Below are positions 1-63,386 of a stretch of DNA of 63,386 nucleotides, piece by piece. This stretch comes from Nitrospirota bacterium. Lineage in GTDB: Bacteria; Nitrospirota; UBA9217. The notes under the pieces are model-generated. The model worked only from the letters and a program-made list of their open reading frames with translations, was not told where the DNA came from and did no database searches. The position numbers were made by a program, and so were the translations under genes. The stretch is from positions 1 through 63,386 of the forward strand of contig JAGVOT010000107.1 in the NCBI GenBank assembly GCA_020052615.1. Direction: 5' to 3'. The stretch's first letter is position 1. Every line of letters begins with the position of its first letter.

Positions 1-1557
1 CGGGAGGAGGGGGCGGCCTCATGGCGCTTCAGCAGGCCTTATCTGTTTTCGCTGGCCTTCTTTGCCCTTGCGCTGCTGAGCAAGCCCATGGCGGTGAGCC
101 TGCCGATCGTGCTGCTGATCCTGGACTGGCACCCATTCCGGCGGATCCGGTCCTGGACATCGCTTCGTGGCGTGCTTATCGAAAAACTGCCATTCCTAGG
201 GATGAGCATCATTTCGGCGGTCCTGACGATCATGGCCCAGAGGACCGGTGAGGCGATGCAGATGCTCGCAGCCGTGCCCTTGTGGGCGCGGCTGCTCGTT
301 GCGGCGAAAGCCATCGTTGTCTATGTGGGGAAAATGGCCTTGCCATTGGGGTTAAGCCCCTATTATCCCTACCCGCCAAAGCAGGAGATCATGCAGGGTC
401 TAGCATACTATCTCGGCGCCGTGTTTATCGTGCTCGGGGCCACCGTCGTCCTCCTGGTCATGGCCAATAAGCGAAGGGCCCTGCTGTCTGCGTGGGGGTA
501 TTATGTCGTGACGCTCGTCCCCGTGGTCGGCATCGTCCAGGTGGGCCTCCAGTCCATGGCGGACCGGTATACCTACCTTCCCAGTCTTGGCCCTTTCGTG
601 CTGCTCGGATTGGCCTCGGCATGGATCTGGGAGCAGGGGGCTTCGCTGAAACGACGGGGTTCGGCGCTTAAAAGCGCGAGTGTCGTGGCAGCATGTCTTC
701 TCGGCATAGCATTGTCCTGTCTGACGCTCAAGCAGATCCCTGTTTGGAAGAACGGGGTGGAACTCTGGAGTTCCGTTATTGAGCGGGATCCCGAGGGCAT
801 CCCCTTTGCCTATCACAATCGCGGTCTGGCGTATGAAGAGCAAGGACAGCTTGACCAGGCCTTGAGGGACCTGGATAAGGCCCTTTCTCTGGATCCGGCC
901 CCCTATGTCCGTTCGATCGCTTCTGCGAACCGCAAAGGGGTGCTCGAAAAGAAAGGGCTGATCGACAGCGCGATGGAGCGATTTGCAAAGGCCGTTTCGC
1001 TGAACGCCCGCGATGCAAAGGCATATATCTCGCGAGGGGTCGTGTTCGCCGAAGCCGGCATGTATGAGCGTGCCATCGAAGATTTCACCCGGGCGATCCT
1101 TCTCGACCCTGCCGATGCCGATGGGTATACGAGCCGCGGCCTGACCTTTGCGGAACAAGGGCGGGTCGATCGCGCGATCGAGGATTACAATGCGGCGATT
1201 CGGCTGAATCCTTCAAGCGCAGACGCCTTCCTGAACAGAGGCGTGGCATTCGAACAGTCCGGACAGCTCGAGCGCGCGCTGTCGGACTACGACAAGGCGC
1301 TCACCCTGGACCCCTCTGATGCGTTGGCATATAACAATCGGGGTCTTGTCCATGGCAAGATGGGTCGGATCACCGAGGCCCTTCAGGACCATACTGCCGC
1401 TCTCTCGCTGGATCCCGATTTTGTGAAGGTCTATCTGGATCGCGGCGAACTCTATCAGGAAACGGGTCGCACCGACCTTGCGCTCCAGGACTTCCAAAAG
1501 GCCTGTGATCGCGGGAGCGGGGAGGGATGCGCAGCAATACGCGCAGCCGCGAAATGA
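1..1557 (+). CDS. TMTC-like membrane protein with C-terminal TPR repeats (5' end outside window)
   Basis: The reading frame is open from base 1, so the true start lies upstream. The membrane half has several hydrophobic helices and the segments SKPMAVSLPIVLLILDWHPF and QSMADRYTYLPSLGPF, both repeated almost exactly in the next gene. From about residue 260 of the visible part come roughly six TPR units (pattern AYxxRGxxxxxxGxxxxAxxDxxxAIxLDP). This layout recalls TMTC-type proteins (DUF1736 plus TPR), which are GT-C-like membrane glycosyltransferases; a sugar-transfer role is inferred from that family and the glycan neighbours. It overlaps the following paralogue by 4 bases. Confidence 0.85.
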   Translation, partial: REEGAASWRFSRPYLFSLAFFALALLSKPMAVSLPIVLLILDWHPFRRIRSWTSLRGVLIEKLPFLGMSIISAVLTIMAQRTGEAMQMLAAVPLWARLLVAAKAIVVYVGKMALPLGLSPYYPYPPKQEIMQGLAYYLGAVFIVLGATVVLLVMANKRRALLSAWGYYVVTLVPVVGIVQVGLQSMADRYTYLPSLGPFVLLGLASAWIWEQGASLKRRGSALKSASVVAACLLGIALSCLTLKQIPVWKNGVELWSSVIERDPEGIPFAYHNRGLAYEEQGQLDQALRDLDKALSLDPAPYVRSIASANRKGVLEKKGLIDSAMERFAKAVSLNARDAKAYISRGVVFAEAGMYERAIEDFTRAILLDPADADGYTSRGLTFAEQGRVDRAIEDYNAAIRLNPSSADAFLNRGVAFEQSGQLERALSDYDKALTLDPSDALAYNNRGLVHGKMGRITEALQDHTAALSLDPDFVKVYLDRGELYQETGRTDLALQDFQKACDRGSGEGCAAIRAAAK

Positions 1558-3593
1558 CGGCGTTCATCATGAAAACACACCACAAGCGATATCTTCCTTA
1601 TTCCCTGGCGGCGTTCATTTCGCTCGCGGTTTTTCTGGTCTTTTTGCGGACCCTTCAAAACGGGTTTATCAATTGGGACGACGATGTCTATGTGATCAAT
1701 AATATCCATATCCGTTCGCTGAACGCGGCATTTTTCCGCTGGGCCTTTACGGAGTTCTATGCGGCGAACTGGCATCCTTTGACCTGGATCTCCCATGCGG
1801 TCGATTATGCCGTATGGGGATTGAATCCGGCGGGGCACCATGTTACGAACAGTGTCCTGCATTCGGTCAATACCTTTCTGGTCGTGCTCTTAGCGGCAGG
1901 ACTGCTGAGGGCATATGCAGAGCGGAACCCAGGGCGGGGGGGCGAGGCCCTCTTTGCAGATGATGTCTCGACGTATATGGCAGCCGGGGTAACCGGCGCT
2001 TTGTTCGGCCTTCACCCCTTGCGCGTGGAGTCCGTGGCCTGGGTGGCTGAAAGAAAAGATCTGCTTTGTTGTTTATTCTCCTTGCTGAGCATAAAGGCGT
2101 ATGCCCGATACGCGGCTGCGGTCACCCGTCAACCGGAGCGCAAGGGCATGCTGTCACGGTTTCTGCAGCGGACATATCTCACCAGTCTTTCCCTGTTCGT
2201 GATGGCGCTTTTGAGCAAGCCGATGGCGGTCACGGTTCCTGTCGTATTGCTGATTCTGGACGGACATCCGTTCAGGAGATATGATTCCTGGAAAACGCTC
2301 CGCGATGTTCTTGTCGAGAAAGCGCCGTTCATCCTTTTCAGTGCCGGATCATCGATCGTGACGGTATCCGCTCAGGAGACGACTGTCGCATCGTTGGAGT
2401 ATTATCCCCTTATGGAGCGATTCCTCGTGGGATTCCATTCGATCGTTCACTATCTGGTGAACATGCTGCTGCCGCTGAATCTGCTGCCCTTTTACGCCTA
2501 TCCGCCCGACGTGTCGTTATGGTCCGTGAAATATCTGATCCCAATAGTGCTGTTTGCCGGGATAACGGTCTGCTGCAGTGTGATGGCAAGGAAACAGCCT
2601 GTCTGGATGGCTGTCTGGCTGTACTATGTGATTACGCTGCTGCCGGTGATCGGCATCGTTCAGGTGGGAAACCAGTCCATGGCGGACCGCTACACGTATT
2701 TGCCGAGTCTGGGCCCCTTTCTTATCGCGGGCATGGGAGCAGCCTGGATCTGGGCACGGGCGGATTCCTCGAAGCAGTGGCGTGTTGCGGGCAAAGCATC
2801 CCTTGCCGCGGCAGCCTGTCTCCTGTTGAGTGCACTGTCCTTTGGAACAGTAAAACAGATCGCCCTCTGGAAAGACAACAGGGTCTTTTGGAACTATCTT
2901 GTGGAAAAGTCCCCCTATCCTATCCCCATCGCCTATAATAATCGCGGGCTGGCGTTCCAGGAATCAGGCCAGGCCGACCGGGCCATCGCGGACTTCACGA
3001 CGGCGATCACGCTCGACCCCGCTCACTATGCCGCGTATCTGGCCTATGTAAATCGGGGAATCGTTTTCAAGGATAGAGGGGAGATGTACAAGGCGCTGGA
3101 GGACTTCAATATGGCGCTCATCCTGAATCCCTCCTACGCGAACGCCTATTATAACCGGGGCTGGATATTCGCCGAAACGGGGCAGCTCGACCGCGCCGTC
3201 GAGGACTATACCAGGGCGATCGAGATCGATCCCGCTAACAGCAAGGCGTTCAATAACCGGGGGGCGGCCCATGAGGACCTGCGGCAGTTCGACCGGGCCC
3301 TTGCCGACTACGAGCAGGCGATCAGGCTCGACCCCTTCGACTATCTTGCCTACGGCAACCGGGGGATGGTCCTGAGCAGGATGGGCAGGCCGGGGGAGGC
3401 CGTCGAGAGCTTCACGAGGGCCATCGAGATCAATCCTGACTTCATCAGGGCCTATCGCGCCCGCGGGGAACTGTACGCCGCCATGGGGCTCCCTGATCGT
3501 TCGGAACAGGATCGTGCGCGGGCGGCGGCTCTGGAGGCCTCAGCGGTGCGCGCCGGGGCCGGACAGGAACGCAGCAGGGCGGGGGGCCGGTGA
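1554..3593 (+). CDS. TMTC-like membrane glycosyltransferase candidate with TPR repeats
   Basis: This is a full-length paralogue of the preceding gene. It opens with a membrane helix followed by an acidic loop (INWDDDVYVINN, near residue 40) of the kind GT-C enzymes place on the outer face of the membrane. About ten further helices follow, with HPLRVESVAWVAERKDLL and SMADRYTYLPSLGPF. About six TPRs fill the last 220 residues. Start: ATG 1554 overlaps the upstream stop as ATGA; ATG 1527 (GGAGGG directly against it) and ATG 1569 are alternatives. It is probably a membrane-bound sugar transferase or assembly factor; the acceptor is unknown. Confidence 0.85.
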   Translation: MTAFIMKTHHKRYLPYSLAAFISLAVFLVFLRTLQNGFINWDDDVYVINNIHIRSLNAAFFRWAFTEFYAANWHPLTWISHAVDYAVWGLNPAGHHVTNSVLHSVNTFLVVLLAAGLLRAYAERNPGRGGEALFADDVSTYMAAGVTGALFGLHPLRVESVAWVAERKDLLCCLFSLLSIKAYARYAAAVTRQPERKGMLSRFLQRTYLTSLSLFVMALLSKPMAVTVPVVLLILDGHPFRRYDSWKTLRDVLVEKAPFILFSAGSSIVTVSAQETTVASLEYYPLMERFLVGFHSIVHYLVNMLLPLNLLPFYAYPPDVSLWSVKYLIPIVLFAGITVCCSVMARKQPVWMAVWLYYVITLLPVIGIVQVGNQSMADRYTYLPSLGPFLIAGMGAAWIWARADSSKQWRVAGKASLAAAACLLLSALSFGTVKQIALWKDNRVFWNYLVEKSPYPIPIAYNNRGLAFQESGQADRAIADFTTAITLDPAHYAAYLAYVNRGIVFKDRGEMYKALEDFNMALILNPSYANAYYNRGWIFAETGQLDRAVEDYTRAIEIDPANSKAFNNRGAAHEDLRQFDRALADYEQAIRLDPFDYLAYGNRGMVLSRMGRPGEAVESFTRAIEINPDFIRAYRARGELYAAMGLPDRSEQDRARAAALEASAVRAGAGQERSRAGGR

Positions 3594-5200
3594 TCACCAT
3601 CAAGAGATCGAAAATCCTTCCGTGGATCATCCTCGGGATCATCCTGGCGTTCGTCATCGCGGTGCGCGTCCGCCTGCTCGACGTTCCGCTCGAACGCGAC
3701 GAAGGCGAATATGCATACATGGGACAGCTCATGCTTCAGGGGGTGCCCCCGTATGCCGAAGCGTACAACATGAAGCTGCCCGGGACCGCCATGATGTACG
3801 CCCTGTTCATGGCGCTGTTCGGACAGACCACATCGGGCATTCATGCGGGGCTGATGGCGGTGAATGCCGCCTCGATCGTCCTGGTCTTTCTGGTGGGCAG
3901 AAAACTGATGAGCACGGCGGGTGCGCTCTCGTCAAGCGCAGCGTATTCCGTTCTGTCCCTGGGCTCTTCCGTGCTCGGGTTTGCGGCTCATGCGACCCAC
4001 CTGGTAGTACTTCCCGCCTTAGGCGGGTCGCTTCTCCTGCTGAACGCCGTGAAGAAACGCGCGACCGCGGCCTTTTTTTTGCCCGGCATGCTCTTCGGTC
4101 TTGCGTTCATCATGAAGCAGCCGGGCCTGTTCTTTCTGCTGTTCGGCATGGCCTTCATGCTCTTCTCGCACGTTTCATCGGAGACGAAGCCGCCCGCAAA
4201 AGATCTCCTCCTTTCATTGTCCGCATTCTCCTCCGGAGGAGCGCTTCCCCTGCTGGCCGTCGTTCTCTGGACCGTTACCTCGGGCAGCTTTGAAAAGTTC
4301 TGGTTCTGGACGGTGCAATACGCCTTCAGCTACGGTTCCCAGGTCTCCGGGGATGCCGCCTGGTTTAATGCCGCATCCGGTCTGTCGGGAGCATCGGAAG
4401 GGGTCCTGCCCCTCTGGCTGCTTGCCCTGTCGGGTTTTGCGGCAATGTTCTTCTTCAAAGATATGTCGGGACAAAAGAGGTTTTTCACCCTCTTCCTGTT
4501 TTTTTCGACCCTGACGGTACTGCCCGGCTTTTATTTCAGGGCGCATTATTTCATCACCCTGCTGCCCGCACTGTCCCTGTCGGTCGGACTATTTGTCGAT
4601 ATCGTTAACAGGATGGGCAGCAGGTTCCAACCGCATCCTGTAGTGCGATGGGCGGGCTCGGGGGCGTTCATCGCGCTGCTGGCAAGCCTCATCGCATCAC
4701 AGAGCGGATACCTGTTCAGCGAAGATCCGGTCAGTCTCAGCAGACGGTTCTACGAAGGGAATCCTTTCGCCGAATCCATGGAAATAGCGCGGTTCATCGA
4801 AGCCGACAGCTCGCCGGCGGATAAAATCGCCGTGTTCGGCTCAGAGCCCCAGATCTATTTTTACGCGAAGAGACGAGCGGCAACGGGATATCTTTACACC
4901 TATGGTCTTATGGAGTATCATCCCTACGCACGGGAGATGCAGCAGGAAATGATTCGCGAGATCGAGCAATCGCGGCCAAAATACATCGTGGCCGTGCACG
5001 ACGATCTCTCGTGGCTCATCAGGCCTGGGTCGGAACGGCTCATTTTCGAGTGGTTCGAGAGCTACGTGCAGAGGGGCTACAAAGCGGTCGGGATCGTCGA
5101 TATGATCTCTCGCGACGGATCACTGTTCATCAGCGGCCCTGACGCGGAACATTATTCAGTTCGAGCATCAGCCTATCTGATCGTGTATAAGAGAGTATAG
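3590..5200 (+). CDS. GT-C family (PMT/ArnT-like, GT39) membrane glycosyltransferase
   Basis: The start is GTG 3590, overlapping the previous stop (GTGA), so translation is probably coupled. An N-terminal helix is followed by ERDEGEYAYMGQLMLQGVPP near residues 28-50, the outward-facing acidic motif of PMT_2/ArnT-type enzymes that use lipid-linked sugars. Ten or so hydrophobic helices and a soluble C-terminal domain (from about residue 400, containing FGSEPQIYFYAKRRAATGYL) complete the usual layout. It should transfer a sugar from a polyprenyl phosphate donor, perhaps one made by the GT2 downstream. The acceptor cannot be read from sequence. Confidence 0.85.
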   Translation: MITIKRSKILPWIILGIILAFVIAVRVRLLDVPLERDEGEYAYMGQLMLQGVPPYAEAYNMKLPGTAMMYALFMALFGQTTSGIHAGLMAVNAASIVLVFLVGRKLMSTAGALSSSAAYSVLSLGSSVLGFAAHATHLVVLPALGGSLLLLNAVKKRATAAFFLPGMLFGLAFIMKQPGLFFLLFGMAFMLFSHVSSETKPPAKDLLLSLSAFSSGGALPLLAVVLWTVTSGSFEKFWFWTVQYAFSYGSQVSGDAAWFNAASGLSGASEGVLPLWLLALSGFAAMFFFKDMSGQKRFFTLFLFFSTLTVLPGFYFRAHYFITLLPALSLSVGLFVDIVNRMGSRFQPHPVVRWAGSGAFIALLASLIASQSGYLFSEDPVSLSRRFYEGNPFAESMEIARFIEADSSPADKIAVFGSEPQIYFYAKRRAATGYLYTYGLMEYHPYAREMQQEMIREIEQSRPKYIVAVHDDLSWLIRPGSERLIFEWFESYVQRGYKAVGIVDMISRDGSLFISGPDAEHYSVRASAYLIVYKRV

Positions 5201-5253
5201 GGTCCGCCCCGGAACGGGGAGCATTGATTGAACGAAAGGGCGATCACGCATTC

Positions 5254-7845
5254 ATGGTGAACGAGAGGACAATAGTGTTCTTTAAGCGGCACCAGACAAT
5301 ATCGGCGTTCCTCGTGTTCGCCTGTCTCGCGGCCTATGCGATGGGCGCGAATCCCTTTGCCGGCCAGACCGTTGCGCCGTTCGATCTGTTGATGGCGTAT
5401 CCGGGCTGGTCGGAGATCCGCACTGACCGCGACGTGTTGAATACCCAGCCGAGCGACATTGTCGACGGCCTTCTCCCTGTCTGGGCCGCGCTCAAGGAAC
5501 AGATCCGGGCGGGGAAGGGGGCCCTCTGGAACCCTTACGGATCGGGCGGTGAACCGATATCGCTGGAGATCGGCAATCCGGCGTTCCTGCTGTTTCTTCT
5601 GGTCAGGGACAACGCGCTCGCGTTTTACCTCGTTGGCCTGGCGAAACTCGTTATTTCAGGGTTCGGCGGGTACCTGCTGCTGAGGGTCTTCTTCCGCTGG
5701 CTTCCCGCGGTCTGGGGCGGCATGGTCTATATGCTGTGCGGATTCAACACCGCCTGGTTCTTCTGGGACCAGGTGACTACCGCCATGTGGATACCCTGGC
5801 TCCTTTGGGCAACGGTCATGTATCTCAAGACGGATCATCCGAACTGGCTGCCGGCGATCGCGATCACATCGCTTCTGATGATCTTCGGAGGATTTCCCGC
5901 CGTCGCCGCCTTCGGCTTCTACTCCTTCGGACTGCTCATCCTGATCTGGGTCCTCTATGATCTTTTCGAGGCCAGGCGGGACGCGGGTGGACATGCGGTC
6001 ACACCGGGGCATTACGCGATAAAGGCCGGATTGCCGCTGCTCGCGGTCGGCGCTGCCTTTCTCACGGCATCGATGACCCTGATCCCTTTTGTCGATACCA
6101 TGCGTCAATTCAATCTCGGCTACCGGACCGGCGGCGGAACGAGCTTCGACAGCATCAGGGACCTTCTGCTTTTCTTCACGTGGGAGACCCCGCTGAAGGT
6201 GGAACGGACGGCGTATATCGGTCTGCTCGCCTTTTTCTTCGTACCTGCCGGCATGTATTCCGCGTTCCGTGTTTCCGACAGGGGCCTGAAGCGATTCATC
6301 CCCTATGCCGCCGTGCTCGTCGCCGTCTCCCTGCTCATAACCTTCGGATTGCTCCCGGACCGCGTCATACGGGCCATCCCCGTTTTCAATTCGAACCACT
6401 GGAGCCGCCTGATCGTCATACCCCTCCTGGGACTGGCGGTCCTGTCGTCGGCAGGGCTGGACGCCGTTCTCTCATTTCTCCCTCCAAGGCTTGCCCGTCT
6501 CCTCAAACTGACCCCGGTACTGTCGCAGAGGACCGTGATGGTCGCGGCGGTCCTCGTCCTGGCCGTCCAGTTCCAACAGCAAAAGGACTTTTTCAACGCC
6601 TACAACGCCATCGTGCCTTCAGCATGGTTTTATCCGCCGACGCCGGGCATCACGTATGTGAAAGAGCGCCTTAAACCGCTGCAGTCCGTGATCACGGACA
6701 ATTCCTACATGATCGGCGGGACCCTGGGGGCATACGGCATTCCCGAGTGGTTTGCCCATGCATTCCGGACGGACCGGGAGAAGGAGGTCCTGAGCGGCCT
6801 CGTGGTCGATCCCTTTGCATCGCCGACGGCAGCGTATATTCAGCCCGGGAACATCCGGTATGATTCCCCGCTCATGGATAAACTGGTGATACGGTATCTG
6901 CTGGTAAACCGGAATTCTCTCGAAGGCAGGAGGGTGCTTTCCTCGCCTGTCCTTACCCATGACCTGGCGCCACCTCTTCCCGATAATGCCTGGAGACAGC
7001 ATCTGTCGCTTTCGAACGATCTGACGGTGGGGGCCTTCGGCTTCCTGTTCTCGACATCGGGGAAGGAGCAGGCCCCGGCCCCTGTCCGTCTGACGCTGTT
7101 CAATGACCGGGGCGAGAGATACGGGCCGGAGCTGCAGCTCGGCAGGAACGATATCGCGGACAACCAATGGAGTTTTTTTGAGTACCCGTCCCGGGTCCCT
7201 CTGCGCAAGGGAGCGTATATTCTCGTGCTGTCGCTGGCTGCTGATCCGGGAAGCGCCCGGCTTTCGGCCGCCACTACGGCAACCGGAGGCGCGACCGGCG
7301 ACTATCTTGAAGTGAACGGACGCGGGACAGGAACTTCGCTCCAGCTCAAGATCGGCGTCTATGAACGCGGGCCTCTTGACGATCTCTCCAAAAAATGGAT
7401 CATCGCGGCGCCCGAGGAAGAGATCCTGGTCCTTGAGAACAGGAACGTAACGGGCAGCGCCTATTTTATCGATACCCTTGATCCCGCAAACGACCGGATC
7501 TCTTTTTCCGGCATGGAGGTCCGCCAGCCTTCGTCCGATCTCATAGAAATAGAGTACGTCCGTGACGGCGCCGGATGGATCGTCCTGCCCATGCATCTTC
7601 ACCCTGGCTGGAAGGCCTATGTTGATGAACGGCCGGCGCCTTATGATGCCTATTTGCAGATGCTGCCTGCGATACCGGTACCGGGAGCCTGCAGGATCGC
7701 ATTCCGCTACGAACCCGCGTCCGTGCGAACAGGAGCGGCATTCAGCTCCCTCGGCGTCGCAATGGGTGCGGCCTTATGGTGGTTTGCGCGCAGAAAACAA
7801 AAACAGGAAGACACCCGATCGGACCGGGAAAAGGAGGGCATGTGA
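5254..7845 (+). CDS. YfhO-like integral membrane protein
   Basis: This is a very large membrane protein (about 860 residues) with the YfhO-type N-terminus: one helix, then GQTVAPFDLLMAYPGW and WNPYGSGGEPISLEIGNPAF, then roughly a dozen helices, and a long extracytoplasmic C-terminal domain ending in one helix (residues ~840-855). In Gram-positive bacteria YfhO acts in glycosylation of lipoteichoic acid; here a GT-C role in envelope glycan assembly is inferred. Start uncertain: ATG 5254 chosen, with TTG 5224 just after a GGGGAG as alternative. It is followed without a gap by the GT2 gene. Confidence 0.8.
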   Translation: MVNERTIVFFKRHQTISAFLVFACLAAYAMGANPFAGQTVAPFDLLMAYPGWSEIRTDRDVLNTQPSDIVDGLLPVWAALKEQIRAGKGALWNPYGSGGEPISLEIGNPAFLLFLLVRDNALAFYLVGLAKLVISGFGGYLLLRVFFRWLPAVWGGMVYMLCGFNTAWFFWDQVTTAMWIPWLLWATVMYLKTDHPNWLPAIAITSLLMIFGGFPAVAAFGFYSFGLLILIWVLYDLFEARRDAGGHAVTPGHYAIKAGLPLLAVGAAFLTASMTLIPFVDTMRQFNLGYRTGGGTSFDSIRDLLLFFTWETPLKVERTAYIGLLAFFFVPAGMYSAFRVSDRGLKRFIPYAAVLVAVSLLITFGLLPDRVIRAIPVFNSNHWSRLIVIPLLGLAVLSSAGLDAVLSFLPPRLARLLKLTPVLSQRTVMVAAVLVLAVQFQQQKDFFNAYNAIVPSAWFYPPTPGITYVKERLKPLQSVITDNSYMIGGTLGAYGIPEWFAHAFRTDREKEVLSGLVVDPFASPTAAYIQPGNIRYDSPLMDKLVIRYLLVNRNSLEGRRVLSSPVLTHDLAPPLPDNAWRQHLSLSNDLTVGAFGFLFSTSGKEQAPAPVRLTLFNDRGERYGPELQLGRNDIADNQWSFFEYPSRVPLRKGAYILVLSLAADPGSARLSAATTATGGATGDYLEVNGRGTGTSLQLKIGVYERGPLDDLSKKWIIAAPEEEILVLENRNVTGSAYFIDTLDPANDRISFSGMEVRQPSSDLIEIEYVRDGAGWIVLPMHLHPGWKAYVDERPAPYDAYLQMLPAIPVPGACRIAFRYEPASVRTGAAFSSLGVAMGAALWWFARRKQKQEDTRSDREKEGM

Positions 7846-8783
7846 AGCTTATAATCCAGATCCCCTGCTACAATGAGGCCGGTACGCTCGAGATCACGCT
7901 CAAGGACCTGCCGCGGTCCCTTGAAGGCGTCGACCGCGTGGAGTGGCTGGTGATCGATGACGGGAGCACGGACGACACCGTCGCGGTCGCGCGGAAGCAC
8001 GGCGTGGACCATGTCGTCAGCATTCCCAGGAACCGGGGGCTGGCCGGCGCCTTCGTGGCGGGGCTGGACGCATGTGTGCGGCTGGGGGCGGACATCATCG
8101 TCAACACCGACGGGGACAACCAGTACCGCGCCCAGGACATGGGCGCGCTGCTGCGGCCGATCCTGGAGGGGAAGGCCGACATGGTCGTGGGTGCGCGGCC
8201 CATCTCCGAGATAGGGCATTTCCCGCCGATCAAGAAAGTGCTGCAGAAACTGGGGAGCCGGGTCGTCCGCCTGGCGAGCAGGACCGATGTCCCCGACGCG
8301 CCAAGCGGATTTCGCGCCCTGACCCGCGACGCCGCCCTCCGGCTGAACGTGTTCAGTGACTATACGTACACCCTGGAGACGCTCATCCAGGCCGGCCAGA
8401 AGCACATGGCCGTCGCATCGGTGCCGGTCGGGGTGAACAGGGAACTGCGGCCGTCGAGGCTGGTCAAGAGCATTCCCTCGTACGTCAAACGATCGCTGGT
8501 GACGATCGTGCGGATATTCGTCGTCTACCGGCCGTTCCGGTTCTTCCTCTCCATCGGGCTCGTGCTGTTCGGGCTCGGATTCCTGCTGGGTCTCCGGTTC
8601 CTCTACTTCTTCGTCACCGAGGATTCCGCCGGGCATGTTCAGTCATTGATCCTGTCATCGGTCCTCCTGGGCATCGGTTTCCAGACCATGCTGGTGGCGT
8701 TCCTGGCGGACCTGCTTGCCGTGAACAGAAGGCTCATGGAGGATATCCAGTACCGGTTGAGAAAAGGGGACAGCGGAAAATGA
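7842..8783 (+). CDS. GT2 glycosyltransferase, polyprenyl-phosphate sugar synthase type
   Basis: The start is GTG 7842, 3 bases after an AAGGAGGG ribosome-binding site (7831-7838), overlapping the previous gene by 4 bases. The GT-A fold shows IPCYNEAGTLEITLKDLP, VIDDGSTDDT and NTDGDNQYRAQDM (donor and metal-binding Asp residues), with APSGFRALTRDAAL further on. Two C-terminal helices (about residues 225-285) resemble DPM1/ArnC/GtrB-type enzymes. It probably makes a lipid-phosphate-linked sugar that the upstream GT-C proteins use. The gene ends 21 bases from the end of a convergent gene. Confidence 0.88.
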   Translation: MKLIIQIPCYNEAGTLEITLKDLPRSLEGVDRVEWLVIDDGSTDDTVAVARKHGVDHVVSIPRNRGLAGAFVAGLDACVRLGADIIVNTDGDNQYRAQDMGALLRPILEGKADMVVGARPISEIGHFPPIKKVLQKLGSRVVRLASRTDVPDAPSGFRALTRDAALRLNVFSDYTYTLETLIQAGQKHMAVASVPVGVNRELRPSRLVKSIPSYVKRSLVTIVRIFVVYRPFRFFLSIGLVLFGLGFLLGLRFLYFFVTEDSAGHVQSLILSSVLLGIGFQTMLVAFLADLLAVNRRLMEDIQYRLRKGDSGK

Positions 8784-8804
8784 CCGGAAGAAGAGAACGC
8801 CTTG

Positions 8805-10727
8805 TCAGGACGGATCTCGCAGACGGAAGTGGGGATCAGGGGAGCCGTTGAACCCGATCAATTCCCATTGCACGGAGAATTGGGGCGAGAAAGCGCCTTT
8901 TTCAGCATCGGGATTCATGATGCGCATGGCGATCACCCGCGCGGCGGAGTTCGGGCGCAGCAGCGAAACAACAAAAGGATTGACCCATATGCCGGAGACA
9001 GCGTTGTCGATCACCAGGCGGGTGTGGACCACCTCATCGGAATCGAGCAGATATTCCACGAATATCGGGGACTCTTTATACACGGCGCGCCGTACCCGGC
9101 CGAGGAGAGTTCGGGTGAACTGCAGCCGGGCCCGCAGGATGCCGCCTTTCTTGAAGGGAACACGGAACCCCTCATTCCATGTCAGGGTATCGGTCTGACC
9201 GATAACGAAAGGCTCCCGAAATTTCGGAACATCCCGCCTCCTGAAAACAACCGCGTTCCCGTCCTCCCTCACAAAATCGTATCTTCCGAGAACCTGCGTG
9301 ATGGTCAGGGGTTCGTCGTTCAGGAGGTACCTGCCGTCGATGCTTTCCATGCTGTCGGCGCGTTCCGCATCCCAGAGGAGGTATACCGGTGCCTGCGGGG
9401 AACGGAAGAAGGCCTCATTCCTACCGTCGAACCAGGGAGTATAGGCAAAATAGGACTGGAAAGCGGGCCGCGGCCGCCAGTTCAGCCCGTTGGCCGGGAT
9501 AAAGGAGATCTCCCACGGGTACGTATCGACGGAGCTGGTGCCTAGCATGGCATGGGTCTCATCGCTTAGTCGTGAAGGTTCGAGCAGAGCCTCCGATTCT
9601 TTACGGAGCGCTTTTGTATAGCCGCCGGGATCAATTACCTGCCCTAGAGAGGAGCGCAGATCCACGGGTTCGAATAGCTGGGCGGCCGCGCCGACGCTGA
9701 ACGAGCCTGGATCGATGGCGCGGTTCATGATGAAAAGGAACAGCAGCATGAGCGACGCGACCGCCGCCTGCCGCAGGAGCGGCCGCGCCCGGCTTGTCAG
9801 GAACAAGAGGAACAGGAATGCGTAGCTGAACAGGAAACGAGGCTGCTTGGTCACCCCGTACTTGAGCGCAATGAGGAGTCCCGGGAGGTACAGGAGGAAG
9901 AGAAAAGCCGTGGAAGGATCACCCCGGACTGCCAGGAAAAGCAGCACCAGGGTCGCACCAATCGCTGCAAACGACCAGAATGGCACATCGGGAGACCCGA
10001 GGGAGGTCATGGCGCTCGCATATCCACGGGACTGCTCAATAGCGCTGATGAGGTAGTCGCCCACGCCCTGGAGATCGCCATAGAGGGCCAGCCACAGGGC
10101 AGGGACGAGCAGGGCCAGGGCGCCGGCCCTCATCAGCGGCGTTCTGATGTTCCTCAGCGAAGCAGCCTCCCAGAGCGCATGGACCGCCAGGAAGGTCAGG
10201 CAGAGAAGCCCTGTGGAGAACTTGATGAGAAACGCCGGTGCGACGACTGCAAGGGATGCCGTGGCCCAGGAGGGCCGCCGCTCCGTGTAGGCCAAAAGTA
10301 TCATCGCCGAGGTGAGTGCGACCAGTTCTATGCCCGTCGAATAATAGCCGCGGCCCGTGGAGAACAGCAGGAGCAGCAGGAGGGCGGCGCGCAGGACTGT
10401 TCCTCCCCTTTTTTCCGGGACCGCTCCCAAAAAGAGGCGGAAAAAGACCAGCGTCAGTGCAAGCCTGACCAGCACCTCGAAGGCCTGGGCGACCGCGATG
10501 TTCGAACCGAGCGGCATCGTGCACGCCAGGAAGCCGAGCGGTCCGTAGGAGCTGACCACATCCCTGCCTACGCGGAGATCCTGGGAGCCGAAGGAGTTGT
10601 AGGCGTATACCCAGGACGCATCGAGCCCCGGCCGGACCGGTTCGCCCACGGGCCGGATGGTCAGCAGAAGGACAGCAAGGACGAGAACGAACAGGACCGC
10701 ATTGTATTGGCGCGTGCTCAAGGCCAT
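8805..10727 (-). CDS. Large integral membrane protein, GT-C-like, family not recognised
   Basis: About 640 residues. ATG 10727 lies 4 bases past the stop of the upstream minus-strand gene, giving MALSTRQYNAVLFVL as the first helix. The first outer loop reads GLDASWVYAYNSFGSQDL and then VVSSYGPLGFLA, an acidic/aromatic first loop like other GT-C proteins. Many helices follow to about residue 350, then a ~280-residue soluble C-terminal part. No named family is recognised; a glycosyltransferase or polymer-export role is inferred from topology and neighbours only. It is cotranscribed with the gene at 10732-11928. Confidence 0.75.
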   Translation of the reverse strand: MALSTRQYNAVLFVLVLAVLLLTIRPVGEPVRPGLDASWVYAYNSFGSQDLRVGRDVVSSYGPLGFLACTMPLGSNIAVAQAFEVLVRLALTLVFFRLFLGAVPEKRGGTVLRAALLLLLLFSTGRGYYSTGIELVALTSAMILLAYTERRPSWATASLAVVAPAFLIKFSTGLLCLTFLAVHALWEAASLRNIRTPLMRAGALALLVPALWLALYGDLQGVGDYLISAIEQSRGYASAMTSLGSPDVPFWSFAAIGATLVLLFLAVRGDPSTAFLFLLYLPGLLIALKYGVTKQPRFLFSYAFLFLLFLTSRARPLLRQAAVASLMLLFLFIMNRAIDPGSFSVGAAAQLFEPVDLRSSLGQVIDPGGYTKALRKESEALLEPSRLSDETHAMLGTSSVDTYPWEISFIPANGLNWRPRPAFQSYFAYTPWFDGRNEAFFRSPQAPVYLLWDAERADSMESIDGRYLLNDEPLTITQVLGRYDFVREDGNAVVFRRRDVPKFREPFVIGQTDTLTWNEGFRVPFKKGGILRARLQFTRTLLGRVRRAVYKESPIFVEYLLDSDEVVHTRLVIDNAVSGIWVNPFVVSLLRPNSAARVIAMRIMNPDAEKGAFSPQFSVQWELIGFNGSPDPHFRLRDPS

Positions 10728-10731
10728 GGGC

Positions 10732-11928
10732 TCACTGTGTGCGCAGCTCGATGTGCCAGTGGGGATTGATGGGGACCGTGGCCGTTCCGGAGCGTTCGAG
10801 CTGCTGGATGTGGTCCTTCCAGTGATAATCTTCAAGGGGAGGGCTGGTGAAATAGGTAAACGAACTGAACAGCATAAGCGCGACCCCCGCCCGTCCGATC
10901 CAGCGCAGGCGCGTCTTCGAAGCGGCCATCAGAAGATAGACAAAGAAAAAACCGAGGTAGGGAAGATAAAAATACCGCGTCCCCCGTCCAAAGGGGTCGA
11001 GTACCAGCGGATTGAAGGAAAATCGCTGCAAGGCCGCCAGATAGGTGGTGGTGCCGAAGGCCATCCAGAGCAAGGCAAACCGGCGACGCTGTCCCTGCTC
11101 GATGAAGGGGCTTGCCGCGAACGTAATGACCAAAAAGAGGACGGCCGCTGCCGCAGTCACTACCGGCCAGGTTTTGGGCAGCAGGTTCCCGAAGTACATG
11201 CGCGCCCCGAAACGCTCTGCCAGCACCTGGTAGCAGTTGAAGGAGACCGGATTGCCAGTATTTTCTTCGTAGCTCCGGATCACGTTGAAGCCCTGGATGA
11301 GCGCTGCCGTGAGGACGCCGGCGCTGAACAGCGCCTCCTGGGGCGTGATCTTTCCGTGCGTCAGGCGCCGCAGGAGGAGCAAAGGCAGCGAGAACAACAC
11401 GAACGGTCCGGTCAGGCCGATGAACACCATGAGTCCCGCGGAGGTGAGGCTGCGTTTCCATTCCGTGAAGGCCGGCTGAGCATAGAGGAAGGGAACGGCG
11501 ACCGCGAGGACCCATTGCACGCTGGCCATGTTCATAAAGAACTCGCCGGCCGTCGGGACCAGGAACAGGGCCAAGGCGAACACGATCGGGTGCGGGCCAA
11601 GCCCGGTCCCCGTCCGGAGGATATAGAGGGCGACGAGCAGCGCGACCACGAGGGCAGCCATGTTGTAGAACAGCGGAATATACAGCAACGGTACGGCGCC
11701 GCCCAGGACGGCGATCAGCCGCGGGGCCAGGTGATAATACCCTGAGTAGGAGTTGAAAAGCGCGGCCAAGCCCTGCTCACGCTGCTGTACCAGGAACAGG
11801 GCGCCGTCCTCTGCCCAGAGCTGGGGGTTGAGGAAGGTATCCGGCCTCCGGAGGAACAGGAGCAGAGTGACCAGGCCGAGCGTGGCAATGACCAGGATCA
11901 GGGGTTTACGGTCTGCCGGAAAGGTCAT
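10732..11928 (-). CDS. Integral membrane protein, GT-C-like, family not recognised
   Basis: 398 residues starting at ATG 11928, with an RBS GGAGAA (complement of 11934-11939) five bases upstream. About nine hydrophobic helices are visible. The first loop (FLNPQLWAEDGALFLVQQRE, residues ~31-50) carries the W-A-E-D-G acidic motif common in uncharacterised GT-C-like proteins. There is no sizeable soluble domain, unlike its downstream partner. A matching sigma70-like promoter sits at 11978-12006. The function is unknown; membership of the envelope glycan machinery is inferred from location. Confidence 0.75.
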   Translation of the reverse strand: MTFPADRKPLILVIATLGLVTLLLFLRRPDTFLNPQLWAEDGALFLVQQREQGLAALFNSYSGYYHLAPRLIAVLGGAVPLLYIPLFYNMAALVVALLVALYILRTGTGLGPHPIVFALALFLVPTAGEFFMNMASVQWVLAVAVPFLYAQPAFTEWKRSLTSAGLMVFIGLTGPFVLFSLPLLLLRRLTHGKITPQEALFSAGVLTAALIQGFNVIRSYEENTGNPVSFNCYQVLAERFGARMYFGNLLPKTWPVVTAAAAVLFLVITFAASPFIEQGQRRRFALLWMAFGTTTYLAALQRFSFNPLVLDPFGRGTRYFYLPYLGFFFVYLLMAASKTRLRWIGRAGVALMLFSSFTYFTSPPLEDYHWKDHIQQLERSGTATVPINPHWHIELRTQ

Positions 11929-11977
11929 TGTTATTCTCCAAACGACCAGCTCGCATTCTTGCGCGAAAGCACGCGAA

Positions 11978-12006
11978 AGGATACCATGCTAAAAAGATAT
12001 TATCAA
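11978..12006 (-). promoter_or_regulatory. Candidate sigma70 promoter for the minus-strand membrane pair
   Basis: On the minus strand, TTGATA (12006-12001) is followed after 17 bases by TATCCT (11983-11978), about 50 bases upstream of ATG 11928. It is one half of a divergent promoter region with 12021-12048. Seen by eye only. Confidence 0.5.
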
Positions 12007-12020
12007 GCGGCAATAGTGGT

Positions 12021-12048
12021 TTGAGAGAACAGGAAAATGTTATATAAT
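12021..12048 (+). promoter_or_regulatory. Candidate sigma70 promoter for the plus-strand glycan locus
   Basis: TTGAGA (12021-12026), a 16-base spacer and a perfect TATAAT (12043-12048) lie 66 bases before ATG 12114. No other strong promoter precedes this gene, so it may drive the first part of the 12-35 kb locus. Confidence 0.6.
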
Positions 12049-12113
12049 GCTGCACGTGCGGCACCTGCTTTCCGGCCGCAGCACAGGCCGGGACCCGGTG
12101 TCAGAGCTTAATT

Positions 12114-13517
12114 ATGAACGTATTCCTGATAATCCCATCGCATCGCGCCATATATGAAAAGCTGACCCCGCCGGAACATCCGCACCTGGGCATCGGCTAT
12201 ATCGCGGCGGTCCTCGAAGCGGAAGGGCACCGCGTACGCATCATCGATATCGATGCCGACGGGCTCGATGCAGAAGGGCTGTCCCGCGCTGTCCGGGCCG
12301 GAGCACCCGATCTGGTGGGCATCACTGCGACGACGCCGCTGATCGAAAACGCCCTTGCCATCGCGAAGCTGGTCAAAGAAACGACCGCGGCCACCACGGT
12401 TCTCGGCGGTATGCATGCCACGCTCATGCCGCTGGAGTGCGCGGCCAGTCCCTGGATCGACGTGGTGGTGGTCGGTGAGGGTGAGCGGACGATCGTCGAT
12501 CTTGTCCGCTGCCTGGAGCGGCGAGGCGATCTGTCCGCTATCGACGGACTGGCGTATAGGCAGCAGGGCCTGCCGGTCCTGACGGGACGGCGGGCGTCGA
12601 TAGAGGATCTGGACACACTTCCGTTCCCGGCACGCCATCTCTTTCAGAACCACACGTATACCTTCCCGGACGCGCTGAACCATCCGGCCTTTCCCATCAT
12701 CACCAGCAGAGGCTGCCCCGGGAACTGCACCTTCTGCACCGCCAAATATATGCACGGCAGGAAGTTCCGGTGCAGGAGCGCGGAGAATGTGCTCGATGAG
12801 ATCGAGCTCTTGATCGCCGATTACGGCGCCCGGGAGATCCACATCTGGGATGATAACTTCATCACCAACCGCGCCCGGGTGTTCCAGTTCAGGGACGGGA
12901 TCCTGCGCCGTAAGATCAGGGTCCCCTTGTCCTTCCCGAACGGGGTGAGGGCCGACTTCATCACTGCCGACCTGCTGGAGGCGCTCAAGGAATGCGGGGC
13001 CTACAGTATCGGGATCGGCGTCGAATCGGGAAACCAGGCCATCCTGAACCAGATCCAGAAAGGCCTGAAACTGGAGCAGATCGAGAAGGCCTTCCGCCTT
13101 GCCCGGGAAGCGGGCATTGAGACGTGGGGATTTTTCCTGATCGGGCTCCCCGGCGAGGACGCGGACGCGATCAGGGACACCATCGATTTCGCCGTCAGGC
13201 TCGACCCGGGTATCGCCAAGTTTCACATACTCAAGCCCTATCCCAAGAGCGCCGTCCATGAGCTGCTGCGCGGTCAGGGGCTGATCATGGACGAGAACTA
13301 TATCCACTACGGCATCCATACCAGGCCCGTGCACAGGCTGCCGACCCTGTCCCAGGACGATCTCCTCACGTGGCAGCGGACAGCGTACCGGCGTTTTTAT
13401 CTCAGGCCCTCCAAGATGATCAAGGAGGTCCTGCGGGTCAAGTCCTTGAACCGGCTGAAGCATAATTTCCTTACCGGCCTGTCGCTCATGAAACAGATGG
13501 GGCCCTTCTCCTCGTGA
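12114..13517 (+). CDS. B12-binding radical SAM enzyme
   Basis: 467 residues. The N-terminal ~140 residues form a cobalamin-binding-type Rossmann domain (PPEHPHLGIGYIAAVLEAEG; VLGGMHATLMP; VVVVGEGERTI). The radical SAM core follows, with CxxxCxxC at C201, C205 and C208 (SRGCPGNCTFC) holding the 4Fe-4S cluster, then IGIGVESGNQAIL and FLIGLPGEDADAI. The order B12 domain then SAM barrel is that of the P-methylase/HpnJ/MiaB-like superfamily group; the substrate is unknown. As first gene of the glycan locus it may methylate or rearrange a sugar or lipid. It resembles the products at 18588 and 29586. Confidence 0.88.
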   Translation: MNVFLIIPSHRAIYEKLTPPEHPHLGIGYIAAVLEAEGHRVRIIDIDADGLDAEGLSRAVRAGAPDLVGITATTPLIENALAIAKLVKETTAATTVLGGMHATLMPLECAASPWIDVVVVGEGERTIVDLVRCLERRGDLSAIDGLAYRQQGLPVLTGRRASIEDLDTLPFPARHLFQNHTYTFPDALNHPAFPIITSRGCPGNCTFCTAKYMHGRKFRCRSAENVLDEIELLIADYGAREIHIWDDNFITNRARVFQFRDGILRRKIRVPLSFPNGVRADFITADLLEALKECGAYSIGIGVESGNQAILNQIQKGLKLEQIEKAFRLAREAGIETWGFFLIGLPGEDADAIRDTIDFAVRLDPGIAKFHILKPYPKSAVHELLRGQGLIMDENYIHYGIHTRPVHRLPTLSQDDLLTWQRTAYRRFYLRPSKMIKEVLRVKSLNRLKHNFLTGLSLMKQMGPFSS

Positions 13518-13594
13518 GTCCGGCTGCGGCCGCCCCGCGCCGGCGGAGCGCGAACGATCACGGACAGGCCGCTCCCTCCCGTTGCAGAAAAGGC

Positions 13595-13622
13595 TTGACA
13601 GTGTGCAAAATGTAATTAACAT
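13595..13622 (+). promoter_or_regulatory. Candidate promoter upstream of the sugar C-methyltransferase gene
   Basis: A perfect TTGACA (13595-13600), 16-base spacer and weak -10 TAACAT (13617-13622) lie in the 226-base gap. The transcript would carry a ~115-base leader containing the two hairpins at 13638-13711. Confidence 0.4.
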
Positions 13623-13637
13623 GGTACAACGCGTTGT

Positions 13638-13711
13638 GATCCCGTGAAAAGGGTTGTGTTTGCGGGATCGTTCCGCCCCGCTCACCGGATAAAGCGGCGT
13701 CGGGGCGGGAC
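13638..13711 (+). promoter_or_regulatory. Two-hairpin structured leader before the C-methyltransferase gene
   Basis: Hairpin 1 pairs GATCCCG (13638-13644) with CGGGATC (13663-13669). Hairpin 2 pairs GTTCCGCCCCG (13670-13680) with CGGGGCGGGAC (13701-13711), 11 bp with one G-U pair. No T-run follows, so it is not a simple terminator. A GAGGAAGGAAAGGGGG tract (13717-13732) separates it from ATG 13744. It could be a regulatory leader; no known riboswitch signature is recognised. Confidence 0.4.
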
Positions 13712-13743
13712 AGATCGAGGAAGGAAAGGGGGATGGCGGAAAC

Positions 13744-14967
13744 ATGCCGAGTTGCCGGATGTGCAAAGGGACGGATCTGTCCCAGTTCCTGGACCTCGGC
13801 TTTACACCGCCGGCCGATCATTTCCTCCGGAAGGAACAGCTGAACGAGCCGGAGGTGTCGTACCCGCTCCGCGTCCTGGTCTGCGCTGACTGCGGGCTGG
13901 TCCAGTTGAGCCACGTCGTCTCGCCGGAGATCCTCTATCGTCACGATTATCCCTATGAATCCTCCATCACCAGGACCGGGCACCTGCACTGGAACGAGTT
14001 TGCCCGGTCCTCGGCGGAGCGGTTCGGGCTGGGGCCCGACGACCTGGTCGTCGACATCGGCAGCAACGTGGGTGTGCTGCTGGAGGCCTTCAAGGCGCAG
14101 GGGCCCCGCGTCCTCGGCGTCGATCCGGCCAGCAACATCGTTCGGATAGCCGAAAAACGGGGGGTCGAGACGCTCTGCGAGTTTTTCAGCATGGATGCGG
14201 CGCGGCATATCCTGTCGAAGCACGGACCGGCTGATCTGATCACCGGCACCAACGTCGTCGCCCACATCGACGACTTCGACGGCCTGGTGCGGGCGGTCAC
14301 GACGCTTCTCAAGCCGCGCGGCGTCTTCGTTCTCGAGGCCCCCTATTTTGTGAACCTCGTCAAAAGCCTGGAATACGATACGATCTATCACGAGCACCTT
14401 TCCTACCTGTCGGTGAGACCGCTGGCCCGTTTTTTCGAGCGCTTTGACCTGGAGATCTTCGATGTGCAGCAGCGTGACATCCACGGGGGGTCGTTTCGGG
14501 TCTTCGTCGCAGCAGCAGGGACCTTCCCCGCGGCGCCCGTGGTCGGGGAGATGCTGCGGCAGGAGGAGTCCCTGGGCATAACGTCGCTCCCGGTCCTCAA
14601 CAAGTTCGCCCGGGCCGTTGAACGGAACCGGCAGGACCTTCTCTGGCTGCTCCGGTCGCTCAAGCATGAGAACAAGCGGATCGCCGGGGTCAGTGCGCCG
14701 GCAAAAGGCATGACGCTGCTGAACTATGCAGGGATCGGATTGGAAACGCTGGACTTCGTCACGGAAAAGTCGGCGCTCAAGATAGGCCGCTACACGCCGG
14801 GGAGGCATATCCCCGTGAGGCCTGATGACGCCCTGCTGGAGGAGATGCCGGAGTACGCCCTTTTGCTGGCCTGGAACTTTGCGGACGAGATCATGGATAA
14901 TCTTGCCGAATATCGTTCCCGCGGCGGCAAGTTCATCATACCCATACCGGAACCCAGGATCGTGTAA
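13744..14967 (+). CDS. Sugar C-methyltransferase (TylCIII/NovU type)
   Basis: 407 residues with the three-part layout of NDP-sugar C-methyltransferases. Residues 1-60 form the zinc-binding part (CRMCKGTDL and CADCGLVQLS, two CxxC pairs). Then comes the SAM-binding domain (VVDIGSNVGVLLEAFKAQG), and finally the C-terminal part with YDTIYHEHLSYLSVRPL, matching the conserved Y-x5-E-H region, and SAPAKGMTLLNYAGI. Enzymes of this group methylate C3 or C5 of a 4-keto-6-deoxy sugar nucleotide, giving a branched sugar. The following cupin and aminotransferase fit a deoxy-aminosugar pathway. No NDP-sugar synthase or dehydratase is in the window. Confidence 0.88.
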   Translation: MPSCRMCKGTDLSQFLDLGFTPPADHFLRKEQLNEPEVSYPLRVLVCADCGLVQLSHVVSPEILYRHDYPYESSITRTGHLHWNEFARSSAERFGLGPDDLVVDIGSNVGVLLEAFKAQGPRVLGVDPASNIVRIAEKRGVETLCEFFSMDAARHILSKHGPADLITGTNVVAHIDDFDGLVRAVTTLLKPRGVFVLEAPYFVNLVKSLEYDTIYHEHLSYLSVRPLARFFERFDLEIFDVQQRDIHGGSFRVFVAAAGTFPAAPVVGEMLRQEESLGITSLPVLNKFARAVERNRQDLLWLLRSLKHENKRIAGVSAPAKGMTLLNYAGIGLETLDFVTEKSALKIGRYTPGRHIPVRPDDALLEEMPEYALLLAWNFADEIMDNLAEYRSRGGKFIIPIPEPRIV

Positions 14968-14992
14968 GGGACCGGGAGGAGAAAGGCCAGGC

Positions 14993-15388
14993 ATGAAAAA
15001 AATACCACTCCGGCCCGCGTTCAGCGATGAACGGGGCACGATCATCGATGTCATTGATCATGAGACGATCAACGCGGTCACGCTGATCACCTTTACGAAA
15101 GGGGCCGTACGGGGAAACCATTACCACAAGGAAACCATCCAGTGGAACTACCTGATGTCCGGAAAGGTCCTGCTGCGCACGCGCAGGAACGGCCAGGAGG
15201 CTGTCGATACGATCATGGCGCCGGGAGACCTGAACAGCACAGGTCCCGAGGAACATCATGCGCTCCTGGCCCTGGAAGATTCAGAGATGATGTTCTTTAC
15301 CAAAGGGCCCCGGGGGGGCAAGGAATATGAGACCGATACGTTCAGGATGGAAGTTCCGCTGATCGATCCGAACACCCCCGGGATTTGA
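14993..15388 (+). CDS. Cupin-fold sugar epimerase/isomerase-like protein
   Basis: 131 residues from ATG 14993, with GGAGGA 12 bases upstream. A single cupin barrel is visible: FSDERGTIIDVIDHE, then RGNHYHKETIQWNYLMSG and GPEEHHALLALED, supplying candidate metal/active-site His residues. Small cupins of this kind in glycan loci include 3,4-ketoisomerases (FdtA/QdtA) and RmlC-like epimerases; the next gene is an aminotransferase, as in FdtA-FdtB pairs. The exact reaction is not certain. The stop overlaps a possible TTG start of the next gene. Confidence 0.7.
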   Translation: MKKIPLRPAFSDERGTIIDVIDHETINAVTLITFTKGAVRGNHYHKETIQWNYLMSGKVLLRTRRNGQEAVDTIMAPGDLNSTGPEEHHALLALEDSEMMFFTKGPRGGKEYETDTFRMEVPLIDPNTPGI

Positions 15389-15402
15389 CGGGTTTGGCTC
15401 CC

Positions 15403-16536
15403 ATGGAAGAGAACAAGGATCTCATACCGGTATGCGAACCGCTCCTGAACGGGAACGAGCTGAAGTATGTCACCGAGGCCGTTACGACCGGATGGATCTC
15501 CTCGAGCGGTCCATTTGTCAGGAAGTTCGAAGAGGGTTTCGCCCGGTATTGCGGCGCACGGTACGGCGTCGGTGTCTGCAACGGTACAACCGCGCTCCAT
15601 CTCGCTGTTGTATCCCTGGGACTGGGCAGCGGCGATGAGGTGGTCATCCCGGACTTCACGATGGCGTCGACGGCATTTGCCCTTTGTTATGCCGGCGCGA
15701 TGCCGGTGTTCGTGGATGCCGAGCCGGACACCTGGAACATCGACCCCCGGAAGATCGAGGAAAAGATCACGCCGCGGACGAAAGCGATCATGGCGGTCTC
15801 CCTCTTCGGCCATCCCTGCGACATGGATCAGGTCCAGGCCATTGCGGACAGACATGGATTGATCGTGGTCGAAGATGCCGCCGAGTCCCATGGCGCGGAA
15901 TACCGGGGCAGGAAGACGGGCAGCCTTGCCCGCGTCACGGCGTTCAGCTTCTTTGCCAACAAGAACCTGACAACGGGCGAGGGCGGGATGGTGGTGACGG
16001 ACGATGAAGACCTGTATCGGAAATGCCTGTATTACCGCAATGTCTGTTTTCCCCCTGATGAGCCCAGAAATTACCGGCACGACGATATCGGCTTCAATTA
16101 CCGGCTTTCGAACCTTCACGCCGCCATCGGGCTTGCTCAAGTTGAAAAGGCCGATGACTATTGCCGGATGCGCATTCACAACCACGGTCTCTATCGCAAG
16201 CACCTTGATGGCATCGGGGGCGTCACCCTGCAGGCAACCAGGGACACGGTGCTGCATGTTCCCTGGATGAACGGCATGGTGGTCGACCCGGACGCGTACG
16301 GCAGGACACGGGACGAGCTGATGGAACAGCTCGCGAGAAACAATATCGAGACCCGCCTGTTCTTTCTCGGGATGCACCGGCAGCCGGCGCTGCTGAAATA
16401 CGGCTGCGACGGCAGCGGGAACTATCCTGTTTCCGACGGCCTTGCCGACAACGGCATGTATCTGCCGTCAGCCAGCGGTTTGCGCGAGGAACAGATCCGG
16501 CATATCTGCCGCATCATACGTGAGTTCCAAAGGTGA
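15403..16536 (+). CDS. DegT/DnrJ/EryC1 sugar aminotransferase (perosamine synthase-like)
   Basis: 377 residues from ATG 15403 (TTG 15385, overlapping the cupin stop, is possible). The PLP-binding features are clear: CNGTTALHLA (phosphate), VVEDAAESHGAEY (Asp to pyridine N) and FSFFANKNLTTGEGG with the Schiff-base lysine K187. The opening NELKYVTEAVTTGWISSSG closely resembles GDP-perosamine synthase (Per/RfbE). It transfers an amino group to a keto-sugar nucleotide, probably C4 of a 4-keto-6-deoxyhexose; the position is inferred. It overlaps the next gene by 4 bases. Confidence 0.85.
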   Translation: MEENKDLIPVCEPLLNGNELKYVTEAVTTGWISSSGPFVRKFEEGFARYCGARYGVGVCNGTTALHLAVVSLGLGSGDEVVIPDFTMASTAFALCYAGAMPVFVDAEPDTWNIDPRKIEEKITPRTKAIMAVSLFGHPCDMDQVQAIADRHGLIVVEDAAESHGAEYRGRKTGSLARVTAFSFFANKNLTTGEGGMVVTDDEDLYRKCLYYRNVCFPPDEPRNYRHDDIGFNYRLSNLHAAIGLAQVEKADDYCRMRIHNHGLYRKHLDGIGGVTLQATRDTVLHVPWMNGMVVDPDAYGRTRDELMEQLARNNIETRLFFLGMHRQPALLKYGCDGSGNYPVSDGLADNGMYLPSASGLREEQIRHICRIIREFQR

Positions 16537-17771
16537 AGGTCGCCTTTGTCATAAGCGGAAAATCGCCCAAGACCGTTCCGGGCGGCCTGGGCGCCTATGC
16601 CTACAGCGTTGCCCGGGTATTCCACGGGATCGGCTTCCGGGTCTTCATCCTGGGGTTCAGCCCCACCGAGGAGGTCCTGGACCTGGGCTTTGCAGAGCTC
16701 GTGCATGTCAGGAACCCCTATAGCAGGCTGCTCGGCCTGGGCGCTGTTCTCGCGAAGCATATCTTTGTCCGCAAAATGGCGGAGATCGCCGAACGAGAGC
16801 GGCCCGAGGAACTGGTGGTCTACAGCGCCGGTGTATGGGGCATCGCGGGCGTCGCGCTGCGGGAGCGGCTGAAGCACCGCCCCGGGAACCTGAAGGTCCT
16901 GGCCGCGTATTTCACGACCCCGAACCACGAGTACGGGGGGCATGTCCGCGGCGCGCCGATCGAGGACTACGGACGGTGGGCGCATCTCCTCGTCAGGGCG
17001 CTTGCCCTGGCGGCCCGGTTCATCAACTGGCCCGTCGAGCGCCGGATGCTGCTGGCCAGCGATGGTGTCGTCGTCCACTATCGGTCCACCCATGCCATGC
17101 TGCGAAGCGAACTCCCCGCGCTGGATGAACGGAAGATAACCCGGATCCCCTACTATAGTTCCCTGTACGACAGGACCTCGGACATTCCCTTCGCGGACCG
17201 GGGCAAGGCCGGCGGCGATCTCCCGACCGTCACCGTACTCTGCCGCCAGGACCCGCGGAAGGGGATCAACGTGTTCCTGCGGGCGGTAAAGATCCTCAAG
17301 GACCGCGGTGTCGGTTTTCACTGCCTCGTCGTGGGCAGCGGCATCTTCCTGGAGCGGAACAAGCGCCTGGCAGAGCGGTTCGGCTTGACCGATCTGGTCA
17401 GGTTCCCGGGATTCGTGGAATCCGCCGAAGCGGTGCTGGACAGCACCGATATCTTCGTGCTTCCCTCCCTCGAGGAGGGGGCCGGCGCCATATCGCTGCT
17501 CGAGGCCATGCAGAAAGGCATTGCCATCGTCACGACCGCCTGCGACGGCATTCCCGAGGATTTCATTCCGGGGGAAACGGCGCTGCTGGTGGAGCCGGGC
17601 GACGCGGGCCAACTGGCCGCGGCAATAGAGCGGCTGGTGACCGATCAGGACCTCCGCGGGAAGCTGGCCCGATCGGTGAAGGCCGACTACGCCCGGAGAT
17701 TCACCTTCGACGGGATGCAGAAGGGGATCAGGGGCCTCGTGGGCGGGGAACAGGCCGGAGCGGGACCATGA
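16533..17771 (+). CDS. GT4 (GT-B fold) glycosyltransferase
   Basis: 412 residues from GTG 16533, overlapping the aminotransferase stop. The N-terminal GT-B domain begins VAFVISGKSPKTVPGGLGAY with the glycine-rich donor loop. The C-terminal domain has VLCRQDPRKGINVFLRAVKI, VGSGIFLERN and the E-x7-E donor-sugar motif in LEEGAGAISLLEAMQKG. It probably adds a sugar to the growing glycan on the cytoplasmic face of the membrane. Donor and acceptor cannot be read out. Confidence 0.87.
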   Translation: MKVAFVISGKSPKTVPGGLGAYAYSVARVFHGIGFRVFILGFSPTEEVLDLGFAELVHVRNPYSRLLGLGAVLAKHIFVRKMAEIAERERPEELVVYSAGVWGIAGVALRERLKHRPGNLKVLAAYFTTPNHEYGGHVRGAPIEDYGRWAHLLVRALALAARFINWPVERRMLLASDGVVVHYRSTHAMLRSELPALDERKITRIPYYSSLYDRTSDIPFADRGKAGGDLPTVTVLCRQDPRKGINVFLRAVKILKDRGVGFHCLVVGSGIFLERNKRLAERFGLTDLVRFPGFVESAEAVLDSTDIFVLPSLEEGAGAISLLEAMQKGIAIVTTACDGIPEDFIPGETALLVEPGDAGQLAAAIERLVTDQDLRGKLARSVKADYARRFTFDGMQKGIRGLVGGEQAGAGP

Positions 17772-17787
17772 TCTTTGTGGGGAAGCA

Positions 17788-18591
17788 ATGAAGCCGCCTC
17801 GATACCTCCTCCGGGAAGCCGTCGTGAAAAAGATCCTTCGGCACCGGGAACGCGGCAGGTTCCTGGAGATCGGGTACGGCCAGGGACAGATGCTCGTGAC
17901 CCTGGCCGGGATGGGCTTCCGGGGGGACGGGTACGATCGCTCGCGGCCTGCGCGGCGGGCGGCGGAGGACCTGCTGAGATCGCGCGGCGTCACGGGGATC
18001 ACCCTGCTGGACGAGCTGAACGACGGAGCAGAATATGACTATATCCTGTTCTTCGAGGTGCTTGGCTATTGGCAGGACCCTGCGCGGGAGATGGCGCGCC
18101 TGGGCCGCAGGCTGAAGCCCGGGGGAGCGATGATCTTCTCCTTTTCCAATCAGCGGTCCGCGGGGCACGCAGAAAAACGGACCGGGGAGATGCAGTGCTA
18201 TACGCGCAGCCAGGTCATCGCCATGGTCGAGGGCGGCGCCGGCCTCGTCGTGGACCAGTGCTGGAATTACGGCTTCCCGCTGACGAACATGCTGAAGCCC
18301 GTTCTCGACCTCTTTCATCGGATCAGGCCCCGGGGAGGACCGGAGGACCGGGAGCAGGAGGCGGACAACAGCGGGCTGGCGGGCAGGTTTCTCCCTGTCC
18401 GGCTTGCGTCTCTGATCTTGAACGCTGTTACGATCTCTCCGTTCGTGGTGATGCAGGACCTGTTCCGGGACTCCGACCTGGGCACGGGGTATGTTGTCGT
18501 TGCTGAAAAGACCGGTCCCCGGCAGGGCGCGGCGCAGGACCGGCCAGCCGGCCCCGCCGGAACAACAACCGAGACAGGGAGACGGCAATGA
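17788..18591 (+). CDS. Class I SAM-dependent methyltransferase
   Basis: 267 residues from ATG 17788 after GGGGAA (17778-17783). The SAM-binding motif I is FLEIGYGQGQMLVTLAGMG (residues ~24-42); YDYILFFEVLGYW and LGRRLKPGGAMIFSFSN follow as motifs II and III. The C-terminal third (from residue ~180) has a hydrophobic stretch and may hold acceptor or membrane contacts. Its place between a GT4 and a B12 radical SAM gene suggests glycan or lipid methylation; the substrate is unknown. Its stop overlaps the next start (ATGA). Confidence 0.8.
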   Translation: MKPPRYLLREAVVKKILRHRERGRFLEIGYGQGQMLVTLAGMGFRGDGYDRSRPARRAAEDLLRSRGVTGITLLDELNDGAEYDYILFFEVLGYWQDPAREMARLGRRLKPGGAMIFSFSNQRSAGHAEKRTGEMQCYTRSQVIAMVEGGAGLVVDQCWNYGFPLTNMLKPVLDLFHRIRPRGGPEDREQEADNSGLAGRFLPVRLASLILNAVTISPFVVMQDLFRDSDLGTGYVVVAEKTGPRQGAAQDRPAGPAGTTTETGRRQ

Positions 18592-20075
18592 GGGTTGTTC
18601 TTACCCAGGCCCATAAAAGCTGGAGATTCGCGACGAACAACCTGGTCATACCCAACAGCTTGCTGTACATCGGGGCGTCTCTCGAGAAGGCGGGCCATGA
18701 GGTCGTATTGATCGATCCCCTGGTGCACGACCTGTCGCTCCAGGAGCTGATGGCAAAGATCAAGGCGGCCAGGCCGGACCTCGTCGGGCTCTACATGACC
18801 ACGGACAGCCGGTTCCGGGCCTTCGAGCTCATCGCCGAGGTCAAGCGCTCCCTGGGGGTGCCGGTCATGGCGGGCGGGCCCCACCCGTCCTTCTGCGCCG
18901 ACGATACGCTGAAGCACGCCGAAGGCCTGGACATCATCGTGCGCGGCGAGGGGGACCGGAGCGCAGCTGAAGTAGCCGACGCGCTGGCGCGCGGTGCGGT
19001 GGACCTCGGCCATATCCCGAACGTGTCCTTCAAGCGGGGCCGGGAGGTCGTGCACAATAAGGAATTCTCCGTCGTCGAGGACCTCGATACGCTCCCCTTT
19101 CCGGCGTACCATCTGATCGATCTCGACTCGTACCGGTTCTTCCTCCCCGTGCCCGGACAAGGGCTGAAGAAGGCGGTCCCCGTCTTCTCGGGCAGGGGAT
19201 GCCCGCAAGGCTGCATTTTCTGCGCATCGACCCATCTCTGGCAGCGGAAAGTGCGGACGCTGAGCACGGGGCGGCTCCTGGAGCAGATCGATATGCTCAA
19301 GGGCGCCTACGGCATAGAGTACGTGGCCTTTTTCGACGATACCTTCAACATCTCCCGGGGCCGCCTGGAGCAGTTCTGCAGGGAGGCGATCGACCGGAAA
19401 CTGGGCATCTTCTGGGACGCCCAGATCAGGGCGACCAACGTGGATGAGGACCTGCTCAGGCTGATGCAGGCGGCGGGCTGCGTGGAGATCTGTTTCGGCA
19501 TCGAGTCGGGAAATGAGTACGTCAGGAATTCGGTCATCAGTAAGAATATCTCCAACGAGAATATCTATAAACTTGACGAAACAGCCCATGCAATAGGGTT
19601 GTCCTGCGGTGTCAATTTCATGGTCAGTTTTCCGGGAGAAACAAAACAGCAGGCTGATGATACCTTTCGCATGATCGGCAGACTGAAATCCAAGATATTC
19701 ATCAACATGACCAAGATCTATCCGGGGACGCGCCTTGAGGCGATCGCAAAGGAAAAAGGGATCCTCAAGCCCGGCTTCCGCTGGTCCGACCCGAAGGGAT
19801 ACAAGAAGTATGCGCCCCTCTATCTTCCCGGGCTGTTCGGGGACATCCCCTTTTACAAGGAAAAGCTGAGCTATGCCTATATCTTCGAGAAGTTCTTCGA
19901 GATAACCCAGTCCGACCGGTGGGGTCTCGACAAGAAGAAGTTCTCCCTGACGCGGCTGCTGAAGAAGTACCTGTCCAGCATCGATTACTACCGGGACCTC
20001 GTGATGCTGTTCTTCATCGGCATCGGGTTCATCCGGTGGAAGGTCAAAAAGATCGCAAACAGGGGCGCTCATTGA
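18588..20075 (+). CDS. B12-binding radical SAM enzyme
   Basis: 495 residues from ATG 18588 (4-base overlap with the methyltransferase). The N-terminal B12-type domain shows VIPNSLLYIGASLEKAGHEV, MAGGPHPSFCAD and IIVRGEGDRSA. The SAM cluster motif is GRGCPQGCIFC with C205, C209 and C212, followed by ICFGIESGNEYV and VNFMVSFPGETKQQA. A ~110-residue C-terminal extension ends in a hydrophobic stretch near residue 475. The substrate is unknown. It belongs to the same broad group as the genes at 12114 and 29586. Confidence 0.88.
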   Translation: MRVVLTQAHKSWRFATNNLVIPNSLLYIGASLEKAGHEVVLIDPLVHDLSLQELMAKIKAARPDLVGLYMTTDSRFRAFELIAEVKRSLGVPVMAGGPHPSFCADDTLKHAEGLDIIVRGEGDRSAAEVADALARGAVDLGHIPNVSFKRGREVVHNKEFSVVEDLDTLPFPAYHLIDLDSYRFFLPVPGQGLKKAVPVFSGRGCPQGCIFCASTHLWQRKVRTLSTGRLLEQIDMLKGAYGIEYVAFFDDTFNISRGRLEQFCREAIDRKLGIFWDAQIRATNVDEDLLRLMQAAGCVEICFGIESGNEYVRNSVISKNISNENIYKLDETAHAIGLSCGVNFMVSFPGETKQQADDTFRMIGRLKSKIFINMTKIYPGTRLEAIAKEKGILKPGFRWSDPKGYKKYAPLYLPGLFGDIPFYKEKLSYAYIFEKFFEITQSDRWGLDKKKFSLTRLLKKYLSSIDYYRDLVMLFFIGIGFIRWKVKKIANRGAH

Positions 20076-20080
20076 TCCGT

Positions 20081-21082
20081 ATGACCCTACGCAATAGCAT
20101 CAAAATAGTTCTGTCCGTCCTCGTCCTGGCGGCGATGGCCCTTTTTTTCATCCGGGAGTTCCGGCTGAACTGGATGGCCATTGAGACGACAGGGTTGAAT
20201 CCCAAGCTCCTTTTCATCGTTCTGGCCGCCGCTGCACTGGCGACCAATGCCTTGCTTGCAGCCTACGGCTGGTATCTGACGCTCGCTTCCGTTTCGGGAG
20301 CGCCGATCACGCTCAGGGAATCCCTTGCCGTCGTCAATACGGCGGCGATGGCGAAGTATCTGCCCGGCAAAGTGTGGCCCTTCGCGATGCAAACCTACTG
20401 GCTTGCGGGATCCGGCCATTCCACGTCGCTGGTCGCCTTCGTTTTTCTCATCAATGCCCTGGTCCCGGCCATGATGTTCCTGCTGCTCGGCCTTTTCTGC
20501 CTGCTCTGGATCGTGTCCCTGCCGTACACGATCATGATCGGGTGCTGTTTGCTTCTGCTGATCCTGCTCGACGTCATTGCCGTCAAGCACACGTCCCGGG
20601 TGTTGAACGGTTTCCTGAGAATCTATGCACGGATCGTGAACAGGGAGGTCACCTATGTCGAGGTGCCGCAGCCGGTCCTGGTGAAGTTGCACGCGATCCA
20701 TTGCGTCGCAGGGACCTTCTTCGGTTTCGGCGCATACCTGGTCTGTCTGGGGCTCGGCGTCGATGTCGCGGGACGCGCAGTCCCAGCCGTCATGGCATCC
20801 ATGATGATATCGGATGTCATCGGTTTTGTCTCCATGCTTGCTCCCGGCGGATTGGGCGTGAAGGAAGGCTCAATGTATCTCATCCTCAAGGGCAGCCTCC
20901 CGGGAGCGCTTCCGCTGATCCTGCCTGTCGCCGCGCGGCTGGTAAGCATGGTCGTTGACCTGCTCCTGGGTATTGCCGGGTTCATCGTGCTGCAGCACGG
21001 GAAGAAAACGGCGATTGCCGTCGGCACAGGGACGGACGGCGGCGCAGCGGCCATGGGAAGCGCGGGGAGGCGCGGGAAGTGA
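20081..21082 (+). CDS. YbhN/LPG-synthase-TM-like membrane protein (flippase-like)
   Basis: About 333 residues, eight or so helices. ATG 20081 is chosen; TTG 20072 overlaps the previous stop and has AGGGG better spaced, so it is a real alternative. Family signs are VVNTAAMAKYLPGKVWPFAM and SMLAPGGLGVKEGSMYLIL (the APGGxGxxEG signature of UPF0104/YbhN and the flippase domain of MprF). In a glycan locus it may move a lipid-linked intermediate across the membrane; that role is inferred. A paralogue of the same superfamily is at 47894-48811. Confidence 0.82.
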   Translation: MTLRNSIKIVLSVLVLAAMALFFIREFRLNWMAIETTGLNPKLLFIVLAAAALATNALLAAYGWYLTLASVSGAPITLRESLAVVNTAAMAKYLPGKVWPFAMQTYWLAGSGHSTSLVAFVFLINALVPAMMFLLLGLFCLLWIVSLPYTIMIGCCLLLLILLDVIAVKHTSRVLNGFLRIYARIVNREVTYVEVPQPVLVKLHAIHCVAGTFFGFGAYLVCLGLGVDVAGRAVPAVMASMMISDVIGFVSMLAPGGLGVKEGSMYLILKGSLPGALPLILPVAARLVSMVVDLLLGIAGFIVLQHGKKTAIAVGTGTDGGAAAMGSAGRRGK

Positions 21083-22812
21083 AGCAGGCGGCTGGACACG
21101 TTCTGCGGGCACGTCCGTTGCTGGCGCTCTCCGGCGCGGCCATTTCCCTCACGCTCTTGATTGCCTGCTGCTACGATTCCGGGTTTTTCTCGGCGAACCT
21201 GCGGCTTGCGGTTCAGTACCTGCTTTCCCCTCCGTTCGCGTACTGGGCGTGCATCGGCATCATCCTGCTCCAGAAGCGGGTGCCAGACAGATGGTATGAC
21301 CGCATCTTCTTCCTGGCCGCCCTTATGTACTTCGTGCTGTTCTACGGCCACGACGTGCACGTGTACCGCCTGCACGGCGATAATGTTTGCCAGATAGCGT
21401 ACTGGAAGGTCCTGTTCCATCCGAACCTGGCCGGCAGCATCGGAGCATCATTCACCAAGCCGGGTCAGGTCGTCCTGCTCGGCGTCCTGTACGATCTGCA
21501 GTCGTTCCTTGGCCCCGGGGTATTTCTGGCCGGTCAGAGCCTCATCATGGCGCTCTGCATATGGAGCTTGTCGCGGATCGCAACCGATATCGGCGGCCGC
21601 CTGGCAGGTGTCATCGCGTTTCCCGTTGCCGTTGGAACGTTCCATTTCGATTTCCTCGCAGGCTTTTCTTCCCTATATATGGTTCCGTTGATCTTCATCG
21701 GACTGCGTCTCTATTTTTATCATCCGCACCGAAAGGGCCTCGGCGGGCTGCTGCTGGCGTTGTCGCTCCAATTTCATATTCAGACGATAGCTGTCCTCGG
21801 TGTGGTCTGGTTGATACTGCTGATCAGGAAGGACTGGAAGGAACTCGCGGTCTTCAGCGGGTATTGCGCTGCGTCGCTGTTGATATGGTTCCTGGTGATC
21901 CTGCGGATCCAGGGATCATTGGTGCGGTTTGACGGTGGAGCCGGCGTTGGGTATATCAGCCCGGCCCATGGCTACAGCGGCGCCTCTGAACTCGCCCAAA
22001 AAATCGAGTCCATGCTTTCGGTTGTGGGAAACGGCCTGGAAGAATCCTATTTAATGAGGTTTCTCCTCATTCTTGCCGTCATAGGTATTGCGGGCTCGTT
22101 TCGCTATCGGTTCAAATCGTATCTGATCGCGCTTTCAGCGATGCTGATCTTTCTCGCCAATGTGCTGTTGCTGTCGGGGGGGCTGAACATATCGCATTAC
22201 TTCGGCGTGGTCTATGCGTTCGCCTGCTCCGTCGGCATCGGAGCTGCGGTCCGGATCGGCAGGGATGTGTACGCACTCCGAAGCGCTGCCGTCGCCGTCC
22301 CCGGCATCATCAGCGCGGCGCTGCTCATTTTGCTGTTCAACTTCTCGACCTTTGTGGCGTACAAGGAATACGAGTTCTCCGAACTGCATTCGGCCTTTGC
22401 ACCCGGGGTCTTTGTCCTGCTCGATCAGAATCTCCCTTCCCGGACCCGTCTCATGACCGAAGATGACCTGCTCTATCCCATTGTCGTTCTGGAGCCCGGT
22501 CGGTATTCCGCGCTGGCGGCACTGCAGCATTTCAATGTCTCTCCGGAACAGGACCGAAAGAAGATCCTTGCACGTACGGACTTCATCTGGCTGTCGCTCG
22601 ACGGCGCCAGCCCCTACTACTATTTGAGGTACCGGATCGTGAAGGACTGGGACCATGACCCTTTTCGCATGATGGTCAACGATATGCTGACGACCGGCCA
22701 GGCCGGGTCCCTCTATGGGTATCGGTTCGAGCCGGTAGCAATGGATCTGGCGCGGATGATCGTGCAGGTGTCCCCGGAAAGCGGGTCGGAGCCGCAGGGG
22801 TCCAGGCTGTGA
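21079..22812 (+). CDS. Large integral membrane protein, GT-C-like, family not recognised
   Basis: 577 residues from GTG 21079, overlapping the flippase-like gene (GTGA). About a dozen helices span residues 15-440, with the first large loop LHGDNVCQIAYWKVLFHPN and then SFTKPGQVVLLGVLYDL; the C-terminal ~130 residues are soluble (LMTEDDLLYPIVVLEPGRYS). An acidic residue in the first outer loop is consistent with GT-C transferases, but the family is not recognised. It closes the first translationally coupled block; a 138-base gap follows. Confidence 0.75.
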   Translation: MKQAAGHVLRARPLLALSGAAISLTLLIACCYDSGFFSANLRLAVQYLLSPPFAYWACIGIILLQKRVPDRWYDRIFFLAALMYFVLFYGHDVHVYRLHGDNVCQIAYWKVLFHPNLAGSIGASFTKPGQVVLLGVLYDLQSFLGPGVFLAGQSLIMALCIWSLSRIATDIGGRLAGVIAFPVAVGTFHFDFLAGFSSLYMVPLIFIGLRLYFYHPHRKGLGGLLLALSLQFHIQTIAVLGVVWLILLIRKDWKELAVFSGYCAASLLIWFLVILRIQGSLVRFDGGAGVGYISPAHGYSGASELAQKIESMLSVVGNGLEESYLMRFLLILAVIGIAGSFRYRFKSYLIALSAMLIFLANVLLLSGGLNISHYFGVVYAFACSVGIGAAVRIGRDVYALRSAAVAVPGIISAALLILLFNFSTFVAYKEYEFSELHSAFAPGVFVLLDQNLPSRTRLMTEDDLLYPIVVLEPGRYSALAALQHFNVSPEQDRKKILARTDFIWLSLDGASPYYYLRYRIVKDWDHDPFRMMVNDMLTTGQAGSLYGYRFEPVAMDLARMIVQVSPESGSEPQGSRL

Positions 22813-22874
22813 CGGTTCAGGGTACGGGGCTTGGCGAGGTTCGAACGATGCGGTCGGGCAGGCGAGCAATTCGC

Positions 22875-22904
22875 TTGTAAAACGCGGGGAAAGCCTTTAT
22901 TATC
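22875..22904 (+). promoter_or_regulatory. Candidate promoter before the GT9 gene
   Basis: TTGTAA (22875-22880), 18-base spacer, TATTAT (22899-22904), in the only sizeable gap between 21079 and 29460. It would start a second transcription unit at the GT9 gene. Confidence 0.4.
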
Positions 22905-22950
22905 TAATCGTTGCGGATCGTGACGAACATCCCGCTTCGAGGGAGCCTCA

Positions 22951-23877
22951 ATGGCTAAGGTACTGATCATAAAACTCGGCTATTCCGAGACCATCGACAA
23001 CCGGATCGAGAAGATCACCAGCCTGGGAGATGTGCTCCGCACCACGGTCATCCTCGCCAGGTTCAAGAACGACCATGTCACGTGGCTCGTTGATGAGAAC
23101 GCCTATCCGCTGCTCGAAGGGAATCCCTATATCCATCGCATCCTCACCTATGACCTGTCGGCCGTGCTGCAACTGCAGCGCGAACGCTACGATACGGTCG
23201 TCAATCTGGAGAAAGTGCCCGGCATCTGCGCCCTGGCCGATTCCATCTCTGCATGGCGCCGCCATGGCTTTCGGTTCGACGAAGTGAGGGGACAAGCCGA
23301 GGCGTACGACGGATGCGAGAATATCTTCACGCTGTGCAAGGACGAGGAGCTTAAACGAAGACACACCGGCAACTGGCAGCAGGCCCTCCTCGAGGTCGTG
23401 GGCGGGACCTGGGAGGGGCAGGAGTATATCCTCGGCTACCGGCCGAAAACGGCGGAAACCATTGACGTGGGACTGAATTGGGCCGTAGGCTCCAAGTGGC
23501 CGAACAAGGCATGGCCACGGGAGAACTGGGAGACGCTCAAGAAACTGATGGACGGTGAGTACACCTATTCGATGCAGCAGGGGCTTGACAGTCTGCATGC
23601 GTACATGGACTGGATCAATTCCTGCCGTCTGGTCGTCACCAACGACAGCCTCGGCCTGCACATTGCGCTCGCGCTTCGGAAGAAGGTCGTGGTCCTGTAC
23701 GGACCGACGAACTCGAACGAGACCTGGTTCTACGGAAGGGGAGAGCTGCTGTACCCGCCGGTGGATTATTCGTGCCTTCCCTGCATCAGCACGAACTGTA
23801 CACAACAGAAGACGTGCATGGAATTCATCGAACCGATCGCGGTGAAACAGAAGGTCGACAAGCTTTTGAAATCCTAG
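22951..23877 (+). CDS. GT9 (ADP-heptose:LPS heptosyltransferase-like) glycosyltransferase
   Basis: 308 residues from ATG 22951, with GAGGGAG (22939-22945) correctly spaced. It opens VLIIKLGYSETID followed by TSLGDVLRTTVIL (family 9 N-terminal loop). The C-terminal domain has VVTNDSLGLHIALALRKKVV and VVLYGPTNSNETW, the GT9 His/Gly donor region. A Cys cluster near the end (YSCLPCISTNCTQQKTC) is common in this family. It probably adds a heptose or related sugar to a core oligosaccharide. Confidence 0.85.
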   Translation: MAKVLIIKLGYSETIDNRIEKITSLGDVLRTTVILARFKNDHVTWLVDENAYPLLEGNPYIHRILTYDLSAVLQLQRERYDTVVNLEKVPGICALADSISAWRRHGFRFDEVRGQAEAYDGCENIFTLCKDEELKRRHTGNWQQALLEVVGGTWEGQEYILGYRPKTAETIDVGLNWAVGSKWPNKAWPRENWETLKKLMDGEYTYSMQQGLDSLHAYMDWINSCRLVVTNDSLGLHIALALRKKVVVLYGPTNSNETWFYGRGELLYPPVDYSCLPCISTNCTQQKTCMEFIEPIAVKQKVDKLLKS

Positions 23878-23919
23878 TAGAGGGACGTCTGGAGCGAGGG
23901 ATACTCCGGCGGGCCAATC

Positions 23920-24990
23920 ATGCAAGACGAATTCCGCATCGACAGTCACAAACTGATGTTCCATCCTCGCCGCGTGGCGGGATGGCTCTCCGGCGAGAAG
24001 ATCTACCCACTCTACGCGGAGCTATCCCCGTCCGGCGCCTGCAACCACCGGTGCACGTTCTGCGCGCTCGATTATATGGAATACCGTCCCCGGTTTCTGG
24101 ACACGGCGACCCTGAAGGAGCGTCTGAGCGAAATGGGGCTGCTGGGAGTGAAGAGCGTCATGTACGGCGGGGAAGGGGAACCCTTACTTCACCGCGATAT
24201 CGGCGACATCATCGTTCACACACGGAAAGCAGGCATCGACGTAGGCGTCACGACGAACGGTGTGCTGCTGACGGCGAAACTGGCGGAGCAGGTCCTGGCA
24301 AGCACGGCCTGGATCAAGGTGAGCCTGAATGCGGGCACCGCCGAGACCTATGCAAAGATTCATCGGACGAAGCCCGAGGATTTCGAACGGGTTTTCGCGA
24401 ACCTGCGGGATGCCGTCCGCATCAGGCGGGAGACCGGCGCGCGCTGTACCATCGGGGTTCAGATCCTCCTGCTTCCTGAGAACGCTGGAGAGATTGAGAC
24501 GCTGGCCGGCAAGGCGAAAGACGCAGGCCTGCGGTATATGGTGGTGAAGCCGTATTCCCAGCACCACAAGAGCCGAACGAGGACTTACGCGGACGTGGAC
24601 TATGGGCAATTCCGGCATCTCAAGGAAAGGCTTGTCCGGTTCGAGGACAGTGCATTCAGCGTCATCTTCCGCGAACGGACCATGCAGAAAATGACGAAGC
24701 CGGTCCGGGGATACGAGCGGTGCCTCGCGCTGCCGTTCTGGTCCTACATCGATTCCGACGGAAACGTCTGGGGCTGCAGCGCGTACCTCGGAGACGAACG
24801 GTTTCGCTACGGGAACATCCAGCGGCAGTCCTTCGAACAGATTTGGCACGGCGCTCTGCGTCAGGCAAACCTGCACCTGGCCGGGGCGGAACTGGACCCC
24901 GAGTCGTGCCGGATGAACTGCCGTATGGACGAGATCAACCTGTACCTCTGGGAACTGACCCATCCCAGAGGGCATGTGAATTTCATCTAG
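23920..24990 (+). CDS. Radical SAM enzyme with SPASM-like C-terminus (paralogue of 28374)
   Basis: 356 residues. The SAM cluster is C41, C45, C48 (ACNHRCTFC), followed by MYGGEGEPLLHRDI and VGVTTNGVLLTAK. A C-terminal auxiliary-cluster-like region runs from about residue 265: RCLALPFWSYIDSDGNVWGC, then CRMNC and the tail THPRGHVNFI. The gene at 28374 has the cluster at the same residues and the same HVNFI end. There is no peptide precursor nearby; the glycan context suggests a sugar or lipid substrate. It sits ahead of a GT2 and a split transketolase. Confidence 0.87.
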   Translation: MQDEFRIDSHKLMFHPRRVAGWLSGEKIYPLYAELSPSGACNHRCTFCALDYMEYRPRFLDTATLKERLSEMGLLGVKSVMYGGEGEPLLHRDIGDIIVHTRKAGIDVGVTTNGVLLTAKLAEQVLASTAWIKVSLNAGTAETYAKIHRTKPEDFERVFANLRDAVRIRRETGARCTIGVQILLLPENAGEIETLAGKAKDAGLRYMVVKPYSQHHKSRTRTYADVDYGQFRHLKERLVRFEDSAFSVIFRERTMQKMTKPVRGYERCLALPFWSYIDSDGNVWGCSAYLGDERFRYGNIQRQSFEQIWHGALRQANLHLAGAELDPESCRMNCRMDEINLYLWELTHPRGHVNFI

Positions 24991-25026
24991 GGAAACACCC
25001 GTCCCCATGCGCGGACGAGGAGCACT

Positions 25027-25812
25027 ATGTATTATACGATCACCATCATCATTCCTGCCCTGAACGAGGAGCAGTCGCTCGACGGCAGCGTCGAGAACGT
25101 ACTGTCCGCGTTCCATAGCTGTTCGGTCCGGGGGGAACTGATCATCGTCGATGACGGCAGCGGCGACCGGACCGGCGCGCTTGCAGAAGCGTGGGCGTCC
25201 CGGCACGATTTCATCCGAGTGCTGCATCATGACCGGCCGCAGGGGATCGGCGCCGCCTTCTGGGACGGCGTGCAGCATGCACGGGGCGAGGTCGTTGCCA
25301 TGCTCCCCGGAGACGGCGAGAATGATGCCGCCGAGATCCTCTGCTATCTCCCGCTCATGGCCAAGGTAGATATCGTGGTTCCTTTCGCCTTCAATCCGAA
25401 GGTGCGGCCGTGGCGTCGTCGCTTCCTGTCCTTCCTCTACCACGAGATCGTCTACATCACGTTCTCCCTGGCGCTCAACTATCTGAACGGCACGGTGATG
25501 TACCGGAGGTCCATCCTGCGGGATATCACACTGAAGAGCACGGGGTTCTTCTACCAGACCGAGCTGCTTATCAAGACCATCATCGGCCATAATTATCTGT
25601 ATGCCGAGGTCCCCTATGCCCTGCGCAAGCGTCGGGGCGGCAGGTCGAAGGCCACCACGCTCTGGTCGTTCCTGCGGGTGGCCGGGTCCTACCTGCGGAC
25701 CATCCAGGACGTCAACCCGCTTAAGCGGACCTATGCCCCCGTCACTCCCGACTCCATCACCGCGCGCAGGCTGAGGGAACTGGCGGACTCCGTAGCAGGT
25801 CTGGAGCAATGA
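25027..25812 (+). CDS. GT2 glycosyltransferase
   Basis: 261 residues from ATG 25027 after GAGGAG (25018-25023). The GT-A motifs are IIPALNEEQSLDGSVENVL, IIVDDGSGDRTG and AMLPGDGENDAAEI; unlike its relative at 7842 it has no C-terminal helices beyond one moderately hydrophobic stretch (residues ~138-155). It is similar to DPM1-like synthases. The stop overlaps the transketolase start by 4 bases, tying it to that pathway. Confidence 0.83.
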   Translation: MYYTITIIIPALNEEQSLDGSVENVLSAFHSCSVRGELIIVDDGSGDRTGALAEAWASRHDFIRVLHHDRPQGIGAAFWDGVQHARGEVVAMLPGDGENDAAEILCYLPLMAKVDIVVPFAFNPKVRPWRRRFLSFLYHEIVYITFSLALNYLNGTVMYRRSILRDITLKSTGFFYQTELLIKTIIGHNYLYAEVPYALRKRRGGRSKATTLWSFLRVAGSYLRTIQDVNPLKRTYAPVTPDSITARRLRELADSVAGLEQ

Positions 25813-26600
25813 ACACGACGGGGATCAGCGATACGGCCCGCCGCATCAGGCGGGAGATCATCGAGATGGCATACCGCTCCGGCGGCCCCCATGTCGGGTC
25901 GGCCCTGTCCTGCGCCGATATCATGGCCACCCTGTACGACGGGGTCCTGCGGCTGGAGCCGTGGGAGCAGAGGGATATCTTTATTCTCAGCAAGGCCCAT
26001 GCTGCCATGTCGCTGTATGCGGCCCTTGCCATCAAGGGGATCCTTGATGCGAAGAGCCTGGAAAGTTATTGCCGCGATCGCGGTGCGCTGCCTGCGCACC
26101 TGGACAGGTTCTCCGCTCCCGGGATCGAATGTTCGGCGGGGTCGCTCGGTCACGGGCTCAATATCGGTCTCGGCATGGCCTACGGTTTCAACCGGCAGCG
26201 CTGCGACCGCCGCGTGTTCATCCTGATCGGCGACGGCGAGTCCCAGGAAGGTTCCGTCTGGGAAGGCGCGCTGTTCGCTCCGCGCCTGGGGCTCGGGAAT
26301 GTCACGGTCATCATGGATTACAACAACCTCCAGGGCTATGGACGGCCGCGCGAGATCTGCGGCTTCGAGCCGGTGCAGGCGAAATGGGAGGCCTTCGGCT
26401 GGCAGGTCGTCCTGACGGACGGCCACGATTGCCAGGCCCTGCTCAGGGCCCTGACGGCCGCATCGGACGGACGTCCGCGCATCGTAATCGCCAACACGGT
26501 TAAAGGGAAGGGCGTCTCTTTCATGGAGGATCAGCTCATCTGGCATTATTACACGGTCACTACCGAGCATCATGACCGCGCATTGAGGGAGCTGGCATGA
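25809..26600 (+). CDS. Transketolase-like enzyme, N-terminal (TPP-binding) subunit
   Basis: 263 residues: only the first third of a classical transketolase. Conserved parts are SGGPHVGSALSCADIMATLY, ILSKAHAAMSLYAAL, SAGSLGHGLNIGLGMA, the TPP/metal motif GDGESQEGSVWEGALFA...NN, and KGKGVSFMED with WHYYT. The partner half follows with a 4-base overlap. Split transketolases occur in primary metabolism and also in loci for unusual sugars. Here, beside an SDR and radical SAM genes, it probably moves a two-carbon ketol unit in making a special sugar (inference). Confidence 0.88.
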   Translation: MNTTGISDTARRIRREIIEMAYRSGGPHVGSALSCADIMATLYDGVLRLEPWEQRDIFILSKAHAAMSLYAALAIKGILDAKSLESYCRDRGALPAHLDRFSAPGIECSAGSLGHGLNIGLGMAYGFNRQRCDRRVFILIGDGESQEGSVWEGALFAPRLGLGNVTVIMDYNNLQGYGRPREICGFEPVQAKWEAFGWQVVLTDGHDCQALLRALTAASDGRPRIVIANTVKGKGVSFMEDQLIWHYYTVTTEHHDRALRELA

Positions 26601-27520
26601 GGAACACCTTCATCGATGCCGTGATCGCCCGGGGCGGCAACGATCTCATGATCGTGAGCGGGGACGCGGGATTGGGGGTCTTCGACGAATTCCGGCGGGA
26701 AGTCCCGGATTCATTCCTGAATCTCGGCGTGGCCGAACAGAACATGGCCAGTTTTGCCGCCGGCCTTGCCCTGACGGGCCATAAAGTTTACGTCTATAAC
26801 ATCATTCCTTTTCTCCTCTATCGCTGCTACGAGCAGGTCCGGAATGATATCTGTTACCAGAAGTTGCCCGTGGTCATGGTCGGTGTGGGAAGCGGCGTTA
26901 CCTATGCCCCTGCCGGCATGTCGCACTATGCCGTCGAGGACCTCGGGCTCGCGGCGACACTGCCGAACCTGACGGTCCTCTCTCCCTGCGACGCCCGGGA
27001 AGCTCAAACGGCTGCCGACTTCACGCTCACTGCGCCGGGTCCGGTCTACGTGCGGCTCGCGAAGCGGGGGGAACGTGCCATACACGGGACGCCGGTCCCG
27101 GACATCCTGCAGCCCCTCGTTGTCTCGGCTCCCGATGCCGCTGACTGTGCGATCCTGTTCCACGGTTCTATCGCCGATGACGTGATGGATGCCGGAAAAC
27201 TGCTGAAAGAGCGGGGAATCAGCGCCAGGGTCATATCGTTGCCCTGCCTGCAGCCTCTGCAGGAAGATGTCCTGTTGGATATGCTCCAGGGAGTTCGGAT
27301 GGTCGTGACGGTCGAAGAGCATTACGCGGAGACGGGCCTGGGCGGATCGGTCGCCCGGCTTGCAGCGAATCGCCGCCCGGCATGGAAACTCAGGGAACGG
27401 GGAATTCCGAACCGCTTTCTGCATGAGATCCATGATGCGGGTGGGATGCGAAGATGTTTCGGACTGAATGCAGCCGCCTTGGCCCGGGACATCGAGGGGT
27501 GGCTGAACGATGGCCGATAG
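26597..27520 (+). CDS. Transketolase-like enzyme, C-terminal subunit
   Basis: 307 residues. The pyrimidine-binding domain shows IVSGDAGLGVFDEF, then FLNLGVAEQNMASFAAGLAL with the Glu expected to activate the TPP ring, and GVGSGVTYAPAGMSHYAVED. The C-terminal transketolase domain follows (DCAILFHGSIADDVMDAGKL; VVTVEEHYAETGLGG). Together with the upstream gene it makes a complete heteromeric enzyme. It overlaps the following reductase gene by 11 bases. Confidence 0.87.
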   Translation: MRNTFIDAVIARGGNDLMIVSGDAGLGVFDEFRREVPDSFLNLGVAEQNMASFAAGLALTGHKVYVYNIIPFLLYRCYEQVRNDICYQKLPVVMVGVGSGVTYAPAGMSHYAVEDLGLAATLPNLTVLSPCDAREAQTAADFTLTAPGPVYVRLAKRGERAIHGTPVPDILQPLVVSAPDAADCAILFHGSIADDVMDAGKLLKERGISARVISLPCLQPLQEDVLLDMLQGVRMVVTVEEHYAETGLGGSVARLAANRRPAWKLRERGIPNRFLHEIHDAGGMRRCFGLNAAALARDIEGWLNDGR

Positions 27521-28373
27521 AAGAAAGATACTGTTGCTCGGCGACAGCGGCAAAATGGGGCGGGCTCTTCGGCAAGCAGGTGCAGGAGCCGACGAGATCA
27601 TCTGTCACAACAGCCGCACCTTCGATGCCGCTGATTTCGGACAGGTCCGGGCAATCATCGAGCAAACCCGTCCTGACCTGCTGCTGAACACGGTTGCGTT
27701 CCTGGGCATCGATCCCTCAGAGAAGGAACCTGAAAAGGCAATGCGATTGAACGCGCTCTACCCGCGGCTTCTTGCGGAATGCTCACGCGAACAGGACTTC
27801 ACCCTGGTCCATTTCAGCACCGACGCCGTGTTCAGCGATGCAGGACAGGATGCATATGTTGAGAGCGACGGGGCGGGCCCGGTGAATATCTACGGCTTGA
27901 CCAAGTTCGGCGGAGACTGCTTTGTCCAGTCCCTGGCGCGGCGGTATTATATCTTCCGGGTGTCGCTCCTGTTCGGCCCCACTGACCGGCAGACCCAGTT
28001 CGTGGAGCGCATGCTGGGCAGGATCCGGGCTGGCGAGAAGAAGCTCCGGATCGCAGATGACATCGTATGCTCCCCGACGTTCACGCCGGATGCTGCAGCA
28101 GCTGCACTGCGGATCGTCAGGCAGCAGGAACCCTACGGCCTGTATCATTTGGTCAACGCAGGCGCCGCTTCCCTGTATGAGCTGATGCACCGCATCGTTC
28201 GTGAGTTGAACGTCGACATCGAGGTGGAACGGGGGTCCCACCGGGACTTCCCCGCCATAGGAAGGAAGAATACCAGAACGCCGCTCCGCTCCGAGAGGAT
28301 CGCGCCGCTACGGCCATGGGAAGACGCGGTCGCGGACTACTGCCGGGGCGTGGCATTGGAATGGAGCAGGTAG
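27510..28373 (+). CDS. RmlD-like NAD(P)-dependent sugar reductase (SDR superfamily)
   Basis: 287 residues, close to the usual RmlD length. The N-terminal nucleotide loop is ILLLGDSGKMGRAL; LLNTVAFLGIDPSEKEPEKA replaces the NAAAYTAVDxAE of true RmlD. The catalytic set is present: HFSTDAVF (Ser/Thr) and YGLTKFGG (YxxxK). GPTDRQTQFVERML and CSPTFTPDAAAAAL follow family order. It probably reduces a keto-sugar nucleotide, perhaps the product of the adjoining transketolase. It ends directly against the next radical SAM gene. Confidence 0.82.
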   Translation: MADRRKILLLGDSGKMGRALRQAGAGADEIICHNSRTFDAADFGQVRAIIEQTRPDLLLNTVAFLGIDPSEKEPEKAMRLNALYPRLLAECSREQDFTLVHFSTDAVFSDAGQDAYVESDGAGPVNIYGLTKFGGDCFVQSLARRYYIFRVSLLFGPTDRQTQFVERMLGRIRAGEKKLRIADDIVCSPTFTPDAAAAALRIVRQQEPYGLYHLVNAGAASLYELMHRIVRELNVDIEVERGSHRDFPAIGRKNTRTPLRSERIAPLRPWEDAVADYCRGVALEWSR

Positions 28374-29459
28374 ATGACCGATAAGTTCGTCATGGATGGG
28401 CATAAGCTGCATTGGCACCTGGACCGCGTCGTCGACTGGCAGCGTGGAAAACGGATCGCCCCGCTCCATATCGATGTGGGCCTGAGCAAGGGCTGCAACA
28501 TCCGCTGCATCTACTGTTTCGGCGCCATGCAGGGGAACAGTTACCGGGAGGGGGCCACAGCATATTTCCCCCGGGAGCCGCTCCTCCGCTATCTTCAGGA
28601 TGCCGGGGCGGTCGGGGTGCGATCTATGGCATTTGTCGGCGAGGCGGAGCCGTTGCTCAATCCGCATGTTTACGAAGCGGTCGTATGCGGCAAGAAGAGC
28701 GGAGTGGATATCGCACTGGGAACGAACGGCATCCTGTTCGACACCGGCAAAAAAGGGGAGGAGGCGTTGGAGCACCTTACCTGGATGCGTTTCAATATCA
28801 GCGCGGCCTCCGGCGATGCCTACCAGAGGATCCACGGGAGCGGCGCCTTCGATGGGGCCCTGCGAAAGATCAAGCACTGCGTGGATGTGAAGCGCCGCAA
28901 CCGGCTGAACGTCACGATCGGATTGCAGATGGTGCTCATGCCGGAGAACGTCGATCAGGTGATACCGCTGGCGCAGCTCGGGAGAGAAACCGGCGTGGAT
29001 TATCTCGTCATCAAGCAATGCAGCGACTCCGTCGAGAACACCCTCGGAGTCTTCAAGCGGCTCGACCAGTACGACATGTTCTCCGATGTACTCGCCCAGG
29101 CAGAGGCCCTGACCAGCGACGACTATTCCGTGATCGTCAAATGGCGCAAGGTGACCAACCGGGGAAAACGCAGCTACGAGCGTTGTCTCGGCATCCCCTT
29201 CCTTCTGTATTCGAGCGGCGACGGTCGGCTGTATCCCTGCGGGGCGTTTTTCGATCATCGCGAAGAGGAATTCCGCATGGGAGACCTGACTGAGCGATCG
29301 TTCAAGGAAATCCTGGAAAGCGAGCGTTACTGGGATGTGGTGGAGCGGGTCAGGAACATCGATGTCCGGTCTGTTTGTTATTCGAATTGCCGGACCGATG
29401 CGGTAAACGATTTTCTGTGGAGATTGGCCCACCCGCCCGACCACGTCAACTTCATCTGA
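28374..29459 (+). CDS. Radical SAM enzyme with SPASM-like C-terminus (paralogue of 23920)
   Basis: 361 residues; the ATG follows the upstream TAG with no gap. Cluster cysteines C41, C45, C48 (GCNIRCIYC) are at the same residues as in the 23920 product. AFVGEAEPLLNPHVYE and IALGTNGILFDTG match MYGGEGEPLLHRDI and VGVTTNGVLLTAK there. The C-terminal region has RCLGIPFLLYSSGDGRLYPC, CYSNC and the tail AHPPDHVNFI. The two enzymes flank the GT2/transketolase/reductase cassette and may act on successive intermediates. The substrate is unknown. Confidence 0.87.
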   Translation: MTDKFVMDGHKLHWHLDRVVDWQRGKRIAPLHIDVGLSKGCNIRCIYCFGAMQGNSYREGATAYFPREPLLRYLQDAGAVGVRSMAFVGEAEPLLNPHVYEAVVCGKKSGVDIALGTNGILFDTGKKGEEALEHLTWMRFNISAASGDAYQRIHGSGAFDGALRKIKHCVDVKRRNRLNVTIGLQMVLMPENVDQVIPLAQLGRETGVDYLVIKQCSDSVENTLGVFKRLDQYDMFSDVLAQAEALTSDDYSVIVKWRKVTNRGKRSYERCLGIPFLLYSSGDGRLYPCGAFFDHREEEFRMGDLTERSFKEILESERYWDVVERVRNIDVRSVCYSNCRTDAVNDFLWRLAHPPDHVNFI

Positions 29460-29585
29460 CATCCCGTTCAGGTATGCCCACGCGTATTGGATCCCGGGAT
29501 CATCTGGTATAGTCGCGGTATTTTGTGCAGCCGGCACGCGTTCATAATTGTACGGCTTTGAACTGAAGGACCCACGTTATTCCTG

Positions 29586-31001
29586 ATGAAGATATGTTTT
29601 GTACAAAAACAGGCATTCCCCTATTTCGGCATCATGTCGCTGGCCGGCCGTCTGGGAGCTGCGGGCATCGAAAGCGACGTCGTGATCACAAACCTGGAGC
29701 GGGACTTCATCAGCGCTCTCAAGGAGAGCGCGCCGGACATCATCGGGATTTCCTGTCTTAGCACGGAGCATGCGTGGCTGAAGGATACGGCAGAAAGGAT
29801 CAAAACAACCTTCCCGTCGACCGCGCTGATGGCGGGAGGCATCCATGCCATCCTGTACCCGGAGACGGTGCTTGCGATCCCGGCGATCGACTTTGTCTGC
29901 ACTGGTGAAGGGGAGGGGACGATCCTGGCGCTCTGCTCGGCGATCGCCGAAGGATCCTCCGTCGACCAGATCAAAGGGATCGGCTATCGTCGCCAGGGAC
30001 AGCCCGTGCTGAATGGCCGCGAAACGGACGTAGTCGATGTCAATGACAGCTTCGAAGACCGGCTGGTCTACTACCGGCGTTACGCCCTGCTGCGTGAGGA
30101 TGAACTGAAACAGTTCATATCCTCGCGCGGCTGTCCGTACCAGTGCACATTCTGCTTTAACCAGCAGCTGCACCGGCTTTTCCCGGCCCAGAAAAACCGC
30201 GTTCGCAGGAAATCCCCGAAGCACCTGGTGGAGGAGATCGAACGTGCGCGGGCCACGGCGCCGATCCTGGCGGTCTTCTTCGCAGACGACCTTTTCACTT
30301 CCAGCAAGAAATGGCTGCAGGAGTTCGTCCCCCTCTACCGGCAGCGGATCGGGGTGCCCTTCATGTGCATTACCCGGGCCGATCACCTGGATGACGAGAC
30401 GGGCGAGTTGCTCAAACGGGCCGGCTGTCATACGGTAAGCTTCGGGATCGAAAGCGGCAGTGAGGAGATCAGGACGCGCCTGCTCAGGAAGCAGATAACG
30501 GATGCGGCGATCATCCGCTGCAGCGATGTTCTTACACGCAAAGGGATCCGCATTCAGACGTCGAACATGTTCTGTCTGCCCGACGAGACGCTTGAGGACG
30601 CATTGAGCACGGTCAAGCTCAATATCCGGATCAAAGCGGATTTCGTCTTCACCCCGATCTTCATGCCCTTTCCCGGGACAGAACTGGCGGCCTATTGTAT
30701 CGAAAAGAACTATTTGCCGGACGACTTCGGCTTTGAGCACCTTCCCCAGTCGTTCCTCCGTCACAGCATCCTTGCCCTTCCCGACCGCAAACGGATCGAG
30801 AACGTACAGCGGATCGCCTATTTTCTCGTAAAATATCCGGCTCTGTTCAGAATGGCAGAACCGCTTGTCCGCCACGTGCGGGCCGCATGGTGCTATTATC
30901 CGTTTCTTTTTATCGGGACCCTGCTGCGGTATAAGTCCGAACGGGGGATATCGCTTGCAGGCGCCATCCGGTTCCTCTGGCGGTTCAGAAAGAGTTATTG
31001 A
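29586..31001 (+). CDS. B12-binding radical SAM enzyme
   Basis: 471 residues from ATG 29586; no strong RBS is visible in the 126-base gap upstream. The B12-type domain shows GIMSLAGRLGAAGIESDVVI, MAGGIHAILYPE and FVCTGEGEGTIL. The SAM cluster is C183, C187, C190 (SRGCPYQCTFC), then HTVSFGIESGSEEIRTRL and CLPDETLEDALSTV. The last ~90 residues are hydrophobic in part (YYPFLFIGTLL), suggesting membrane association. It is the third such enzyme in the locus, followed by two small membrane proteins. Confidence 0.88.
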   Translation: MKICFVQKQAFPYFGIMSLAGRLGAAGIESDVVITNLERDFISALKESAPDIIGISCLSTEHAWLKDTAERIKTTFPSTALMAGGIHAILYPETVLAIPAIDFVCTGEGEGTILALCSAIAEGSSVDQIKGIGYRRQGQPVLNGRETDVVDVNDSFEDRLVYYRRYALLREDELKQFISSRGCPYQCTFCFNQQLHRLFPAQKNRVRRKSPKHLVEEIERARATAPILAVFFADDLFTSSKKWLQEFVPLYRQRIGVPFMCITRADHLDDETGELLKRAGCHTVSFGIESGSEEIRTRLLRKQITDAAIIRCSDVLTRKGIRIQTSNMFCLPDETLEDALSTVKLNIRIKADFVFTPIFMPFPGTELAAYCIEKNYLPDDFGFEHLPQSFLRHSILALPDRKRIENVQRIAYFLVKYPALFRMAEPLVRHVRAAWCYYPFLFIGTLLRYKSERGISLAGAIRFLWRFRKSY

Positions 31002-31022
31002 TTCCCAGTGAGGTGGCGTCCT

Positions 31023-31544
31023 GTGGGAGAGTTGTTGCTGGCATCCGGCACCGTTATCCTGGCCTTCGCGGTTCATGTGCTGGTCTGGAAGATCAGGCTG
31101 CCCCGGAAACAGACCCGTGCGATCATCCTGATATTCTTCGGCGTTCTTGCCGCGGTCGTGATCACGTTGCCGCGCATCGCCGGCATGCTGCCCGTGCTCG
31201 GGTTGCGCGAACCGGTGCCGCTTCCGGTCTACCTGAATATCATCTGCTTCGTCGTGTCGATCGCGCTGGCTTACATGATCACGTACTCCGCGGTCGAGGT
31301 CGACAGCCCTTCTCTCATCATGGTCCTCGCCATATACCGGGCAGGGGACGCCGGACTGGCGGTACGGCATTTCAACGAAATCCTGAACGATGCGTTGCTT
31401 GTAGAGCCGCGGATCAGAGACCTCGAATTCGACAGGATGGCAACACGCAATGGCGAAGTATATCAACTGACAGCCAAGGGAAGGCTTATGGCGCGGATAT
31501 TCATCCTGCACCGCAGGCTCCTTGGAGCCGGAAAAGGAGGGTAG
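31023..31544 (+). CDS. Small membrane protein with winged-helix-like C-terminus
   Basis: About 173 residues. GTG 31023 has AGGTGG (31011-31016) six bases upstream and is preferred to GTG 31008, which has none. Three helices (residues ~5-25, 35-58, 70-95) are followed by a cytoplasmic-looking part, YRAGDAGLAVRHFNEILNDA...YQLTAKGRLMARIF, whose LTxKGRxxA segment resembles the wing end of winged-helix domains. No family is recognised. The next gene has the same layout, so the two may be a heteromeric pair. Confidence 0.72.
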   Translation: MGELLLASGTVILAFAVHVLVWKIRLPRKQTRAIILIFFGVLAAVVITLPRIAGMLPVLGLREPVPLPVYLNIICFVVSIALAYMITYSAVEVDSPSLIMVLAIYRAGDAGLAVRHFNEILNDALLVEPRIRDLEFDRMATRNGEVYQLTAKGRLMARIFILHRRLLGAGKGG

Positions 31545-31548
31545 GAGC

Positions 31549-32082
31549 ATGACAACCGGTTTTCTTCCTGTGGCCGCTCCACTGCTCTGTCTTATGGCGA
31601 ATGTTTCGGTACAGATGCTCGCCTTCCGTCTTCGTCCTGAGTTTGGACTCCTTCGATCGGAATATCTGGGTTTCGCTGCGGGACTGGCGGGGGTCATCGC
31701 ATTACATCTGGTGCACCTTTCGTCAGTGCCGCTTCCGGGATACGGCGATATCGCGGGAGGAGCGTTGCAGAGCCTGATATCCTATGCGGCACTTGGGTAT
31801 TGCTATTTTCATTTTGTCAATCTTGGCGAAACGGCACGCCGGATCAGATTACTGAGGGAACTGCAGGATGGCGGCGGACGTCTCAGTCACCGGCAGCTTC
31901 TGACGAGGTATAATGCCGCGGAGATCGTCGGGCGACGGCTGAAGCGATTGCTTGGTACCGGTCAGATCGTGCTGCGCGATGAGCGCTATTTCATCGGGAA
32001 TCCTGCCGTGCTATCGATCGCCAAAGCCATGGTGATGCTTAAAGTCCTGTTGCTGGGGAAAACAAGCGAGTATGATGCATAA
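31549..32082 (+). CDS. Small membrane protein with winged-helix-like C-terminus (partner)
   Basis: About 177 residues from ATG 31549, preceded by GGAG at 31544-31547 and AAGGAGGG at 31534-31541. Three or four helices cover residues 1-95; then LLRELQDGGGRLSHRQLLTR and VGRRLKRLLGTGQIVLRDER form a likely winged-helix domain. The topology mirrors the preceding protein although the sequences differ. It overlaps the next radical SAM gene by 11 bases. A regulatory or scaffold role at the membrane is a guess. Confidence 0.7.
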   Translation: MTTGFLPVAAPLLCLMANVSVQMLAFRLRPEFGLLRSEYLGFAAGLAGVIALHLVHLSSVPLPGYGDIAGGALQSLISYAALGYCYFHFVNLGETARRIRLLRELQDGGGRLSHRQLLTRYNAAEIVGRRLKRLLGTGQIVLRDERYFIGNPAVLSIAKAMVMLKVLLLGKTSEYDA

Positions 32083-32968
32083 CGAAAAAGAAGATCAACC
32101 GTTCGAATCGGCAGGTCCGAATCCGATCCGGATCCCCGACAACTACAACTACATCGCTGTGTTCCTCACCCTGGACTGTCCGCTCAGGTGCAGCTACTGC
32201 ATCAATCGGTTCGGCGGCGAGGCGGGGCGGCCGCAGAGAATGCTTTCCGGCAGGGAATGGGTTCTCGGGCTGAACAGGCTGGTAACACGTCCGGACCTTC
32301 CCATTACCCTGCAGGGAGGCGAACCGAGCCTGCATCCCGATTTTTATGACATTCTTGCCCATCTCCGTCCCGATATCAATATCGACCTGCTAACAAACCT
32401 GGAATTCGACGTTGAGGAGTTCATCACCCGGGTGGATCCTCGCCGTATCAAACGGGAGGCTCCCTATGCTTCGATCAGGGTGAGCTATCATCCCGAGATG
32501 ATGGACCTTGCTGCGCTCATCAAGAAGGTGCTTCGCCTGCAGGATGCCGGGTTCAGCGTCGGCATCTGGGGGGTACTGCACCCGGACCAGGAGCAGGATA
32601 TCCATGCGGCTCAAGAGCGTGCACGGAAAGCGGGGATTGATTTCAGAACGAAGGAATTCCTGGGTAAGTATAAAGGCAAACTGCACGGCAGCTATAAATA
32701 TCCCGGCGCTTGCGACGGTCACCGCAAACGCCCGGTGGAGTGCAGGACCACCGAACTGCTGATCGGTCCGTCGGGCGGCGTATACCGGTGTCACAGCGAT
32801 CTGTATAACGGACGGGGCGAGATCGGGCACATGACCGATCCGGACTTCGTGATCAATGAAATATTCCGGCCGTGCGAGGCTTTCGGCAGCTGCAATCCCT
32901 GCGATGTAAAGATAAAGACCAACAGATTCCAGGTAGACGGTCATACCTCGGTCGAGATACGGGGATGA
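32072..32968 (+). CDS. Radical SAM enzyme
   Basis: 298 residues (ATG 32072, or 32075 directly after). The cluster motif is C36, C40, C43 (DCPLRCSYC), then LPITLQGGEPSLHPDFYDIL, the GGEP motif that binds SAM, and IDLLTNLEF. The C-terminus has ECRTTELLIGPSGGVYRCHS and FGSCNPC, cysteine-containing segments resembling a reduced SPASM or twitch region. It is distinct from the HVNFI-ending pair. Its overlap with the small membrane gene suggests one operon from 29586 to here. Confidence 0.84.
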   Translation: MMHNEKEDQPFESAGPNPIRIPDNYNYIAVFLTLDCPLRCSYCINRFGGEAGRPQRMLSGREWVLGLNRLVTRPDLPITLQGGEPSLHPDFYDILAHLRPDINIDLLTNLEFDVEEFITRVDPRRIKREAPYASIRVSYHPEMMDLAALIKKVLRLQDAGFSVGIWGVLHPDQEQDIHAAQERARKAGIDFRTKEFLGKYKGKLHGSYKYPGACDGHRKRPVECRTTELLIGPSGGVYRCHSDLYNGRGEIGHMTDPDFVINEIFRPCEAFGSCNPCDVKIKTNRFQVDGHTSVEIRG

Positions 32969-33004
32969 GCTGCCCGGCAGCACACGGGTGATCGCTGCAG
33001 CGGC

Positions 33005-34801
33005 ATGGCCAGCCGCGGACGAAGAGGAGACCTCATCATTCTTGTTCGGCATCCTATAGGGACGCATGCGCATGCCGGCCCGCACGGTTCGACCGTGCCC
33101 GGCGAACGGTACCTCACGGCCCTTCTCTGCCTTCTTTCCCTTCTGCTCGCGCTCAGCATCTTCAAGAACATCTCCTACCCATTGTTCTGGGCAGATGAGA
33201 GCATGACGGTCATGCAGGGGAAAAGGGTGCTGGAATACGGCTATCCGAAGGTGCATGACGGGAAGAACGTCCTCTATGACCTCTATCATCCGGACCGGAC
33301 ACTGGGCATCGACGAAAAGACCGATGCCTTTATCGGCGGAGCCAACTGGGGAATGTATTATTTTGCCACGATCGGCATCACCCTTGCGGAATTCAGCAAT
33401 GACCTATACGCCCGGACGGGGATCATTCGTTCCACCTTTGCCGTGGCCGGCCTGGCCGGCCTGCTGATCCTGGCCCTTATCACCTCCCGCTTCTTTGACG
33501 GCCGATCGTCGAAGCTGATCTTCCTTATCGGTTTCTTCTTTTTCGAGATCCTCTCGGTGCCGTTGGCCCTTCACCTGCGGGAGGCGAGATATTATCCGCT
33601 GACCCTTTTCTTCGTGTCGATCGTGGCCGCTCTCTATGCACAGTTCCGGATCCTGGAGGGAATGAGGTACTGGCTGTACGCGTGCGCGCTGTTTGGGGCC
33701 CTGTGCGGCCTGTATCTCACCTTTTCCCCCGGCTATTTCATCTTCTTTGCTTCAATCCTTGTCTATGAAGCCTTTCTTTTCGGGGGGAAGCTGTATGAAG
33801 GGCGTCGGGGAGGGGAACGGTCATTTTCCGGGGAGGGATCCCTGAGCACGGCGATGAAGGCCGCGTTGCCGTTGCTGCTTTCCCTCGTTGTCGTGATGCC
33901 GCTGACGAGTTACTTCAGGACCGCCTCCATTGCCCGACAGTTCCTGGAGTATAATACCGCACTATCGGGAATGGACAGCCTCCAGATGTACCTGGGAAAT
34001 CTTTCGGTCTTCTGGAGGTTCTTTGCTGCGTCCGATTTTCTCTACCTGGCGCTTGTGCTGAAGTGCTGGTCGGTATTTTCCCTGCGATCCGCATCCCGGG
34101 AGGGGGTCTCCTCCGGCGAGCTGAAAAAGGCCAGGCTCTCCCTGTTCCTCTCCGTCCTTTTTGTCGTCTATTTCCTGGCGATAGCCAGGATCCCGAATTT
34201 TCTCTTTACCCGCTACTTCATCGCCATGCAGCCTGTTCTCACGATCATCATCATTCTCGACGCCTCCCTGCTCTACAGCCGGATCAAACCGCCGGCCTTC
34301 GGCCCGGGACGGGTCCGGACCCTGTTGGCCGCGACATTGGCGGGATTCGTTCTAATGAACATCGTGACGAACCGGGATGTCCTGGAAGGGCATATGCATG
34401 AGCTGGTCCATCAATACCGCGGCCCCCTGGATTTCATCATTCCGCACATCAAGGAAAACATCAAAGACCACAAGGACCTCGTGATCGCGACCAACTACGA
34501 AGAGGCCTCCTTCATGTATTACCTTGACGCCAAGGTGATCGTGGGATATGCCGGCAACAATCTTGAGGAGGACTCCCGTATGCTGCCCGATGCCATTGTC
34601 TATAGAAAAGAATGGGGAAATTTCAGGGGCGTCTTCGAGTCGTTTCTCTCTCAACGTCCCTACCGCAGGATCGCTTTTCCCGTGGCCGATTCTCCCGTCA
34701 ATAATATCCCTGAATTGAACTGGTTCCCCCCCTACACGCATCAGTTCCGAACGCAGAACGCCCCGGCGGGAACTGACAGGGCGACCCTGTTCCTGCTGTG
34801 A
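33005..34801 (+). CDS. GT-C (GT39-like) membrane glycosyltransferase candidate
   Basis: 598 residues. The N-terminal helix (around residues 35-52) is followed by SYPLFWADESMTVMQGKRVL, a clear GT-C acidic first-loop motif, and later GGANWGMYYFATIGITLAE. About ten helices are followed by a C-terminal soluble domain with KDLVIATNYEEASFMYYLDA and VGYAGNNLEEDSR. It probably transfers a sugar from a lipid carrier to an extracytoplasmic acceptor. The ~30 residues before the first helix are unusually polar, so the true start could lie downstream. It is the last gene of the glycan locus. Confidence 0.8.
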   Translation: MASRGRRGDLIILVRHPIGTHAHAGPHGSTVPGERYLTALLCLLSLLLALSIFKNISYPLFWADESMTVMQGKRVLEYGYPKVHDGKNVLYDLYHPDRTLGIDEKTDAFIGGANWGMYYFATIGITLAEFSNDLYARTGIIRSTFAVAGLAGLLILALITSRFFDGRSSKLIFLIGFFFFEILSVPLALHLREARYYPLTLFFVSIVAALYAQFRILEGMRYWLYACALFGALCGLYLTFSPGYFIFFASILVYEAFLFGGKLYEGRRGGERSFSGEGSLSTAMKAALPLLLSLVVVMPLTSYFRTASIARQFLEYNTALSGMDSLQMYLGNLSVFWRFFAASDFLYLALVLKCWSVFSLRSASREGVSSGELKKARLSLFLSVLFVVYFLAIARIPNFLFTRYFIAMQPVLTIIIILDASLLYSRIKPPAFGPGRVRTLLAATLAGFVLMNIVTNRDVLEGHMHELVHQYRGPLDFIIPHIKENIKDHKDLVIATNYEEASFMYYLDAKVIVGYAGNNLEEDSRMLPDAIVYRKEWGNFRGVFESFLSQRPYRRIAFPVADSPVNNIPELNWFPPYTHQFRTQNAPAGTDRATLFLL

Positions 34802-34978
34802 TCTGACGCAGTGAGAAAACGGGCGCATGCTGCATGACGCGGCGACGCGGAGGTATGCATTGCCGGCGCATACGTGCCCGTGAGCATACCCGCATATAAA
34901 AACGAGAAAGGCCCTCCGGCAGGCCGGTGCCCTGTCCGGACCGTTTTCAGATTGTGGTAAACGGGCTCACTGTGTTAG

Positions 34979-34984
34979 TATAAT
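34979..34984 (+). promoter_or_regulatory. Candidate -10 box before the beta-helix gene
   Basis: A perfect TATAAT at 34979-34984; the nearest -35-like TTGTGG (34952-34957) is 21 bases away, too far for an ordinary promoter. The 275-base gap 34802-35076 also contains GTATGC/GCATAC inverted repeats near 34853-34873 and a GC-rich palindromic stretch near 34910-34930, but no clear terminator for the upstream gene. Confidence 0.35.
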
Positions 34985-35076
34985 GACCATCGACTCTTGT
35001 TTGGATGACAAGAATGATAGTGAACTATTCATCGAGGAGCAAGTGCGATAAGCGTTTATCCTTGGCCGGTCCCTGT

Positions 35077-37551
35077 ATGAATAAATCCACCACAGCCATT
35101 ATAGTCACTGCTCTCCTCGCACTGATGTCCCTCCCTTCATTGGCGTTGAGCACGGTGCTGACGTCCGACACGACGTGGTCCGGCGAGGTCCTGGTCGATC
35201 AGGACATCCTTGTACCCGCGGGCGTCACCCTGACCATTGCGCCGGGCGCCGTCATCCGCCTGTCAGCCGCCGAGAGCACCAAGACGGACCCTGAGTACTT
35301 GTCCCCCCTTACGGAAATAACCGTTCGAGGCGCGCTTATTGCCGCCGGATCGAAGGACCTGCCGGTGACCTTTCTCCCGGCCGGCGACAAGCGCTCATCA
35401 TGGGCCGGGATCATCATCGATGGCGGCAGGGCGGACCTTCGGTTCGCCGTCGTTTCGGACGCTGAAAACGGGGCCACCGTGATGAGCGGTTCTCTGTCCC
35501 TGTCCGATTCCCTGCTGACCAGGAACCGCTATGGTCTTACCGTGCAGGGGGGCGGCGCTGCGGTACGGGTCACTGCGACCACGGTGACGGACAACGAGTA
35601 CGGGGTCGTCCTTCTGAACGGGGCAACGATCGAGAGCAGGAAGACGATCGTTCAAAAGAACAGGAAAAAGGACATCCATACAGCTTCGTCAAAAGGGCAT
35701 GCCCCGGCGGAAAAGGGATACAAGGCTTCCTCTGAGAAGAAGAACAAGAGCTTGACCTATGGCGATGAGGCTTTGCTGGGGACCGTTGTCTGGCAGGGAA
35801 GGATCGAGGTGAACGGGATCGTCCGCGTTCCGGTGAATTCCCGGCTGATCATCGTGCCCGGCACGGTCGTAGAGTTCAGGAAGAAGGACACGAATCACGA
35901 CAACATCGGAGAGAACGGGATCCTCATCCAGGGGGTCATCATTGCGAAAGGCACGCCGGAGGATCCCATCATCCTGAGGTCCGCCGAGAAACAGCGAAGC
36001 ATGGGTGATTGGGATTCGATCAATATCATGAACAGCGACCAGGCGCAGAACCTCCTCGAGTTCGTCCAGATCGAGGACGCCTACCGGGGGCTGCATTTTC
36101 ACTTTTCCCGCGTTACGGTTTCCGAGGCCGTCATACGGAACAATTACCGGGGGGTCCAGTTCCAGGAGTCTGTTGTCGATATCCGGGGGACCCACTTTTA
36201 CCGCAATAAAAGCGCGTTCCAGGCGCGGGATTCGGAGATACTGTTCTCCGGCAATCTTATCCATAACAACTACACGGGAATGAACGTGTTCCGGAACAGC
36301 ATCTCCCTTCATGACAACACGGTCCGGGACAGTCTCCAGGAGGGCGTGCGGGTCAGGGAGGGGCTGGCCCAGGTGGAGCGGAACCTCATCGACGGCAACC
36401 GGTACGGCCTGTTGGTGCAGGACGCGCTTTATGGGACGTTCTCCGCCAATGTCATTTCTCATAACCTTGAATCGGGGATATCGCTGCGAGGTACGGACAA
36501 CATCGAGATCAGCGGCAATGCGGTGCAGCAGAACGGCTTGAACGGGATGAATATCCAGGACGCCGGCGCGCTCATCCGGGGCAACCTGATCACCGACAAC
36601 CGGGAGCGGGGGATCGGGGTCCAGTCCTTTCATGGGGCCATTACCGAAAACAATATTCTGAGGAACGGGCTGTACAACCTCGGCATCGACGGAGCGGCCG
36701 ATGTTTCGGCGCGCTCGAACTGGTGGGGCGGGGGGGACGTCAGGAAGACCCTCTATGATAAAGAGAACGACCCGGCCAAAGGAAGGATTGACTACCTGCC
36801 GAAGCGGGAAGGGCCGGTCCTGTTCGCCTGGCCCCTCAGGAGCATTCGGTCAGATACTTCCTGGCAGGGAGATATCGCGATCAAGGAGACCGTGACCGTT
36901 GACCCCGGGGCGCACCTCGTCATACTACCGGGGACGCGGGTCCTGTTCGCTAAAGGGACCGGGCTGGTGGTGCGCGGAAGGATCAGCGCGCGGGGCGAAG
37001 CAGAGAAAGTCATTGCCTTCGCATCCCTCGCGGGAACGGATGCCGGTGAATGGGACGAGATACTCATCGACCATGCTCCGGGGAGCGTCTTTGCCCATGC
37101 TGCCTTCGAATATGCCACCTGGGCATTGCACAGCCATTTCACCGACCTCAAGGTGGAGGGGTGCTCCTTTCGGAACAACAGCGGCGGCCTGCGGTTCACC
37201 AGCGGACCGATCGAGATCAGACATTCCCGGTTCACGGAAAACGACATAGCCATCAGGGCTTTCCGCGGCAAGGCCCTGATCCGCGAGAACAGCATAACCC
37301 GGAACAGGGTCGGCATTTTTGTGCGGGAAAAGGGCGGCGGACTGACCATCAAAAAGAACAACCTCTTCGCCAACACCGAATATAACGTCCGGATGGGCGA
37401 CTTCAATGATGAGGACGTGGACGCGCGGGAGAACTGGTGGGGAGATCTGGCGCCTGGCACGAAGATCTATGATGCGCGGAGCGAGCCCGGCATAGGTACG
37501 GTACGCTATGAGCCGTTTGCCAAAAAACCGTTCCCGACGGAATCGCGATAG
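35077..37551 (+). CDS. Exported right-handed parallel beta-helix protein (NosD/PbH1-like)
   Basis: ATG 35077 is chosen because it gives a signal peptide (MNKSTTAIIVTALLALMSLP...LALS); ATG 35005 would bury it behind 24 polar residues. The ~824-residue protein is built from repeated coils (EISGNAVQQNGLNGMNIQD; ERNLIDGNRYGLLVQDA). A capping module occurs three times: TTWSGEVLVDQDILVPAGV, VVWQGRIEVNGIVRVPVNS and TSWQGDIAIKETVTVDPGA. NWWG followed by a linker closes two of the repeats. Such folds bind or cleave polysaccharide; catalytic residues cannot be assigned. Confidence 0.85.
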   Translation: MNKSTTAIIVTALLALMSLPSLALSTVLTSDTTWSGEVLVDQDILVPAGVTLTIAPGAVIRLSAAESTKTDPEYLSPLTEITVRGALIAAGSKDLPVTFLPAGDKRSSWAGIIIDGGRADLRFAVVSDAENGATVMSGSLSLSDSLLTRNRYGLTVQGGGAAVRVTATTVTDNEYGVVLLNGATIESRKTIVQKNRKKDIHTASSKGHAPAEKGYKASSEKKNKSLTYGDEALLGTVVWQGRIEVNGIVRVPVNSRLIIVPGTVVEFRKKDTNHDNIGENGILIQGVIIAKGTPEDPIILRSAEKQRSMGDWDSINIMNSDQAQNLLEFVQIEDAYRGLHFHFSRVTVSEAVIRNNYRGVQFQESVVDIRGTHFYRNKSAFQARDSEILFSGNLIHNNYTGMNVFRNSISLHDNTVRDSLQEGVRVREGLAQVERNLIDGNRYGLLVQDALYGTFSANVISHNLESGISLRGTDNIEISGNAVQQNGLNGMNIQDAGALIRGNLITDNRERGIGVQSFHGAITENNILRNGLYNLGIDGAADVSARSNWWGGGDVRKTLYDKENDPAKGRIDYLPKREGPVLFAWPLRSIRSDTSWQGDIAIKETVTVDPGAHLVILPGTRVLFAKGTGLVVRGRISARGEAEKVIAFASLAGTDAGEWDEILIDHAPGSVFAHAAFEYATWALHSHFTDLKVEGCSFRNNSGGLRFTSGPIEIRHSRFTENDIAIRAFRGKALIRENSITRNRVGIFVREKGGGLTIKKNNLFANTEYNVRMGDFNDEDVDARENWWGDLAPGTKIYDARSEPGIGTVRYEPFAKKPFPTESR

Positions 37552-37600
37552 CGACGATATCGGTAAAATCGGTAAACCGCAGCGCCTGAGGAGCTGAAAC

Positions 37601-38317
37601 ATGACCAGTCGGTTCCAATTATCCCCTCTGCGATGTATTTGCACACTGCTCCTTCTTCTTTCGATCCCCTCTCTCTCAGCGCAGGCAGAGGTTCAATCGG
37701 TGCTCAAGGGAACGATCGTCGATGGGGAGGGCCGGCCCGTGGCAGGGGCGCGTGTGTTTGTCTACGACAGCCCCGACATAAGAAGGTCGGCAAATTTCAT
37801 TTCACCCCCCACGGACAATGATGGATCGTTTCGTTTGGTCGCCGTGCCGGGGAGGTACTGGCTGGTGGCGCGATCGAAGCTGACGGAAGGGTATGGGCCT
37901 CTGCTTCCGGGAGACAAGCATTCGGGAGATCCTGACCTTGTCGAACTCATGGCCGGCCGGGAGATCAGCAAGGATTTTACGATCTTTGACCTCAAAGAGG
38001 CACGAAAGGCCCGATCGAAGGAGCAGGGCGGGCTTGTCAAGATAAGCGGCAGGATTGTCGATGAACAAGGAGCGCCGATCGCGAGAGCCTATGCGTTCGC
38101 GAATAAGAGCGAGAAGATCGCCAGGATCCCGGACCATGTGTCTTCCCGGGCGGACCGCGACGGCAACTACGCGCTCTATCTTCCCCGGGGGAAGTATTAC
38201 CTTGGGGGCGCTGACGCCTTTCCCCCTGGACAGCGTTATTTCATTCATGGCACGATCGTGATCGACACTGACAGGTCTGGTGTCGATATTGTGAGAAAGG
38301 CCGTCGACAGCAAGTGA
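37601..38317 (+). CDS. Exported protein with two carboxypeptidase-regulatory-like domains
   Basis: 238 residues. The signal peptide is residues 1-29, ending LSIPSLSAQAE. Two Ig-like CarboxypepD_reg modules follow: LKGTIVDGEGRPVAGARVFV...DNDGSFRLVAVPGRYWLVAR and ISGRIVDEQGAPIARAYAFA...DRDGNYALYLPRGKYYLGG. These beta-sandwich modules usually act as structural or binding domains on secreted proteins; there is no enzyme domain. It lies 49 bases after the beta-helix gene and is probably cotranscribed. Confidence 0.83.
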   Translation: MTSRFQLSPLRCICTLLLLLSIPSLSAQAEVQSVLKGTIVDGEGRPVAGARVFVYDSPDIRRSANFISPPTDNDGSFRLVAVPGRYWLVARSKLTEGYGPLLPGDKHSGDPDLVELMAGREISKDFTIFDLKEARKARSKEQGGLVKISGRIVDEQGAPIARAYAFANKSEKIARIPDHVSSRADRDGNYALYLPRGKYYLGGADAFPPGQRYFIHGTIVIDTDRSGVDIVRKAVDSK

Positions 38318-38325
38318 ATACGCCG

Positions 38326-38339
38326 ATATTACGTAATAT
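38326..38339. promoter_or_regulatory. Perfect 14-bp palindrome, candidate operator
   Basis: ATATTACGTAATAT is a perfect inverted repeat five bases upstream of a TTGACT -35-like box (38345) and just after the previous stop codon. Its position and AT-rich symmetry suit a regulator site. No known regulator consensus is recognised. Confidence 0.4.
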
Positions 38340-38344
38340 TATCA

Positions 38345-38372
38345 TTGACTAAGCGGGAAAGAAGAGTTACAT
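38345..38372 (+). promoter_or_regulatory. Candidate sigma70 promoter for the SBP/ResB module
   Basis: TTGACT (38345-38350), 16-base spacer, TTACAT (38367-38372), 30 bases before ATG 38403 and next to the 38326 palindrome. Confidence 0.5.
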
Positions 38373-38402
38373 TTACGGGGCTTTGCGAGGGGTAAAAAGA
38401 CA

Positions 38403-38981
38403 ATGAAAAGACATCTCTTTATCGTACTGTTTTTGCTTATTTTTTCTCCGCCGGCACATGCCTGCGTCGGCAAGGTCTTGAACATCGGTGTCGTCAATAC
38501 ATCGGAGGGTCAGGTCATTGCGGAGATGCTGTCTTCCCTGATTAATGAACGGACCGGATCGACCGTAGCGATACGGTTTTACAACAGCGAACAGGACCTG
38601 TCCGCAGCGGTGAATGTGAAGCAGGTTGATATTTCGGTCGAGAACACGACTCTGGCCATGCAGGTCCTGAATAGGCCTGCTGTAAGCGATGCTGACAAGG
38701 CCTACGAGCTGGTGAAGGCGGCCTATGAGAAGGAAAGAGGCCTGGTATGGCTTAAGCCGTTCGGATTTACGCACAGCAATGCGGTGGAGTCTCCTTCGTA
38801 TACCGCGGCCGTCCTGCGGATCGATGTCCTGAACAATTTTCCGGCGCTTCCCCGGGTGATCGGCAAGCTCGGAAACGTTCTGAACGATGATACCTACCAG
38901 AAACTGATCAAGTCCGTTGAATCCGGTGAAAAGCCCAAAAAAGCCGCACGGGACTTCTTGAAGTCGAAGAAGCTGATCTGA
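38403..38981 (+). CDS. Short OpuAC/glycine-betaine-type solute-binding protein
   Basis: 192 residues from ATG 38403 after GAGGGGT (38388-38394). A signal peptide covers residues 1-20 (ending PPAHAC, where Cys21 might be lipidated). The body resembles OpuAC/ProX proteins: IGVVNTSEGQVIAEMLSSL, VDISVENTTLAMQVL, KPFGFTHSNAVESPSYTAAV. It is shorter than the usual 270-300 residues. No permease or ATPase gene is nearby, so it may be a ligand sensor or accessory protein. Confidence 0.75.
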   Translation: MKRHLFIVLFLLIFSPPAHACVGKVLNIGVVNTSEGQVIAEMLSSLINERTGSTVAIRFYNSEQDLSAAVNVKQVDISVENTTLAMQVLNRPAVSDADKAYELVKAAYEKERGLVWLKPFGFTHSNAVESPSYTAAVLRIDVLNNFPALPRVIGKLGNVLNDDTYQKLIKSVESGEKPKKAARDFLKSKKLI

Positions 38982-38992
38982 TAGAACGGCCA

Positions 38993-39910
38993 GTGTCGAT
39001 ACCATCCATAAGGCTCGAAGGGCTCAATTCCTTCCTGGCATCGAAGCAGTTAGCGCTCGGCCTGTTCCTCGTTCTCTGCTTCAGTCTGATCCCGGGGACC
39101 TTCAGGGAATCCGATTTTCATGCAAGCGGGTTGTCGCGCATCATCCTGGGATGCATGGCGTTGAACTTGCTCGTGTGCACCCTGCAGAGGATACGGACCC
39201 TTTCACGGCCGGTCCTCATCATGCATGCGGGTGTGGTCGTGACGATGGCCGGCGCGGTGATCGGCGGCCTCGGGTTCATTGCAACCGTGCAGATCTACGA
39301 AGGGTCGTCAACTGACAGGGTGTATCGCTGGGACCTTGAACAGGACGTCCTGTTGGGAGCCACCCTTGCGGTCAGGGGGATCGATACGGAATTTTACCCC
39401 GTGCCGATACGGGTGGGGGTCCTGCGGGGACAGGACAAGGTTGGGTTGTTCGAACTGAAGACCGGCGACCGTTTCGCTCTTGATGCCTATACCGTCAGGG
39501 CGGATTCCCTGAATGCGCCCGAGGAAGAAGTGCAGCTCAGCATTTTTCGAGGAGAACGCCTTCTCGGCACGGCTGATACGTCCGGAACGAGGTCGCTGCC
39601 CGCGGATTTTCCGTACGACTTCAAACTCGTCGGCTACCAGGATCCCGTGCTCAAGAGAGTGGTGGTCGCTCTCTCGCTCTCGCGAGGTTCCGAGATCATA
39701 GCTGAAGGGACCACGGAAATAAACAGCCCATTCGAATGGAACGGGCTTTATTTTTATCATACCAACCTGGAACAGGATGATCACGGCAATCCTTACGCAG
39801 GCATCCAGATCGTCAAGGACCCCGGAAGGCCGGTGGTGTATATCGGTTTTGCGCTCCTCACGATCGGGACCCTGTTCTGGATGTACAAAAAGACCTATGG
39901 ACACCGGTAA
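38993..39910 (+). CDS. ResB-like membrane protein (cytochrome c biogenesis family)
   Basis: 305 residues from GTG 38993. The pattern is ResB/CcsB-like: helices at residues ~18-34, 45-62 and 70-90 (LIMHAGVVVTMAGAVIGGLG), a ~170-residue periplasmic domain (INSPFEWNGLYFYHTNLEQD), and a last helix (VYIGFALLTIGTLFWMYK). ResB works with CcsA/ResC in heme delivery to apocytochrome c; no CcsA gene is visible here, so the partner would be elsewhere or the role differs. It lies between two orphan binding-protein genes. Confidence 0.8.
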   Translation: MSIPSIRLEGLNSFLASKQLALGLFLVLCFSLIPGTFRESDFHASGLSRIILGCMALNLLVCTLQRIRTLSRPVLIMHAGVVVTMAGAVIGGLGFIATVQIYEGSSTDRVYRWDLEQDVLLGATLAVRGIDTEFYPVPIRVGVLRGQDKVGLFELKTGDRFALDAYTVRADSLNAPEEEVQLSIFRGERLLGTADTSGTRSLPADFPYDFKLVGYQDPVLKRVVVALSLSRGSEIIAEGTTEINSPFEWNGLYFYHTNLEQDDHGNPYAGIQIVKDPGRPVVYIGFALLTIGTLFWMYKKTYGHR

Positions 39911-39926
39911 AACAAGACGATCCCGC

Positions 39927-40835
39927 ATGACCGTGGCCGTGTTCATGAGAGCCGCCGGGGCGGCTACCCTGGCCTTGCTCGCGATGTCCTGCCAGGGTCC
40001 TTCAGGGACGGCTTCATCGCGCACCTACCAGATCGGCTACATGATCTGCAACAGCGAGCAGGAGACCCTCCAGCGGTTCAAGCCGCTGACGGCCTATCTC
40101 AGCAAGAAACTCGGCGTGACCTTCGAAATGAAGGCCATCGACACCACCGATTTTACCCGGGAAGTGGACAAGCTCGATTTCACCCATACCAACTCGCTGC
40201 TCTATGTCATGATGCACCGGAACCAGGGGGTGGAGATACTTGCGGCGGAACAAGCCGGCTCCCTGGGCGCGCGGGCAAAAGGCCTGATCATCGCGCTGAA
40301 GAAGAGCGGCCTGCGGAACGTACGGGACCTCAAGGGAAGGACCATGGTGTTCGGACCGATGCTGGGACCGACATCGTACATGGCGCAGCTGGATCTGCTC
40401 CTGAAGGGCAAGATCGACCCGGAGAACGATCTTTCCGGATACGCGATTCCACACGGCTCCTTCAAACACGAGAAGGTGATCTACGGCGTCCTGCTCGGCA
40501 AGTATGACGCCGGTGCGGCGCCGTTGCTCGATTTCGAGCGCATGGCAGCCGACGACAGGATAGATGCGGAGGATTTCACGGTCCTTGCGGAGAGCGAGCC
40601 CCTGCCGTACTGCAACTTCGGCGTCACCCAGAAAGTGGACGACGCGCTGTCGAAACGGTTCAAGCAGGCGGTGCTGGGCATAACGAAAGATACGACGATC
40701 GAGATCGACGGTGAAGTCGTGAAGGTCCTTGACCGTGCCGACGTGGACGGCTACGAGGACATCAAGGACAGCGACTTCGACGGCATCCGGGAGATGGCCA
40801 GGCGGACGAACATGCCGCCCTATCAGAGGTATTGA
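39927..40835 (+). CDS. PhnD-like lipoprotein, orphan solute-binding protein
   Basis: About 302 residues from ATG 39927 (ATG 39897, overlapping the ResB-like gene, is possible). The lipoprotein signal ends ATLALLAMSC. The mature protein follows the PhnD/phosphonate-binding fold: IGYMICNSEQETLQRFKPLT, TREVDKLDFTHTNSLLYVMM, RNVRDLKGRTMVFGPMLGPT and GKYDAGAAPLLDFERMA. No phosphonate permease, ATPase or lyase is present, so ligand sensing rather than import is likely. The stop shares a base with the next start. Confidence 0.82.
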   Translation: MTVAVFMRAAGAATLALLAMSCQGPSGTASSRTYQIGYMICNSEQETLQRFKPLTAYLSKKLGVTFEMKAIDTTDFTREVDKLDFTHTNSLLYVMMHRNQGVEILAAEQAGSLGARAKGLIIALKKSGLRNVRDLKGRTMVFGPMLGPTSYMAQLDLLLKGKIDPENDLSGYAIPHGSFKHEKVIYGVLLGKYDAGAAPLLDFERMAADDRIDAEDFTVLAESEPLPYCNFGVTQKVDDALSKRFKQAVLGITKDTTIEIDGEVVKVLDRADVDGYEDIKDSDFDGIREMARRTNMPPYQRY

Positions 40836-41362
40836 TGGACAGCTTCGACAAAGCATCGGTCGCGGCCCTCGTGGTCCTTGGTCTCGCGTCCTCGGTCGTG
40901 ATCATGGGGCATCGGAGCGAGGTAAAGCCGGACCAGAACAAGGTGCAGCGGCTGGCCGCACAGGAAGATCCTGCGGCACGCATGGAGCTGGACAACGCGG
41001 GCAAACTGATCCGGAACCTTCTGGAGGCAGGAAGCCTTTCCCAGGCAGAGGCGCTGATCGGGGAGCTCATCCGGAAGCATCCCTATCAGGGGGCGCCGCA
41101 TATGTTCATGGGCGATCTGCTCATGCGGAAGCAGGACCCTGTCCGGGCGATGTATGCATATCAACAGGCGATCGACCTCAATCCCGATTATCTGGACAAG
41201 AAGACGCCTTTGTTCCAGGGGAAAAAACTGAAGGTCGCCGTGGGCGAGGCCCTTACCGAGATCGAGAGCCGCATCAGGAAGGACCCGGGAAATGGGTCCC
41301 TCAAGGGCGAAAAGAAAGTGATCTATTATTTTTACCGGAGGATCGCGGGGAGCTGCGGATAA
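40835..41362 (+). CDS. Membrane-anchored TPR-containing protein
   Basis: 175 residues; ATG 40835 overlaps the previous TGA by one base (TTG 40832 also in frame). One N-terminal helix (VAALVVLGLASSVVIMG) is followed by two or three TPR-like units: LIRNLLEAGSLSQAEALIGE, HPYQGAPHMFMGDLLMRKQD and PVRAMYAYQQAIDLNPDYLD. The end is KKVIYYFYRRIAGSCG. It is the last gene of the binding-protein/ResB module, probably a protein-protein adaptor on the periplasmic side. Confidence 0.78.
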   Translation: MDSFDKASVAALVVLGLASSVVIMGHRSEVKPDQNKVQRLAAQEDPAARMELDNAGKLIRNLLEAGSLSQAEALIGELIRKHPYQGAPHMFMGDLLMRKQDPVRAMYAYQQAIDLNPDYLDKKTPLFQGKKLKVAVGEALTEIESRIRKDPGNGSLKGEKKVIYYFYRRIAGSCG

Positions 41363-41377
41363 CCCTTCGTCTTTTTG

Positions 41378-41471
41378 AACCACGGGTCCCGACTCTGTCG
41401 GGACGCGCAGATCAAGAGGATTTTTCATGGTTTGGTTTTATCCGTGTGTCCGGCTTCTCGGACCAGTGGTT
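41378..41471. repeat. Palindromic intergenic repeat element, family A, copy 1
   Basis: The left end AACCACGGG (41378-41386) is followed by a hairpin TCCCGAC/GTCGGGA (41387-41403). The right end is inverted: hairpin GTCCG/CGGAC (41448-41463), then GTGGTT (41466-41471). Both halves read AACCAC, hairpin, ACRCRSAGATMA-like text, outward to inward. Similar copies are at 42779 and 57753, with a half copy at 61509. Confidence 0.6.
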
Positions 41472-41520
41472 ATAAATATCTTTTCTGGCTGTAAGGCGCA
41501 GCAAGTCATGAGAGGTTGTT

Positions 41521-42729
41521 ATGCAGGAACAGGCTGTTTGTTCGATTAAACCCGAAACGGGCCTTCTCGCGAAGATAAAGAGACGGATGGGCATCTCATC
41601 GGCCCGGAGCGGGTCCGACTGTTATCCCAAATACCTCTTTGTCGTTACGGGTGCCGTGATCGGCCTTGCCGGCGTCATCCTGAGCTGGCTGGGAAATCCG
41701 GCCAATACGGGTTTCTGCGTATCCTGCTTCATGGAGAACATCGCCGGTTCGATCGGTCTGCACGGGAACATCCGGATGCAGTATATCAGGCCGGAGATCA
41801 TCGGGTTCGTCATCGGATCATTCATGATGTCCATTGCCAAGCGGGAGTTCAAGGCAGCCGGAGGGAGCTCTCCGCTGCTTCGCTTTTTCGTGGGCATCAT
41901 CCTGATCTTCGGCTGCGCAGTCTTCATCGGTTGTCCCATCAAAATGGTATTCAGGCTTGCTGCAGGGGACCTCACGGCACTGATCGGCGTGGGCGGCCTT
42001 GTCGCGGGCGTGTATGTAGGCATGCAGTTCCTTGAAAAGGGCTTTACCCTCGGAAGGCCGGGCCCGTCTCCGGCGGCGAACGCCCTCCTGATCCCCGCGC
42101 TCATGGCATTGCTGCTGGTCGCATTGCTCGTCAGGCCGGACTTTATTTCCATCAGCACCAAGGGCTCGGGCGCCCAGTACGCGCCTCTGGCCCTGTCGCT
42201 GCTGGCGGGCCTCGGGATCGGCGCGCTTGCGCAGCGGACCGGCTTCTGCATCACCGGCGGGATCTCCCGGCTCTTCCTGTGGGGTCCGCGGGAGTTCACG
42301 TTCTGCCCGAAGACCACGGGGCTGGCGATCGGTATGACCTCGTTATTCCTGTTCGCTCTTGTGGCCAGCCTGTTGACCGGCCAGTTCTCGCTGGCATGGC
42401 ACGGACAGCCGAGCTCGAACGAAAGCAATCTCTGGAACTTTTTTGCCATGGTCATGGTCGGGTTCGGTTCCGTCCTGATCCGGGGGTGTCCGTTCCGGCA
42501 GCTGATCGCCGCGGGTCAGGGGGATACTGATGCCGGCGCAGCAGTTCTCGGGATGTTGACCGGCGCGGCGCTTGTCCAGGGCTGGGGCATTGCCGGGAAT
42601 GCCGAAGGGACGCCCTATGCGGGACAGGTCGCTGTCCTGTTCGGGCTTTGCTTCCTCGTGATCATCGGACTTCTGTTCCGGAAGCGGGGAGAGACGTTCG
42701 CTCCGGAGTTCCAGGCGGGACTGGATTAG
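41521..42729 (+). CDS. yedE: YedE/YeeE-family transporter, putative selenium/sulfur uptake
   Basis: 402 residues from ATG 41521 (AGAGG just upstream). About ten helices. Family signatures occur twice in a pseudo-repeat: GNPANTGFCVSCFMENIAGS with IFGCAVFIGCPIKMVFRL, then LAQRTGFCITGGISRLFL with SVLIRGCPFRQLIAAGQG; the paired Cys residues line the pore in YeeE thiosulfate transporters. The first segment matches the selenium-linked YedE subfamily (TIGR04112). No YedF, SelD or other selenium gene is in the window. It is flanked by repeat elements on both sides. Confidence 0.85.
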   Translation: MQEQAVCSIKPETGLLAKIKRRMGISSARSGSDCYPKYLFVVTGAVIGLAGVILSWLGNPANTGFCVSCFMENIAGSIGLHGNIRMQYIRPEIIGFVIGSFMMSIAKREFKAAGGSSPLLRFFVGIILIFGCAVFIGCPIKMVFRLAAGDLTALIGVGGLVAGVYVGMQFLEKGFTLGRPGPSPAANALLIPALMALLLVALLVRPDFISISTKGSGAQYAPLALSLLAGLGIGALAQRTGFCITGGISRLFLWGPREFTFCPKTTGLAIGMTSLFLFALVASLLTGQFSLAWHGQPSSNESNLWNFFAMVMVGFGSVLIRGCPFRQLIAAGQGDTDAGAAVLGMLTGAALVQGWGIAGNAEGTPYAGQVAVLFGLCFLVIIGLLFRKRGETFAPEFQAGLD

Positions 42730-42778
42730 GAATACAAGGATCGTCACAAAGACAACGACAGAAGGATCGGGTCTTTGT

Positions 42779-42881
42779 AACCACGGGTTCCGACGTTGTC
42801 GGAACACACAGATAAAATAGGCAGGCAAACCGCGGTTATTTTCCGGGCATGTAACCGTGCGAGACGAAGTCTCCCGTGGTT
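42779..42881. repeat. Palindromic intergenic repeat element, family A, copy 2
   Basis: Terminal inverted repeats AACCACGGG (42779-42787) and CCCGTGGTT (42873-42881). Inside each end is a hairpin: GTTCCGAC/GTCGGAAC (42787-42805) and GAGAC/GTCTC (42861-42873). There is no coding sequence. The right end sits 28 bases before the permease start. Confidence 0.65.
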
Positions 42882-42909
42882 CCCGCTTGTCTGTCCGGAA
42901 AAGGTAAAT

Positions 42910-44811
42910 ATGACGATGCCGTCCGACACCATCGACATAAAGCAGAGCGATACGTGCCATATCCACGGGGCGCCCGCCCGGGCGGCGAACAGGACGCTCC
43001 TGCTCCTGCTCCTCGCGGCCCTTTCGCTCATTGTCTGGCGCATCTGGGCCCATGGGCCGAGCGGCGACACGGTCGACCCGAAGCTCCTGAACCAGCCGTT
43101 TCTCCTGCTCCTGGGGCATGAGCTCTGGGGGCTGCTCTTTGACGGCCATGGCATTGTCGCCGAGCTCTGGGATGTCCTTCCTTACTTTCTTGCCGGCATC
43201 CTGCTGGCAGGCTACATCCGCACGTATAAGTTCGCGGTCAAGTTGCAGGCGAAGCTGAGGCGGCACAGCATCCTCAGCATCTTCCTTGCTTCGCTGGTGG
43301 GCCTCATCACGCCCCTCTGCGCCTGCGGGACCCTGACCACGGCGATCAGCCTGCTTTTCGCCGGCCTCCCGCTGGCGCCGGTGATGGCGCTCCTGGTCAC
43401 GTCGCCCCTGATGAGCCCCTCCACCTACCTGCTGACCCTGAACGACCTGGGCGCGGAATGGACCGCGATCCGGACCGGGGCAGCCTTTCTGCTCGGGATG
43501 CTGGCCGGCATCATTACCCACCTTCTGCGCGACCGCGGTTTCCGGACCGAGAACATTTTCGTCGAGGGTGCGATCCCGCGCGGCGATTTCCACGACGAGG
43601 CATACCCCGACGAGCGGCTGCGGTGCAACTGCAAAGAGCGGTTCGGCCACCGGGTTGCCGCACGGACGGGCAACATGTTCGTTGTCTTCCTCGCGAAATC
43701 CTCGGAAATGCTCTGGATGGTGGGAAAGTACGTGCTGGTCGGCGTGGCGGTCGGGGCGGTCGTCGAGCGGTATATGCCCTATGCATGGATCTACGGCCTC
43801 TTCGGCCGGCAGGACCCGCTCAGCATCGTCTGGATCACCCTGGGCTCCGTGCCCGTCTTCCTGCACCAGATAAGCGCCTCGAGCATCCTCTATCACATTA
43901 AGAGCTCCCTGCAAGGCACCCTGGACGGCGGCGCAGCGCTGGCGTTTCTGATCGGCGGGCCGGTCACGGCGATGCCCACGCTGGTTCTGTTCTGGACGGT
44001 GTTCAAGAAACGGGTCTTTGTGCTCTATCTGCTCATCTGCATCGTCGGCACGATCGCGATCGCCTACGGATTCCACTACGCCGTCTTCGTTCCCGGCGTC
44101 GACACGGGGAATCCCCTGCTGCGCGGCGTCAGTTCCCTGTCCGGGGGGCCTTCCTCCGTGCTGGAAAAGCAAGGGAAGCTGGCGCGGATCGTCATGGACC
44201 CGGACAGCAAGGCCCTGATCGCGACCTACAGCAACGACATCGCCGGGCACGGCGGGATCGTCTTCGACGCCGGTCCCGCCAGATTCCTGGCTGCTGCGGC
44301 CGACAGACATGATGATGCGGAGTATCTCGGGAACGTTGCGGAGTGGCTTGAACAGAGCAACACCTCGGCGGTGAGCGGCAGGGTCCTTGTCTATGACACG
44401 GGCCTCCGTTCCCCTGCGGGGAGGGATGCCGGGCCGATCATCGGCGCGGACGCCCTTGCCCGGGTCTCCCGGGATCGTTTCCAGGTCACTATGATGCGCC
44501 GTGGAGGGATGCCGGCCCTGACCGGCAGCGTCCTCGAAGGGTACAGCCAGCTCTGGCTTATCTACCGGGGCGCGGGATACCCCATTTCGGCCGCCGAGGT
44601 GGAGGCGGTAGCGCAGTTCAACAGTTCGGGAAAAGGCATCCTGGTCGTGGCGGGCAACGGGGGGGACGGCGAACTGGCTCCGCTCAACCGGCTCGTCTCA
44701 CGGTACGGGATCCGGTTCAACGGGTCCGTCGACCGCGGCGCGGTGCTGCCCGTCGCACGGGCGGCCGATCTCCTGGCGCGGTCATCGCGGCTGCTCGGCA
44801 AAATCCTGTGA
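42910..44811 (+). CDS. DUF318/ArsP-type permease with extra C-terminal domain
   Basis: About 633 residues; ATG 42910 has GGAAAAGG upstream (ATG 42916 also possible). The first ~400 residues are a two-part permease with VGLITPLCACGTLTTAISLL and LVTSPLMSPSTYLLTLND (PLCxCG motif) and a second half ITLGSVPVFLHQISASSIL. The CNCKERFGH segment in the central loop may bind metal. The last ~220 residues (GIVFDAGPARFLAAAADRHD; QLWLIYRGAGYPISAAEVEA; GILVVAGNGGDGELAPLNRL) look like a DUF4350/GATase-1-like domain, not usual in this family. The substrate is unknown; ArsP relatives export organoarsenicals. Confidence 0.75.
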   Translation: MTMPSDTIDIKQSDTCHIHGAPARAANRTLLLLLLAALSLIVWRIWAHGPSGDTVDPKLLNQPFLLLLGHELWGLLFDGHGIVAELWDVLPYFLAGILLAGYIRTYKFAVKLQAKLRRHSILSIFLASLVGLITPLCACGTLTTAISLLFAGLPLAPVMALLVTSPLMSPSTYLLTLNDLGAEWTAIRTGAAFLLGMLAGIITHLLRDRGFRTENIFVEGAIPRGDFHDEAYPDERLRCNCKERFGHRVAARTGNMFVVFLAKSSEMLWMVGKYVLVGVAVGAVVERYMPYAWIYGLFGRQDPLSIVWITLGSVPVFLHQISASSILYHIKSSLQGTLDGGAALAFLIGGPVTAMPTLVLFWTVFKKRVFVLYLLICIVGTIAIAYGFHYAVFVPGVDTGNPLLRGVSSLSGGPSSVLEKQGKLARIVMDPDSKALIATYSNDIAGHGGIVFDAGPARFLAAAADRHDDAEYLGNVAEWLEQSNTSAVSGRVLVYDTGLRSPAGRDAGPIIGADALARVSRDRFQVTMMRRGGMPALTGSVLEGYSQLWLIYRGAGYPISAAEVEAVAQFNSSGKGILVVAGNGGDGELAPLNRLVSRYGIRFNGSVDRGAVLPVARAADLLARSSRLLGKIL

Positions 44812-44869
44812 CGCGTCCCGGGGCAGGGGCGTTCCTCACGGAGACCATACATACGAAGCGAGGAGAACC

Positions 44870-45190
44870 ATGAAAACAACGGTCCTGGATGTTCAGAAGC
44901 TCAAGAAGTTCGATGATGCGAAGCGCCACCAGGAGACGATCTGGTCGGACAAGCACTCGAAGATCAACCTGCTCTGCATGAAACCGGGCCAGGAGATCAC
45001 GACTCATACCCACCACGGGAACCACATGTGGGTGGTCATGGAGGGGAGCGGCGAATTCCGCTCGGCGGGGGAGACGCAGGCCATCGAGAAGGGGAAGATC
45101 GTCATCGTTCCGCCGCTCGTGGATCACGGGATCAAGAACACGTCCCCGGGGGACCTCGTCATCGCGTCCTTTACGGCGCAGGGTGATTGA
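44870..45190 (+). CDS. Single-domain cupin protein of the GeoRSP operon
   Basis: 106 residues from ATG 44870 after GAGGAG (44859-44864). The cupin motifs are HTHHGNHMWVVMEGSGEF (metal-ligand His residues) and VPPLVDHGIKNTSPGD. A TTG in frame with the PqqD-like gene overlaps its stop, so it is probably in the same operon as the radical SAM genes. Its function is unknown; it could sense a small molecule or process a modified product. Confidence 0.8.
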   Translation: MKTTVLDVQKLKKFDDAKRHQETIWSDKHSKINLLCMKPGQEITTHTHHGNHMWVVMEGSGEFRSAGETQAIEKGKIVIVPPLVDHGIKNTSPGDLVIASFTAQGD

Positions 45191-45195
45191 ACAGG

Positions 45196-45519
45196 ATGGC
45201 GTGCATGAAGATATTCAGGAATCCCGATGTCCTCTGGCGTGAAGAGGACGACTCAAAAACAGAGGCATATGCCGGGCTTTCGAAGGGCGAAAATGTCGAG
45301 GACGTAGGCACGTCGGTCCTGTTCTCGGACGGCGTCATGATGTCGCTGAACCTTCTGGGAACGGAGATCTGGAAACATTGCGACGGCAGGACCCTGGACG
45401 AGATCCTCGCCGAGCTGATGAGCCGGTTCGATGTCGAGCCGTCGGTCCTGAGGGAAGATATGCTCGCGTTTCTTAACGAACTTGAGGAGAAGGGTTTTGT
45501 GCGCTATGACAACAGTTAA
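45196..45519 (+). CDS. GeoRSP-type PqqD-family peptide chaperone
   Basis: About 107 residues. The start is uncertain: TTG 45187, ATG 45196 or ATG 45205 (MKIFRNPDVLWREED). PqqD-fold signs are GTSVLFSDGVMMSLNLLGTE, IWKHCDGRTLDEILAELMSR and a C-terminal helix ending LEEKGFVRYDN. PqqD proteins bind the precursor peptide and present it to the radical SAM enzyme. The three-gene set PqqD, radical SAM/SPASM, SPASM-only is what I know as the GeoRSP system. It overlaps the next gene by 14 bases. Confidence 0.82.
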   Translation: MACMKIFRNPDVLWREEDDSKTEAYAGLSKGENVEDVGTSVLFSDGVMMSLNLLGTEIWKHCDGRTLDEILAELMSRFDVEPSVLREDMLAFLNELEEKGFVRYDNS

Positions 45520-46510
45520 CTTCCTGAAATCCCCCCTGACGATCAACTGGGCGGTCACCAACCGGTGCAATTTCAAATGCCGTCACTGCTACAGCAGGAC
45601 GGACCCTTCGGACGAGCTCAGCAAAGAGACGCTGTTCGCTTCCATCGAGAAGATCGTCGCGGCCAAGGTGCTGTCCATCAATTTCGGCGGTGGGGAGCCG
45701 CTGCTCAGGAACGATCTGCTCGAGATCGCGGCGTTCGCGTCCCGCAAGGGCCTGCGGGTCTCGATGAACAGCAACGGTTATCTCATCGACCGGAAAAAGG
45801 CCGGTGAGCTGAAGGATGCGGGCTTCTCAAAGGTCGGCATCAGCCTCGACAGCCATCTTCCGGACGTGCATGACCGGTTCCGGGGCATCCCGGGCAGCCA
45901 CCAGAAGGCGGTCGCGGCACTGGCCCATCTGAAAGAGAGCGGGATCAAGACCTCCTTGTCCACGGTCATCTGCAAGATCAATTACACGGCGATCAACGAG
46001 CTCATCGCCTTTGCGCGGCAGAACGGCGTCCATCAGCTGAACTTCCACAATTTCAAATGTTCGGGGCTCGGCTATTCGAACAAGGACGAGCTTGACCTCT
46101 CCGCGGCCGAATGGAAAGAGTTCTATCTTCAGGCGATGAAGGCAAAGAAAGAGGTCAAGGACCTGGAGATATCGCTCGACGATCCCATCATCGCTTCCCT
46201 GGGCATGAAGACCGAGACGGACTCGCTCGTGAAGGGGAGCGTGTGCGGCAAGCTCTCGCTCAACATCAAGTCGAACGGCGACATCACCCCCTGCGGATTC
46301 ATACCGATCGTGATCGGGAATATCGTGAAGGATGACCTGAAAGAGGTCTGGTACAACTCGACCGTGCTTGACCAGATGCGGAACAAAAAGCCCACGGGAA
46401 AGTGCGCGTCCTGCGGCAGCTACGAAGACTGCCTCGGCGGCTGCAGCGCGCGGGCCCTGGCGCTCACCGGGGACTTCAATAATCCCGACCCCCACTGCTG
46501 GAATTCATGA
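45506..46510 (+). CDS. GeoRSP-type radical SAM/SPASM protein
   Basis: About 334 residues from ATG 45506, inside the PqqD-like gene's end. Cluster cysteines are C21, C25, C28 (NRCNFKCRHC), then INFGGGEPLLRNDLLEIAAF and MNSNGYLIDRKKA. The SPASM domain has CGKLSLNIKSNGDITPCGFI and CASCGSYEDCLGGCSARALA, holding auxiliary clusters. Such enzymes install thioether or related crosslinks in ribosomal peptides. No precursor peptide gene is recognisable nearby, so the substrate is unknown. Confidence 0.9.
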   Translation: MTTVNFLKSPLTINWAVTNRCNFKCRHCYSRTDPSDELSKETLFASIEKIVAAKVLSINFGGGEPLLRNDLLEIAAFASRKGLRVSMNSNGYLIDRKKAGELKDAGFSKVGISLDSHLPDVHDRFRGIPGSHQKAVAALAHLKESGIKTSLSTVICKINYTAINELIAFARQNGVHQLNFHNFKCSGLGYSNKDELDLSAAEWKEFYLQAMKAKKEVKDLEISLDDPIIASLGMKTETDSLVKGSVCGKLSLNIKSNGDITPCGFIPIVIGNIVKDDLKEVWYNSTVLDQMRNKKPTGKCASCGSYEDCLGGCSARALALTGDFNNPDPHCWNS

Positions 46511-47403
46511 ACCTCACCGAGCTAGCCTCGCCCATCAGGATCTACTGGGACATCGGTCCTGCCCGGGATGCCCCGGTGAACGGGCACCAAAGGACCGCCG
46601 AAGAGATCGCGCTGAATAAGATCCTCAGCCTGCAGCTGACGGAGAACGCGCCCCGTCTCAGCGAAGCGGTCATTTCGATCATCGATTCGCTTGCGGTCAA
46701 GCCCGTTGCCCTGTCCCTCGTGGCATCGCGATCCGCCCTGGATGCGTCAACGCTCGAGCATCTCAGGCTACGGTCGGTAAAGGTCGTATTCATGCAAGCC
46801 TCATCGCTGAAGGATCTGGAGGCCGTTCCCGCTGTTGTTCGAAAATCGGCCGGCAGGCCCGCGATGGGCGTTTCGTTCTCCGTTGCGCGGGAGAATGTCA
46901 GCGATCTGCCCGGGGTCCTGGCTTTCTGCGTGAACCACCGCATCGAACATCTTCTCCTGCCCATGCAGCGGCTGACGACCGGGAGCGGCTGCTTTTCCTT
47001 CTCCCGGGAAGAGCGCACGGAGCTCACAAAACGGCTCAGCAGGATCGAAAAACCTTCAGGGCTGAAGATCACGATCCATGATCCGTTCCTCTGGCGGGCA
47101 TGCTATCCGACGGTCGAGTTCCCGAACGGAGGGTGCCAGGCAGCCAATACGATGCTCTATATCTCCCCCGGCTTCGATGTGTATCCCTGCCCCCTGTTGC
47201 CGATCAAGATCGGGAATCTCCGGGAAAAGGCGCTTAAGGATATCATACGGTCGGAGCAAAAGATGCGTTTGAGGCGGGACATTCTGAAACGGCCCGCGGC
47301 ATGCGTTTCCTGCGGAGAAACGAATGAGTGCAAGGGCGGCTGCAGGGGCAGGGCGTTTGTCATGACGGGATCGCTTGAGCAGCCTGATCCTGCTTGTAAG
47401 TAG
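46507..47403 (+). CDS. GeoRSP-type SPASM-domain protein lacking the radical SAM cluster motif
   Basis: 298 residues from ATG 46507 (ATGA overlap with the partner gene). No CxxxCxxC is present in the N-terminal half, where a degenerate barrel-like sequence is visible (VKPVALSLVASRSALDASTL). The SPASM end is intact: NTMLYISPGFDVYPCPLLPI and CVSCGETNECKGGCRGRAFV. It probably forms a complex with the active partner, supplying iron-sulfur clusters or substrate binding. This SPASM-only member is a hallmark of the GeoRSP arrangement. Confidence 0.85.
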   Translation: MNLTELASPIRIYWDIGPARDAPVNGHQRTAEEIALNKILSLQLTENAPRLSEAVISIIDSLAVKPVALSLVASRSALDASTLEHLRLRSVKVVFMQASSLKDLEAVPAVVRKSAGRPAMGVSFSVARENVSDLPGVLAFCVNHRIEHLLLPMQRLTTGSGCFSFSREERTELTKRLSRIEKPSGLKITIHDPFLWRACYPTVEFPNGGCQAANTMLYISPGFDVYPCPLLPIKIGNLREKALKDIIRSEQKMRLRRDILKRPAACVSCGETNECKGGCRGRAFVMTGSLEQPDPACK

Positions 47404-47463
47404 AAGGCCGGAATTGTTGTTCTTCGTGCCTTTGTGGCTTCGTGTGAAAATGGCGGTTCTGCG

Positions 47464-47769
47464 CTATTCGATCTTCTTCACCGACTCCGAAAAATCGCGC
47501 GTCATGTTCTGCATCTCCGGCAGCACTGACTGGATCCGGGTCTGCATGAGCAGCATGATCTTGCCCGGGATGACAGGCTCCTTCTTTAGTATGCTCCGTC
47601 CAGCCGTCGATTCGTTGAAGTCCACGATCGCTTTCAGCTCCTCCTCCGCATAGACCTCGGCCAGGAACTTTCCCTATTCCGCCTCCAGCTTCTCCCGGTT
47701 CACGGTGTCCGTCAATTTCTTGTGTATCTTGCCGCTGTTTTGACACTGGTGGGCATCCTTTAATACCAT
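47464..47769 (-). pseudogene. DUF2059 protein remnant with internal stop
   Basis: Reading the minus strand from an ATG at 47769, the frame is interrupted by TAG at 47674-47676 and then continues to TAG at 47464-47466. The downstream part reads GKFLAEVYAEEELKAIVDFN, then ESTAGRSILKKEPVIPGKI, matching the DUF2059 core (EELKAIxxFYxSxxGxKxxxK). The signal peptide and N-terminal part are missing. It is a decayed fragment in the 490-base gap 47404-47893; nothing else was found in that gap. Confidence 0.6.
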
Positions 47770-47893
47770 CAAGGGGGCGCGTCCGGCGGATCGGATCAGG
47801 GGCCTTGTTCCCCGCCGACGTGTGGGGCTTGACGCGATGGAGGCTGGCGCGGAATGGTATCCTGCCCGAAAGGCGAAGCGGCGGCGAGGGACG

Positions 47894-48811
47894 TCAGGAG
47901 GACCTGTCGGTGCCCCGGATGCGCAGATAAAAAAACATCCCGGGCAGCGATCCTGTCAGGACCGAGAGGAACCACAGGAACGAGATTGCGGTGCTGGCCT
48001 CGGCGGATATGCCGGTGAGGCCGAAGAGGACGACAAAGGCGCCTTCCCGCAGTCCGAGGCCGGATATCGATACGGGGACCATCATGACCGTGAAGATGAG
48101 CGGAATGAACACGAACAGCGCGGTGAACGAAGGATGCTGACCAAGACCGAGGGAGATGAGATAGACCTCCAGGATGTTGAGGCCCTGGATCATCAGGGAC
48201 AGCAGGAAGGCCTTTCCGAGGGCCTGCCGGTCCCTGAGCGCATCGTGGAAATAATCGTAAAAGTCGGCGATCGCCTTGAATCGCCTCCCGATGCGCAGTC
48301 CGAAGAACAGCAGGCTTCCCGACAGGAACAGGATGAACAGGGAAGGGGTGACCCAGTGCAGTCCGATTGCCTTCAGCTCGCTGTAGCCGGCCATGCCTGC
48401 AATGAGCCCGATGAACAGGAGCGCGAAATAGCCGACATACCGGTCCAGGAACACGGAGCCCAGGCTGCTGCCGCCATGGCCGGTTTCCCTGTAAAGATAG
48501 TAGGCTTTCACGGCGTCCCCGCCGACCGAGCCCGGCATGAAATGGTTGAAGAAGCCGCCGACCAGGCAGAGCGAAAAAAGCTTTTTTCGGGAATGGGCTC
48601 GTTGAAGAAGGGCCCCCCATCGCAGGGAAGCAAGCGCAACGGTCAGGAGGTAGATCAGCGAGGACAGGAAAAAGAAACGGAGATCCATGTCCTTGAGATG
48701 GGAAAGAATGTTCTGAAGACCGACCTTCCGGAGAACGAACGTGAGCAGAAGCCCGCTGACGGCCGTTTTGAGCGACAGGAGAAGCGCGTTTTTTGTCTTC
48801 TTCGGGCTCAC
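47894..48811 (-). CDS. YbhN/LPG-synthase-TM-like flippase-domain membrane protein
   Basis: 305 residues from GTG 48811, overlapping the pyruvate kinase stop. Eight or so helices. Family signs are LVGGFFNHFMPGSVGGDAVK (the N-x-F-x-P-G-S-x-G-G-D motif), SVFLDRYVGYFALLF and VPVSISGLGLREGAFVVLF. The superfamily includes the flippase domain of MprF and several hopanoid or glycolipid accessory proteins. It is a distant paralogue of the product at 20081; its substrate is unknown. Confidence 0.83.
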   Translation of the reverse strand: MSPKKTKNALLLSLKTAVSGLLLTFVLRKVGLQNILSHLKDMDLRFFFLSSLIYLLTVALASLRWGALLQRAHSRKKLFSLCLVGGFFNHFMPGSVGGDAVKAYYLYRETGHGGSSLGSVFLDRYVGYFALLFIGLIAGMAGYSELKAIGLHWVTPSLFILFLSGSLLFFGLRIGRRFKAIADFYDYFHDALRDRQALGKAFLLSLMIQGLNILEVYLISLGLGQHPSFTALFVFIPLIFTVMMVPVSISGLGLREGAFVVLFGLTGISAEASTAISFLWFLSVLTGSLPGMFFYLRIRGTDRSS

Positions 48812-50286
48812 GGAAGGCCTTTTTCGATACGGTAGCGCCTGACGGTCTCTTTTCGCTGATGGCCGGCTTCGAGGCCCTTCAATTCCCCCACGCGGTGCAG
48901 CTTCATCATGTTCGTGCTGCCGGCAACGCCTATGGGCACTCCTGCCGTGATCACGATGAGGTCCCGCTTTCTCGCCAGGTCCTTCTCCAGCATGATCGCC
49001 TCCACTCCTTTGATCATCGCGTCGGTGGTCTTCATCGCCTTCAGGATCATCGGGATCACGCCCCAGTAGAGGGAAACCTTGCGCGCCACCCGCTCGAAGG
49101 GCGTCGGCGCGATGATGTCCGCGGCCGGCCGGTGCTTCGACACGAGGAGCGCCGTGCTGCCGGACTGGGTGAAGGTCACGATGGCGTGGGCATGCTGTTC
49201 AGCCGCTGCCGTGCAGGCAGCATGGGCAACGCTTTCGTCCATGCCGCCGACGTGCCTGTCCGGAGGCAGCGGATCGAGGGAGGTCTCGGCCTGCTCGGCG
49301 ATGCGCGCCATGACCGCAACTGCCAGCACGGGATGCTTTCCGACCGCTGTCTCGCCGGAGAGCATGACGCAGTCTGATCCGTCCAGGATGGCGTTCGCCA
49401 CATCCGATGCCTCCGCCCGCGTGGGCTGGGAGTTCTCGATCATGCTTTCGAGCATCTGGGTGGCCGTAATGACCGGTTTTTCCGCGTCGTTGCAGGCGCG
49501 GATGATCAGTTTCTGGAGAAGGGGGACCCGCTCGGGCGACATCTCCACGCCGAGGTCTCCCCGTGCCACCATGATGCCGTCGGCCGCGTGAATGATCTCC
49601 GCGAGATTGTCGATGGCCTCCGGTTTCTCGATCTTGGCGATGATCGGGATGGACGCCCCCGCCCTGCGGAGAAAGGCCCGCGTTTCCCTGATGTCGGCTG
49701 CGGTGCGGACAAAGGAAAGGGCTATATAGTCCACGCCCTGTTCTATGCCGAACAGGAGGTCTTCCCTGTCCTTCCTTGACAGGGAGGGGAGGGTCAGGCG
49801 GGCGCCGGGGAGATTGACTCCCTTATGGCTCTTGAGAACGCCCCCCCGGACGACCTTGCACTGAAGGCCGCTTCCGCTCTTTCGAATGACCCGGGCCTCG
49901 AGCCTTCCATCGTCGAACAGGATGGCGTCGCCCGATGCAAGGTCTTTTGTGAGACGGGGATAGGTGACGGAGATGAGACCCGCGGCGCCCACGACCTTCC
50001 TTGTCGTGATCGTGATCCGGTCCCCGCGTTTCAGCATTACGCCGTCGTTCTGCATCTCGCCGACGCGGAGCTTCGGCCCCTGGAGGTCCTGGATGATGGC
50101 GATGGGTTTCCCTGCCCGCAGCGACGCCTTCCTGATGAGACGGATGCGCCGTACATGGTCCTTCCGCTCTCCATGGGAAAAGTTGAGCCGCGCCGCGTCC
50201 ATTCCCGCCTTGATGAGCTTTGCGATGACGGCGGGAGAGCTGGACGCGGGGCCGATGGTTGCGATGATCTTGGTGCGTTTGGACAT
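48808..50286 (-). CDS. pyk: Pyruvate kinase
   Basis: 492 residues from ATG 50286, with GAGGGGTGA just upstream. It converts phosphoenolpyruvate and ADP to pyruvate and ATP, the last step of glycolysis. Visible motifs are TKIIATIGPASSSP, GMDAARLNFSHGE, IIAKIEKPEAIDNLAEII (catalytic Lys, metal Glu), MVARGDLGVEMSPERVPLLQ and ATQMLESMIENSQPTRAEAS. The C-terminal allosteric domain is complete (ITAGVPIGVAGSTNMMKLHR). The downstream flippase gene overlaps its stop. Confidence 0.95.
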   Translation of the reverse strand: MSKRTKIIATIGPASSSPAVIAKLIKAGMDAARLNFSHGERKDHVRRIRLIRKASLRAGKPIAIIQDLQGPKLRVGEMQNDGVMLKRGDRITITTRKVVGAAGLISVTYPRLTKDLASGDAILFDDGRLEARVIRKSGSGLQCKVVRGGVLKSHKGVNLPGARLTLPSLSRKDREDLLFGIEQGVDYIALSFVRTAADIRETRAFLRRAGASIPIIAKIEKPEAIDNLAEIIHAADGIMVARGDLGVEMSPERVPLLQKLIIRACNDAEKPVITATQMLESMIENSQPTRAEASDVANAILDGSDCVMLSGETAVGKHPVLAVAVMARIAEQAETSLDPLPPDRHVGGMDESVAHAACTAAAEQHAHAIVTFTQSGSTALLVSKHRPAADIIAPTPFERVARKVSLYWGVIPMILKAMKTTDAMIKGVEAIMLEKDLARKRDLIVITAGVPIGVAGSTNMMKLHRVGELKGLEAGHQRKETVRRYRIEKGLP

Positions 50287-50306
50287 TGAATCACCCCTCT
50301 CTAAGG

Positions 50307-50477
50307 AACCACAGATGAACACAGATTAACACGGATGAGAACTTTTAACTCATTTTAAAAATCGTACGAGGTCAAGACCCGGGATTTGCACCTTATTCGT
50401 GACATTCGTCCATTCGTGTCATTCGTGTTTATGCTGTCGTCTTGTCTGTATCAGTGCCTATCCCTGTTGATCCGTGG
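50307..50477. repeat. Dispersed intergenic repeat text between pyk and the DUF362 gene
   Basis: AACCACAGATGAACACAG begins at 50307, and GTTGATCCGTGG ends the stretch at 50477 in the opposite sense. Between them the ATTCGTG word recurs several times (50395-50430). It shares the AACCAC...GTGG edges with the family A palindromes. This is the low-complexity intergenic repeat type common in delta-like genomes; no gene is present. Confidence 0.5.
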
Positions 50478-50482
50478 CAAAA

Positions 50483-51610
50483 TCAAGGTTCGATATTTAT
50501 TAAGTCGTACTTCTTCGTTCCCAGTCCCAGCCGCTCACACTCGTCGATCTGGAGCTGAAGAGGCCGGGGATTGAGCGACCCCAGGATGTCGTCGCCCGGC
50601 TTGAGCCCTGCCTCATCAGCTGCCGATTGCGGCAGGGGAAGGGCGGCACGGAGCATGTCGACCGACGCCTGTTCGATCGCCACGAGGTCGTCGGAGATCA
50701 TGATGCCCTGGTCCTGGATCACCGGCACATCGGCGATGGGCATGCAGTCGCATTCGGGCTGTATTTGAAAAAGGAAGTTGACGTAGAGCACTTTTCTCCG
50801 GTCGGGAAAGGTCGAAAGGACCGCCGCGGCCGATTCCGCCATGCTCTTCATGAAGGTCTCGTCGTCCTGCGGCAGCGTAAGCGCCCCTTCCTGGCAGACG
50901 CGGGAACACCTTCCGCAGTGCCAGCAGGTCTCTCCGTCATAGGCAAACTCGCCGTCCTTGAACTCGATGGAGTCGAGCGGACAGATCTCGGCGCACTGCC
51001 GGCAGAGCGTGCACCGGTCCTTGTCCCACCGGAGGCCCTTTTCGCCGTGGCAGTGCATGGAACCCCGGCCCTTCTGCCAGCCCTGGTCCCGGTGCCGTCC
51101 GCTCACGCAGCCCATCGCGAGGTTCTTGATTGCGCCGGCATAGCCTGAGTTGATGTGTCCCTTGGTGTGCGAACAGACCACCATGGCGGGCGCATCGTGG
51201 ATCGCCGAGGCAACGGCTATCTCGCCGAGGAGCGGACCTGCCTTGACCAGGATGCTGTCCTTGCCGTAGAGCCCGTCAGCCAGCACCACCGGGCAGCCGC
51301 AGGAGAGATGGTTCAGGCCGTTCTGGTTAGCCACTTCGAGGTAGTCGAGGCCCCTGATGCGCACTGTGTCCGTCACAAAGGGGCTGGCGCCCGTTTCCCT
51401 CACAGCATCAACGACCTTCCGGATCATGACCGGAGGAATGATGCGGAACGCGCCGTGCGAACCCCAGTGCATCTTGACCGCGACCCAGTCCTCCCCGGTG
51501 AAGCGGCTGGAGAGGGCCATCTTCTCAAGAAGGAATTCGAGCTTTCCTGGAACGCTGGCACGGTAGTTCCAGCGGAGGGTGCGGGCGGAAGAGAAATAAA
51601 CCTTAGACAT
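50483..51610 (-). CDS. DUF362 protein with two 4Fe-4S ferredoxin motifs
   Basis: 375 residues. The DUF362 part (residues 1-180) includes DWVAVKMHWGSHGAFRIIPP and HTKGHINSGYAGAIKNLAMG. A double ferredoxin module follows: CTLCRQCAEICPLDSIEF and CWHCGRCSRVCQEGAL, each CxxCxxCxxxCP-like. A C-terminal part repeats DUF362-like sequence (VLYVNFLFQIQPECDCMPIA). These proteins are iron-sulfur electron carriers of unknown partner. It overlaps the end of rsmI by 8 bases. Confidence 0.87.
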   Translation of the reverse strand: MSKVYFSSARTLRWNYRASVPGKLEFLLEKMALSSRFTGEDWVAVKMHWGSHGAFRIIPPVMIRKVVDAVRETGASPFVTDTVRIRGLDYLEVANQNGLNHLSCGCPVVLADGLYGKDSILVKAGPLLGEIAVASAIHDAPAMVVCSHTKGHINSGYAGAIKNLAMGCVSGRHRDQGWQKGRGSMHCHGEKGLRWDKDRCTLCRQCAEICPLDSIEFKDGEFAYDGETCWHCGRCSRVCQEGALTLPQDDETFMKSMAESAAAVLSTFPDRRKVLYVNFLFQIQPECDCMPIADVPVIQDQGIMISDDLVAIEQASVDMLRAALPLPQSAADEAGLKPGDDILGSLNPRPLQLQIDECERLGLGTKKYDLINIEP

Positions 51611-52451
51611 CTTGTTCCTCCTCCTTGATCGTCAAGCCGATCTTATAGACCTCTTTCTTAGGCATATCCAGATCGTGGGCTGTTATGGCGATGGCCTCCT
51701 TCTTTGAGAGACCGCGATGGATCATAAGGTTCTTGAGATATTCTTCAGGAGAGATCGGCTCGTGAATGGATTCAGAAGAGGACGTTTGTAGAATGATCGT
51801 GAACTCGCCTTTCGTACTGCCTTCTTCCAGCTTCTTTTTAACTTCGGAAAGAGTTCCCCTGATGACCTGTTCATGGACCTTGGTCAGTTCGCGGGTGAGG
51901 ACCGCCTTCCGGTCGCCCAGGACCGTTTGCATATCATCGAGTGTTTGCAGGATGCGGTGGGGCGCTTCGTAGAAGATCAGTGTCCGCTCTTCCTTGGTCA
52001 ATTCTTCGAGCCGCTTCAATCTAGCGGTATGCTTGCTCGGGAGGAACCCCTCGAATACGAACCGGTCCGTCGGCAGGCCTGAGACCGAAAGGGCGGCAAT
52101 TGCCGCAGTCGGCCCGGGGATGGGGACCACGGGGACCTTCTGGTCTATGGCGAGGTTGATGAGGAAGTAGCCGGGATCGGAGATGCCCGGCGTTCCCGCG
52201 TCGGACACGAGGGCCACGCTCTTTCCTTCGAGCAGGCGGGAAACGAGGACCGGCGCCTTTTCTTCCTTGTTGTGATCGTGGTAGCTCGTGAGCGGCGTGT
52301 GGATGTCGAACTTGTTGAGCAGCTTCTGGGTATGGCGCGTGTCCTCGGCGGCGATGACGTCCGTTTCCTTCAGGATGCGGATGGCGCGGAGCGTGATGTC
52401 CTCGAGGTTGCCGATGGGGGTTGCTACTATATATAAGATTCCTGAGGGCAT
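51603..52451 (-). CDS. rsmI: 16S rRNA (cytidine1402-2'-O)-methyltransferase RsmI
   Basis: About 282 residues; ATG 52451 preferred to GTG 52463. It methylates the ribose of C1402 in 16S rRNA. The SAM-dependent tetrapyrrole-methylase fold shows YIVATPIGNLEDITLRAIRI, VIAAEDTRHTQKLLNKF, ALVSDAGTPGISDPGYFLI and VPIPGPTAAIAALSVSGLP, all hallmark RsmI segments, and FEGFLPSKHTARLKRLEEL. The C-terminal ~50 residues contain RGLSKKEAIAI. Confidence 0.95.
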   Translation of the reverse strand: MPSGILYIVATPIGNLEDITLRAIRILKETDVIAAEDTRHTQKLLNKFDIHTPLTSYHDHNKEEKAPVLVSRLLEGKSVALVSDAGTPGISDPGYFLINLAIDQKVPVVPIPGPTAAIAALSVSGLPTDRFVFEGFLPSKHTARLKRLEELTKEERTLIFYEAPHRILQTLDDMQTVLGDRKAVLTRELTKVHEQVIRGTLSEVKKKLEEGSTKGEFTIILQTSSSESIHEPISPEEYLKNLMIHRGLSKKEAIAITAHDLDMPKKEVYKIGLTIKEEEQDV

Positions 52452-52480
52452 AGTTCCAATCACAAGAAAGGAAAAAACGT

Positions 52481-52604
52481 TTCTCGCAAAGCTCGCGAAG
52501 GACGCAAAGAAAACCGTTAAACATCAAAGACAGAGTGCCGTCGTTCAAAAAGAGAAAAAGCTGCGTTTCTTCTTTCTTGGCGAACTTTGCGAGCTTTGCG
52601 AGAA
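52481..52604. repeat. Inverted pair of the CGCAAAG repeat (family B)
   Basis: TTCTCGCAAAGCTCGC begins the left arm (52481-52512) and its near-complement ends the right arm (52573-52604), ~60 bases apart; about 27 of 31 positions match. There is no gene between the arms. The same arms frame the broken GxxExxY gene at 54463-54950. It lies in the 243-base gap between nadE and rsmI; the rest of that gap holds no recognisable feature. Confidence 0.65.
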
Positions 52605-52694
52605 CAAGCCGTTGCTTTTGTTTTGTCTTGCCGTTCTCAGCGAACCCTGCGTCTCGCTTAGAAGCGCCTACTATTGTTCCGCGAGAAACCAGCC

Positions 52695-54404
52695 TTAATA
52701 GCTTTTGTATCGATTTGTTATCGGGAACCGCCGGTCCTTGCCCAGCCCCCGCGGCGTGATCTTGATGCCCGGAGGCGCCTGCCTTCGCTTGTACTCGCTC
52801 GAGTCCACCAGCCGGATCACCTTTTCCACGGTCTTCCGGTCAAAGCCCATTTTCAGGATATCCCGGAAGGCCTTGTCGTCCTCGACGTAGGCCTTCAGAA
52901 TCGGATCAAGGACCGGGTACACCGGCAGGGAGTCGCTGTCCTTCTGGTTCGGCCGCAGCTCGGCTGTCGGCGCCTTGGTCATGACCCGCTTGGGGATGAC
53001 GGTCCGTCCCTCGAGCTTGTTGATGCAGCGGCAGACGTCGTACACCAGGGTCTTGGGCACGTCCTTGATCACGGCAAACCCGCCTGCCATGTCGCCGTAG
53101 AGCGTCGCATAGCCCACGGACATCTCGCTCTTGTTCCCCGTGGTGAGCACGAGCCAGCCGAACTTGTTCGAGAGCGCCATGAGGATGTTGCCCCGGATGC
53201 GCGCCTGGAGGTTCTCCTCGGTCACGTCCTGCTTCGTTCGGGAAAATTCACAGCGCAGGGTGTTGAGATAGGCATCGAAGGTCTGCACAATGGGGACCTC
53301 GAGGTACTTTATCCCGAGGTTCTTCGCCAGCCCCAGGGCATCCTCGCGGCTCTCGCGCGAGCTGAACTGGGACGGCATGAACACGCCGACAACGTTTTCC
53401 CTGCCCAGGGCATCGACGGCCACTGCCGCCACAAGGGACGAGTCGATCCCGCCGGACAGGCCGATCACCGCGGACCGGAACCCGGTCTTTCGGACATAGT
53501 CCCGCGTGCCCAGCACGAGCGCCCGATAGACCTCTTCGCACGCCGGAAGGGAGGGGATGATCTTCCGGCCTGCGAGGGGCTTCCTTCCCGGCGCCGGCCG
53601 TTCCGACAGGACGACACGGTCGATGGATTCGAAGTGCTGCGACCTCGCAGGGGAAACACCCGGATTTCTGTCGGGGACGCCGATGTCGGTGATCAGAAGC
53701 TCTTCCCTGAATTGGTTCCCCGACGCGATCAGCTTTCCCTTGCCGTCAATGACCATGCTCTGGCCGTCGAATACCAGTTCGTCCTGGCCGCCGACCGCGT
53801 TGGTGTAGGAGACGATGACGTTGTTCTCCCGGGCGCGGCGCGCGAGCATCTTCAGGCGCTCTTTGCCCTTGCCCTTGTGGTAGGGAGAGGCGTTGATATT
53901 GATGATCACCTCGGCACCCGCCAGCGCCTGGGAGCGCGTGGGGCCCTCCTTGAACCAGATGTCCTCACAGATGTTCACGCCGAGCGTCACGCCTTTGAGG
54001 GTGACGAGGGGGTAGCGGTGCCCGGGACGGAAATAGCGGTATTCGTCGAAGACGCCGTAGTTCGGCAGCAGGATCTTATGGTAGACATAGGCCAGTTTTC
54101 CGTTGTGCAGTATCGCCGCCGCGTTGTAGAGCAGGTCCTTCTTGTCGACGAAGCCGACGACGGCGGTGATGCCTTTTGCGGCCCGCTGGATATCCTTGAG
54201 CGTTCTGAGGTTGTCCTGGACGAACTGCGGCTTGAGCAGAAGGTCCTCGGGCGGGTAGCCGGTCACGGCGAGCTCGGGAAAGGCAACGATATCGGCCTTG
54301 GCCTTTCGGGCGAGCCCGATGGTGTCGATGATCCTGTCCCGGTTGCCCGTGAGGTCGCCGACGGTGGGGTTGATCTGTGCCATGGCAATACGAAGTGTTC
54401 TCAT
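52695..54404 (-). CDS. nadE: Glutamine-dependent NAD+ synthetase
   Basis: 569 residues, two-domain type. The N-terminal nitrilase-like glutaminase has the E44 (FPELAVTGYPPED), K110 (YHKILLPNYG) and C146 (NICEDIW) triad that releases ammonia from glutamine. The C-terminal synthetase domain carries the ATP-pyrophosphatase loop SGGIDSS (residues 317-323) and TTGNKSEMSVGYATLYGDMA. It amidates deamido-NAD to NAD+, the last step of NAD synthesis. The end KDRRFPITNRYKSY is family-typical. Confidence 0.96.
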   Translation of the reverse strand: MRTLRIAMAQINPTVGDLTGNRDRIIDTIGLARKAKADIVAFPELAVTGYPPEDLLLKPQFVQDNLRTLKDIQRAAKGITAVVGFVDKKDLLYNAAAILHNGKLAYVYHKILLPNYGVFDEYRYFRPGHRYPLVTLKGVTLGVNICEDIWFKEGPTRSQALAGAEVIININASPYHKGKGKERLKMLARRARENNVIVSYTNAVGGQDELVFDGQSMVIDGKGKLIASGNQFREELLITDIGVPDRNPGVSPARSQHFESIDRVVLSERPAPGRKPLAGRKIIPSLPACEEVYRALVLGTRDYVRKTGFRSAVIGLSGGIDSSLVAAVAVDALGRENVVGVFMPSQFSSRESREDALGLAKNLGIKYLEVPIVQTFDAYLNTLRCEFSRTKQDVTEENLQARIRGNILMALSNKFGWLVLTTGNKSEMSVGYATLYGDMAGGFAVIKDVPKTLVYDVCRCINKLEGRTVIPKRVMTKAPTAELRPNQKDSDSLPVYPVLDPILKAYVEDDKAFRDILKMGFDRKTVEKVIRLVDSSEYKRRQAPPGIKITPRGLGKDRRFPITNRYKSY

Positions 54405-54462
54405 GGTAGCTCACTCAATCAAATGTAAGATCGACAGCAAATGAAGGACAGGGCTAAGCGGT

Positions 54463-54950
54463 TTCTCGCAAAGCGCGCAAAGGTCGCCAAGGAGAGCAAA
54501 ATCCTGGAATGAAGAGGATATCAAAGCCCGTTTGCGATGCGAGTAATGCCGTCCTTCATGAGTTCAACATTGAAGTTGACAAGAAGGCCGAGTTTCTTTC
54601 CCGACAGCTTCAGGTACGTCAGAAGCTGTTTCTTGTGAACAGCGTTGACGGTCTCAATGGACTTGAGCTCGACAAATGACCTTGTCATCCACGATGACGT
54701 CCGCTCGGAACCCGGTCTCTATTGAAATCTCATCGTATGTCAGAGGAACGCCGACCTGGCTGGATACTTTTATGCCGAGCTTCTTCAGCTCATAGACAAG
54801 CGCGGCTTCATAGACGGATTCCAGCAAGCCGGGCCCGAGAACTCTATGGATCTTGATACAAAGATCAACCACAATCTTGGCGAGTTCGTTTTCCGTCATA
54901 TTTCTTCCTCGCCTGCCTTTCTTTGCGACCTTTGCGAGCTTTGCGAGAGA
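54463..54950. mobile_element. Inverted-repeat-flanked unit carrying the broken GxxExxY gene
   Basis: The left arm 54463-54493 and right arm 54919-54950 are near-perfect inverted repeats (TCTCGCAAAGCKCGC then AAAGGTCGC, about 27 of 30 matching). They enclose a single minus-strand gene (54521-54899). No transposase is present. The layout looks like a passively moved or repeat-hitchhiking cassette; mobility is inference. Confidence 0.45.
54521..54899 (-). pseudogene. GxxExxY family protein, frameshifted
   Basis: The N-terminal frame (54654-54899) reads VDLCIKIHRVLGPGLLESVY, with the GxxExxY motif, then GFRADVIVDDKV, before leaving frame in a run of three A on the plus strand (54674-54676). Removing one base joins it to IVELKSIETVNAVHKKQLL, YLKLSGKKLGLLVNFNVELM and KDGITRIANGL, the complete family C-terminus, ending at TCA 54521-54523. 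A single-base insertion has broken an otherwise intact ~125-residue gene. The family's role is unknown; a nuclease-like fold has been suggested. Confidence 0.8.
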
Positions 54951-54969
54951 ATGCCGTGCTTTTACTGTT

Positions 54970-56148
54970 TTATTCTTTTTGGAGAGAGATCGCTCTCGCT
55001 TTCGCCTCGTCCATAACCGTCTTCAACGGCACCTGCTTCTCCTCCGCGAGCTTCCTGCAGTCCTCATACTCCGGAGTCATGGTCATGATCTCGTCGCCCC
55101 GTTTGCTGATCTTCACCCGTATCTTTCCGTATGGTGTCTCGACCGTCCGGACCTCCCGGCTGAGCTTCATTCTGCCCACTTCATGGATCCGGACGCCGAT
55201 GCTCGTGGTCTCCCGGAAGATCGTGTCGAGGATAACCGCACTCATTGATTTGTCAGTCAGAACAGAAAGAAGAATGGCCGGCCTGCCCTTTTTCATGATG
55301 ATGGGGGTAAGATAGACGTCGTGGGCGCCTTTGGACATGAGCGTATCGATCAGATGGCCGTAGATCTGGGGATTCATATCGTCGATGTTGGACTCGATGA
55401 TGATCGACGTGTCCTCTTCATACGCCGACACGGGTTCGCCGATCATGATCCGGAGTACATTGGGCTGGCTGGGGATGTCCTTACCTCCCGCGCCATAGGC
55501 GATCCTGCTTATGGTCATCTGGGGAAGGGGGCCGAAGGAGCCGGCAAGCGTGCTGATGATGGCTGCCCCCGTCGGGGTCGTGAGTTCGAAGGTGATGGAT
55601 GACGAATAGAGGGGGATGTTCCTGAGCAGTTCCGCTGTGGCAGGCGCGGGTACGGGCAGTTTCCCATGCTGCGTATGGACCGTGCCGGAGCCCACATTGA
55701 CCGGGGAACCGATGATCTCGGTGATGCCGAGATGTTCGAGACCGATGACCGATCCGACGATGTCAACGATTGCGTCGACAGCACCGACCTCGTGGAAGTG
55801 GACCTTATCCGGTGTCGTTCCGTGGACCTTCGCTTCGACCTCGGCAAGTCGCTGGAAGATGCTCAGGCTCTTCTGTTTGACCGCGGGAGCGAGGGAAGAA
55901 TCGTTGATGATCTTCTCGATGTCTGAGAGATGACGGGCAGGCTGTTCCTTCTCGTCCAGGACGACATGGACCTTCGTGGCGGCAAGGCCGGAGCGTTTTA
56001 CCTTTTCCGAGGTGATCTCATAGCCGGGAAGCTTCAGCTTGGCGAGTTCCGAGCGCAGGACTTCTATGGGCAGGCCCGCGTCCACAAGGGCGCCAAGGGT
56101 CATGTCGCCGGATATTCCGGAAAAGCAGTCGAAGTAGGTAAGGGTCAT
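54970..56148 (-). CDS. larC: Nickel insertion protein LarC (nickel-pincer cofactor synthesis)
   Basis: 392 residues, full length. LarC inserts nickel into the pyridinium bis-thiocarboxylate mononucleotide to make the cofactor of lactate racemase LarA. Visible: TYFDCFSGISGDMTLGALVD, KVHFHEVGAVDAIVDIVGSV (metal-ligand residues), NVGSGTVHTQHGKLPVPAPA, ELTTPTGAAIISTLAGSFG and IESNIDDMNPQIYGHLIDTL. The N- and C-terminal parts are in one frame, not split as in lactobacilli. LarB is nearby at 56956; LarE and LarA are not in the window. Confidence 0.95.
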   Translation of the reverse strand: MTLTYFDCFSGISGDMTLGALVDAGLPIEVLRSELAKLKLPGYEITSEKVKRSGLAATKVHVVLDEKEQPARHLSDIEKIINDSSLAPAVKQKSLSIFQRLAEVEAKVHGTTPDKVHFHEVGAVDAIVDIVGSVIGLEHLGITEIIGSPVNVGSGTVHTQHGKLPVPAPATAELLRNIPLYSSSITFELTTPTGAAIISTLAGSFGPLPQMTISRIAYGAGGKDIPSQPNVLRIMIGEPVSAYEEDTSIIIESNIDDMNPQIYGHLIDTLMSKGAHDVYLTPIIMKKGRPAILLSVLTDKSMSAVILDTIFRETTSIGVRIHEVGRMKLSREVRTVETPYGKIRVKISKRGDEIMTMTPEYEDCRKLAEEKQVPLKTVMDEAKARAISLQKE

Positions 56149-56200
56149 ACTATTAAATCAATCTATCGCTCACTGGGCGAGAGGAGAACGCGCGGCTGAC

Positions 56201-56222
56201 GCGACGCCTTCTGGCGCGTCGC
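56201..56222. repeat. GC-rich hairpin between the lipoprotein gene and larC
   Basis: GCGACGC (56201-56207) pairs with GCGTCGC (56216-56222) across an 8-base loop. There is no T-run on either side, so it is not an obvious intrinsic terminator. It may be a relic of the family A hairpins. Confidence 0.35.
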
Positions 56223-56264
56223 TGTAACCGCAGGTTAGTTTGACAATAATCCGCGTAATCATAA

Positions 56265-56846
56265 TCAACAATTGATAGGCATAAAGAATTCAACATATTT
56301 ATCTTTTGAGAATATCATTTCGGGCAGAACAACTTCTTGACCATTGATGAGCAATGCAGGCAGCTTTACTTTTATTATTTTTGTCTTCGGGATGCTCACT
56401 CGGATCGCCATTGAATACTCATTATGCAAGGTGCGGACTTGACCAAAGAGTGTTTTCCATATGCGAGTGCCCCCGCGCAACGTTTGATTAAGATTCCATG
56501 GCACCCAGCCATATATTTCAAAAGGCGTCAACGTTGCAATGAATATTTCTGGTTTGTCAGGAATAGATACTAACACCAGATTGTTGTTAAATTTAACTTC
56601 GTTTCCATCCGGAACCTCAAGATCGAACCTAACCATTACGTCATCTTTCATTTCAATTGCGGTTACACCTATGATTACTTTATCTCGTACAATCTCTAAT
56701 CTATTAGGCGGGCCGACACTCCTGTCGCAAGATGATTTTGTTAGGGATCCAAGAGAGGAATCGGGGCGATAGTAATCGTGAACCCAGACGGGCATGCATC
56801 CATTAAGTAAAACAAGAAGCGATAGTAATAAAAGTCTATTGTTCAT
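56265..56846 (-). CDS. AT-rich lipoprotein gene of unknown function
   Basis: About 193 residues from ATG 56846 (ATG 56858 also in frame). The signal sequence NNRLLLLSLLVLLNGC has a clear lipobox (LNGC), so the product should be a lipoprotein. The mature part (VIIGVTAIEMKDDVMVRFDL; TLTPFEIYGWVPWNLNQTLR) matches no family I know. Its base composition is visibly AT-rich against GC-rich neighbours, and it splits larC from larB, both signs of later insertion by transfer. Confidence 0.75.
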   Translation of the reverse strand: MNNRLLLLSLLVLLNGCMPVWVHDYYRPDSSLGSLTKSSCDRSVGPPNRLEIVRDKVIIGVTAIEMKDDVMVRFDLEVPDGNEVKFNNNLVLVSIPDKPEIFIATLTPFEIYGWVPWNLNQTLRGGTRIWKTLFGQVRTLHNEYSMAIRVSIPKTKIIKVKLPALLINGQEVVLPEMIFSKDKYVEFFMPINC

Positions 56847-56955
56847 GATTATTCTCATGGACTAAGTAGTGATTGTCTAGCCGTATCCGGCTAGGAAAGA
56901 ACGAAATATCGGTGTTTACCAGTTTGGCAAGAATTATGCCGTAGTGTGCTTTTCA

Positions 56956-57711
56956 TCATCGCTCTCCTAAAAGATTGATCCTATGCGCCAGTACGCCCGC
57001 GCCGAAGCCGTTGTCGATGTTCATGACCGCGATGCCTGAGGCGCAGGAGTTCAGCATGGTGAGGAGCGGGGCTAGACCCTGGAACCCGGCGCCGTAGCCA
57101 ACGCTCGTCGGCACGGCGATGATCGGTTTGTCCACGAGCCCGCCTACGACCGAGGGGAGGGCGCCGTCCATGCCCGCGACCACGACGATGATCCGCGCGG
57201 AATCAAGGATGTCCTTTTTGCTCAGGATGCGGTGGATGCCTGCCACGCCCACATCGTACACGGTCTGGACCGTGCTGCCCAGTGCCCCCGCCGTTACCGC
57301 GGCTTCTTCGGCAATGGGGATATCGGACGTCCCGGCCGTGAGAACGAGGACGACCCCCTTGGTCGGGACCTTCTTCTTGTGTTCAATGACGATCGCCCGC
57401 GATGCCTTGTGGTAGACCGCGCGTTTGTCCAGCTTCTTTACCGCCTTGAACACGGCGTCCGATGCCCGGGTGGCAAGGATATCGCTGCCCGCCTTCAGCA
57501 TGCGCTTGGTGATGCCGGTGATCTGCTCCACCGTCTTGCCCTCGCAGTAGATCACCTCGGGCATGCCGTGGCGCAGGCTTCGGTGATGGTCGATGTGGGC
57601 ATAGGCCACGTCCTCGAAAGGGAGGTGCTTCAGCCGTTCGAGCGCAGCCTTGACGCCGGTCTTGCCGGAGCGGACGGATTCGAGGAGCTTGGTGATGTCT
57701 GAAGAGTTCAT
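56956..57711 (-). CDS. larB: LarB, pyridinium-dicarboxylate synthase (nickel-pincer cofactor)
   Basis: 251 residues from ATG 57711 (GAGG upstream). LarB carboxylates and hydrolyses nicotinic acid adenine dinucleotide, the first step of nickel-pincer cofactor synthesis. The N-terminal half has FEDVAYAHIDHHRSLRHGMP and EVIYCEGKTVEQI. The C-terminal half is PurE-like: VLVLTAGTSDIPIAEEAAVT, IIVVVAGMDGALPSVVGGLV, IAVPTSVGYGAGFQGLAPLL. It pairs functionally with larC downstream. Confidence 0.94.
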   Translation of the reverse strand: MNSSDITKLLESVRSGKTGVKAALERLKHLPFEDVAYAHIDHHRSLRHGMPEVIYCEGKTVEQITGITKRMLKAGSDILATRASDAVFKAVKKLDKRAVYHKASRAIVIEHKKKVPTKGVVLVLTAGTSDIPIAEEAAVTAGALGSTVQTVYDVGVAGIHRILSKKDILDSARIIVVVAGMDGALPSVVGGLVDKPIIAVPTSVGYGAGFQGLAPLLTMLNSCASGIAVMNIDNGFGAGVLAHRINLLGER

Positions 57712-57752
57712 GAAATGCCTCAATAATAACGAATAACGGTCAACAACGTTGT

Positions 57753-57959
57753 AACCACTGATCCCGCGAGTGGGACACACGGAATAACACAACCCTCTGT
57801 GAAGAATCCTATACAACCCGGACAAGCCGGAACCAAAAGCAGAGGCAAAAGCATCTCTCGCAAAGCCGCAAAGACGCAAAGGAAATCTTTAAATCCTGGT
57901 TTTTACGCCAAAGAATATTTGTAACTGACTAACCGTGCGCGACGAAGTCGCCCGTGGTT
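57753..57959. repeat. Composite repeat region: family A ends around one CGCAAAG arm
   Basis: AACCAC (57753-57758) with a TCCC/GGGA hairpin (57762-57775) opens the region, and GCGAC/GTCGC (57939-57951) with GTGGTT (57954-57959) closes it. Inside is one family B arm (57854-57885). It fills the 251-base gap between larB and the TPR gene; no gene is seen. Confidence 0.55.
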
Positions 57960-57962
57960 CAT

Positions 57963-59060
57963 CTATCTTGTTGTTCGTTTATTATGTTTCCTCGGCGCGG
58001 GCTGATCGCCGCATTCCTCGATGACCGCTTTCGCCCTGGGCTTCAGCTTTGCGATATCGGGCCGGTCGTTCTTCTTGGTGTACAGCAGGAGCCGCTTCAT
58101 GTAGGCCGATGCCAGTCTGCAGTTGCCGCCGGCCTTATGGGTGAGAGCAGTCTGGAAGAGCATCTGGGGCTGGTTGGGCCGCTTGTGCTCGATGATGCGG
58201 AACTCCTTGAACGCTTCCTGGTACTTGCCCTGCTCCCGCAGGACGATGCCGAGCTTCAGGTGCACCAGGGTGTTGTCCGGGGCCCGCTCGAGCGCTGAAC
58301 GAAGTTCCTTCTCCGCGGCTGCGTGGTCGTTCCCGTGCTGGTAGAGCGAAGCGAGGAGGATCCTCGCACGGACATTCCCGGGGTCGACCTGGACCGCGTT
58401 CCTGAGGGACCGGATGGACGCGTCAAGGTCAGCCTGCGGCAGCTCCTGGCGGTTTTCCTGCCCGCCGTAAAAATCGATCCGGGGCGAGACCTTTATCCAC
58501 ACCCGCGCTGTATCGTCGCTGCTTTCCTCGCGGGTCAGGACGGAATCAAGTTGCTTCCGGGTCTCGACGACCTTTGTCTTGTCCTTCTCGGCCCCGAGCT
58601 GACGCAGAAGGGCGTCGCGCTCCTTCCGGAGAGCTTCTCGCTCCCGTGCCGCTGTCTCGACCTGCTCCCGCAACTCCTGGTTCTCCCGGTAGCGGTCGAT
58701 CTGCCCGAGCAGCACATCGGTGTCCACGGTGCAGCGGGCCTTGATATAGTGCTCAGGATGGTCAAGGGTGCCGCGGCTCTCGTCAGCAACGATATGGGTC
58801 TCGACGACACCAGCGGTGTACGCGATGACCTCGTCCTTCGTGAGCTTGTACTCCTTCACCTGGGTTATGCTGGCCAAAAAGGTGCCGGACAGCTCCAGGG
58901 CCTTTCGCTGCGCCTCCTGGGTGGCGATACGGCGGGCATCCACCTTGCTGTCGTTGTCGCCCAGGACATAGGTGCTTTCCGCCTCGATGACCTTGATATC
59001 GGCGCTGACCGGACGTGTCGAAAGAAGAACGAGCATAACAGCCATGGAAAGGGCAACCAT
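57963..59060 (-). CDS. Exported protein with FlgT/LPP20-like domain, coiled coil and TPRs
   Basis: About 365 residues from ATG 59060, chosen because it gives a signal peptide (MVALSMAVMLVLLSTRPVSA); upstream codons lie in repeat DNA. Residues ~20-125 resemble the FlgT_N/LPP20 domain (DARRIATQEAQRKALELSGT; DEVIAYTAGVVETHIVADES). A coiled coil follows (residues ~125-175, rich in RE and EK), then three or four TPR units (VDPGNVRARILLASLYQHGN; NTLVHLKLGIVLREQGKYQE). The function is unknown; an outer-envelope assembly role is possible. Confidence 0.78.
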   Translation of the reverse strand: MVALSMAVMLVLLSTRPVSADIKVIEAESTYVLGDNDSKVDARRIATQEAQRKALELSGTFLASITQVKEYKLTKDEVIAYTAGVVETHIVADESRGTLDHPEHYIKARCTVDTDVLLGQIDRYRENQELREQVETAAREREALRKERDALLRQLGAEKDKTKVVETRKQLDSVLTREESSDDTARVWIKVSPRIDFYGGQENRQELPQADLDASIRSLRNAVQVDPGNVRARILLASLYQHGNDHAAAEKELRSALERAPDNTLVHLKLGIVLREQGKYQEAFKEFRIIEHKRPNQPQMLFQTALTHKAGGNCRLASAYMKRLLLYTKKNDRPDIAKLKPRAKAVIEECGDQPAPRKHNKRTTR

Positions 59061-59097
59061 GCAGGAACTACTTTGCTTCTGTACTGAGAATATATTC

Positions 59098-59124
59098 CGC
59101 ACTCCACACTCCGCACTTCGCACT
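59098..59124. repeat. Short tandem repeat (CACTYCGCAC-like units)
   Basis: Three tandem ~9-10-base units of the type ACTCCACACTCCGCACTTCG lie between gpsA and the next gene. In one frame they read as a false N-terminal extension (SAECGVRN) of the neighbouring gene. Confidence 0.5.
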
Positions 59125-59128
59125 GGAT

Positions 59129-60130
59129 TCACTCACCCTTGAGCGCCCTGCCCATGAGGTCTTTCGTGGCCTGCAGGGGGTCCTTGCCTTCATAGAGGAT
59201 CCTGTATATCTCTTCTACAATAGGCATCTCGATGCCGTTCTTCCGCGCCAGCTCCCGGGCTGCCTTCGCGGTCTTCACGCCTTCGGCAACGGTCTTTGCG
59301 CTTTTTAAAATATCTTCGAGCTTCTCACCCTTCCCGAGGCGGACGCCCAGGGTCCTGTTCCGTGACAGGCCGCCGGTGCAGGTGAGCACCAGGTCGCCCA
59401 TGCCGGCAAGGCCGGAGAAGGTGCGGGGATCGGCGCCCAGGGCGGTGCCGAGCCGGGCCATTTCGGCGAGTCCCCGGGTCAGGAGGGCCGCCATGGTATT
59501 ATAGCCGAAGCCGAGGCCTTCCAGCACGCCGGCGGCGATGGCGATCACGTTCTTGACGGACCCGCCCAGTTCCACGCCGATGACGTCCGCATTGGTGTAT
59601 ACCCGGAAATAGGGCGTGCTCATGAGCTTCTGGACCAGGCTGCCTGCATCGGGATCGTAGGAGGCGAGGGCGACGGCCGTGGGCAACTTCTGCGCCACTT
59701 CCCGGGCGAAGCTGGGTCCTGAGAGGAAACACAGCCTGTTTTGGAACTTCGGCGGCAGCGTTTCCCGGAGCACGTCCGACAGTGGCATGAGGGTGTCGAT
59801 CTCGATGCCTTTCGAGGCGCTCACAATGATCGCATTGCCGGCCAGGTGGGGGCCGAGCTGCTTCGAGACCGTACGGACCGTGTGGGAAGGGACCACGGAC
59901 AGGATGTACGGCCGGTTCCGTACCGCCTCTTCGAGGGAGGGGGTGACCGAGATATTCGGCGGCAGGATGAAACCCGGGAGGTACACGCGGTTCTCGCGCG
60001 TGCGCTGGGTCTCCTCCGCAAGGTCCTTCTCGAACATCCAGAGCGCGACGTCGTGGCCATTGTCAGCCAGCAGCAGCGCCAACGCCGTGCCCCATGCTCC
60101 GGCGCCGATAATGCCTGTTTTTTCAGCCAT
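59129..60130 (-). CDS. gpsA: Glycerol-3-phosphate dehydrogenase [NAD(P)+]
   Basis: 333 residues, full length. It reduces dihydroxyacetone phosphate to sn-glycerol-3-phosphate, the backbone for phospholipids. The NAD(P) loop is GIIGAGAWGTALALLLADNG; SGPSFAREVAQKLPTAVALA and GGSVKNVIAIAAGVLEGLGF (catalytic K193) follow, with MGDLVLTCTGGLSRNRTLG. A consensus promoter ends nine bases before ATG 60130, so its mRNA may be leaderless. Confidence 0.96.
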   Translation of the reverse strand: MAEKTGIIGAGAWGTALALLLADNGHDVALWMFEKDLAEETQRTRENRVYLPGFILPPNISVTPSLEEAVRNRPYILSVVPSHTVRTVSKQLGPHLAGNAIIVSASKGIEIDTLMPLSDVLRETLPPKFQNRLCFLSGPSFAREVAQKLPTAVALASYDPDAGSLVQKLMSTPYFRVYTNADVIGVELGGSVKNVIAIAAGVLEGLGFGYNTMAALLTRGLAEMARLGTALGADPRTFSGLAGMGDLVLTCTGGLSRNRTLGVRLGKGEKLEDILKSAKTVAEGVKTAKAARELARKNGIEMPIVEEIYRILYEGKDPLQATKDLMGRALKGE

Positions 60131-60138
60131 AGTTAAAG

Positions 60139-60167
60139 ATTATAGAAGGATTGCCGGTGTGTGTCAA
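60139..60167 (-). promoter_or_regulatory. Consensus sigma70 promoter for gpsA
   Basis: Minus strand: TTGACA (60167-60162), exactly 17 bases, TATAAT (60144-60139), a perfect match to the sigma70 consensus. The -10 box ends eight bases before the start codon, putting the transcription start at or next to the ATG. Confidence 0.75.
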
Positions 60168-60190
60168 AAGAATTGTCTTTTGGCAACTTT

Positions 60191-60219
60191 TTGACAGTAC
60201 GGGATTTTTATGGTAACGT
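60191..60219 (+). promoter_or_regulatory. Candidate sigma70 promoter for glgC
   Basis: TTGACA (60191-60196), 17 bases, TAACGT (60214-60219), 33 bases before ATG 60253. It is back to back with the gpsA promoter; the -35 boxes are 23 bases apart. Confidence 0.5.
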
Positions 60220-60252
60220 TTCGCCAAGGTCGCGTGCGGAGGATATCAGCCA

Positions 60253-61485
60253 ATGTACACAGCAGGCAATATTACGAAGAACACGCTGGCCATGGTCCTG
60301 GCGGGAGGCAAGGGAGAGCGCCTGAGCCCCATTACCATGCGCCGGCCAAAGCCCGCCGTACCCTTCGGAGGAAAGTACAAGATCATCGATTTCGCCCTCT
60401 CTAACCTGTTCAACTCGGGCATCCGGAAGGCCTACATCCTCACGCAATACCAGGCCTATTCGCTCAACAAACACATCAAGGAATCATGGTCGAAGTGGAC
60501 CGGTCTCGGCGAGTTCTACGATACGATCTCGCCTGAGACGAGCAGCATGAGCGAGCACTGGTTCCAGGGCACGGCCGACGCCATCCACCAGAACCTCCGG
60601 TTCATCGAGTCGACCGACGCCGACTTCATCGCCATTTTCGGGGGCGACCACATCTACAAAATGGACATCGCCCAGATGGTCGAGTATCACCGCATGAACA
60701 AGGCGGACCTGACCATCGCCGTGCTCGAGGTGCCCAAGGATGAAGCCAGCCGGTTCGGCATCATGACGGTTGACGAGAACTTCCGGGTGCAGGCTTTCGA
60801 GGAGAAGCCGGCCTGTCCCGTCACCATACCCGGACGTCCGACGTGCTGCTCATCCATGGGAAATTACATCTTTTCAAAATCCAGGCTCATGGACCTGCTG
60901 AAGCGGGGCAAGCAGAAGTATCAGGACCTGGACTTCGGGAAGCACATCATCCCCATGATGCTCGAGGCCCGTGACAAGGTCTTCGCCTACAGCTTCTACG
61001 ACAACTCTATCCCGGGCATGGAGCCCCAGGAGCGGGGCTATTGGCGGGACGTGGGCGCCATCGATTCCTACTACGAGGCGAACATGGACCTCATCAGCGT
61101 CACGCCTCAGCTGAACCTGTACAACTACAAGTGGCCCATTCTGACCAACCAGGGCAACCTCCCGCCTGCCAAGACGGTCTTCGATGATGAAGGCAGGCGC
61201 GGCCACAATCTCGATTCCCTGGTCTGCGGCGGCTGCGTGACGAGCGGCGGCATCGTGCGCCGGTCCATCCTGGGACCCTCGTGCCGCGTGAACAGTTATG
61301 CTTTGGTGGAGGACTCGATCCTCTTCGACAACGTTCAGGTCGGCAGGAAGGCGAAGATCAAGAAGGCCATCATCGACGAGGGCATCGTGATCCCCGAGGG
61401 CATGGAGATCGGCTTCGACCACGAGGAGGACCGCATGCGCGGCTGCCTCATCACCGAGTCCGGCATCGTGGTGGTGACGAAGTAG
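60253..61485 (+). CDS. glgC: Glucose-1-phosphate adenylyltransferase (ADP-glucose pyrophosphorylase)
   Basis: 410 residues, full length. It makes ADP-glucose from glucose-1-phosphate and ATP, the committed step of glycogen synthesis. Motifs: LAGGKGERLSPITMRRPKPA (nucleotide binding), SEHWFQGTADAIHQN, IFGGDHIYKMD, FEEKPACP and YWRDVGAIDSYYEANMDL. The C-terminal left-handed beta-helix is present (LGPSCRVNSYALVEDSILFD; IKKAIIDEGIVIPEGMEIG). No glycogen synthase gene is in the window. Confidence 0.95.
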   Translation: MYTAGNITKNTLAMVLAGGKGERLSPITMRRPKPAVPFGGKYKIIDFALSNLFNSGIRKAYILTQYQAYSLNKHIKESWSKWTGLGEFYDTISPETSSMSEHWFQGTADAIHQNLRFIESTDADFIAIFGGDHIYKMDIAQMVEYHRMNKADLTIAVLEVPKDEASRFGIMTVDENFRVQAFEEKPACPVTIPGRPTCCSSMGNYIFSKSRLMDLLKRGKQKYQDLDFGKHIIPMMLEARDKVFAYSFYDNSIPGMEPQERGYWRDVGAIDSYYEANMDLISVTPQLNLYNYKWPILTNQGNLPPAKTVFDDEGRRGHNLDSLVCGGCVTSGGIVRRSILGPSCRVNSYALVEDSILFDNVQVGRKAKIKKAIIDEGIVIPEGMEIGFDHEEDRMRGCLITESGIVVVTK

Positions 61486-61508
61486 GAACGATCAGCAGAG
61501 AACCAGAT

Positions 61509-61540
61509 AACCACGGTCCCGCGAGTACGCGGAACATAAA
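61509..61540. repeat. Half copy of the family A repeat
   Basis: AACCACGG (61509-61516) followed by the hairpin CCGCG/CGCGG (61519-61532) and AACATAAA text. The rest of the 243-base gap 61486-61728 contains a GCCACTGATTTTCACGGATT stretch (61561-61580) of the same style and no gene. Confidence 0.5.
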
Positions 61541-61728
61541 AATAAAGGATCAAAACCTTTGCCACTGATTTTCACGGATTTTCAATTATGATAACTGCGG
61601 ATAGATAAAAACAAACAAAGACTCCATCCTTTCTTTAACACGGTCAGCTAAATACCGTCTTCTACATCGTCCTCAGTGTCTAAAAGACGTATCCGCCTTT
61701 ATTGTCTTGCCAATCCGCCTCTTCTGTG

Positions 61729-62310
61729 TCAAAGGTTGTCATTTCGCCCTTTCGATCTCCTGGCGATCATCAGATACACCCGGCACATCACTCCCGCAAT
61801 CGCCGCTCCAAGCGCCGCTCCTGCCACGATATCCGAAGGATAGTGCACGCCAAGATAGGGCCGGGACAGTGCGATCAAAGAAGCGAGCACGAGAAGAAAG
61901 GCCAGCCAACCCGCCTGCAGGAAGCGCCGCGCAAGGAGGAAGTAGGGCGTACTAAAGGCGAACGACGTCGCTCCATGGCTCGACGGAAGGGAAAGGGACC
62001 GGGGACAGGACACGATGAGACGCACGCCTTCGAGGGCCTGGCAGGGACGGGGCCTTGCCGTGACGACCTTCAGCCAACTGCAGGCGAGATCAGCAAGGGA
62101 CACTGAAATCACAGAGATGATGACCGCTGCGATGGCCGTTGCAAGAAATGTCTTCCCTGAGTCATCCCGAATGGTCGCACCGCAGTAGAGAACATAGAGC
62201 AGGAAGGGGACGGCCAGCAGGTATCCCTGATAGGTCAGGGCAGGCATGAGGACATCGAAATAAGGATTGGCCATGCCGCAGTTGATGAAAAAGAAGAGTT
62301 GGGTGTCCAT
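61729..62310 (-). CDS. PAP2-family membrane phosphatase
   Basis: 193 residues, five or six helices. The three-part acid-phosphatase signature is complete: K81 with RPRP (KVVTARPRP), PSSHG at 109-113 and SRPYLGVHYPSD at 149-160 (nucleophile and acid His). Members dephosphorylate phosphatidic acid, undecaprenyl pyrophosphate or related lipid phosphates outside the membrane. Undecaprenyl-PP recycling would suit the glycan loci but is inference. Confidence 0.9.
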   Translation of the reverse strand: MDTQLFFFINCGMANPYFDVLMPALTYQGYLLAVPFLLYVLYCGATIRDDSGKTFLATAIAAVIISVISVSLADLACSWLKVVTARPRPCQALEGVRLIVSCPRSLSLPSSHGATSFAFSTPYFLLARRFLQAGWLAFLLVLASLIALSRPYLGVHYPSDIVAGAALGAAIAGVMCRVYLMIARRSKGRNDNL

Positions 62311-62361
62311 AAGATACTGTAGGGAGTTGCGTGATTTTTTGCAAGAAAAGCCTGTGCGTGG

Positions 62362-63159
62362 TTACCCGATCTGGAAGCACCGCATGGAGATCGAGGCGTG
62401 ATGGAACCCTTCATAGGTGAAGGCAAGGGGCTCGTCCTTTTGGCGCAGCGCGATGGCGTAGATCATGGGCAGATAATGGTCAGGCGTCGGGACGGCGAGG
62501 GCGGCTGAAGGGCCCATGGACTCGAAGCGGATCAGGGCATTGTCGTTCCGCGTGACAAGGCCGGCCCTGACCTTCTCGTCGAACTCCCGCGCCCAAGCGT
62601 ATGGCTCTGCGTCCATATTTTTGAAATCCAGGATCCCGAGGTTGTGGACGATATTGCCGCTCCCGATGATCAGGACACCGCGCTCCCGCAGGTCGGCTAG
62701 TTCTGCCGCGAGGTCATAGTGGAACTGCAACGGCTTCGGATGCCAATCGTTGAACGAAAAGTTCAGGCTGAACTGGAATACGGGAATGTCCGCCTTGGGA
62801 AAAAGATGTTTCAGGACCGACCATGCGCCGTGGTCCAGGCCCCAGTCCTTGCGGCAGGTCACCGGGGTCTTATTGATGAGGTCGGTCACGAACTTCGCTT
62901 CAACCGGCGACCCGGGGCAGGGATAGGCGACGCTGTAGAGCTCCCGGGGGAAGCCATAGAAGTCATAGATCGTTTTTGGCTTGTCCGTGCAGCCCACGAA
63001 GGTCCCGTCGGTGAGCCAGTGAGCGGAGATCACCATGATGGCCTTGGGCCGGGGCAGACGCTCTCCCCATATCCCGAGGCTCCGGGTAAAGTCATTGTCC
63101 AGGACGATGTTCATGGGCGAACCGTGGCCTATGAACAGGACGGGCATTTTATCAGGCAT
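62362..63159 (-). CDS. ygiD: 4,5-DOPA extradiol dioxygenase-family protein (YgiD/DODA type)
   Basis: 265 residues from ATG 63159 (GAGAGGAT upstream). Class III extradiol ring-cleavage dioxygenase fold: MPVLFIGHGSPMNIVLD (metal His12), AIMVISAHWLTDG (His47), YDFYGFPRELYSVAYPCPGS, DHGAWSVLKHLFPKADIPVF and GSGNIVHNLG. It should bind Zn or Fe and open a catechol ring; the physiological substrate of bacterial members is not settled. It stands alone with no pathway neighbours. Confidence 0.9.
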   Translation of the reverse strand: MPDKMPVLFIGHGSPMNIVLDNDFTRSLGIWGERLPRPKAIMVISAHWLTDGTFVGCTDKPKTIYDFYGFPRELYSVAYPCPGSPVEAKFVTDLINKTPVTCRKDWGLDHGAWSVLKHLFPKADIPVFQFSLNFSFNDWHPKPLQFHYDLAAELADLRERGVLIIGSGNIVHNLGILDFKNMDAEPYAWAREFDEKVRAGLVTRNDNALIRFESMGPSAALAVPTPDHYLPMIYAIALRQKDEPLAFTYEGFHHASISMRCFQIG

Positions 63160-63318
63160 GGTCGGATCCTCTCTCTTCGTAAGTCTTGCACAGCGATGAG
63201 GTGATGTCAAGGTATTGAGGACACTGAAGTATCCTTGACACTGAAGAGTCGGATCGGCAAGGAAGATAAAGGCGGATAGATCTTTAGCAGGCTGTTGAAA
63301 AACGATTTCGGGGTCTTT

Positions 63319-63386
63319 GCGAGCGAAGCGAAGCAATCTCGTCGTTAATCTTTTCAAGCACTACGGGATTGCTTCGTCGCTCACGC
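63319..63386. repeat. Inverted repeat at the window end (family C, GAAGCAATC)
   Basis: Left arm GCGAGCGAAGCGAAGCAATC (from 63319) and right arm GATTGCTTCGTCGCTCACGC (to 63386, window edge) are inverted and about 85% complementary. This is a common dispersed intergenic text in delta-like genomes. The rest of 63160-63318 shows no feature. Confidence 0.5.

Follow-up and report, generated by a model that had tools for sequence, protein, structure and literature searches.

A radical SAM–thiamine enzyme cassette in an envelope-type glycan locus of a Nitrospirota bacterium, probably building unusual branched sugars

The window, i.e. the whole stretch of 63,386 nucleotides that was analysed, carries a glycan locus with six radical SAM genes (denoted R1 to R6), all on the forward strand and all encoding the CxxxCxxC motif. 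The six open reading frames proposed in the initial annotation are indeed present, and their products exceed the Pfam cut-off for Radical_SAM (PF04055, 29.5 bits) with 85.3 (R1), 74.5 (R2), 78.1 (R3), 49.0 (R4), 71.8 (R5) and 37.5 bits (R6). As also proposed, a B12-binding domain (PF02310) is found over the cut-off in three of them only, namely R1 (12114–13517), R2 (18588–20075) and R5 (29586–31001). The remaining three, R3 (23920–24990), R4 (28374–29459) and R6 (32072–32968), were correctly described as lacking this domain but they are not plain radical SAM enzymes, since R3 and R4 additionally pass the SPASM cut-off (PF13186) and R6 has five further invariant cysteines.

Between and around these genes the same (+) strand encodes a set of glycan enzymes. 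R1 is followed by a sugar C-methyltransferase (13744–14967, Methyltransf_13/14), a cupin of the sugar-modifying type (14993–15388, beginning at the start codon read there; Polysacc_synt_C 34.3 bits and over the cut-off, Cupin_2 below it), a DegT/DnrJ/EryC1 sugar aminotransferase (15385–16536, 392 bits), a group 1, GT4-like glycosyltransferase (16533–17771) and a SAM methyltransferase (17788–18591). Downstream of R2 there are two multi-pass membrane proteins (20078–21082 and 21079–22812), the second of which appears GT-C-like, and a GT9 protein of the heptosyltransferase family (22951–23877, PF01075 47.8 bits). R3 is followed by a GT2 protein, presumably of the polyprenyl-phosphate-sugar-synthase type (25027–25812), by the two subunits of a split transketolase (25809–26600 and 26597–27520), by an RmlD-like sugar reductase (27510–28373, 183 bits) and by R4, a paralogue of R3 with 32% identity in BLASTP. 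Two small membrane proteins, s1 (31008–31544) and s2 (31522–32082), separate R5 from R6, and a further multi-pass, apparently GT-C-like membrane protein follows at 33005–34801. A frame at 30998 was discarded as a wrong frame because relatives show the gene at 31008–31544. No Pfam family over the cut-off was found for the membrane proteins at 20078, 21079, 33005, 31008 and 31522, and that at 20078 was recognized by hydropathy. The glycan setting claimed previously is thus well founded on Pfam matches to GT2, GT4, GT9, DegT, RmlD and the C-methyltransferase.

One scan for relatives of R3 yielded 378 sequences. The neighbourhoods of the best 80 of these together with the window constitute a set of 81 loci, which end at contig ends and in which genes were called with a simple greedy caller and clustered automatically, without hand check. 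The pair of s1 and s2, for example, occurs in ten of them.

In the whole 3.99-Mb genome there are 49 radical SAM matches and other small clusters, e.g. four genes within 4.4 kb on contig C66, and eight PF02310 matches over the cut-off, three of them at this locus. One could therefore consider a chance accumulation of unrelated genes in a genome rich in radical SAM enzymes. Against this, six of 49 genes fell within 20,855 bp in 39 of 200,000 random placements (a model that ignores operon clustering), and the order R3–ThDP enzyme–GT2–R4 recurs across phyla. Chance is refuted for R3, R4 and R6 and may still apply to R1 and R2; for the locus as a whole we regard it as highly improbable. A seventh radical SAM gene (45482–46510) is part of a known GeoRSP system at 45187–47403 that is distinct from the glycan locus and whose PqqD-family, radical SAM and SPASM proteins reach 164.2, 599.4 and 339.1 bits against cut-offs of 100, 400 and 300 (TIGR04302/04303/04304). 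Lying roughly 10 kb downstream and possessing a full gene set of its own, it was set apart from the glycan system.

R1, R2 and R5 are B12-binding radical SAM enzymes by domain (PF02310, PF04055 and CxxxCxxC), with cobalamin binding and catalysis predicted. The initial annotation had stressed the B12 enzymes. On this reading, C-methylases or ring-rearranging enzymes of this kind would define the locus and its product would be a C-methylated glycan or a hopanoid-like lipid. Three such genes are present here, 44 of the 81 loci (best 80 of 378 plus the window) have some, and a classical C-methyltransferase adjoins R1. Moreover, the nearest solved chains of R1 are 9ccb, a B12-dependent radical SAM glutamine C-methylase acting on methyl-coenzyme M reductase, which is the best match, and 6fd2, apramycin oxidoreductase 4 (which we take to be AprD4). 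On the other hand, even R1, the highest-scoring of the three, stays far under the cut-offs for BchE (214.5 versus 481.35 bits), HpnJ (199.8 versus 577.6) and HpnR (106.5 versus 650), and R2 and R5 score lower still. A hopanoid or chlorophyll-type identity was rejected on these NCBIfam cut-offs, and no hopanoid gene was detected among the window genes scanned with Pfam. None of the six radical SAM proteins reaches a named NCBIfam cut-off, HpnJ and HpnR included, nor do any of them show the clear orthology to housekeeping functions that had been named beforehand as refuting evidence.

In the best 80 related loci no close orthologue of R1, R2 or R5 was found, the identity being at most 32%; R2 has no close relative there at all. 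Since the tree of these enzymes has many long branches and weak forks, orthology was assigned neither to R1 nor to R2. R5 falls in a supported clade (98*) with B12-binding enzymes similarly positioned in other loci. Because of the low scores and the missing close orthologues the three look like variable, divergent accessories, a role predicted from sequence, and they are not the conserved function of the locus. We consider it rather unlikely that they define it. From the earlier interpretation we retain a glycan locus unusually rich in radical SAM enzymes, which gives good grounds to expect unusual sugars; B12-dependent methylation as the main theme is not supported.

The conserved and informative enzymes are R3, R4 and R6, which do not bear the B12 domain and travel with a two-subunit thiamine enzyme. 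R3 and R4 combine the radical SAM core with a C-terminal cysteine motif as in SPASM/Twitch proteins. In the R3 family C268, C330 and C334 are found in 54 of 54 sequences and C286 in 53 of 54. These four auxiliary cysteines (classical SPASM domains have seven) are arranged as CX17C and CX3C and are accompanied by a conserved C-terminal H-x-N-F-I motif; the five further cysteines of R6 are invariant in 30 of 30 sequences. From these patterns the extra cysteines of R3, R4 and R6 are predicted to bind an auxiliary Fe–S cluster.

The best fold match of R3, over its whole length, is DesII, a TDP-4-amino-4,6-dideoxyglucose ammonia-lyase (Z 25.6, rmsd 4.0, 342 aligned residues). SkfB (Z 24.9) and SuiB (Z 24.6), both of which act on peptides, tie with it, and a shared fold does not show the function of R3. 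By profile R3 is closest to BlsE, DesII, AbmM, MoaA, SpeY, viperin and BtrN, which presumably act mostly on sugars, nucleotides or aminocyclitols. With 52.5 bits it remains far below the cut-off of the DesII equivalog (TIGR04426, 450 bits). The C-terminal part of R3 aligns with BtrN, in which the cysteine spacings are CX15-18C and CX2C. CX17C and CX3C of R3 resemble these, although compared with the Twitch/SPASM dehydrogenases BtrN and SpeY its presumed substrate class differs and its identity to BtrN is about 15–16%. To DesII the identity is 16–20%, and according to PMC11434129 DesII binds a single cluster, in contrast to R3 with its four conserved C-terminal cysteines. The same paper describes the dehydrogenation of TDP-quinovose by DesII. 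Radical chemistry on an NDP-sugar as in DesII is a candidate for R3, to which the fold match (Z 25.6) points.

As many SPASM proteins are maturases of ribosomal peptides (RiPPs), the near-ties of R3 with SkfB and SuiB, together with SkfB as the top Foldseek match of R6, could suggest the same for R3, R4 and R6. However, the gaps flanking R3 in the window are 42 and 36 bp long and leave no room for a precursor peptide gene, and the recurrent neighbours in the 81 loci (best 80 of 378 plus the window) are sugar enzymes. A role as peptide maturases is disfavoured on both grounds and appears very improbable.

R3, a two-subunit ThDP enzyme, a GT2 protein and a second radical SAM protein of the R3 family (here R4) form a conserved unit, which in the window is combined with GT9 and R6. 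This cassette, with R3 as its anchor, is shared by many anaerobes and extends over Nitrospirota, Desulfobacterota, Planctomycetota and Omnitrophota as well as methanotrophic archaea. Among the 81 loci (best 80 of 378 plus the window) the neighbours of R3 include a two-subunit ThDP enzyme in 72, GT2 in 58 and a second R3-family enzyme in 50. Nine loci, some of which are not short contigs, show no ThDP gene of the counted clusters. GT9 stands beside R3 in 32 loci and R6 occurs in 30, 28 of them with GT9. GT9/R6 (34 loci) and a heptose-activation set of GmhA-like, HldE-like and adenylyltransferase proteins (38 loci) replace each other and never occur together (0 of 81). The R3 tree requires a minimum of 13 switches of ThDP class (67 labelled rows; lowest value in 30 shuffles, 23) and of eight switches between heptose set and GT9–R6 (72 rows; lowest value in the shuffles, 20). 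Modules are thus exchanged under a constant R3, in agreement with an R3 product that serves as the common acceptor.

The subtype of the second radical SAM enzyme follows the ThDP class. Full transketolases occur with the R4 or R3' types in 14 of 15 loci and R4' alone accompanies the remaining ThDP classes in 27 of 28 (Fisher 2.8e-9 for the 43 loci, uncorrected for kinship). Phylogenetic pairing, however, offers only four independent contrasts at starred branches, which point entirely or almost entirely in the expected direction (p 0.125). The protein L099:9812–11029 has no direct R3/R4 match and is R4' by default, so that without it R4' counts 35 instead of 36; in the 43-locus test it is an exception either way. 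RmlD adjoins the R4-type enzyme in five of five R4 loci and a methyltransferase adjoins R3' in 11 of 14.

The ThDP enzyme of the locus has the gene form of two-subunit carboligases of sugar clusters, with PF00456 (107.4 bits) and the ThDP-binding GDG..NN motif on the N-terminal chain and the pyrimidine-binding PF02779 together with PF02780 on the other, whose VAEQNM (EQN) motif contains what we take to be the catalytic glutamate. It is not the sole transketolase, three further Transketolase_N matches over the cut-off being present elsewhere in the genome. Whereas the module itself is read directly from gene order, its chemistry is our interpretation and that of the glycan lies beyond sequence evidence. 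Together the enzymes probably build unusual branched sugars by radical chemistry and thiamine-dependent two-carbon transfer. R3 would abstract hydrogen from a sugar, probably nucleotide-activated and perhaps heptose-derived, and convert a hydroxyl to a ketone, the electrons leaving via the auxiliary Fe–S cluster. The ThDP enzyme would then join a two-carbon unit to this ketone, hydroxyacetyl in the transketolase type and acetyl from pyruvate in the E1-alpha/beta type of relatives. RmlD and R4 would tailor the branch, and GT2, GT9 and the membrane glycosyltransferases would place the sugar on a surface glycan. To this reading of a widespread modular envelope-glycan cassette we assign a probability of roughly 40%. 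RmlD could act on rhamnose instead, and within the window we identified no set of enzymes, for instance with a 4,6-dehydratase, from which R3 or its partners would receive a nucleotide keto sugar.

Alternatively, R3 and R4 may be sugar dehydratases, epimerases or C–C bond formers, and the split transketolase could supply an ordinary pentose or heptose precursor such as sedoheptulose 7-phosphate without any branching. Sedoheptulose 7-phosphate is the natural feedstock of the GmhA-, HldE- and adenylyltransferase-type proteins in the alternative module, and the native activity of DesII is that of an ammonia lyase (PMC11434129). Yet E1-alpha/beta enzymes, present in 41 of the 81 loci (best 80 of 378 plus the window), are unable to give sedoheptulose, and they exchange with the transketolase class beneath the same R3, which makes this alternative rather doubtful.

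For the proposed branching there are precedents among two-subunit E1-type and split-transketolase enzymes, for which C2 branches on keto sugars were reported or proposed (PMC12247030; PMC4753412). The E1-type carboligases of aldgamycin, kibdelomycin and avilamycin (AviB1/AviB2) and the split transketolases of miharamycin and amipurimycin are encoded by two genes in sugar clusters, as here. These known cases are antibiotic clusters, in contrast to the envelope-type loci of anaerobes described here, where radical SAM enzymes stand beside them. YerE, the ThDP enzyme of yersiniose biosynthesis, attaches two carbons as a branch to a sugar of LPS (a C2-branched octose of O-antigen), resembling our proposal, but it is a single flavoprotein and the available text on it mentions no radical SAM partner. 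By analogy, the acceptor of the split transketolase is a putative ketone. According to PMC12247030 there are 13 putative split transketolases, all from Streptomycetes and uncharacterised, and ketone branching by such enzymes was never characterised in vitro. If our reading is true, this reaction comes within reach outside Streptomyces, and a large uncharacterised radical SAM/SPASM family (378 relatives in one scan) gains a chemical role. High-carbon branched sugars would also be predicted on uncultured anaerobes (Omnitrophota, Nitrospirota and Methanoperedens). To our knowledge the surface chemistry of these organisms is largely unknown.

Among the titles and abstracts listed in literature searches there was no description of the combination of R3, ThDP enzyme, GT2 and second radical SAM genes. 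We tentatively propose, as a possibility still open to considerable doubt, a previously undescribed envelope-sugar logic that spans phyla. An anaerobic radical SAM dehydrogenase would provide a keto sugar or keto heptose, an interchangeable two-subunit ThDP enzyme of transketolase or pyruvate E1 type would attach either hydroxyacetyl or acetyl as a branch, and a branch-matched second radical SAM enzyme would remodel this branch, with bacteria and methanotrophic archaea swapping modules and so diversifying high-carbon branched surface sugars. The heptose module replacing GT9/R6 in relatives comprises the same protein families as GSU2085–GSU2087 (hldE, GSU2086, gmhA) of Geobacter sulfurreducens, for which Tn-Seq revealed electrode-growth defects (PMC5585712). 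Geobacter sp. OR-1 (locus L048) holds two cassette types.

The six radical SAM genes claimed by the initial annotation are all present on the forward strand with exact coordinates, and its division of them also holds: R1 (12114), R2 (18588) and R5 (29586) contain B12-binding and radical SAM domains, and R3 (23920), R4 (28374) and R6 (32072) are devoid of B12-binding domains. Both R3 and R4 combine a SPASM with the radical SAM domain, and R6 possesses besides its radical SAM domain five further cysteines, shared by all of 30 sequences. Neighboring genes encode GT4-like, GT2 and GT9 glycosyltransferases, a DegT aminotransferase, a C-methyltransferase, RmlD (27510-28373), a split transketolase (subunits TKN, 25809-26600, and TKC, 26597-27520) and several large membrane proteins. 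Between 13744 and 34801 the genes are separated by short or negative gaps, apart from those preceding 22951 (138 bp) and 29586 (126 bp); this arrangement points to a single transcript or a small number of them. Genome-wide there are 49 radical SAM matches in 3.99 Mb; under a random-placement model that takes no account of operons six genes fell within this span in 39 of 200,000 trials, and such an accumulation by random placement is unlikely. A seventh radical SAM gene (45482) is part of a complete GeoRSP system on the forward strand (45187-47403; PqqD-family chaperone, radical SAM/SPASM protein and SPASM-only protein, all three scoring above the NCBIfam cut-offs). Upstream of it lie genes of a cupin (44870) and an ArsP-like permease (42796); this system is already known and functionally unexplained. 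The same genome contains a second radical SAM cluster with two divergent gene pairs within 4.4 kb (G000:C66:42572-46912), which adjoins the gene of a 1003-residue membrane protein.

For comparison named genome contigs were scanned once with a nine-sequence R3 alignment. Clustering of ORFs from the best 80 of the 378 relatives obtained, together with those from window positions 8001-40000, gave 81 loci that all contain R3, followed in frequency by a gene of a thiamine (ThDP) enzyme (72 loci), GT2 (58), a second member of the R3/R4 family (50), a B12-radical SAM gene (44), GT9 (32) and R6 (30). According to Pfam and NCBIfam the ThDP enzyme occurs in two forms, either as split transketolase (TK) or as E1-alpha/beta of the pyruvate dehydrogenase type. 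Typical gene orders are GT9-R3-E1a-E1b-GT2-R4'-R6 and c204-AdT-AdT/PfkB-SIS-R3-ThDP-GT2-R4'.

The second radical SAM enzyme tracks the class of its ThDP partner. Three ThDP classes (E1, short TK with a second chain of 164 residues, and full TK) and three classes of second radical SAM enzymes (R4 with 65-73% identity to window R4, R4' with 38-48%, and R3' with 20-26% to R3) were distinguished in the 43 loci having one ThDP class and a second radical SAM gene. Of the 15 loci with full TK, 14 have R4 or R3', and of the 28 with another class, 27 have R4' alone (Fisher 2.8e-9, a statistic that ignores kinship). The phylogenetic test is underpowered since starred branches yield just four independent pairs, nearly all in the expected direction (p 0.125). 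RmlD immediately precedes R4 in all five R4 loci including the window, and a methyltransferase precedes R3' in 11 of 14. This means that TKN-TKC-RmlD-R4 of the window is a recurring sub-cassette, which Geobacter sp. OR-1 (L048) shares. A quick-method tree of R3 with 81 rows, in which 25 of the 78 inner branches are starred, requires no fewer than 13 changes of ThDP class among 67 rows (shuffles required 23 or more), and the closest sister, L037 (77% identity in R3), has the E1 type in contrast with the TK type of the window.

In the simplest scheme proposed, with an order of steps deduced from the constancy of R3 and the co-variation of ThDP form and second radical SAM enzyme, R3 would make a ketone, to which the ThDP enzyme would add two carbons from a donor that depends on the enzyme type. 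The matching branch would then be tailored by R4/RmlD or by R3'/methyltransferase, before GT2, GT9 and membrane glycosyltransferases incorporate the branched sugar into a surface glycan. A role of the ThDP enzyme in supplying precursors only is weakened by its E1 form, because an E1-type enzyme cannot make sedoheptulose. The proposed branching has models in both ThDP forms: two-subunit E1-type enzymes are reported to attach acetyl branches to keto sugars, and for split transketolases of the miharamycin and amipurimycin pathways, uncharacterized in vitro, transfer of hydroxyacetyl to such a sugar has been proposed (PMC12247030); this review knows split transketolases from Streptomycetes only.

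AlphaFold2 models R3 with confidence (pLDDT 93.5, pTM 0.91), and the first six Foldseek matches of the model are DesII. In VIA-align DesII (Z 25.6, rmsd 4.0 Å, 342 aligned) ties with SkfB (24.9) and SuiB (24.6), with BlsE (24.5) close; BlsE, DesII and 8wm2 (AbmM) lead the sequence profile matches, where BtrN aligns with the C-terminal part of R3. All 54 sequences retain cysteines 41, 45, 48, 268, 330 and 334, and 53 of them retain C286. DesII differs from R3, being described with a single cluster (PMC11434129). The C-terminal end reads H-x-N-F-[ILV] in 80 of 81 R3, 5 of 5 R4 and 32 of 36 R4' ORFs (of the four others three end at a contig end and one is an artefact in L099), and mostly H-x-x-F-V in R3'; at a guess this tail may have a role at the active site. 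The R6 model is good (pLDDT 90.4) and matches a mix of SPASM and Twitch proteins.

Around this core two modules exclude each other. GT9 and/or R6 occur in 34 of the 81 loci (best 80 of 378 and the window), and at least one gene of a heptose set (GmhA-like SIS isomerase, HldE-like kinase/adenylyltransferase, lone adenylyltransferase, GSU2086-family protein) in 38; none of the 81 has both, and nine, several being short contigs, have neither. For the 72 rows of the R3 tree that carry a module label, at least eight changes of state are needed (30 shuffles gave a minimum of 20), and the window and L037, both of GT9/R6 type, are nested among mostly heptose-set Nitrospirota. Other contigs of the window's genome encode a heptose adenylyltransferase and a GSU2086/SIS pair, so that ADP-heptose supply is plausible. 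Membrane proteins with C-terminal TPR repeats (88-3593), in a layout similar to that of the eukaryotic O-mannosyltransferase TMTC, recur near R3 in 26 of 81 loci (cluster 33, e.g., L037:3779-5758). A pair of small membrane proteins, s1/s2 (31008-32082), is conserved in 10 of 81 loci (window, L039, L061, L076, L096, L097, L102, L104, L109 and L111). In each, transmembrane segments at the N-terminus are followed by a C-terminal part, winged-helix-like as judged by eye; a Pfam search gave no family over cut-off, and the pair may regulate the glycan locus as membrane-anchored factors.

The density of these enzymes among glycosyltransferase genes had at first suggested a heavily modified envelope polymer or lipid, given that B12-radical SAM enzymes often methylate unactivated carbons or rearrange rings. 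The observed radical SAM cluster stands, and this reading of it is half right. R1, R2 and R5 reach at most 32, 28 and 32% identity to any B12-radical SAM enzyme of the 80 loci. We interpret the three as variable decorators, for which methylation is possible. R5 belongs to a supported clade (98*), among whose members are B12-radical SAM enzymes encoded between GT2 and GT9/R6 in loci of Deltaproteobacteria type. In one Deltaproteobacteria group a B12-radical SAM gene takes the place of R4, and directly before R3 lies a divergently oriented gene of a 650-890-residue protein (L053, L057, L063, L071, L078, L080, L081, L087, L100, L101 and L105), putatively copper-ATPase-like by its sequence start. 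The novelty of the locus lies in the non-B12 radical SAM enzymes and their thiamine partners; no description of this gene combination was found in open-licence PubMed Central papers, and one may exist elsewhere in print.

Among the R3 relatives listed the closest is from a Nitrospirota bacterium (77% identity), followed by Nitrospirae, which makes this phylum the probable source of the window. A search for R4 (E 1e-30) in 99 genomes gave matches in 11, both counts including the own genome, and in neither of the two same-genus genomes; its distribution is patchy, as with variable surface-glycan loci. In Methanoperedens-type archaea (L054, L055) the R3 cassette is present and comprises full TK and a methyltransferase, which suggests cassette transfer between domains.

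Follow-up and report, generated by a model that had tools for sequence, protein, structure and literature searches.

Analysis of the window (the whole stretch of DNA analysed, 63,386 nucleotides) showed a nearly gapless run of genes in which two radical SAM enzymes, RS1 and RS2, bracket a GT2 glycosyltransferase, both halves of a split transketolase (TKN and TKC) and an RmlD-type SDR reductase (Table 1). Pfam bore out this gene content, which an earlier note had read from the sequence alone; its remark that the genes overlap applied to most neighbours but not to all, the spacings from RS1 through RS2 being +36, −4, −4, −11 and 0 bp. In a comparison of composition for foreign origin, GC and GC3 of the swapped module, TKN through RS2, matched those of the neighbouring genes.

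Table 1. Genes of the cassette and a possible associated gene in the window.
Gene	Description	Position	Strand	Pfam match
GT9	Heptosyltransferase-family glycosyltransferase, directly 5' of RS1	22951..23877	+	PF01075 (E 1.5e-12)
RS1	Radical SAM enzyme; auxiliary domain twitch-like, with four Cys; HVNFI tail	23920..24990	+	PF04055 + PF13186
GT2	Glycosyltransferase	25027..25812	+	PF00535 (E 8.5e-21)
TKN	N-terminal (ThDP-binding) half of split transketolase	25809..26600	+	PF00456 (E 9.8e-31)
TKC	Pyrimidine and C half of split transketolase, altered substrate pocket	26597..27520	+	PF02779 + PF02780
RmlD	RmlD-type SDR reductase	27510..28373	+	PF04321 (E 8e-54)
RS2	Paralogous four-Cys radical SAM enzyme, HVNFI tail	28374..29459	+	PF04055 + PF13186
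rS32	Third radical SAM protein, possible associated gene	32072..32968	+	PF04055

The resemblance between the two radical SAM enzymes claimed in the earlier note proved real: RS1 (356 aa) and RS2 (361 aa) are end-to-end homologues with 117 of 371 aligned positions identical (32%, E = 6e-68). The cluster cysteines at residues 41, 45 and 48, placed correctly by the note in both proteins, form a CxxxCxxC motif that was kept in 93/93 RS1 and 49/49 RS2 homologues. The shared HVNFI ending is likewise present and not a matter of chance, since the H and F of this H-x-N-F-[ILV] tail were conserved in 93/93 RS1 and 46/47 RS2 homologues, counting those of sufficient length. A recent duplication was rejected, as RS1 and RS2 fall into separate, well-supported clades; the two are ancient paralogues. 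Pfam returned Radical_SAM and SPASM matches for both. The core cysteines of RS1 and its auxiliary C268, C286, C330 and C334 were kept in at least 92 of 93 homologues; as these four are the sole conserved auxiliary cysteines, the domain would be twitch-like, with one predicted cluster, so that the SPASM label given by the note held as a Pfam match but not as a full SPASM domain. RS2 carries a Cys at position 216, after strand 6, that was invariant (49/49 RS2 homologues), the corresponding residue being Tyr in 92 of 93 RS1 sequences.

The AlphaFold models of RS1 (pLDDT 85.5) and RS2 (pLDDT 87.4) both had DesII, a TDP-sugar enzyme, as the nearest solved fold, with BlsE lower in the list for RS1. 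Among sugar-acting radical SAM enzymes, DesII and BlsE are the closest to RS1 and RS2 in solved fold and sequence; however, identities are 14–21%, their partners are different, and they perform lyase or decarboxylase chemistry. BtrN (2-deoxy-scyllo-inosamine dehydrogenase) shares with RS1 the combination of a radical SAM domain and a four-Cys auxiliary cluster site and acts on a sugar-like alcohol, although the similarity is at profile level only (E 6e-7) and the fold match is weak (TM 0.38 by query length). In the reaction of BtrN, an alcohol group of a cyclitol becomes a ketone (PMC9012708). We propose that RS1 is a sugar alcohol-to-ketone dehydrogenase, a role that four auxiliary cysteines do not in themselves prove, and that RS2 is perhaps an epimerase, or else catalyses a second oxidation step. 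Roles as metallocofactor maturase or prokaryotic viperin were rejected: the best NCBIfam match, TIGR04317 (tungsten cofactor oxidoreductase maturase), scored 86.1 bits for RS1 and 60.6 for RS2 against a curated 380, NCBIfam scores in general being far under the cut-offs, and PADLOC matches were at superfamily level only.

Many characterised SPASM/twitch enzymes have peptide substrates, and SuiB and SkfB were among the structural neighbours of RS1 and RS2, so a role of both as peptide (RiPP) maturases, with the sugar genes as chance neighbours, was considered. A PqqD gene does lie in the window, at about 45.2–45.5 kb and some 16 kb from the cassette; the earlier statement that no peptide or PqqD-like gene is present was thus correct for the cassette and wrong for the window. 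This PqqD, the only one in the genome, sits beside a SPASM radical SAM gene of its own, whereas the cassette has no precursor, PqqD or RRE. Neither is an N-terminal peptide-recognition domain evident, the first radical SAM cysteine being residue 41, and the linkage across phyla is with ThDP enzymes and glycosyltransferases. Peptide maturation was rejected as very improbable.

The closest solved relative of both TKN and TKC was the split transketolase of Carboxydothermus (6yak/6yaj). Equivalents of the ThDP residues H26, H66, D155, E160, N185, H261 (where aligned), E411 and H473 were kept in all cassette transketolases, whereas residues for the sugar phosphate were lost: in 27/27 cassette TKCs, H461 was replaced by G and D469 by L, Q, A or M, and the equivalent of R520 was K in 12, T in 3 and had no aligned residue in 12 (S385 and R358 were left out of the comparison because the alignment there was judged unreliable). 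The canonical pocket His and Asp missing from the cassette enzymes are retained in the Carboxydothermus enzyme. Judged by these residues, the cassette split transketolase is predicted to be intact, with a changed substrate pocket. A housekeeping role for TKN/TKC was rejected because the genome encodes separate single-chain transketolase-type genes elsewhere; a PDH E1-beta is encoded there as well.

A database scan retrieved 382 RS1 relatives, the best 80 of them coming from several phyla, archaea among these, and the cassette is common to many groundwater and sediment bacteria and to some archaea. Among the loci compared, which were picked by similarity to RS1, a two-gene ThDP enzyme lay downstream of RS1 in 72 of the 83 distinct loci with enough flank and adjoined it immediately in 61. 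The earlier note would have been refuted by homologues mostly standing alone or beside peptide precursors; this was not seen, RS1 homologues being mostly accompanied by a ThDP pair. This pair was a split transketolase in 28 loci and a pyruvate-dehydrogenase-E1-like pair in 44. About half of the 11 loci with no ThDP pair nearby came from one Nitrospirota family, in which RS1 usually occurs with heptose genes; RS1 may thus not depend on the ThDP enzyme. On the RS1 tree, changes from one ThDP type to the other numbered at least 13, of which well-supported branches force at least 5, and the sister locus of the window (L034/L074; RS1 77% identical) has an E1-like pair in the ThDP slot. Split transketolase and PDH-E1-like pair can take each other's place in this slot.

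Nor is the window the only site of the complete arrangement, as GT9-RS1-GT2-TKN-TKC-RmlD-RS2 was found in exactly this form in Geobacter sp. OR-1 (L085) and in a RIFOXYD12 deltaproteobacterial MAG (L153). Cassette split transketolases occurred in Nitrospirota, Geobacteraceae and other deltaproteobacteria, Planctomycetota, Omnitrophota and Methanoperedens, and annotated neighbours in two loci (L031, L032) placed the two-gene ThDP enzyme inside sugar/glycosyltransferase clusters. Phage relatives were only 21–28% identical, and a plasmid search gave two informative loci, in Solidesulfovibrio and Azospirillum. The locus is patchy (in the sample of relatives, only two own-family genomes, the window genome included, have RS1) and modules are swapped between sister loci, as would be expected if the cassette were a mosaic of unrelated glycan genes assembled by serotype-like gene exchange, with no single pathway. 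We consider this improbable, since the RS1–ThDP adjacency persisted when the set was thinned to 70% identity (31/37) and extends over several phyla and archaea, and since each swap returned an enzyme of the same chemical type to the slot.

The surroundings of RS1 pointed to heptose. Among the 65 loci with enough flank, heptose-making HldE-rev/GmhA genes accompanied RS1 in 33 and GT9 in 26, never both (Fisher p 9e-13). The former comprise a GmhA-like gene and a reversed-domain HldE-like gene directly upstream of RS1, whereas a homologue of rS32 was present in 25 of the 26 loci with GT9 and absent from all 33 with HldE-rev/GmhA. HldE-rev was not found in the window genome, so that the heptose link there comes from GT9 only. 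The substrate of the cassette is probably a heptose. The upstream position of the GmhA-like and HldE-like genes in these 33/65 loci would also suit a different order of events, in which the transketolase acts early, converting an aldose phosphate to an octulose or heptulose phosphate (transketolase naturally yields heptulose phosphates), the GmhA-like isomerase and HldE-like kinase/nucleotidyltransferase then make an NDP-higher-carbon sugar, and RS1 and RS2 serve later as radical epimerases on the NDP-sugar or the glycan. That order is unlikely: all 27 cassette enzymes have lost H461 and D469 of the sugar-phosphate pocket, the slot is freely swapped for a pyruvate-type E1 pair, and HldE-rev is missing from the window genome and from the GT9-context loci.

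The remaining cassette genes were less constant. GT2 was found downstream of RS1 in 45/73 loci; it had weak NCBIfam matches to AglJ and PpgS, far below their cut-offs, and distant similarity to polyprenyl-phosphate-sugar synthases. RS2 was present in 32/73 RS1 loci, and both RS2 and RmlD were absent from many RS1–ThDP loci; together they are an accessory sub-module. The RmlD-type SDR has the ST and YxxxK motifs, aligned with 3sc6, but scored 172.7 bits against the TIGR01214 equivalog, below the cut-off of 224; we propose that it reduces the branch ketone. A deoxygenation pair such as AprD3/AprD4 offers another reading, in which RS2 acts as a radical diol dehydratase, RmlD reduces the ketone so formed, and the product is a deoxygenated sugar, with RmlD unrelated to the branch. 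Precedent exists in AprD4 and its NADPH reductase AprD3 (PMC5461906), RmlD lies immediately 5' of RS2 in 6/6 close RS2 relatives (the window, L037, L041, L072, L085 and L153), and it is absent from many transketolase loci. Set against these points are the four-Cys auxiliary domain of RS2, the absence of the AprD4 model NF033070 from the best 25 of 32 RS2 NCBIfam matches, the RS2 cousins with an E1-like pair that manage without an adjacent RmlD, and the invariant Cys216, which fits epimerisation better. We think such a pair rather unlikely.

Taken as a whole, the cassette most likely gives a seven-carbon sugar in a surface glycan a branch of two carbons. This reading builds on the observed gene content and its conservation, the linkage to ThDP and heptose genes, the exchange of ThDP type, the kept ThDP residues and the changed pocket. 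In the series of reactions that we infer, with respect to each step, their order and heptose as substrate, RS1 would abstract hydrogen at a carbinol carbon of a heptose that is either bound to a nucleotide or already part of the glycan, and the auxiliary cluster of RS1 would accept the second electron to give a ketone, as in BtrN. The split transketolase would then place a ThDP-bound hydroxyacetyl unit on this ketone, producing a tertiary alcohol that bears a branch of two carbons, while in the sister loci the E1-like pair would supply an acetyl unit from pyruvate. RmlD would turn the branch ketone into an alcohol, RS2 would carry out another radical reaction, for which an epimerisation with Cys216 as hydrogen donor is the likeliest candidate, and GT2 and the neighbouring glycosyltransferases would build the sugar into the glycan. 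The branched or C–C extended sugar put forward in the earlier note remains the best reading, because both ThDP types are known or proposed sugar branchers and because of the link between these loci and heptose genes. We place about even confidence in the view that the cassette is modular and makes a C-branched (two-carbon-extended) surface-glycan sugar, built probably on a heptose. More tentatively, the cassette may embody a radical SAM–ThDP relay, in which a twitch enzyme, and not an SDR or dehydratase, unmasks a heptose ketone and an exchangeable two-gene ThDP enzyme adds hydroxyacetyl or acetyl.

Known sugar-branching systems resemble this scheme in part. YerE also forms a C-branched O-antigen sugar, yersiniose, by ThDP carboligation on a ketosugar, but is a single-chain decarboxylase-type enzyme, in contrast to the two-gene enzyme of the cassette. 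The ketone for yersiniose comes from dehydratase chemistry, and the pathway is not known to have a twitch radical SAM partner of the cassette kind. The E1-like version of the cassette resembles alphaKADH2, the two-subunit alpha-keto-acid-dehydrogenase-like sugar-branching enzymes (AviB1/AviB2, Pau11/Pau12, KbDH-alpha/beta), in that separate E1-alpha and E1-beta genes for a ThDP enzyme lie within a sugar cluster; in the relatives examined (L031, L032, L051) the E1-like pair has no adjacent E2/E3, and it occupies the slot of the split transketolase in the window, and in alphaKADH2 pathways the branch ketone is sometimes reduced later. The known cases are in actinomycete antibiotic clusters, whereas the cassette has a radical SAM partner and a heptose/surface-glycan context, the window holding the transketolase version. 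Branching of sugars at ketones by two-subunit E1-like enzymes has been shown, and split transketolases have been proposed as sugar branchers in the miharamycin and amipurimycin pathways, adding hydroxyacetyl to a ketosugar from a separate oxidoreductase, as in our model (PMC12247030). Ketone-accepting split transketolases are as yet proposals for a few Streptomyces clusters, with none assayed, and all 13 predicted cases of such branching are in Streptomycetes (PMC12247030), whereas the cassette occurs in other phyla and beside radical SAM enzymes. Literature searches returned no described radical SAM/transketolase glycan cassette, and no paper under the wording 'split transketolase' and its variants; the pairing of sugar-branching-type ThDP enzymes with radical SAM enzymes appears to be new.

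The cassette provides dozens of candidate ketone-accepting split transketolases from phyla other than that of Streptomyces, all next to one constant partner. Ketone acceptance becomes directly testable, as Geobacter sp. OR-1, which carries the exact cassette, is named and sequenced. It also points to a twitch radical SAM family (the HxNF-tailed RS1 and RS2, and RS3) whose links are with carbohydrates and not with peptides, and to branched surface sugars based on heptose in organisms important for groundwater and metal cycling. If the proposed relay is true, sugar branching by split transketolases would reach far beyond Streptomyces, and anaerobic bacteria and archaea would have a large family, so far unseen, of higher-carbon sugars with branches.

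The radical SAM proteins RS1 and RS2, which bracket the cassette, are homologous over their whole length (117 of 371 positions identical, E 6e-68), share cysteines 41, 45 and 48 and both end in HVNFI, bearing out the matching pair described in the earlier note. Radical_SAM and SPASM were matched in both (Pfam). Because only four cysteines are conserved in the auxiliary domain (RS1 268, 286, 330 and 334), this domain is predicted to be twitch-like, with one cluster. Nearly all relatives carry a C-terminal H-x-x-F-[ILV], in the form H-x-N-F in RS1 and RS2. The two form separate clades in the tree and are therefore old paralogues. DesII was the closest structure to their AlphaFold models (pLDDT 85.5 for RS1, 87.4 for RS2), with BlsE, SuiB and SkfB also near. 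Cys216, invariant in RS2, lies where barrel strand 6 ends (RS1 counterpart Tyr212), and its thiol could act as hydrogen donor in an epimerisation.

Between RS1 and RS2 lie a glycosyltransferase (GT2), the two halves of a split transketolase (Transketolase_N, TKN; Transket_pyr/Transketolase_C, TKC) and an RmlD-type reductase (Pfam), with successive spacings of +36, −4, −4, −11 and 0 bp, as in one operon. RmlD scored under the dTDP-rhamnose equivalog cut-off and keeps its catalytic motif. Outside the cassette, the genome has single-chain transketolase-type genes of its own and PDH E1-beta. At least seven radical SAM genes are present in the window, three of them with a B12-binding domain.

Features of the window and their positions (nt)
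Feature	Position	Remarks
RS1	23920-24990	
RS2	28374-29459	
Three B12-binding-domain radical SAM proteins	12114-13517, 18588-20075, 29586-31001	Same glycan region
NovU/TylC3-type sugar C-methyltransferase (PF08421, PF13489, PF08484), cupin-like protein, DegT aminotransferase	13744-16536	Likely for a second, methyl-branched amino sugar of the same glycan cluster
Two small proteins (178, 186 aa)	31008-32082	No Pfam match; recur by RS1/RS2 loci in other genomes
Consecutive genes for a cupin, a PqqD-like protein (sole PqqD in genome), a SPASM radical SAM protein and a SPASM-only protein	44870-47403	Separate radical SAM system, possibly related to a peptide or cofactor

RS2 homologues were found in 46 of 396 genomes in the Nitrospirota search, many of the 46 with two copies. 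A single genome scan with an RS1 profile (A1, 22 sequences) returned 382 relatives, the best 80 of which came from Nitrospirota, Geobacteraceae and other deltaproteobacteria, Planctomycetes including Brocadia, Omnitrophota, Elusimicrobia and Methanoperedens-type archaea. In two loci of Methanoperedens-type archaea (L091, L092), an RS1-TKN-TKC cassette occurs with GmhA/reversed-domain HldE genes, an apparent transfer between domains. A distant radical SAM relative (22.5%) sits beside glycosyltransferases and between structural genes of a podovirus (L033; MW202801.1, 8001-9065). A plasmid cluster of Solidesulfovibrio (L031, pDCAR1), with split transketolase, RS3 (a third cousin group), RmlD, an RS2-like protein, several methyltransferases and an MptE-like protein, is a large modified-glycan island. 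In many transketolase loci RS3 adjoins a methyltransferase.

Loci were collected by likeness to RS1, for the most part from MAGs, giving 93 distinct loci, 83 with at least 4 kb of downstream sequence. The possibility, raised in the earlier note, that RS1 homologues mostly stand alone was not borne out: a two-gene ThDP enzyme lies downstream in 72 of the 83, directly adjoining RS1 in 61, and the linkage persisted after thinning to 70% identity (31/37). Conservation in other genomes, likewise at issue there, was found as the exact window gene order in Geobacter sp. OR-1 (L085) and a RIFOXYD12 MAG (L153). About half of the 11 loci with no nearby ThDP pair came from one Nitrospirota family. RS2 was present in only 32 of 73 loci.

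The ThDP enzyme was a pyruvate-dehydrogenase-like E1-alpha/E1-beta pair in 44 of the 72 loci and a split transketolase in 28, the type changing at least 13 times on the RS1 tree (at least five forced by well-supported branches). The window's nearest relative, of the same family (RS1 77% identical), has close relatives of the window's GT9, RS1 and rS32 (a radical SAM protein at 32072..32968), and inside them E1-alpha/E1-beta and a different RS2. The ThDP module has thus been exchanged within a constant frame, an indication that the chemistry is equivalent but draws on different two-carbon donors. In L037, which shares its contig with L101, an E1-alpha/E1-beta module comes after RS1-TKN-TKC-RmlD-RS2.

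Heptose context was scored in the 65 loci with enough flank. A GmhA-like isomerase and/or the reversed-domain HldE-like protein (nucleotidyltransferase, then PfkB kinase) occurred in 33 and GT9, the heptosyltransferase family, in 26, never together (Fisher p 9e-13, taking no account of relatedness); this split persisted after thinning. Both ThDP types mix freely with both heptose contexts (E1/transketolase 15/14 beside heptose genes and 15/10 beside GT9). The window genome is of the GT9 type, and the reversed HldE was not found in it. As leads by description, Coxiella burnetii CBU0678, also a reversed-domain HldE, is required for full-length LPS (PMC5843353), and electrode growth of Geobacter sulfurreducens requires hldE, GSU2086 and gmhA (PMC5585712), a GSU2086-family gene lying within the same upstream block of RS1 loci.

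In E. coli transketolase, H461, D469 and R520 are established sugar-phosphate-binding residues; in 27 of 27 cassette transketolases H461 is replaced by Gly and D469 by Leu, Gln, Ala or Met, and R520 is kept in none. All checked ThDP residues are kept (reference: TktA of E. coli, NC_000913.3). In nearly half of the cassette transketolases TKC is just 160-183 aa long and comprises the pyrimidine domain without the C-terminal domain; such short forms lie beside RS1 in L035, L095, L099, L116, L123, L132, L135, L136, L139, L142, L144 and L150.

Sugar branching has a precedent for both ThDP types, since the two-subunit E1-like alphaKADH2 enzymes attach C2 branches at sugar ketones of antibiotics, and the split-gene transketolases of miharamycin and amipurimycin are proposed to transfer hydroxyacetyl onto a ketosugar (PMC12247030, a 2025 review, whose 13 predicted split transketolases are all from Streptomycetes and none assayed). 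AviB1/B2 and Pau11/12 are further E1-like branching examples (PMC4425429, PMC4753412), and the oxidation catalysed by BtrN, a twitch enzyme with four Cys, turns a cyclitol alcohol into a ketone (PMC9012708). Alongside the computed linkage and residue evidence, we infer each reaction of the following scheme: RS1 would make a ketone, the ThDP enzyme would then add two carbons, RmlD would reduce the branch and RS2 would adjust stereochemistry. The last two might instead form a deoxygenation sub-module like AprD3/AprD4 (PMC5461906), because RmlD directly neighbours RS2 in 6/6 close relatives and is absent from many transketolase loci.

The pieces of the cassette are of known kinds. In the literature searched, which covered few subscription papers, the combination of a constant twitch radical SAM protein, an interchangeable two-gene ThDP enzyme and a heptose context across several phyla was not found. 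We place the cassette within ThDP-dependent sugar branching, as a variant of it.
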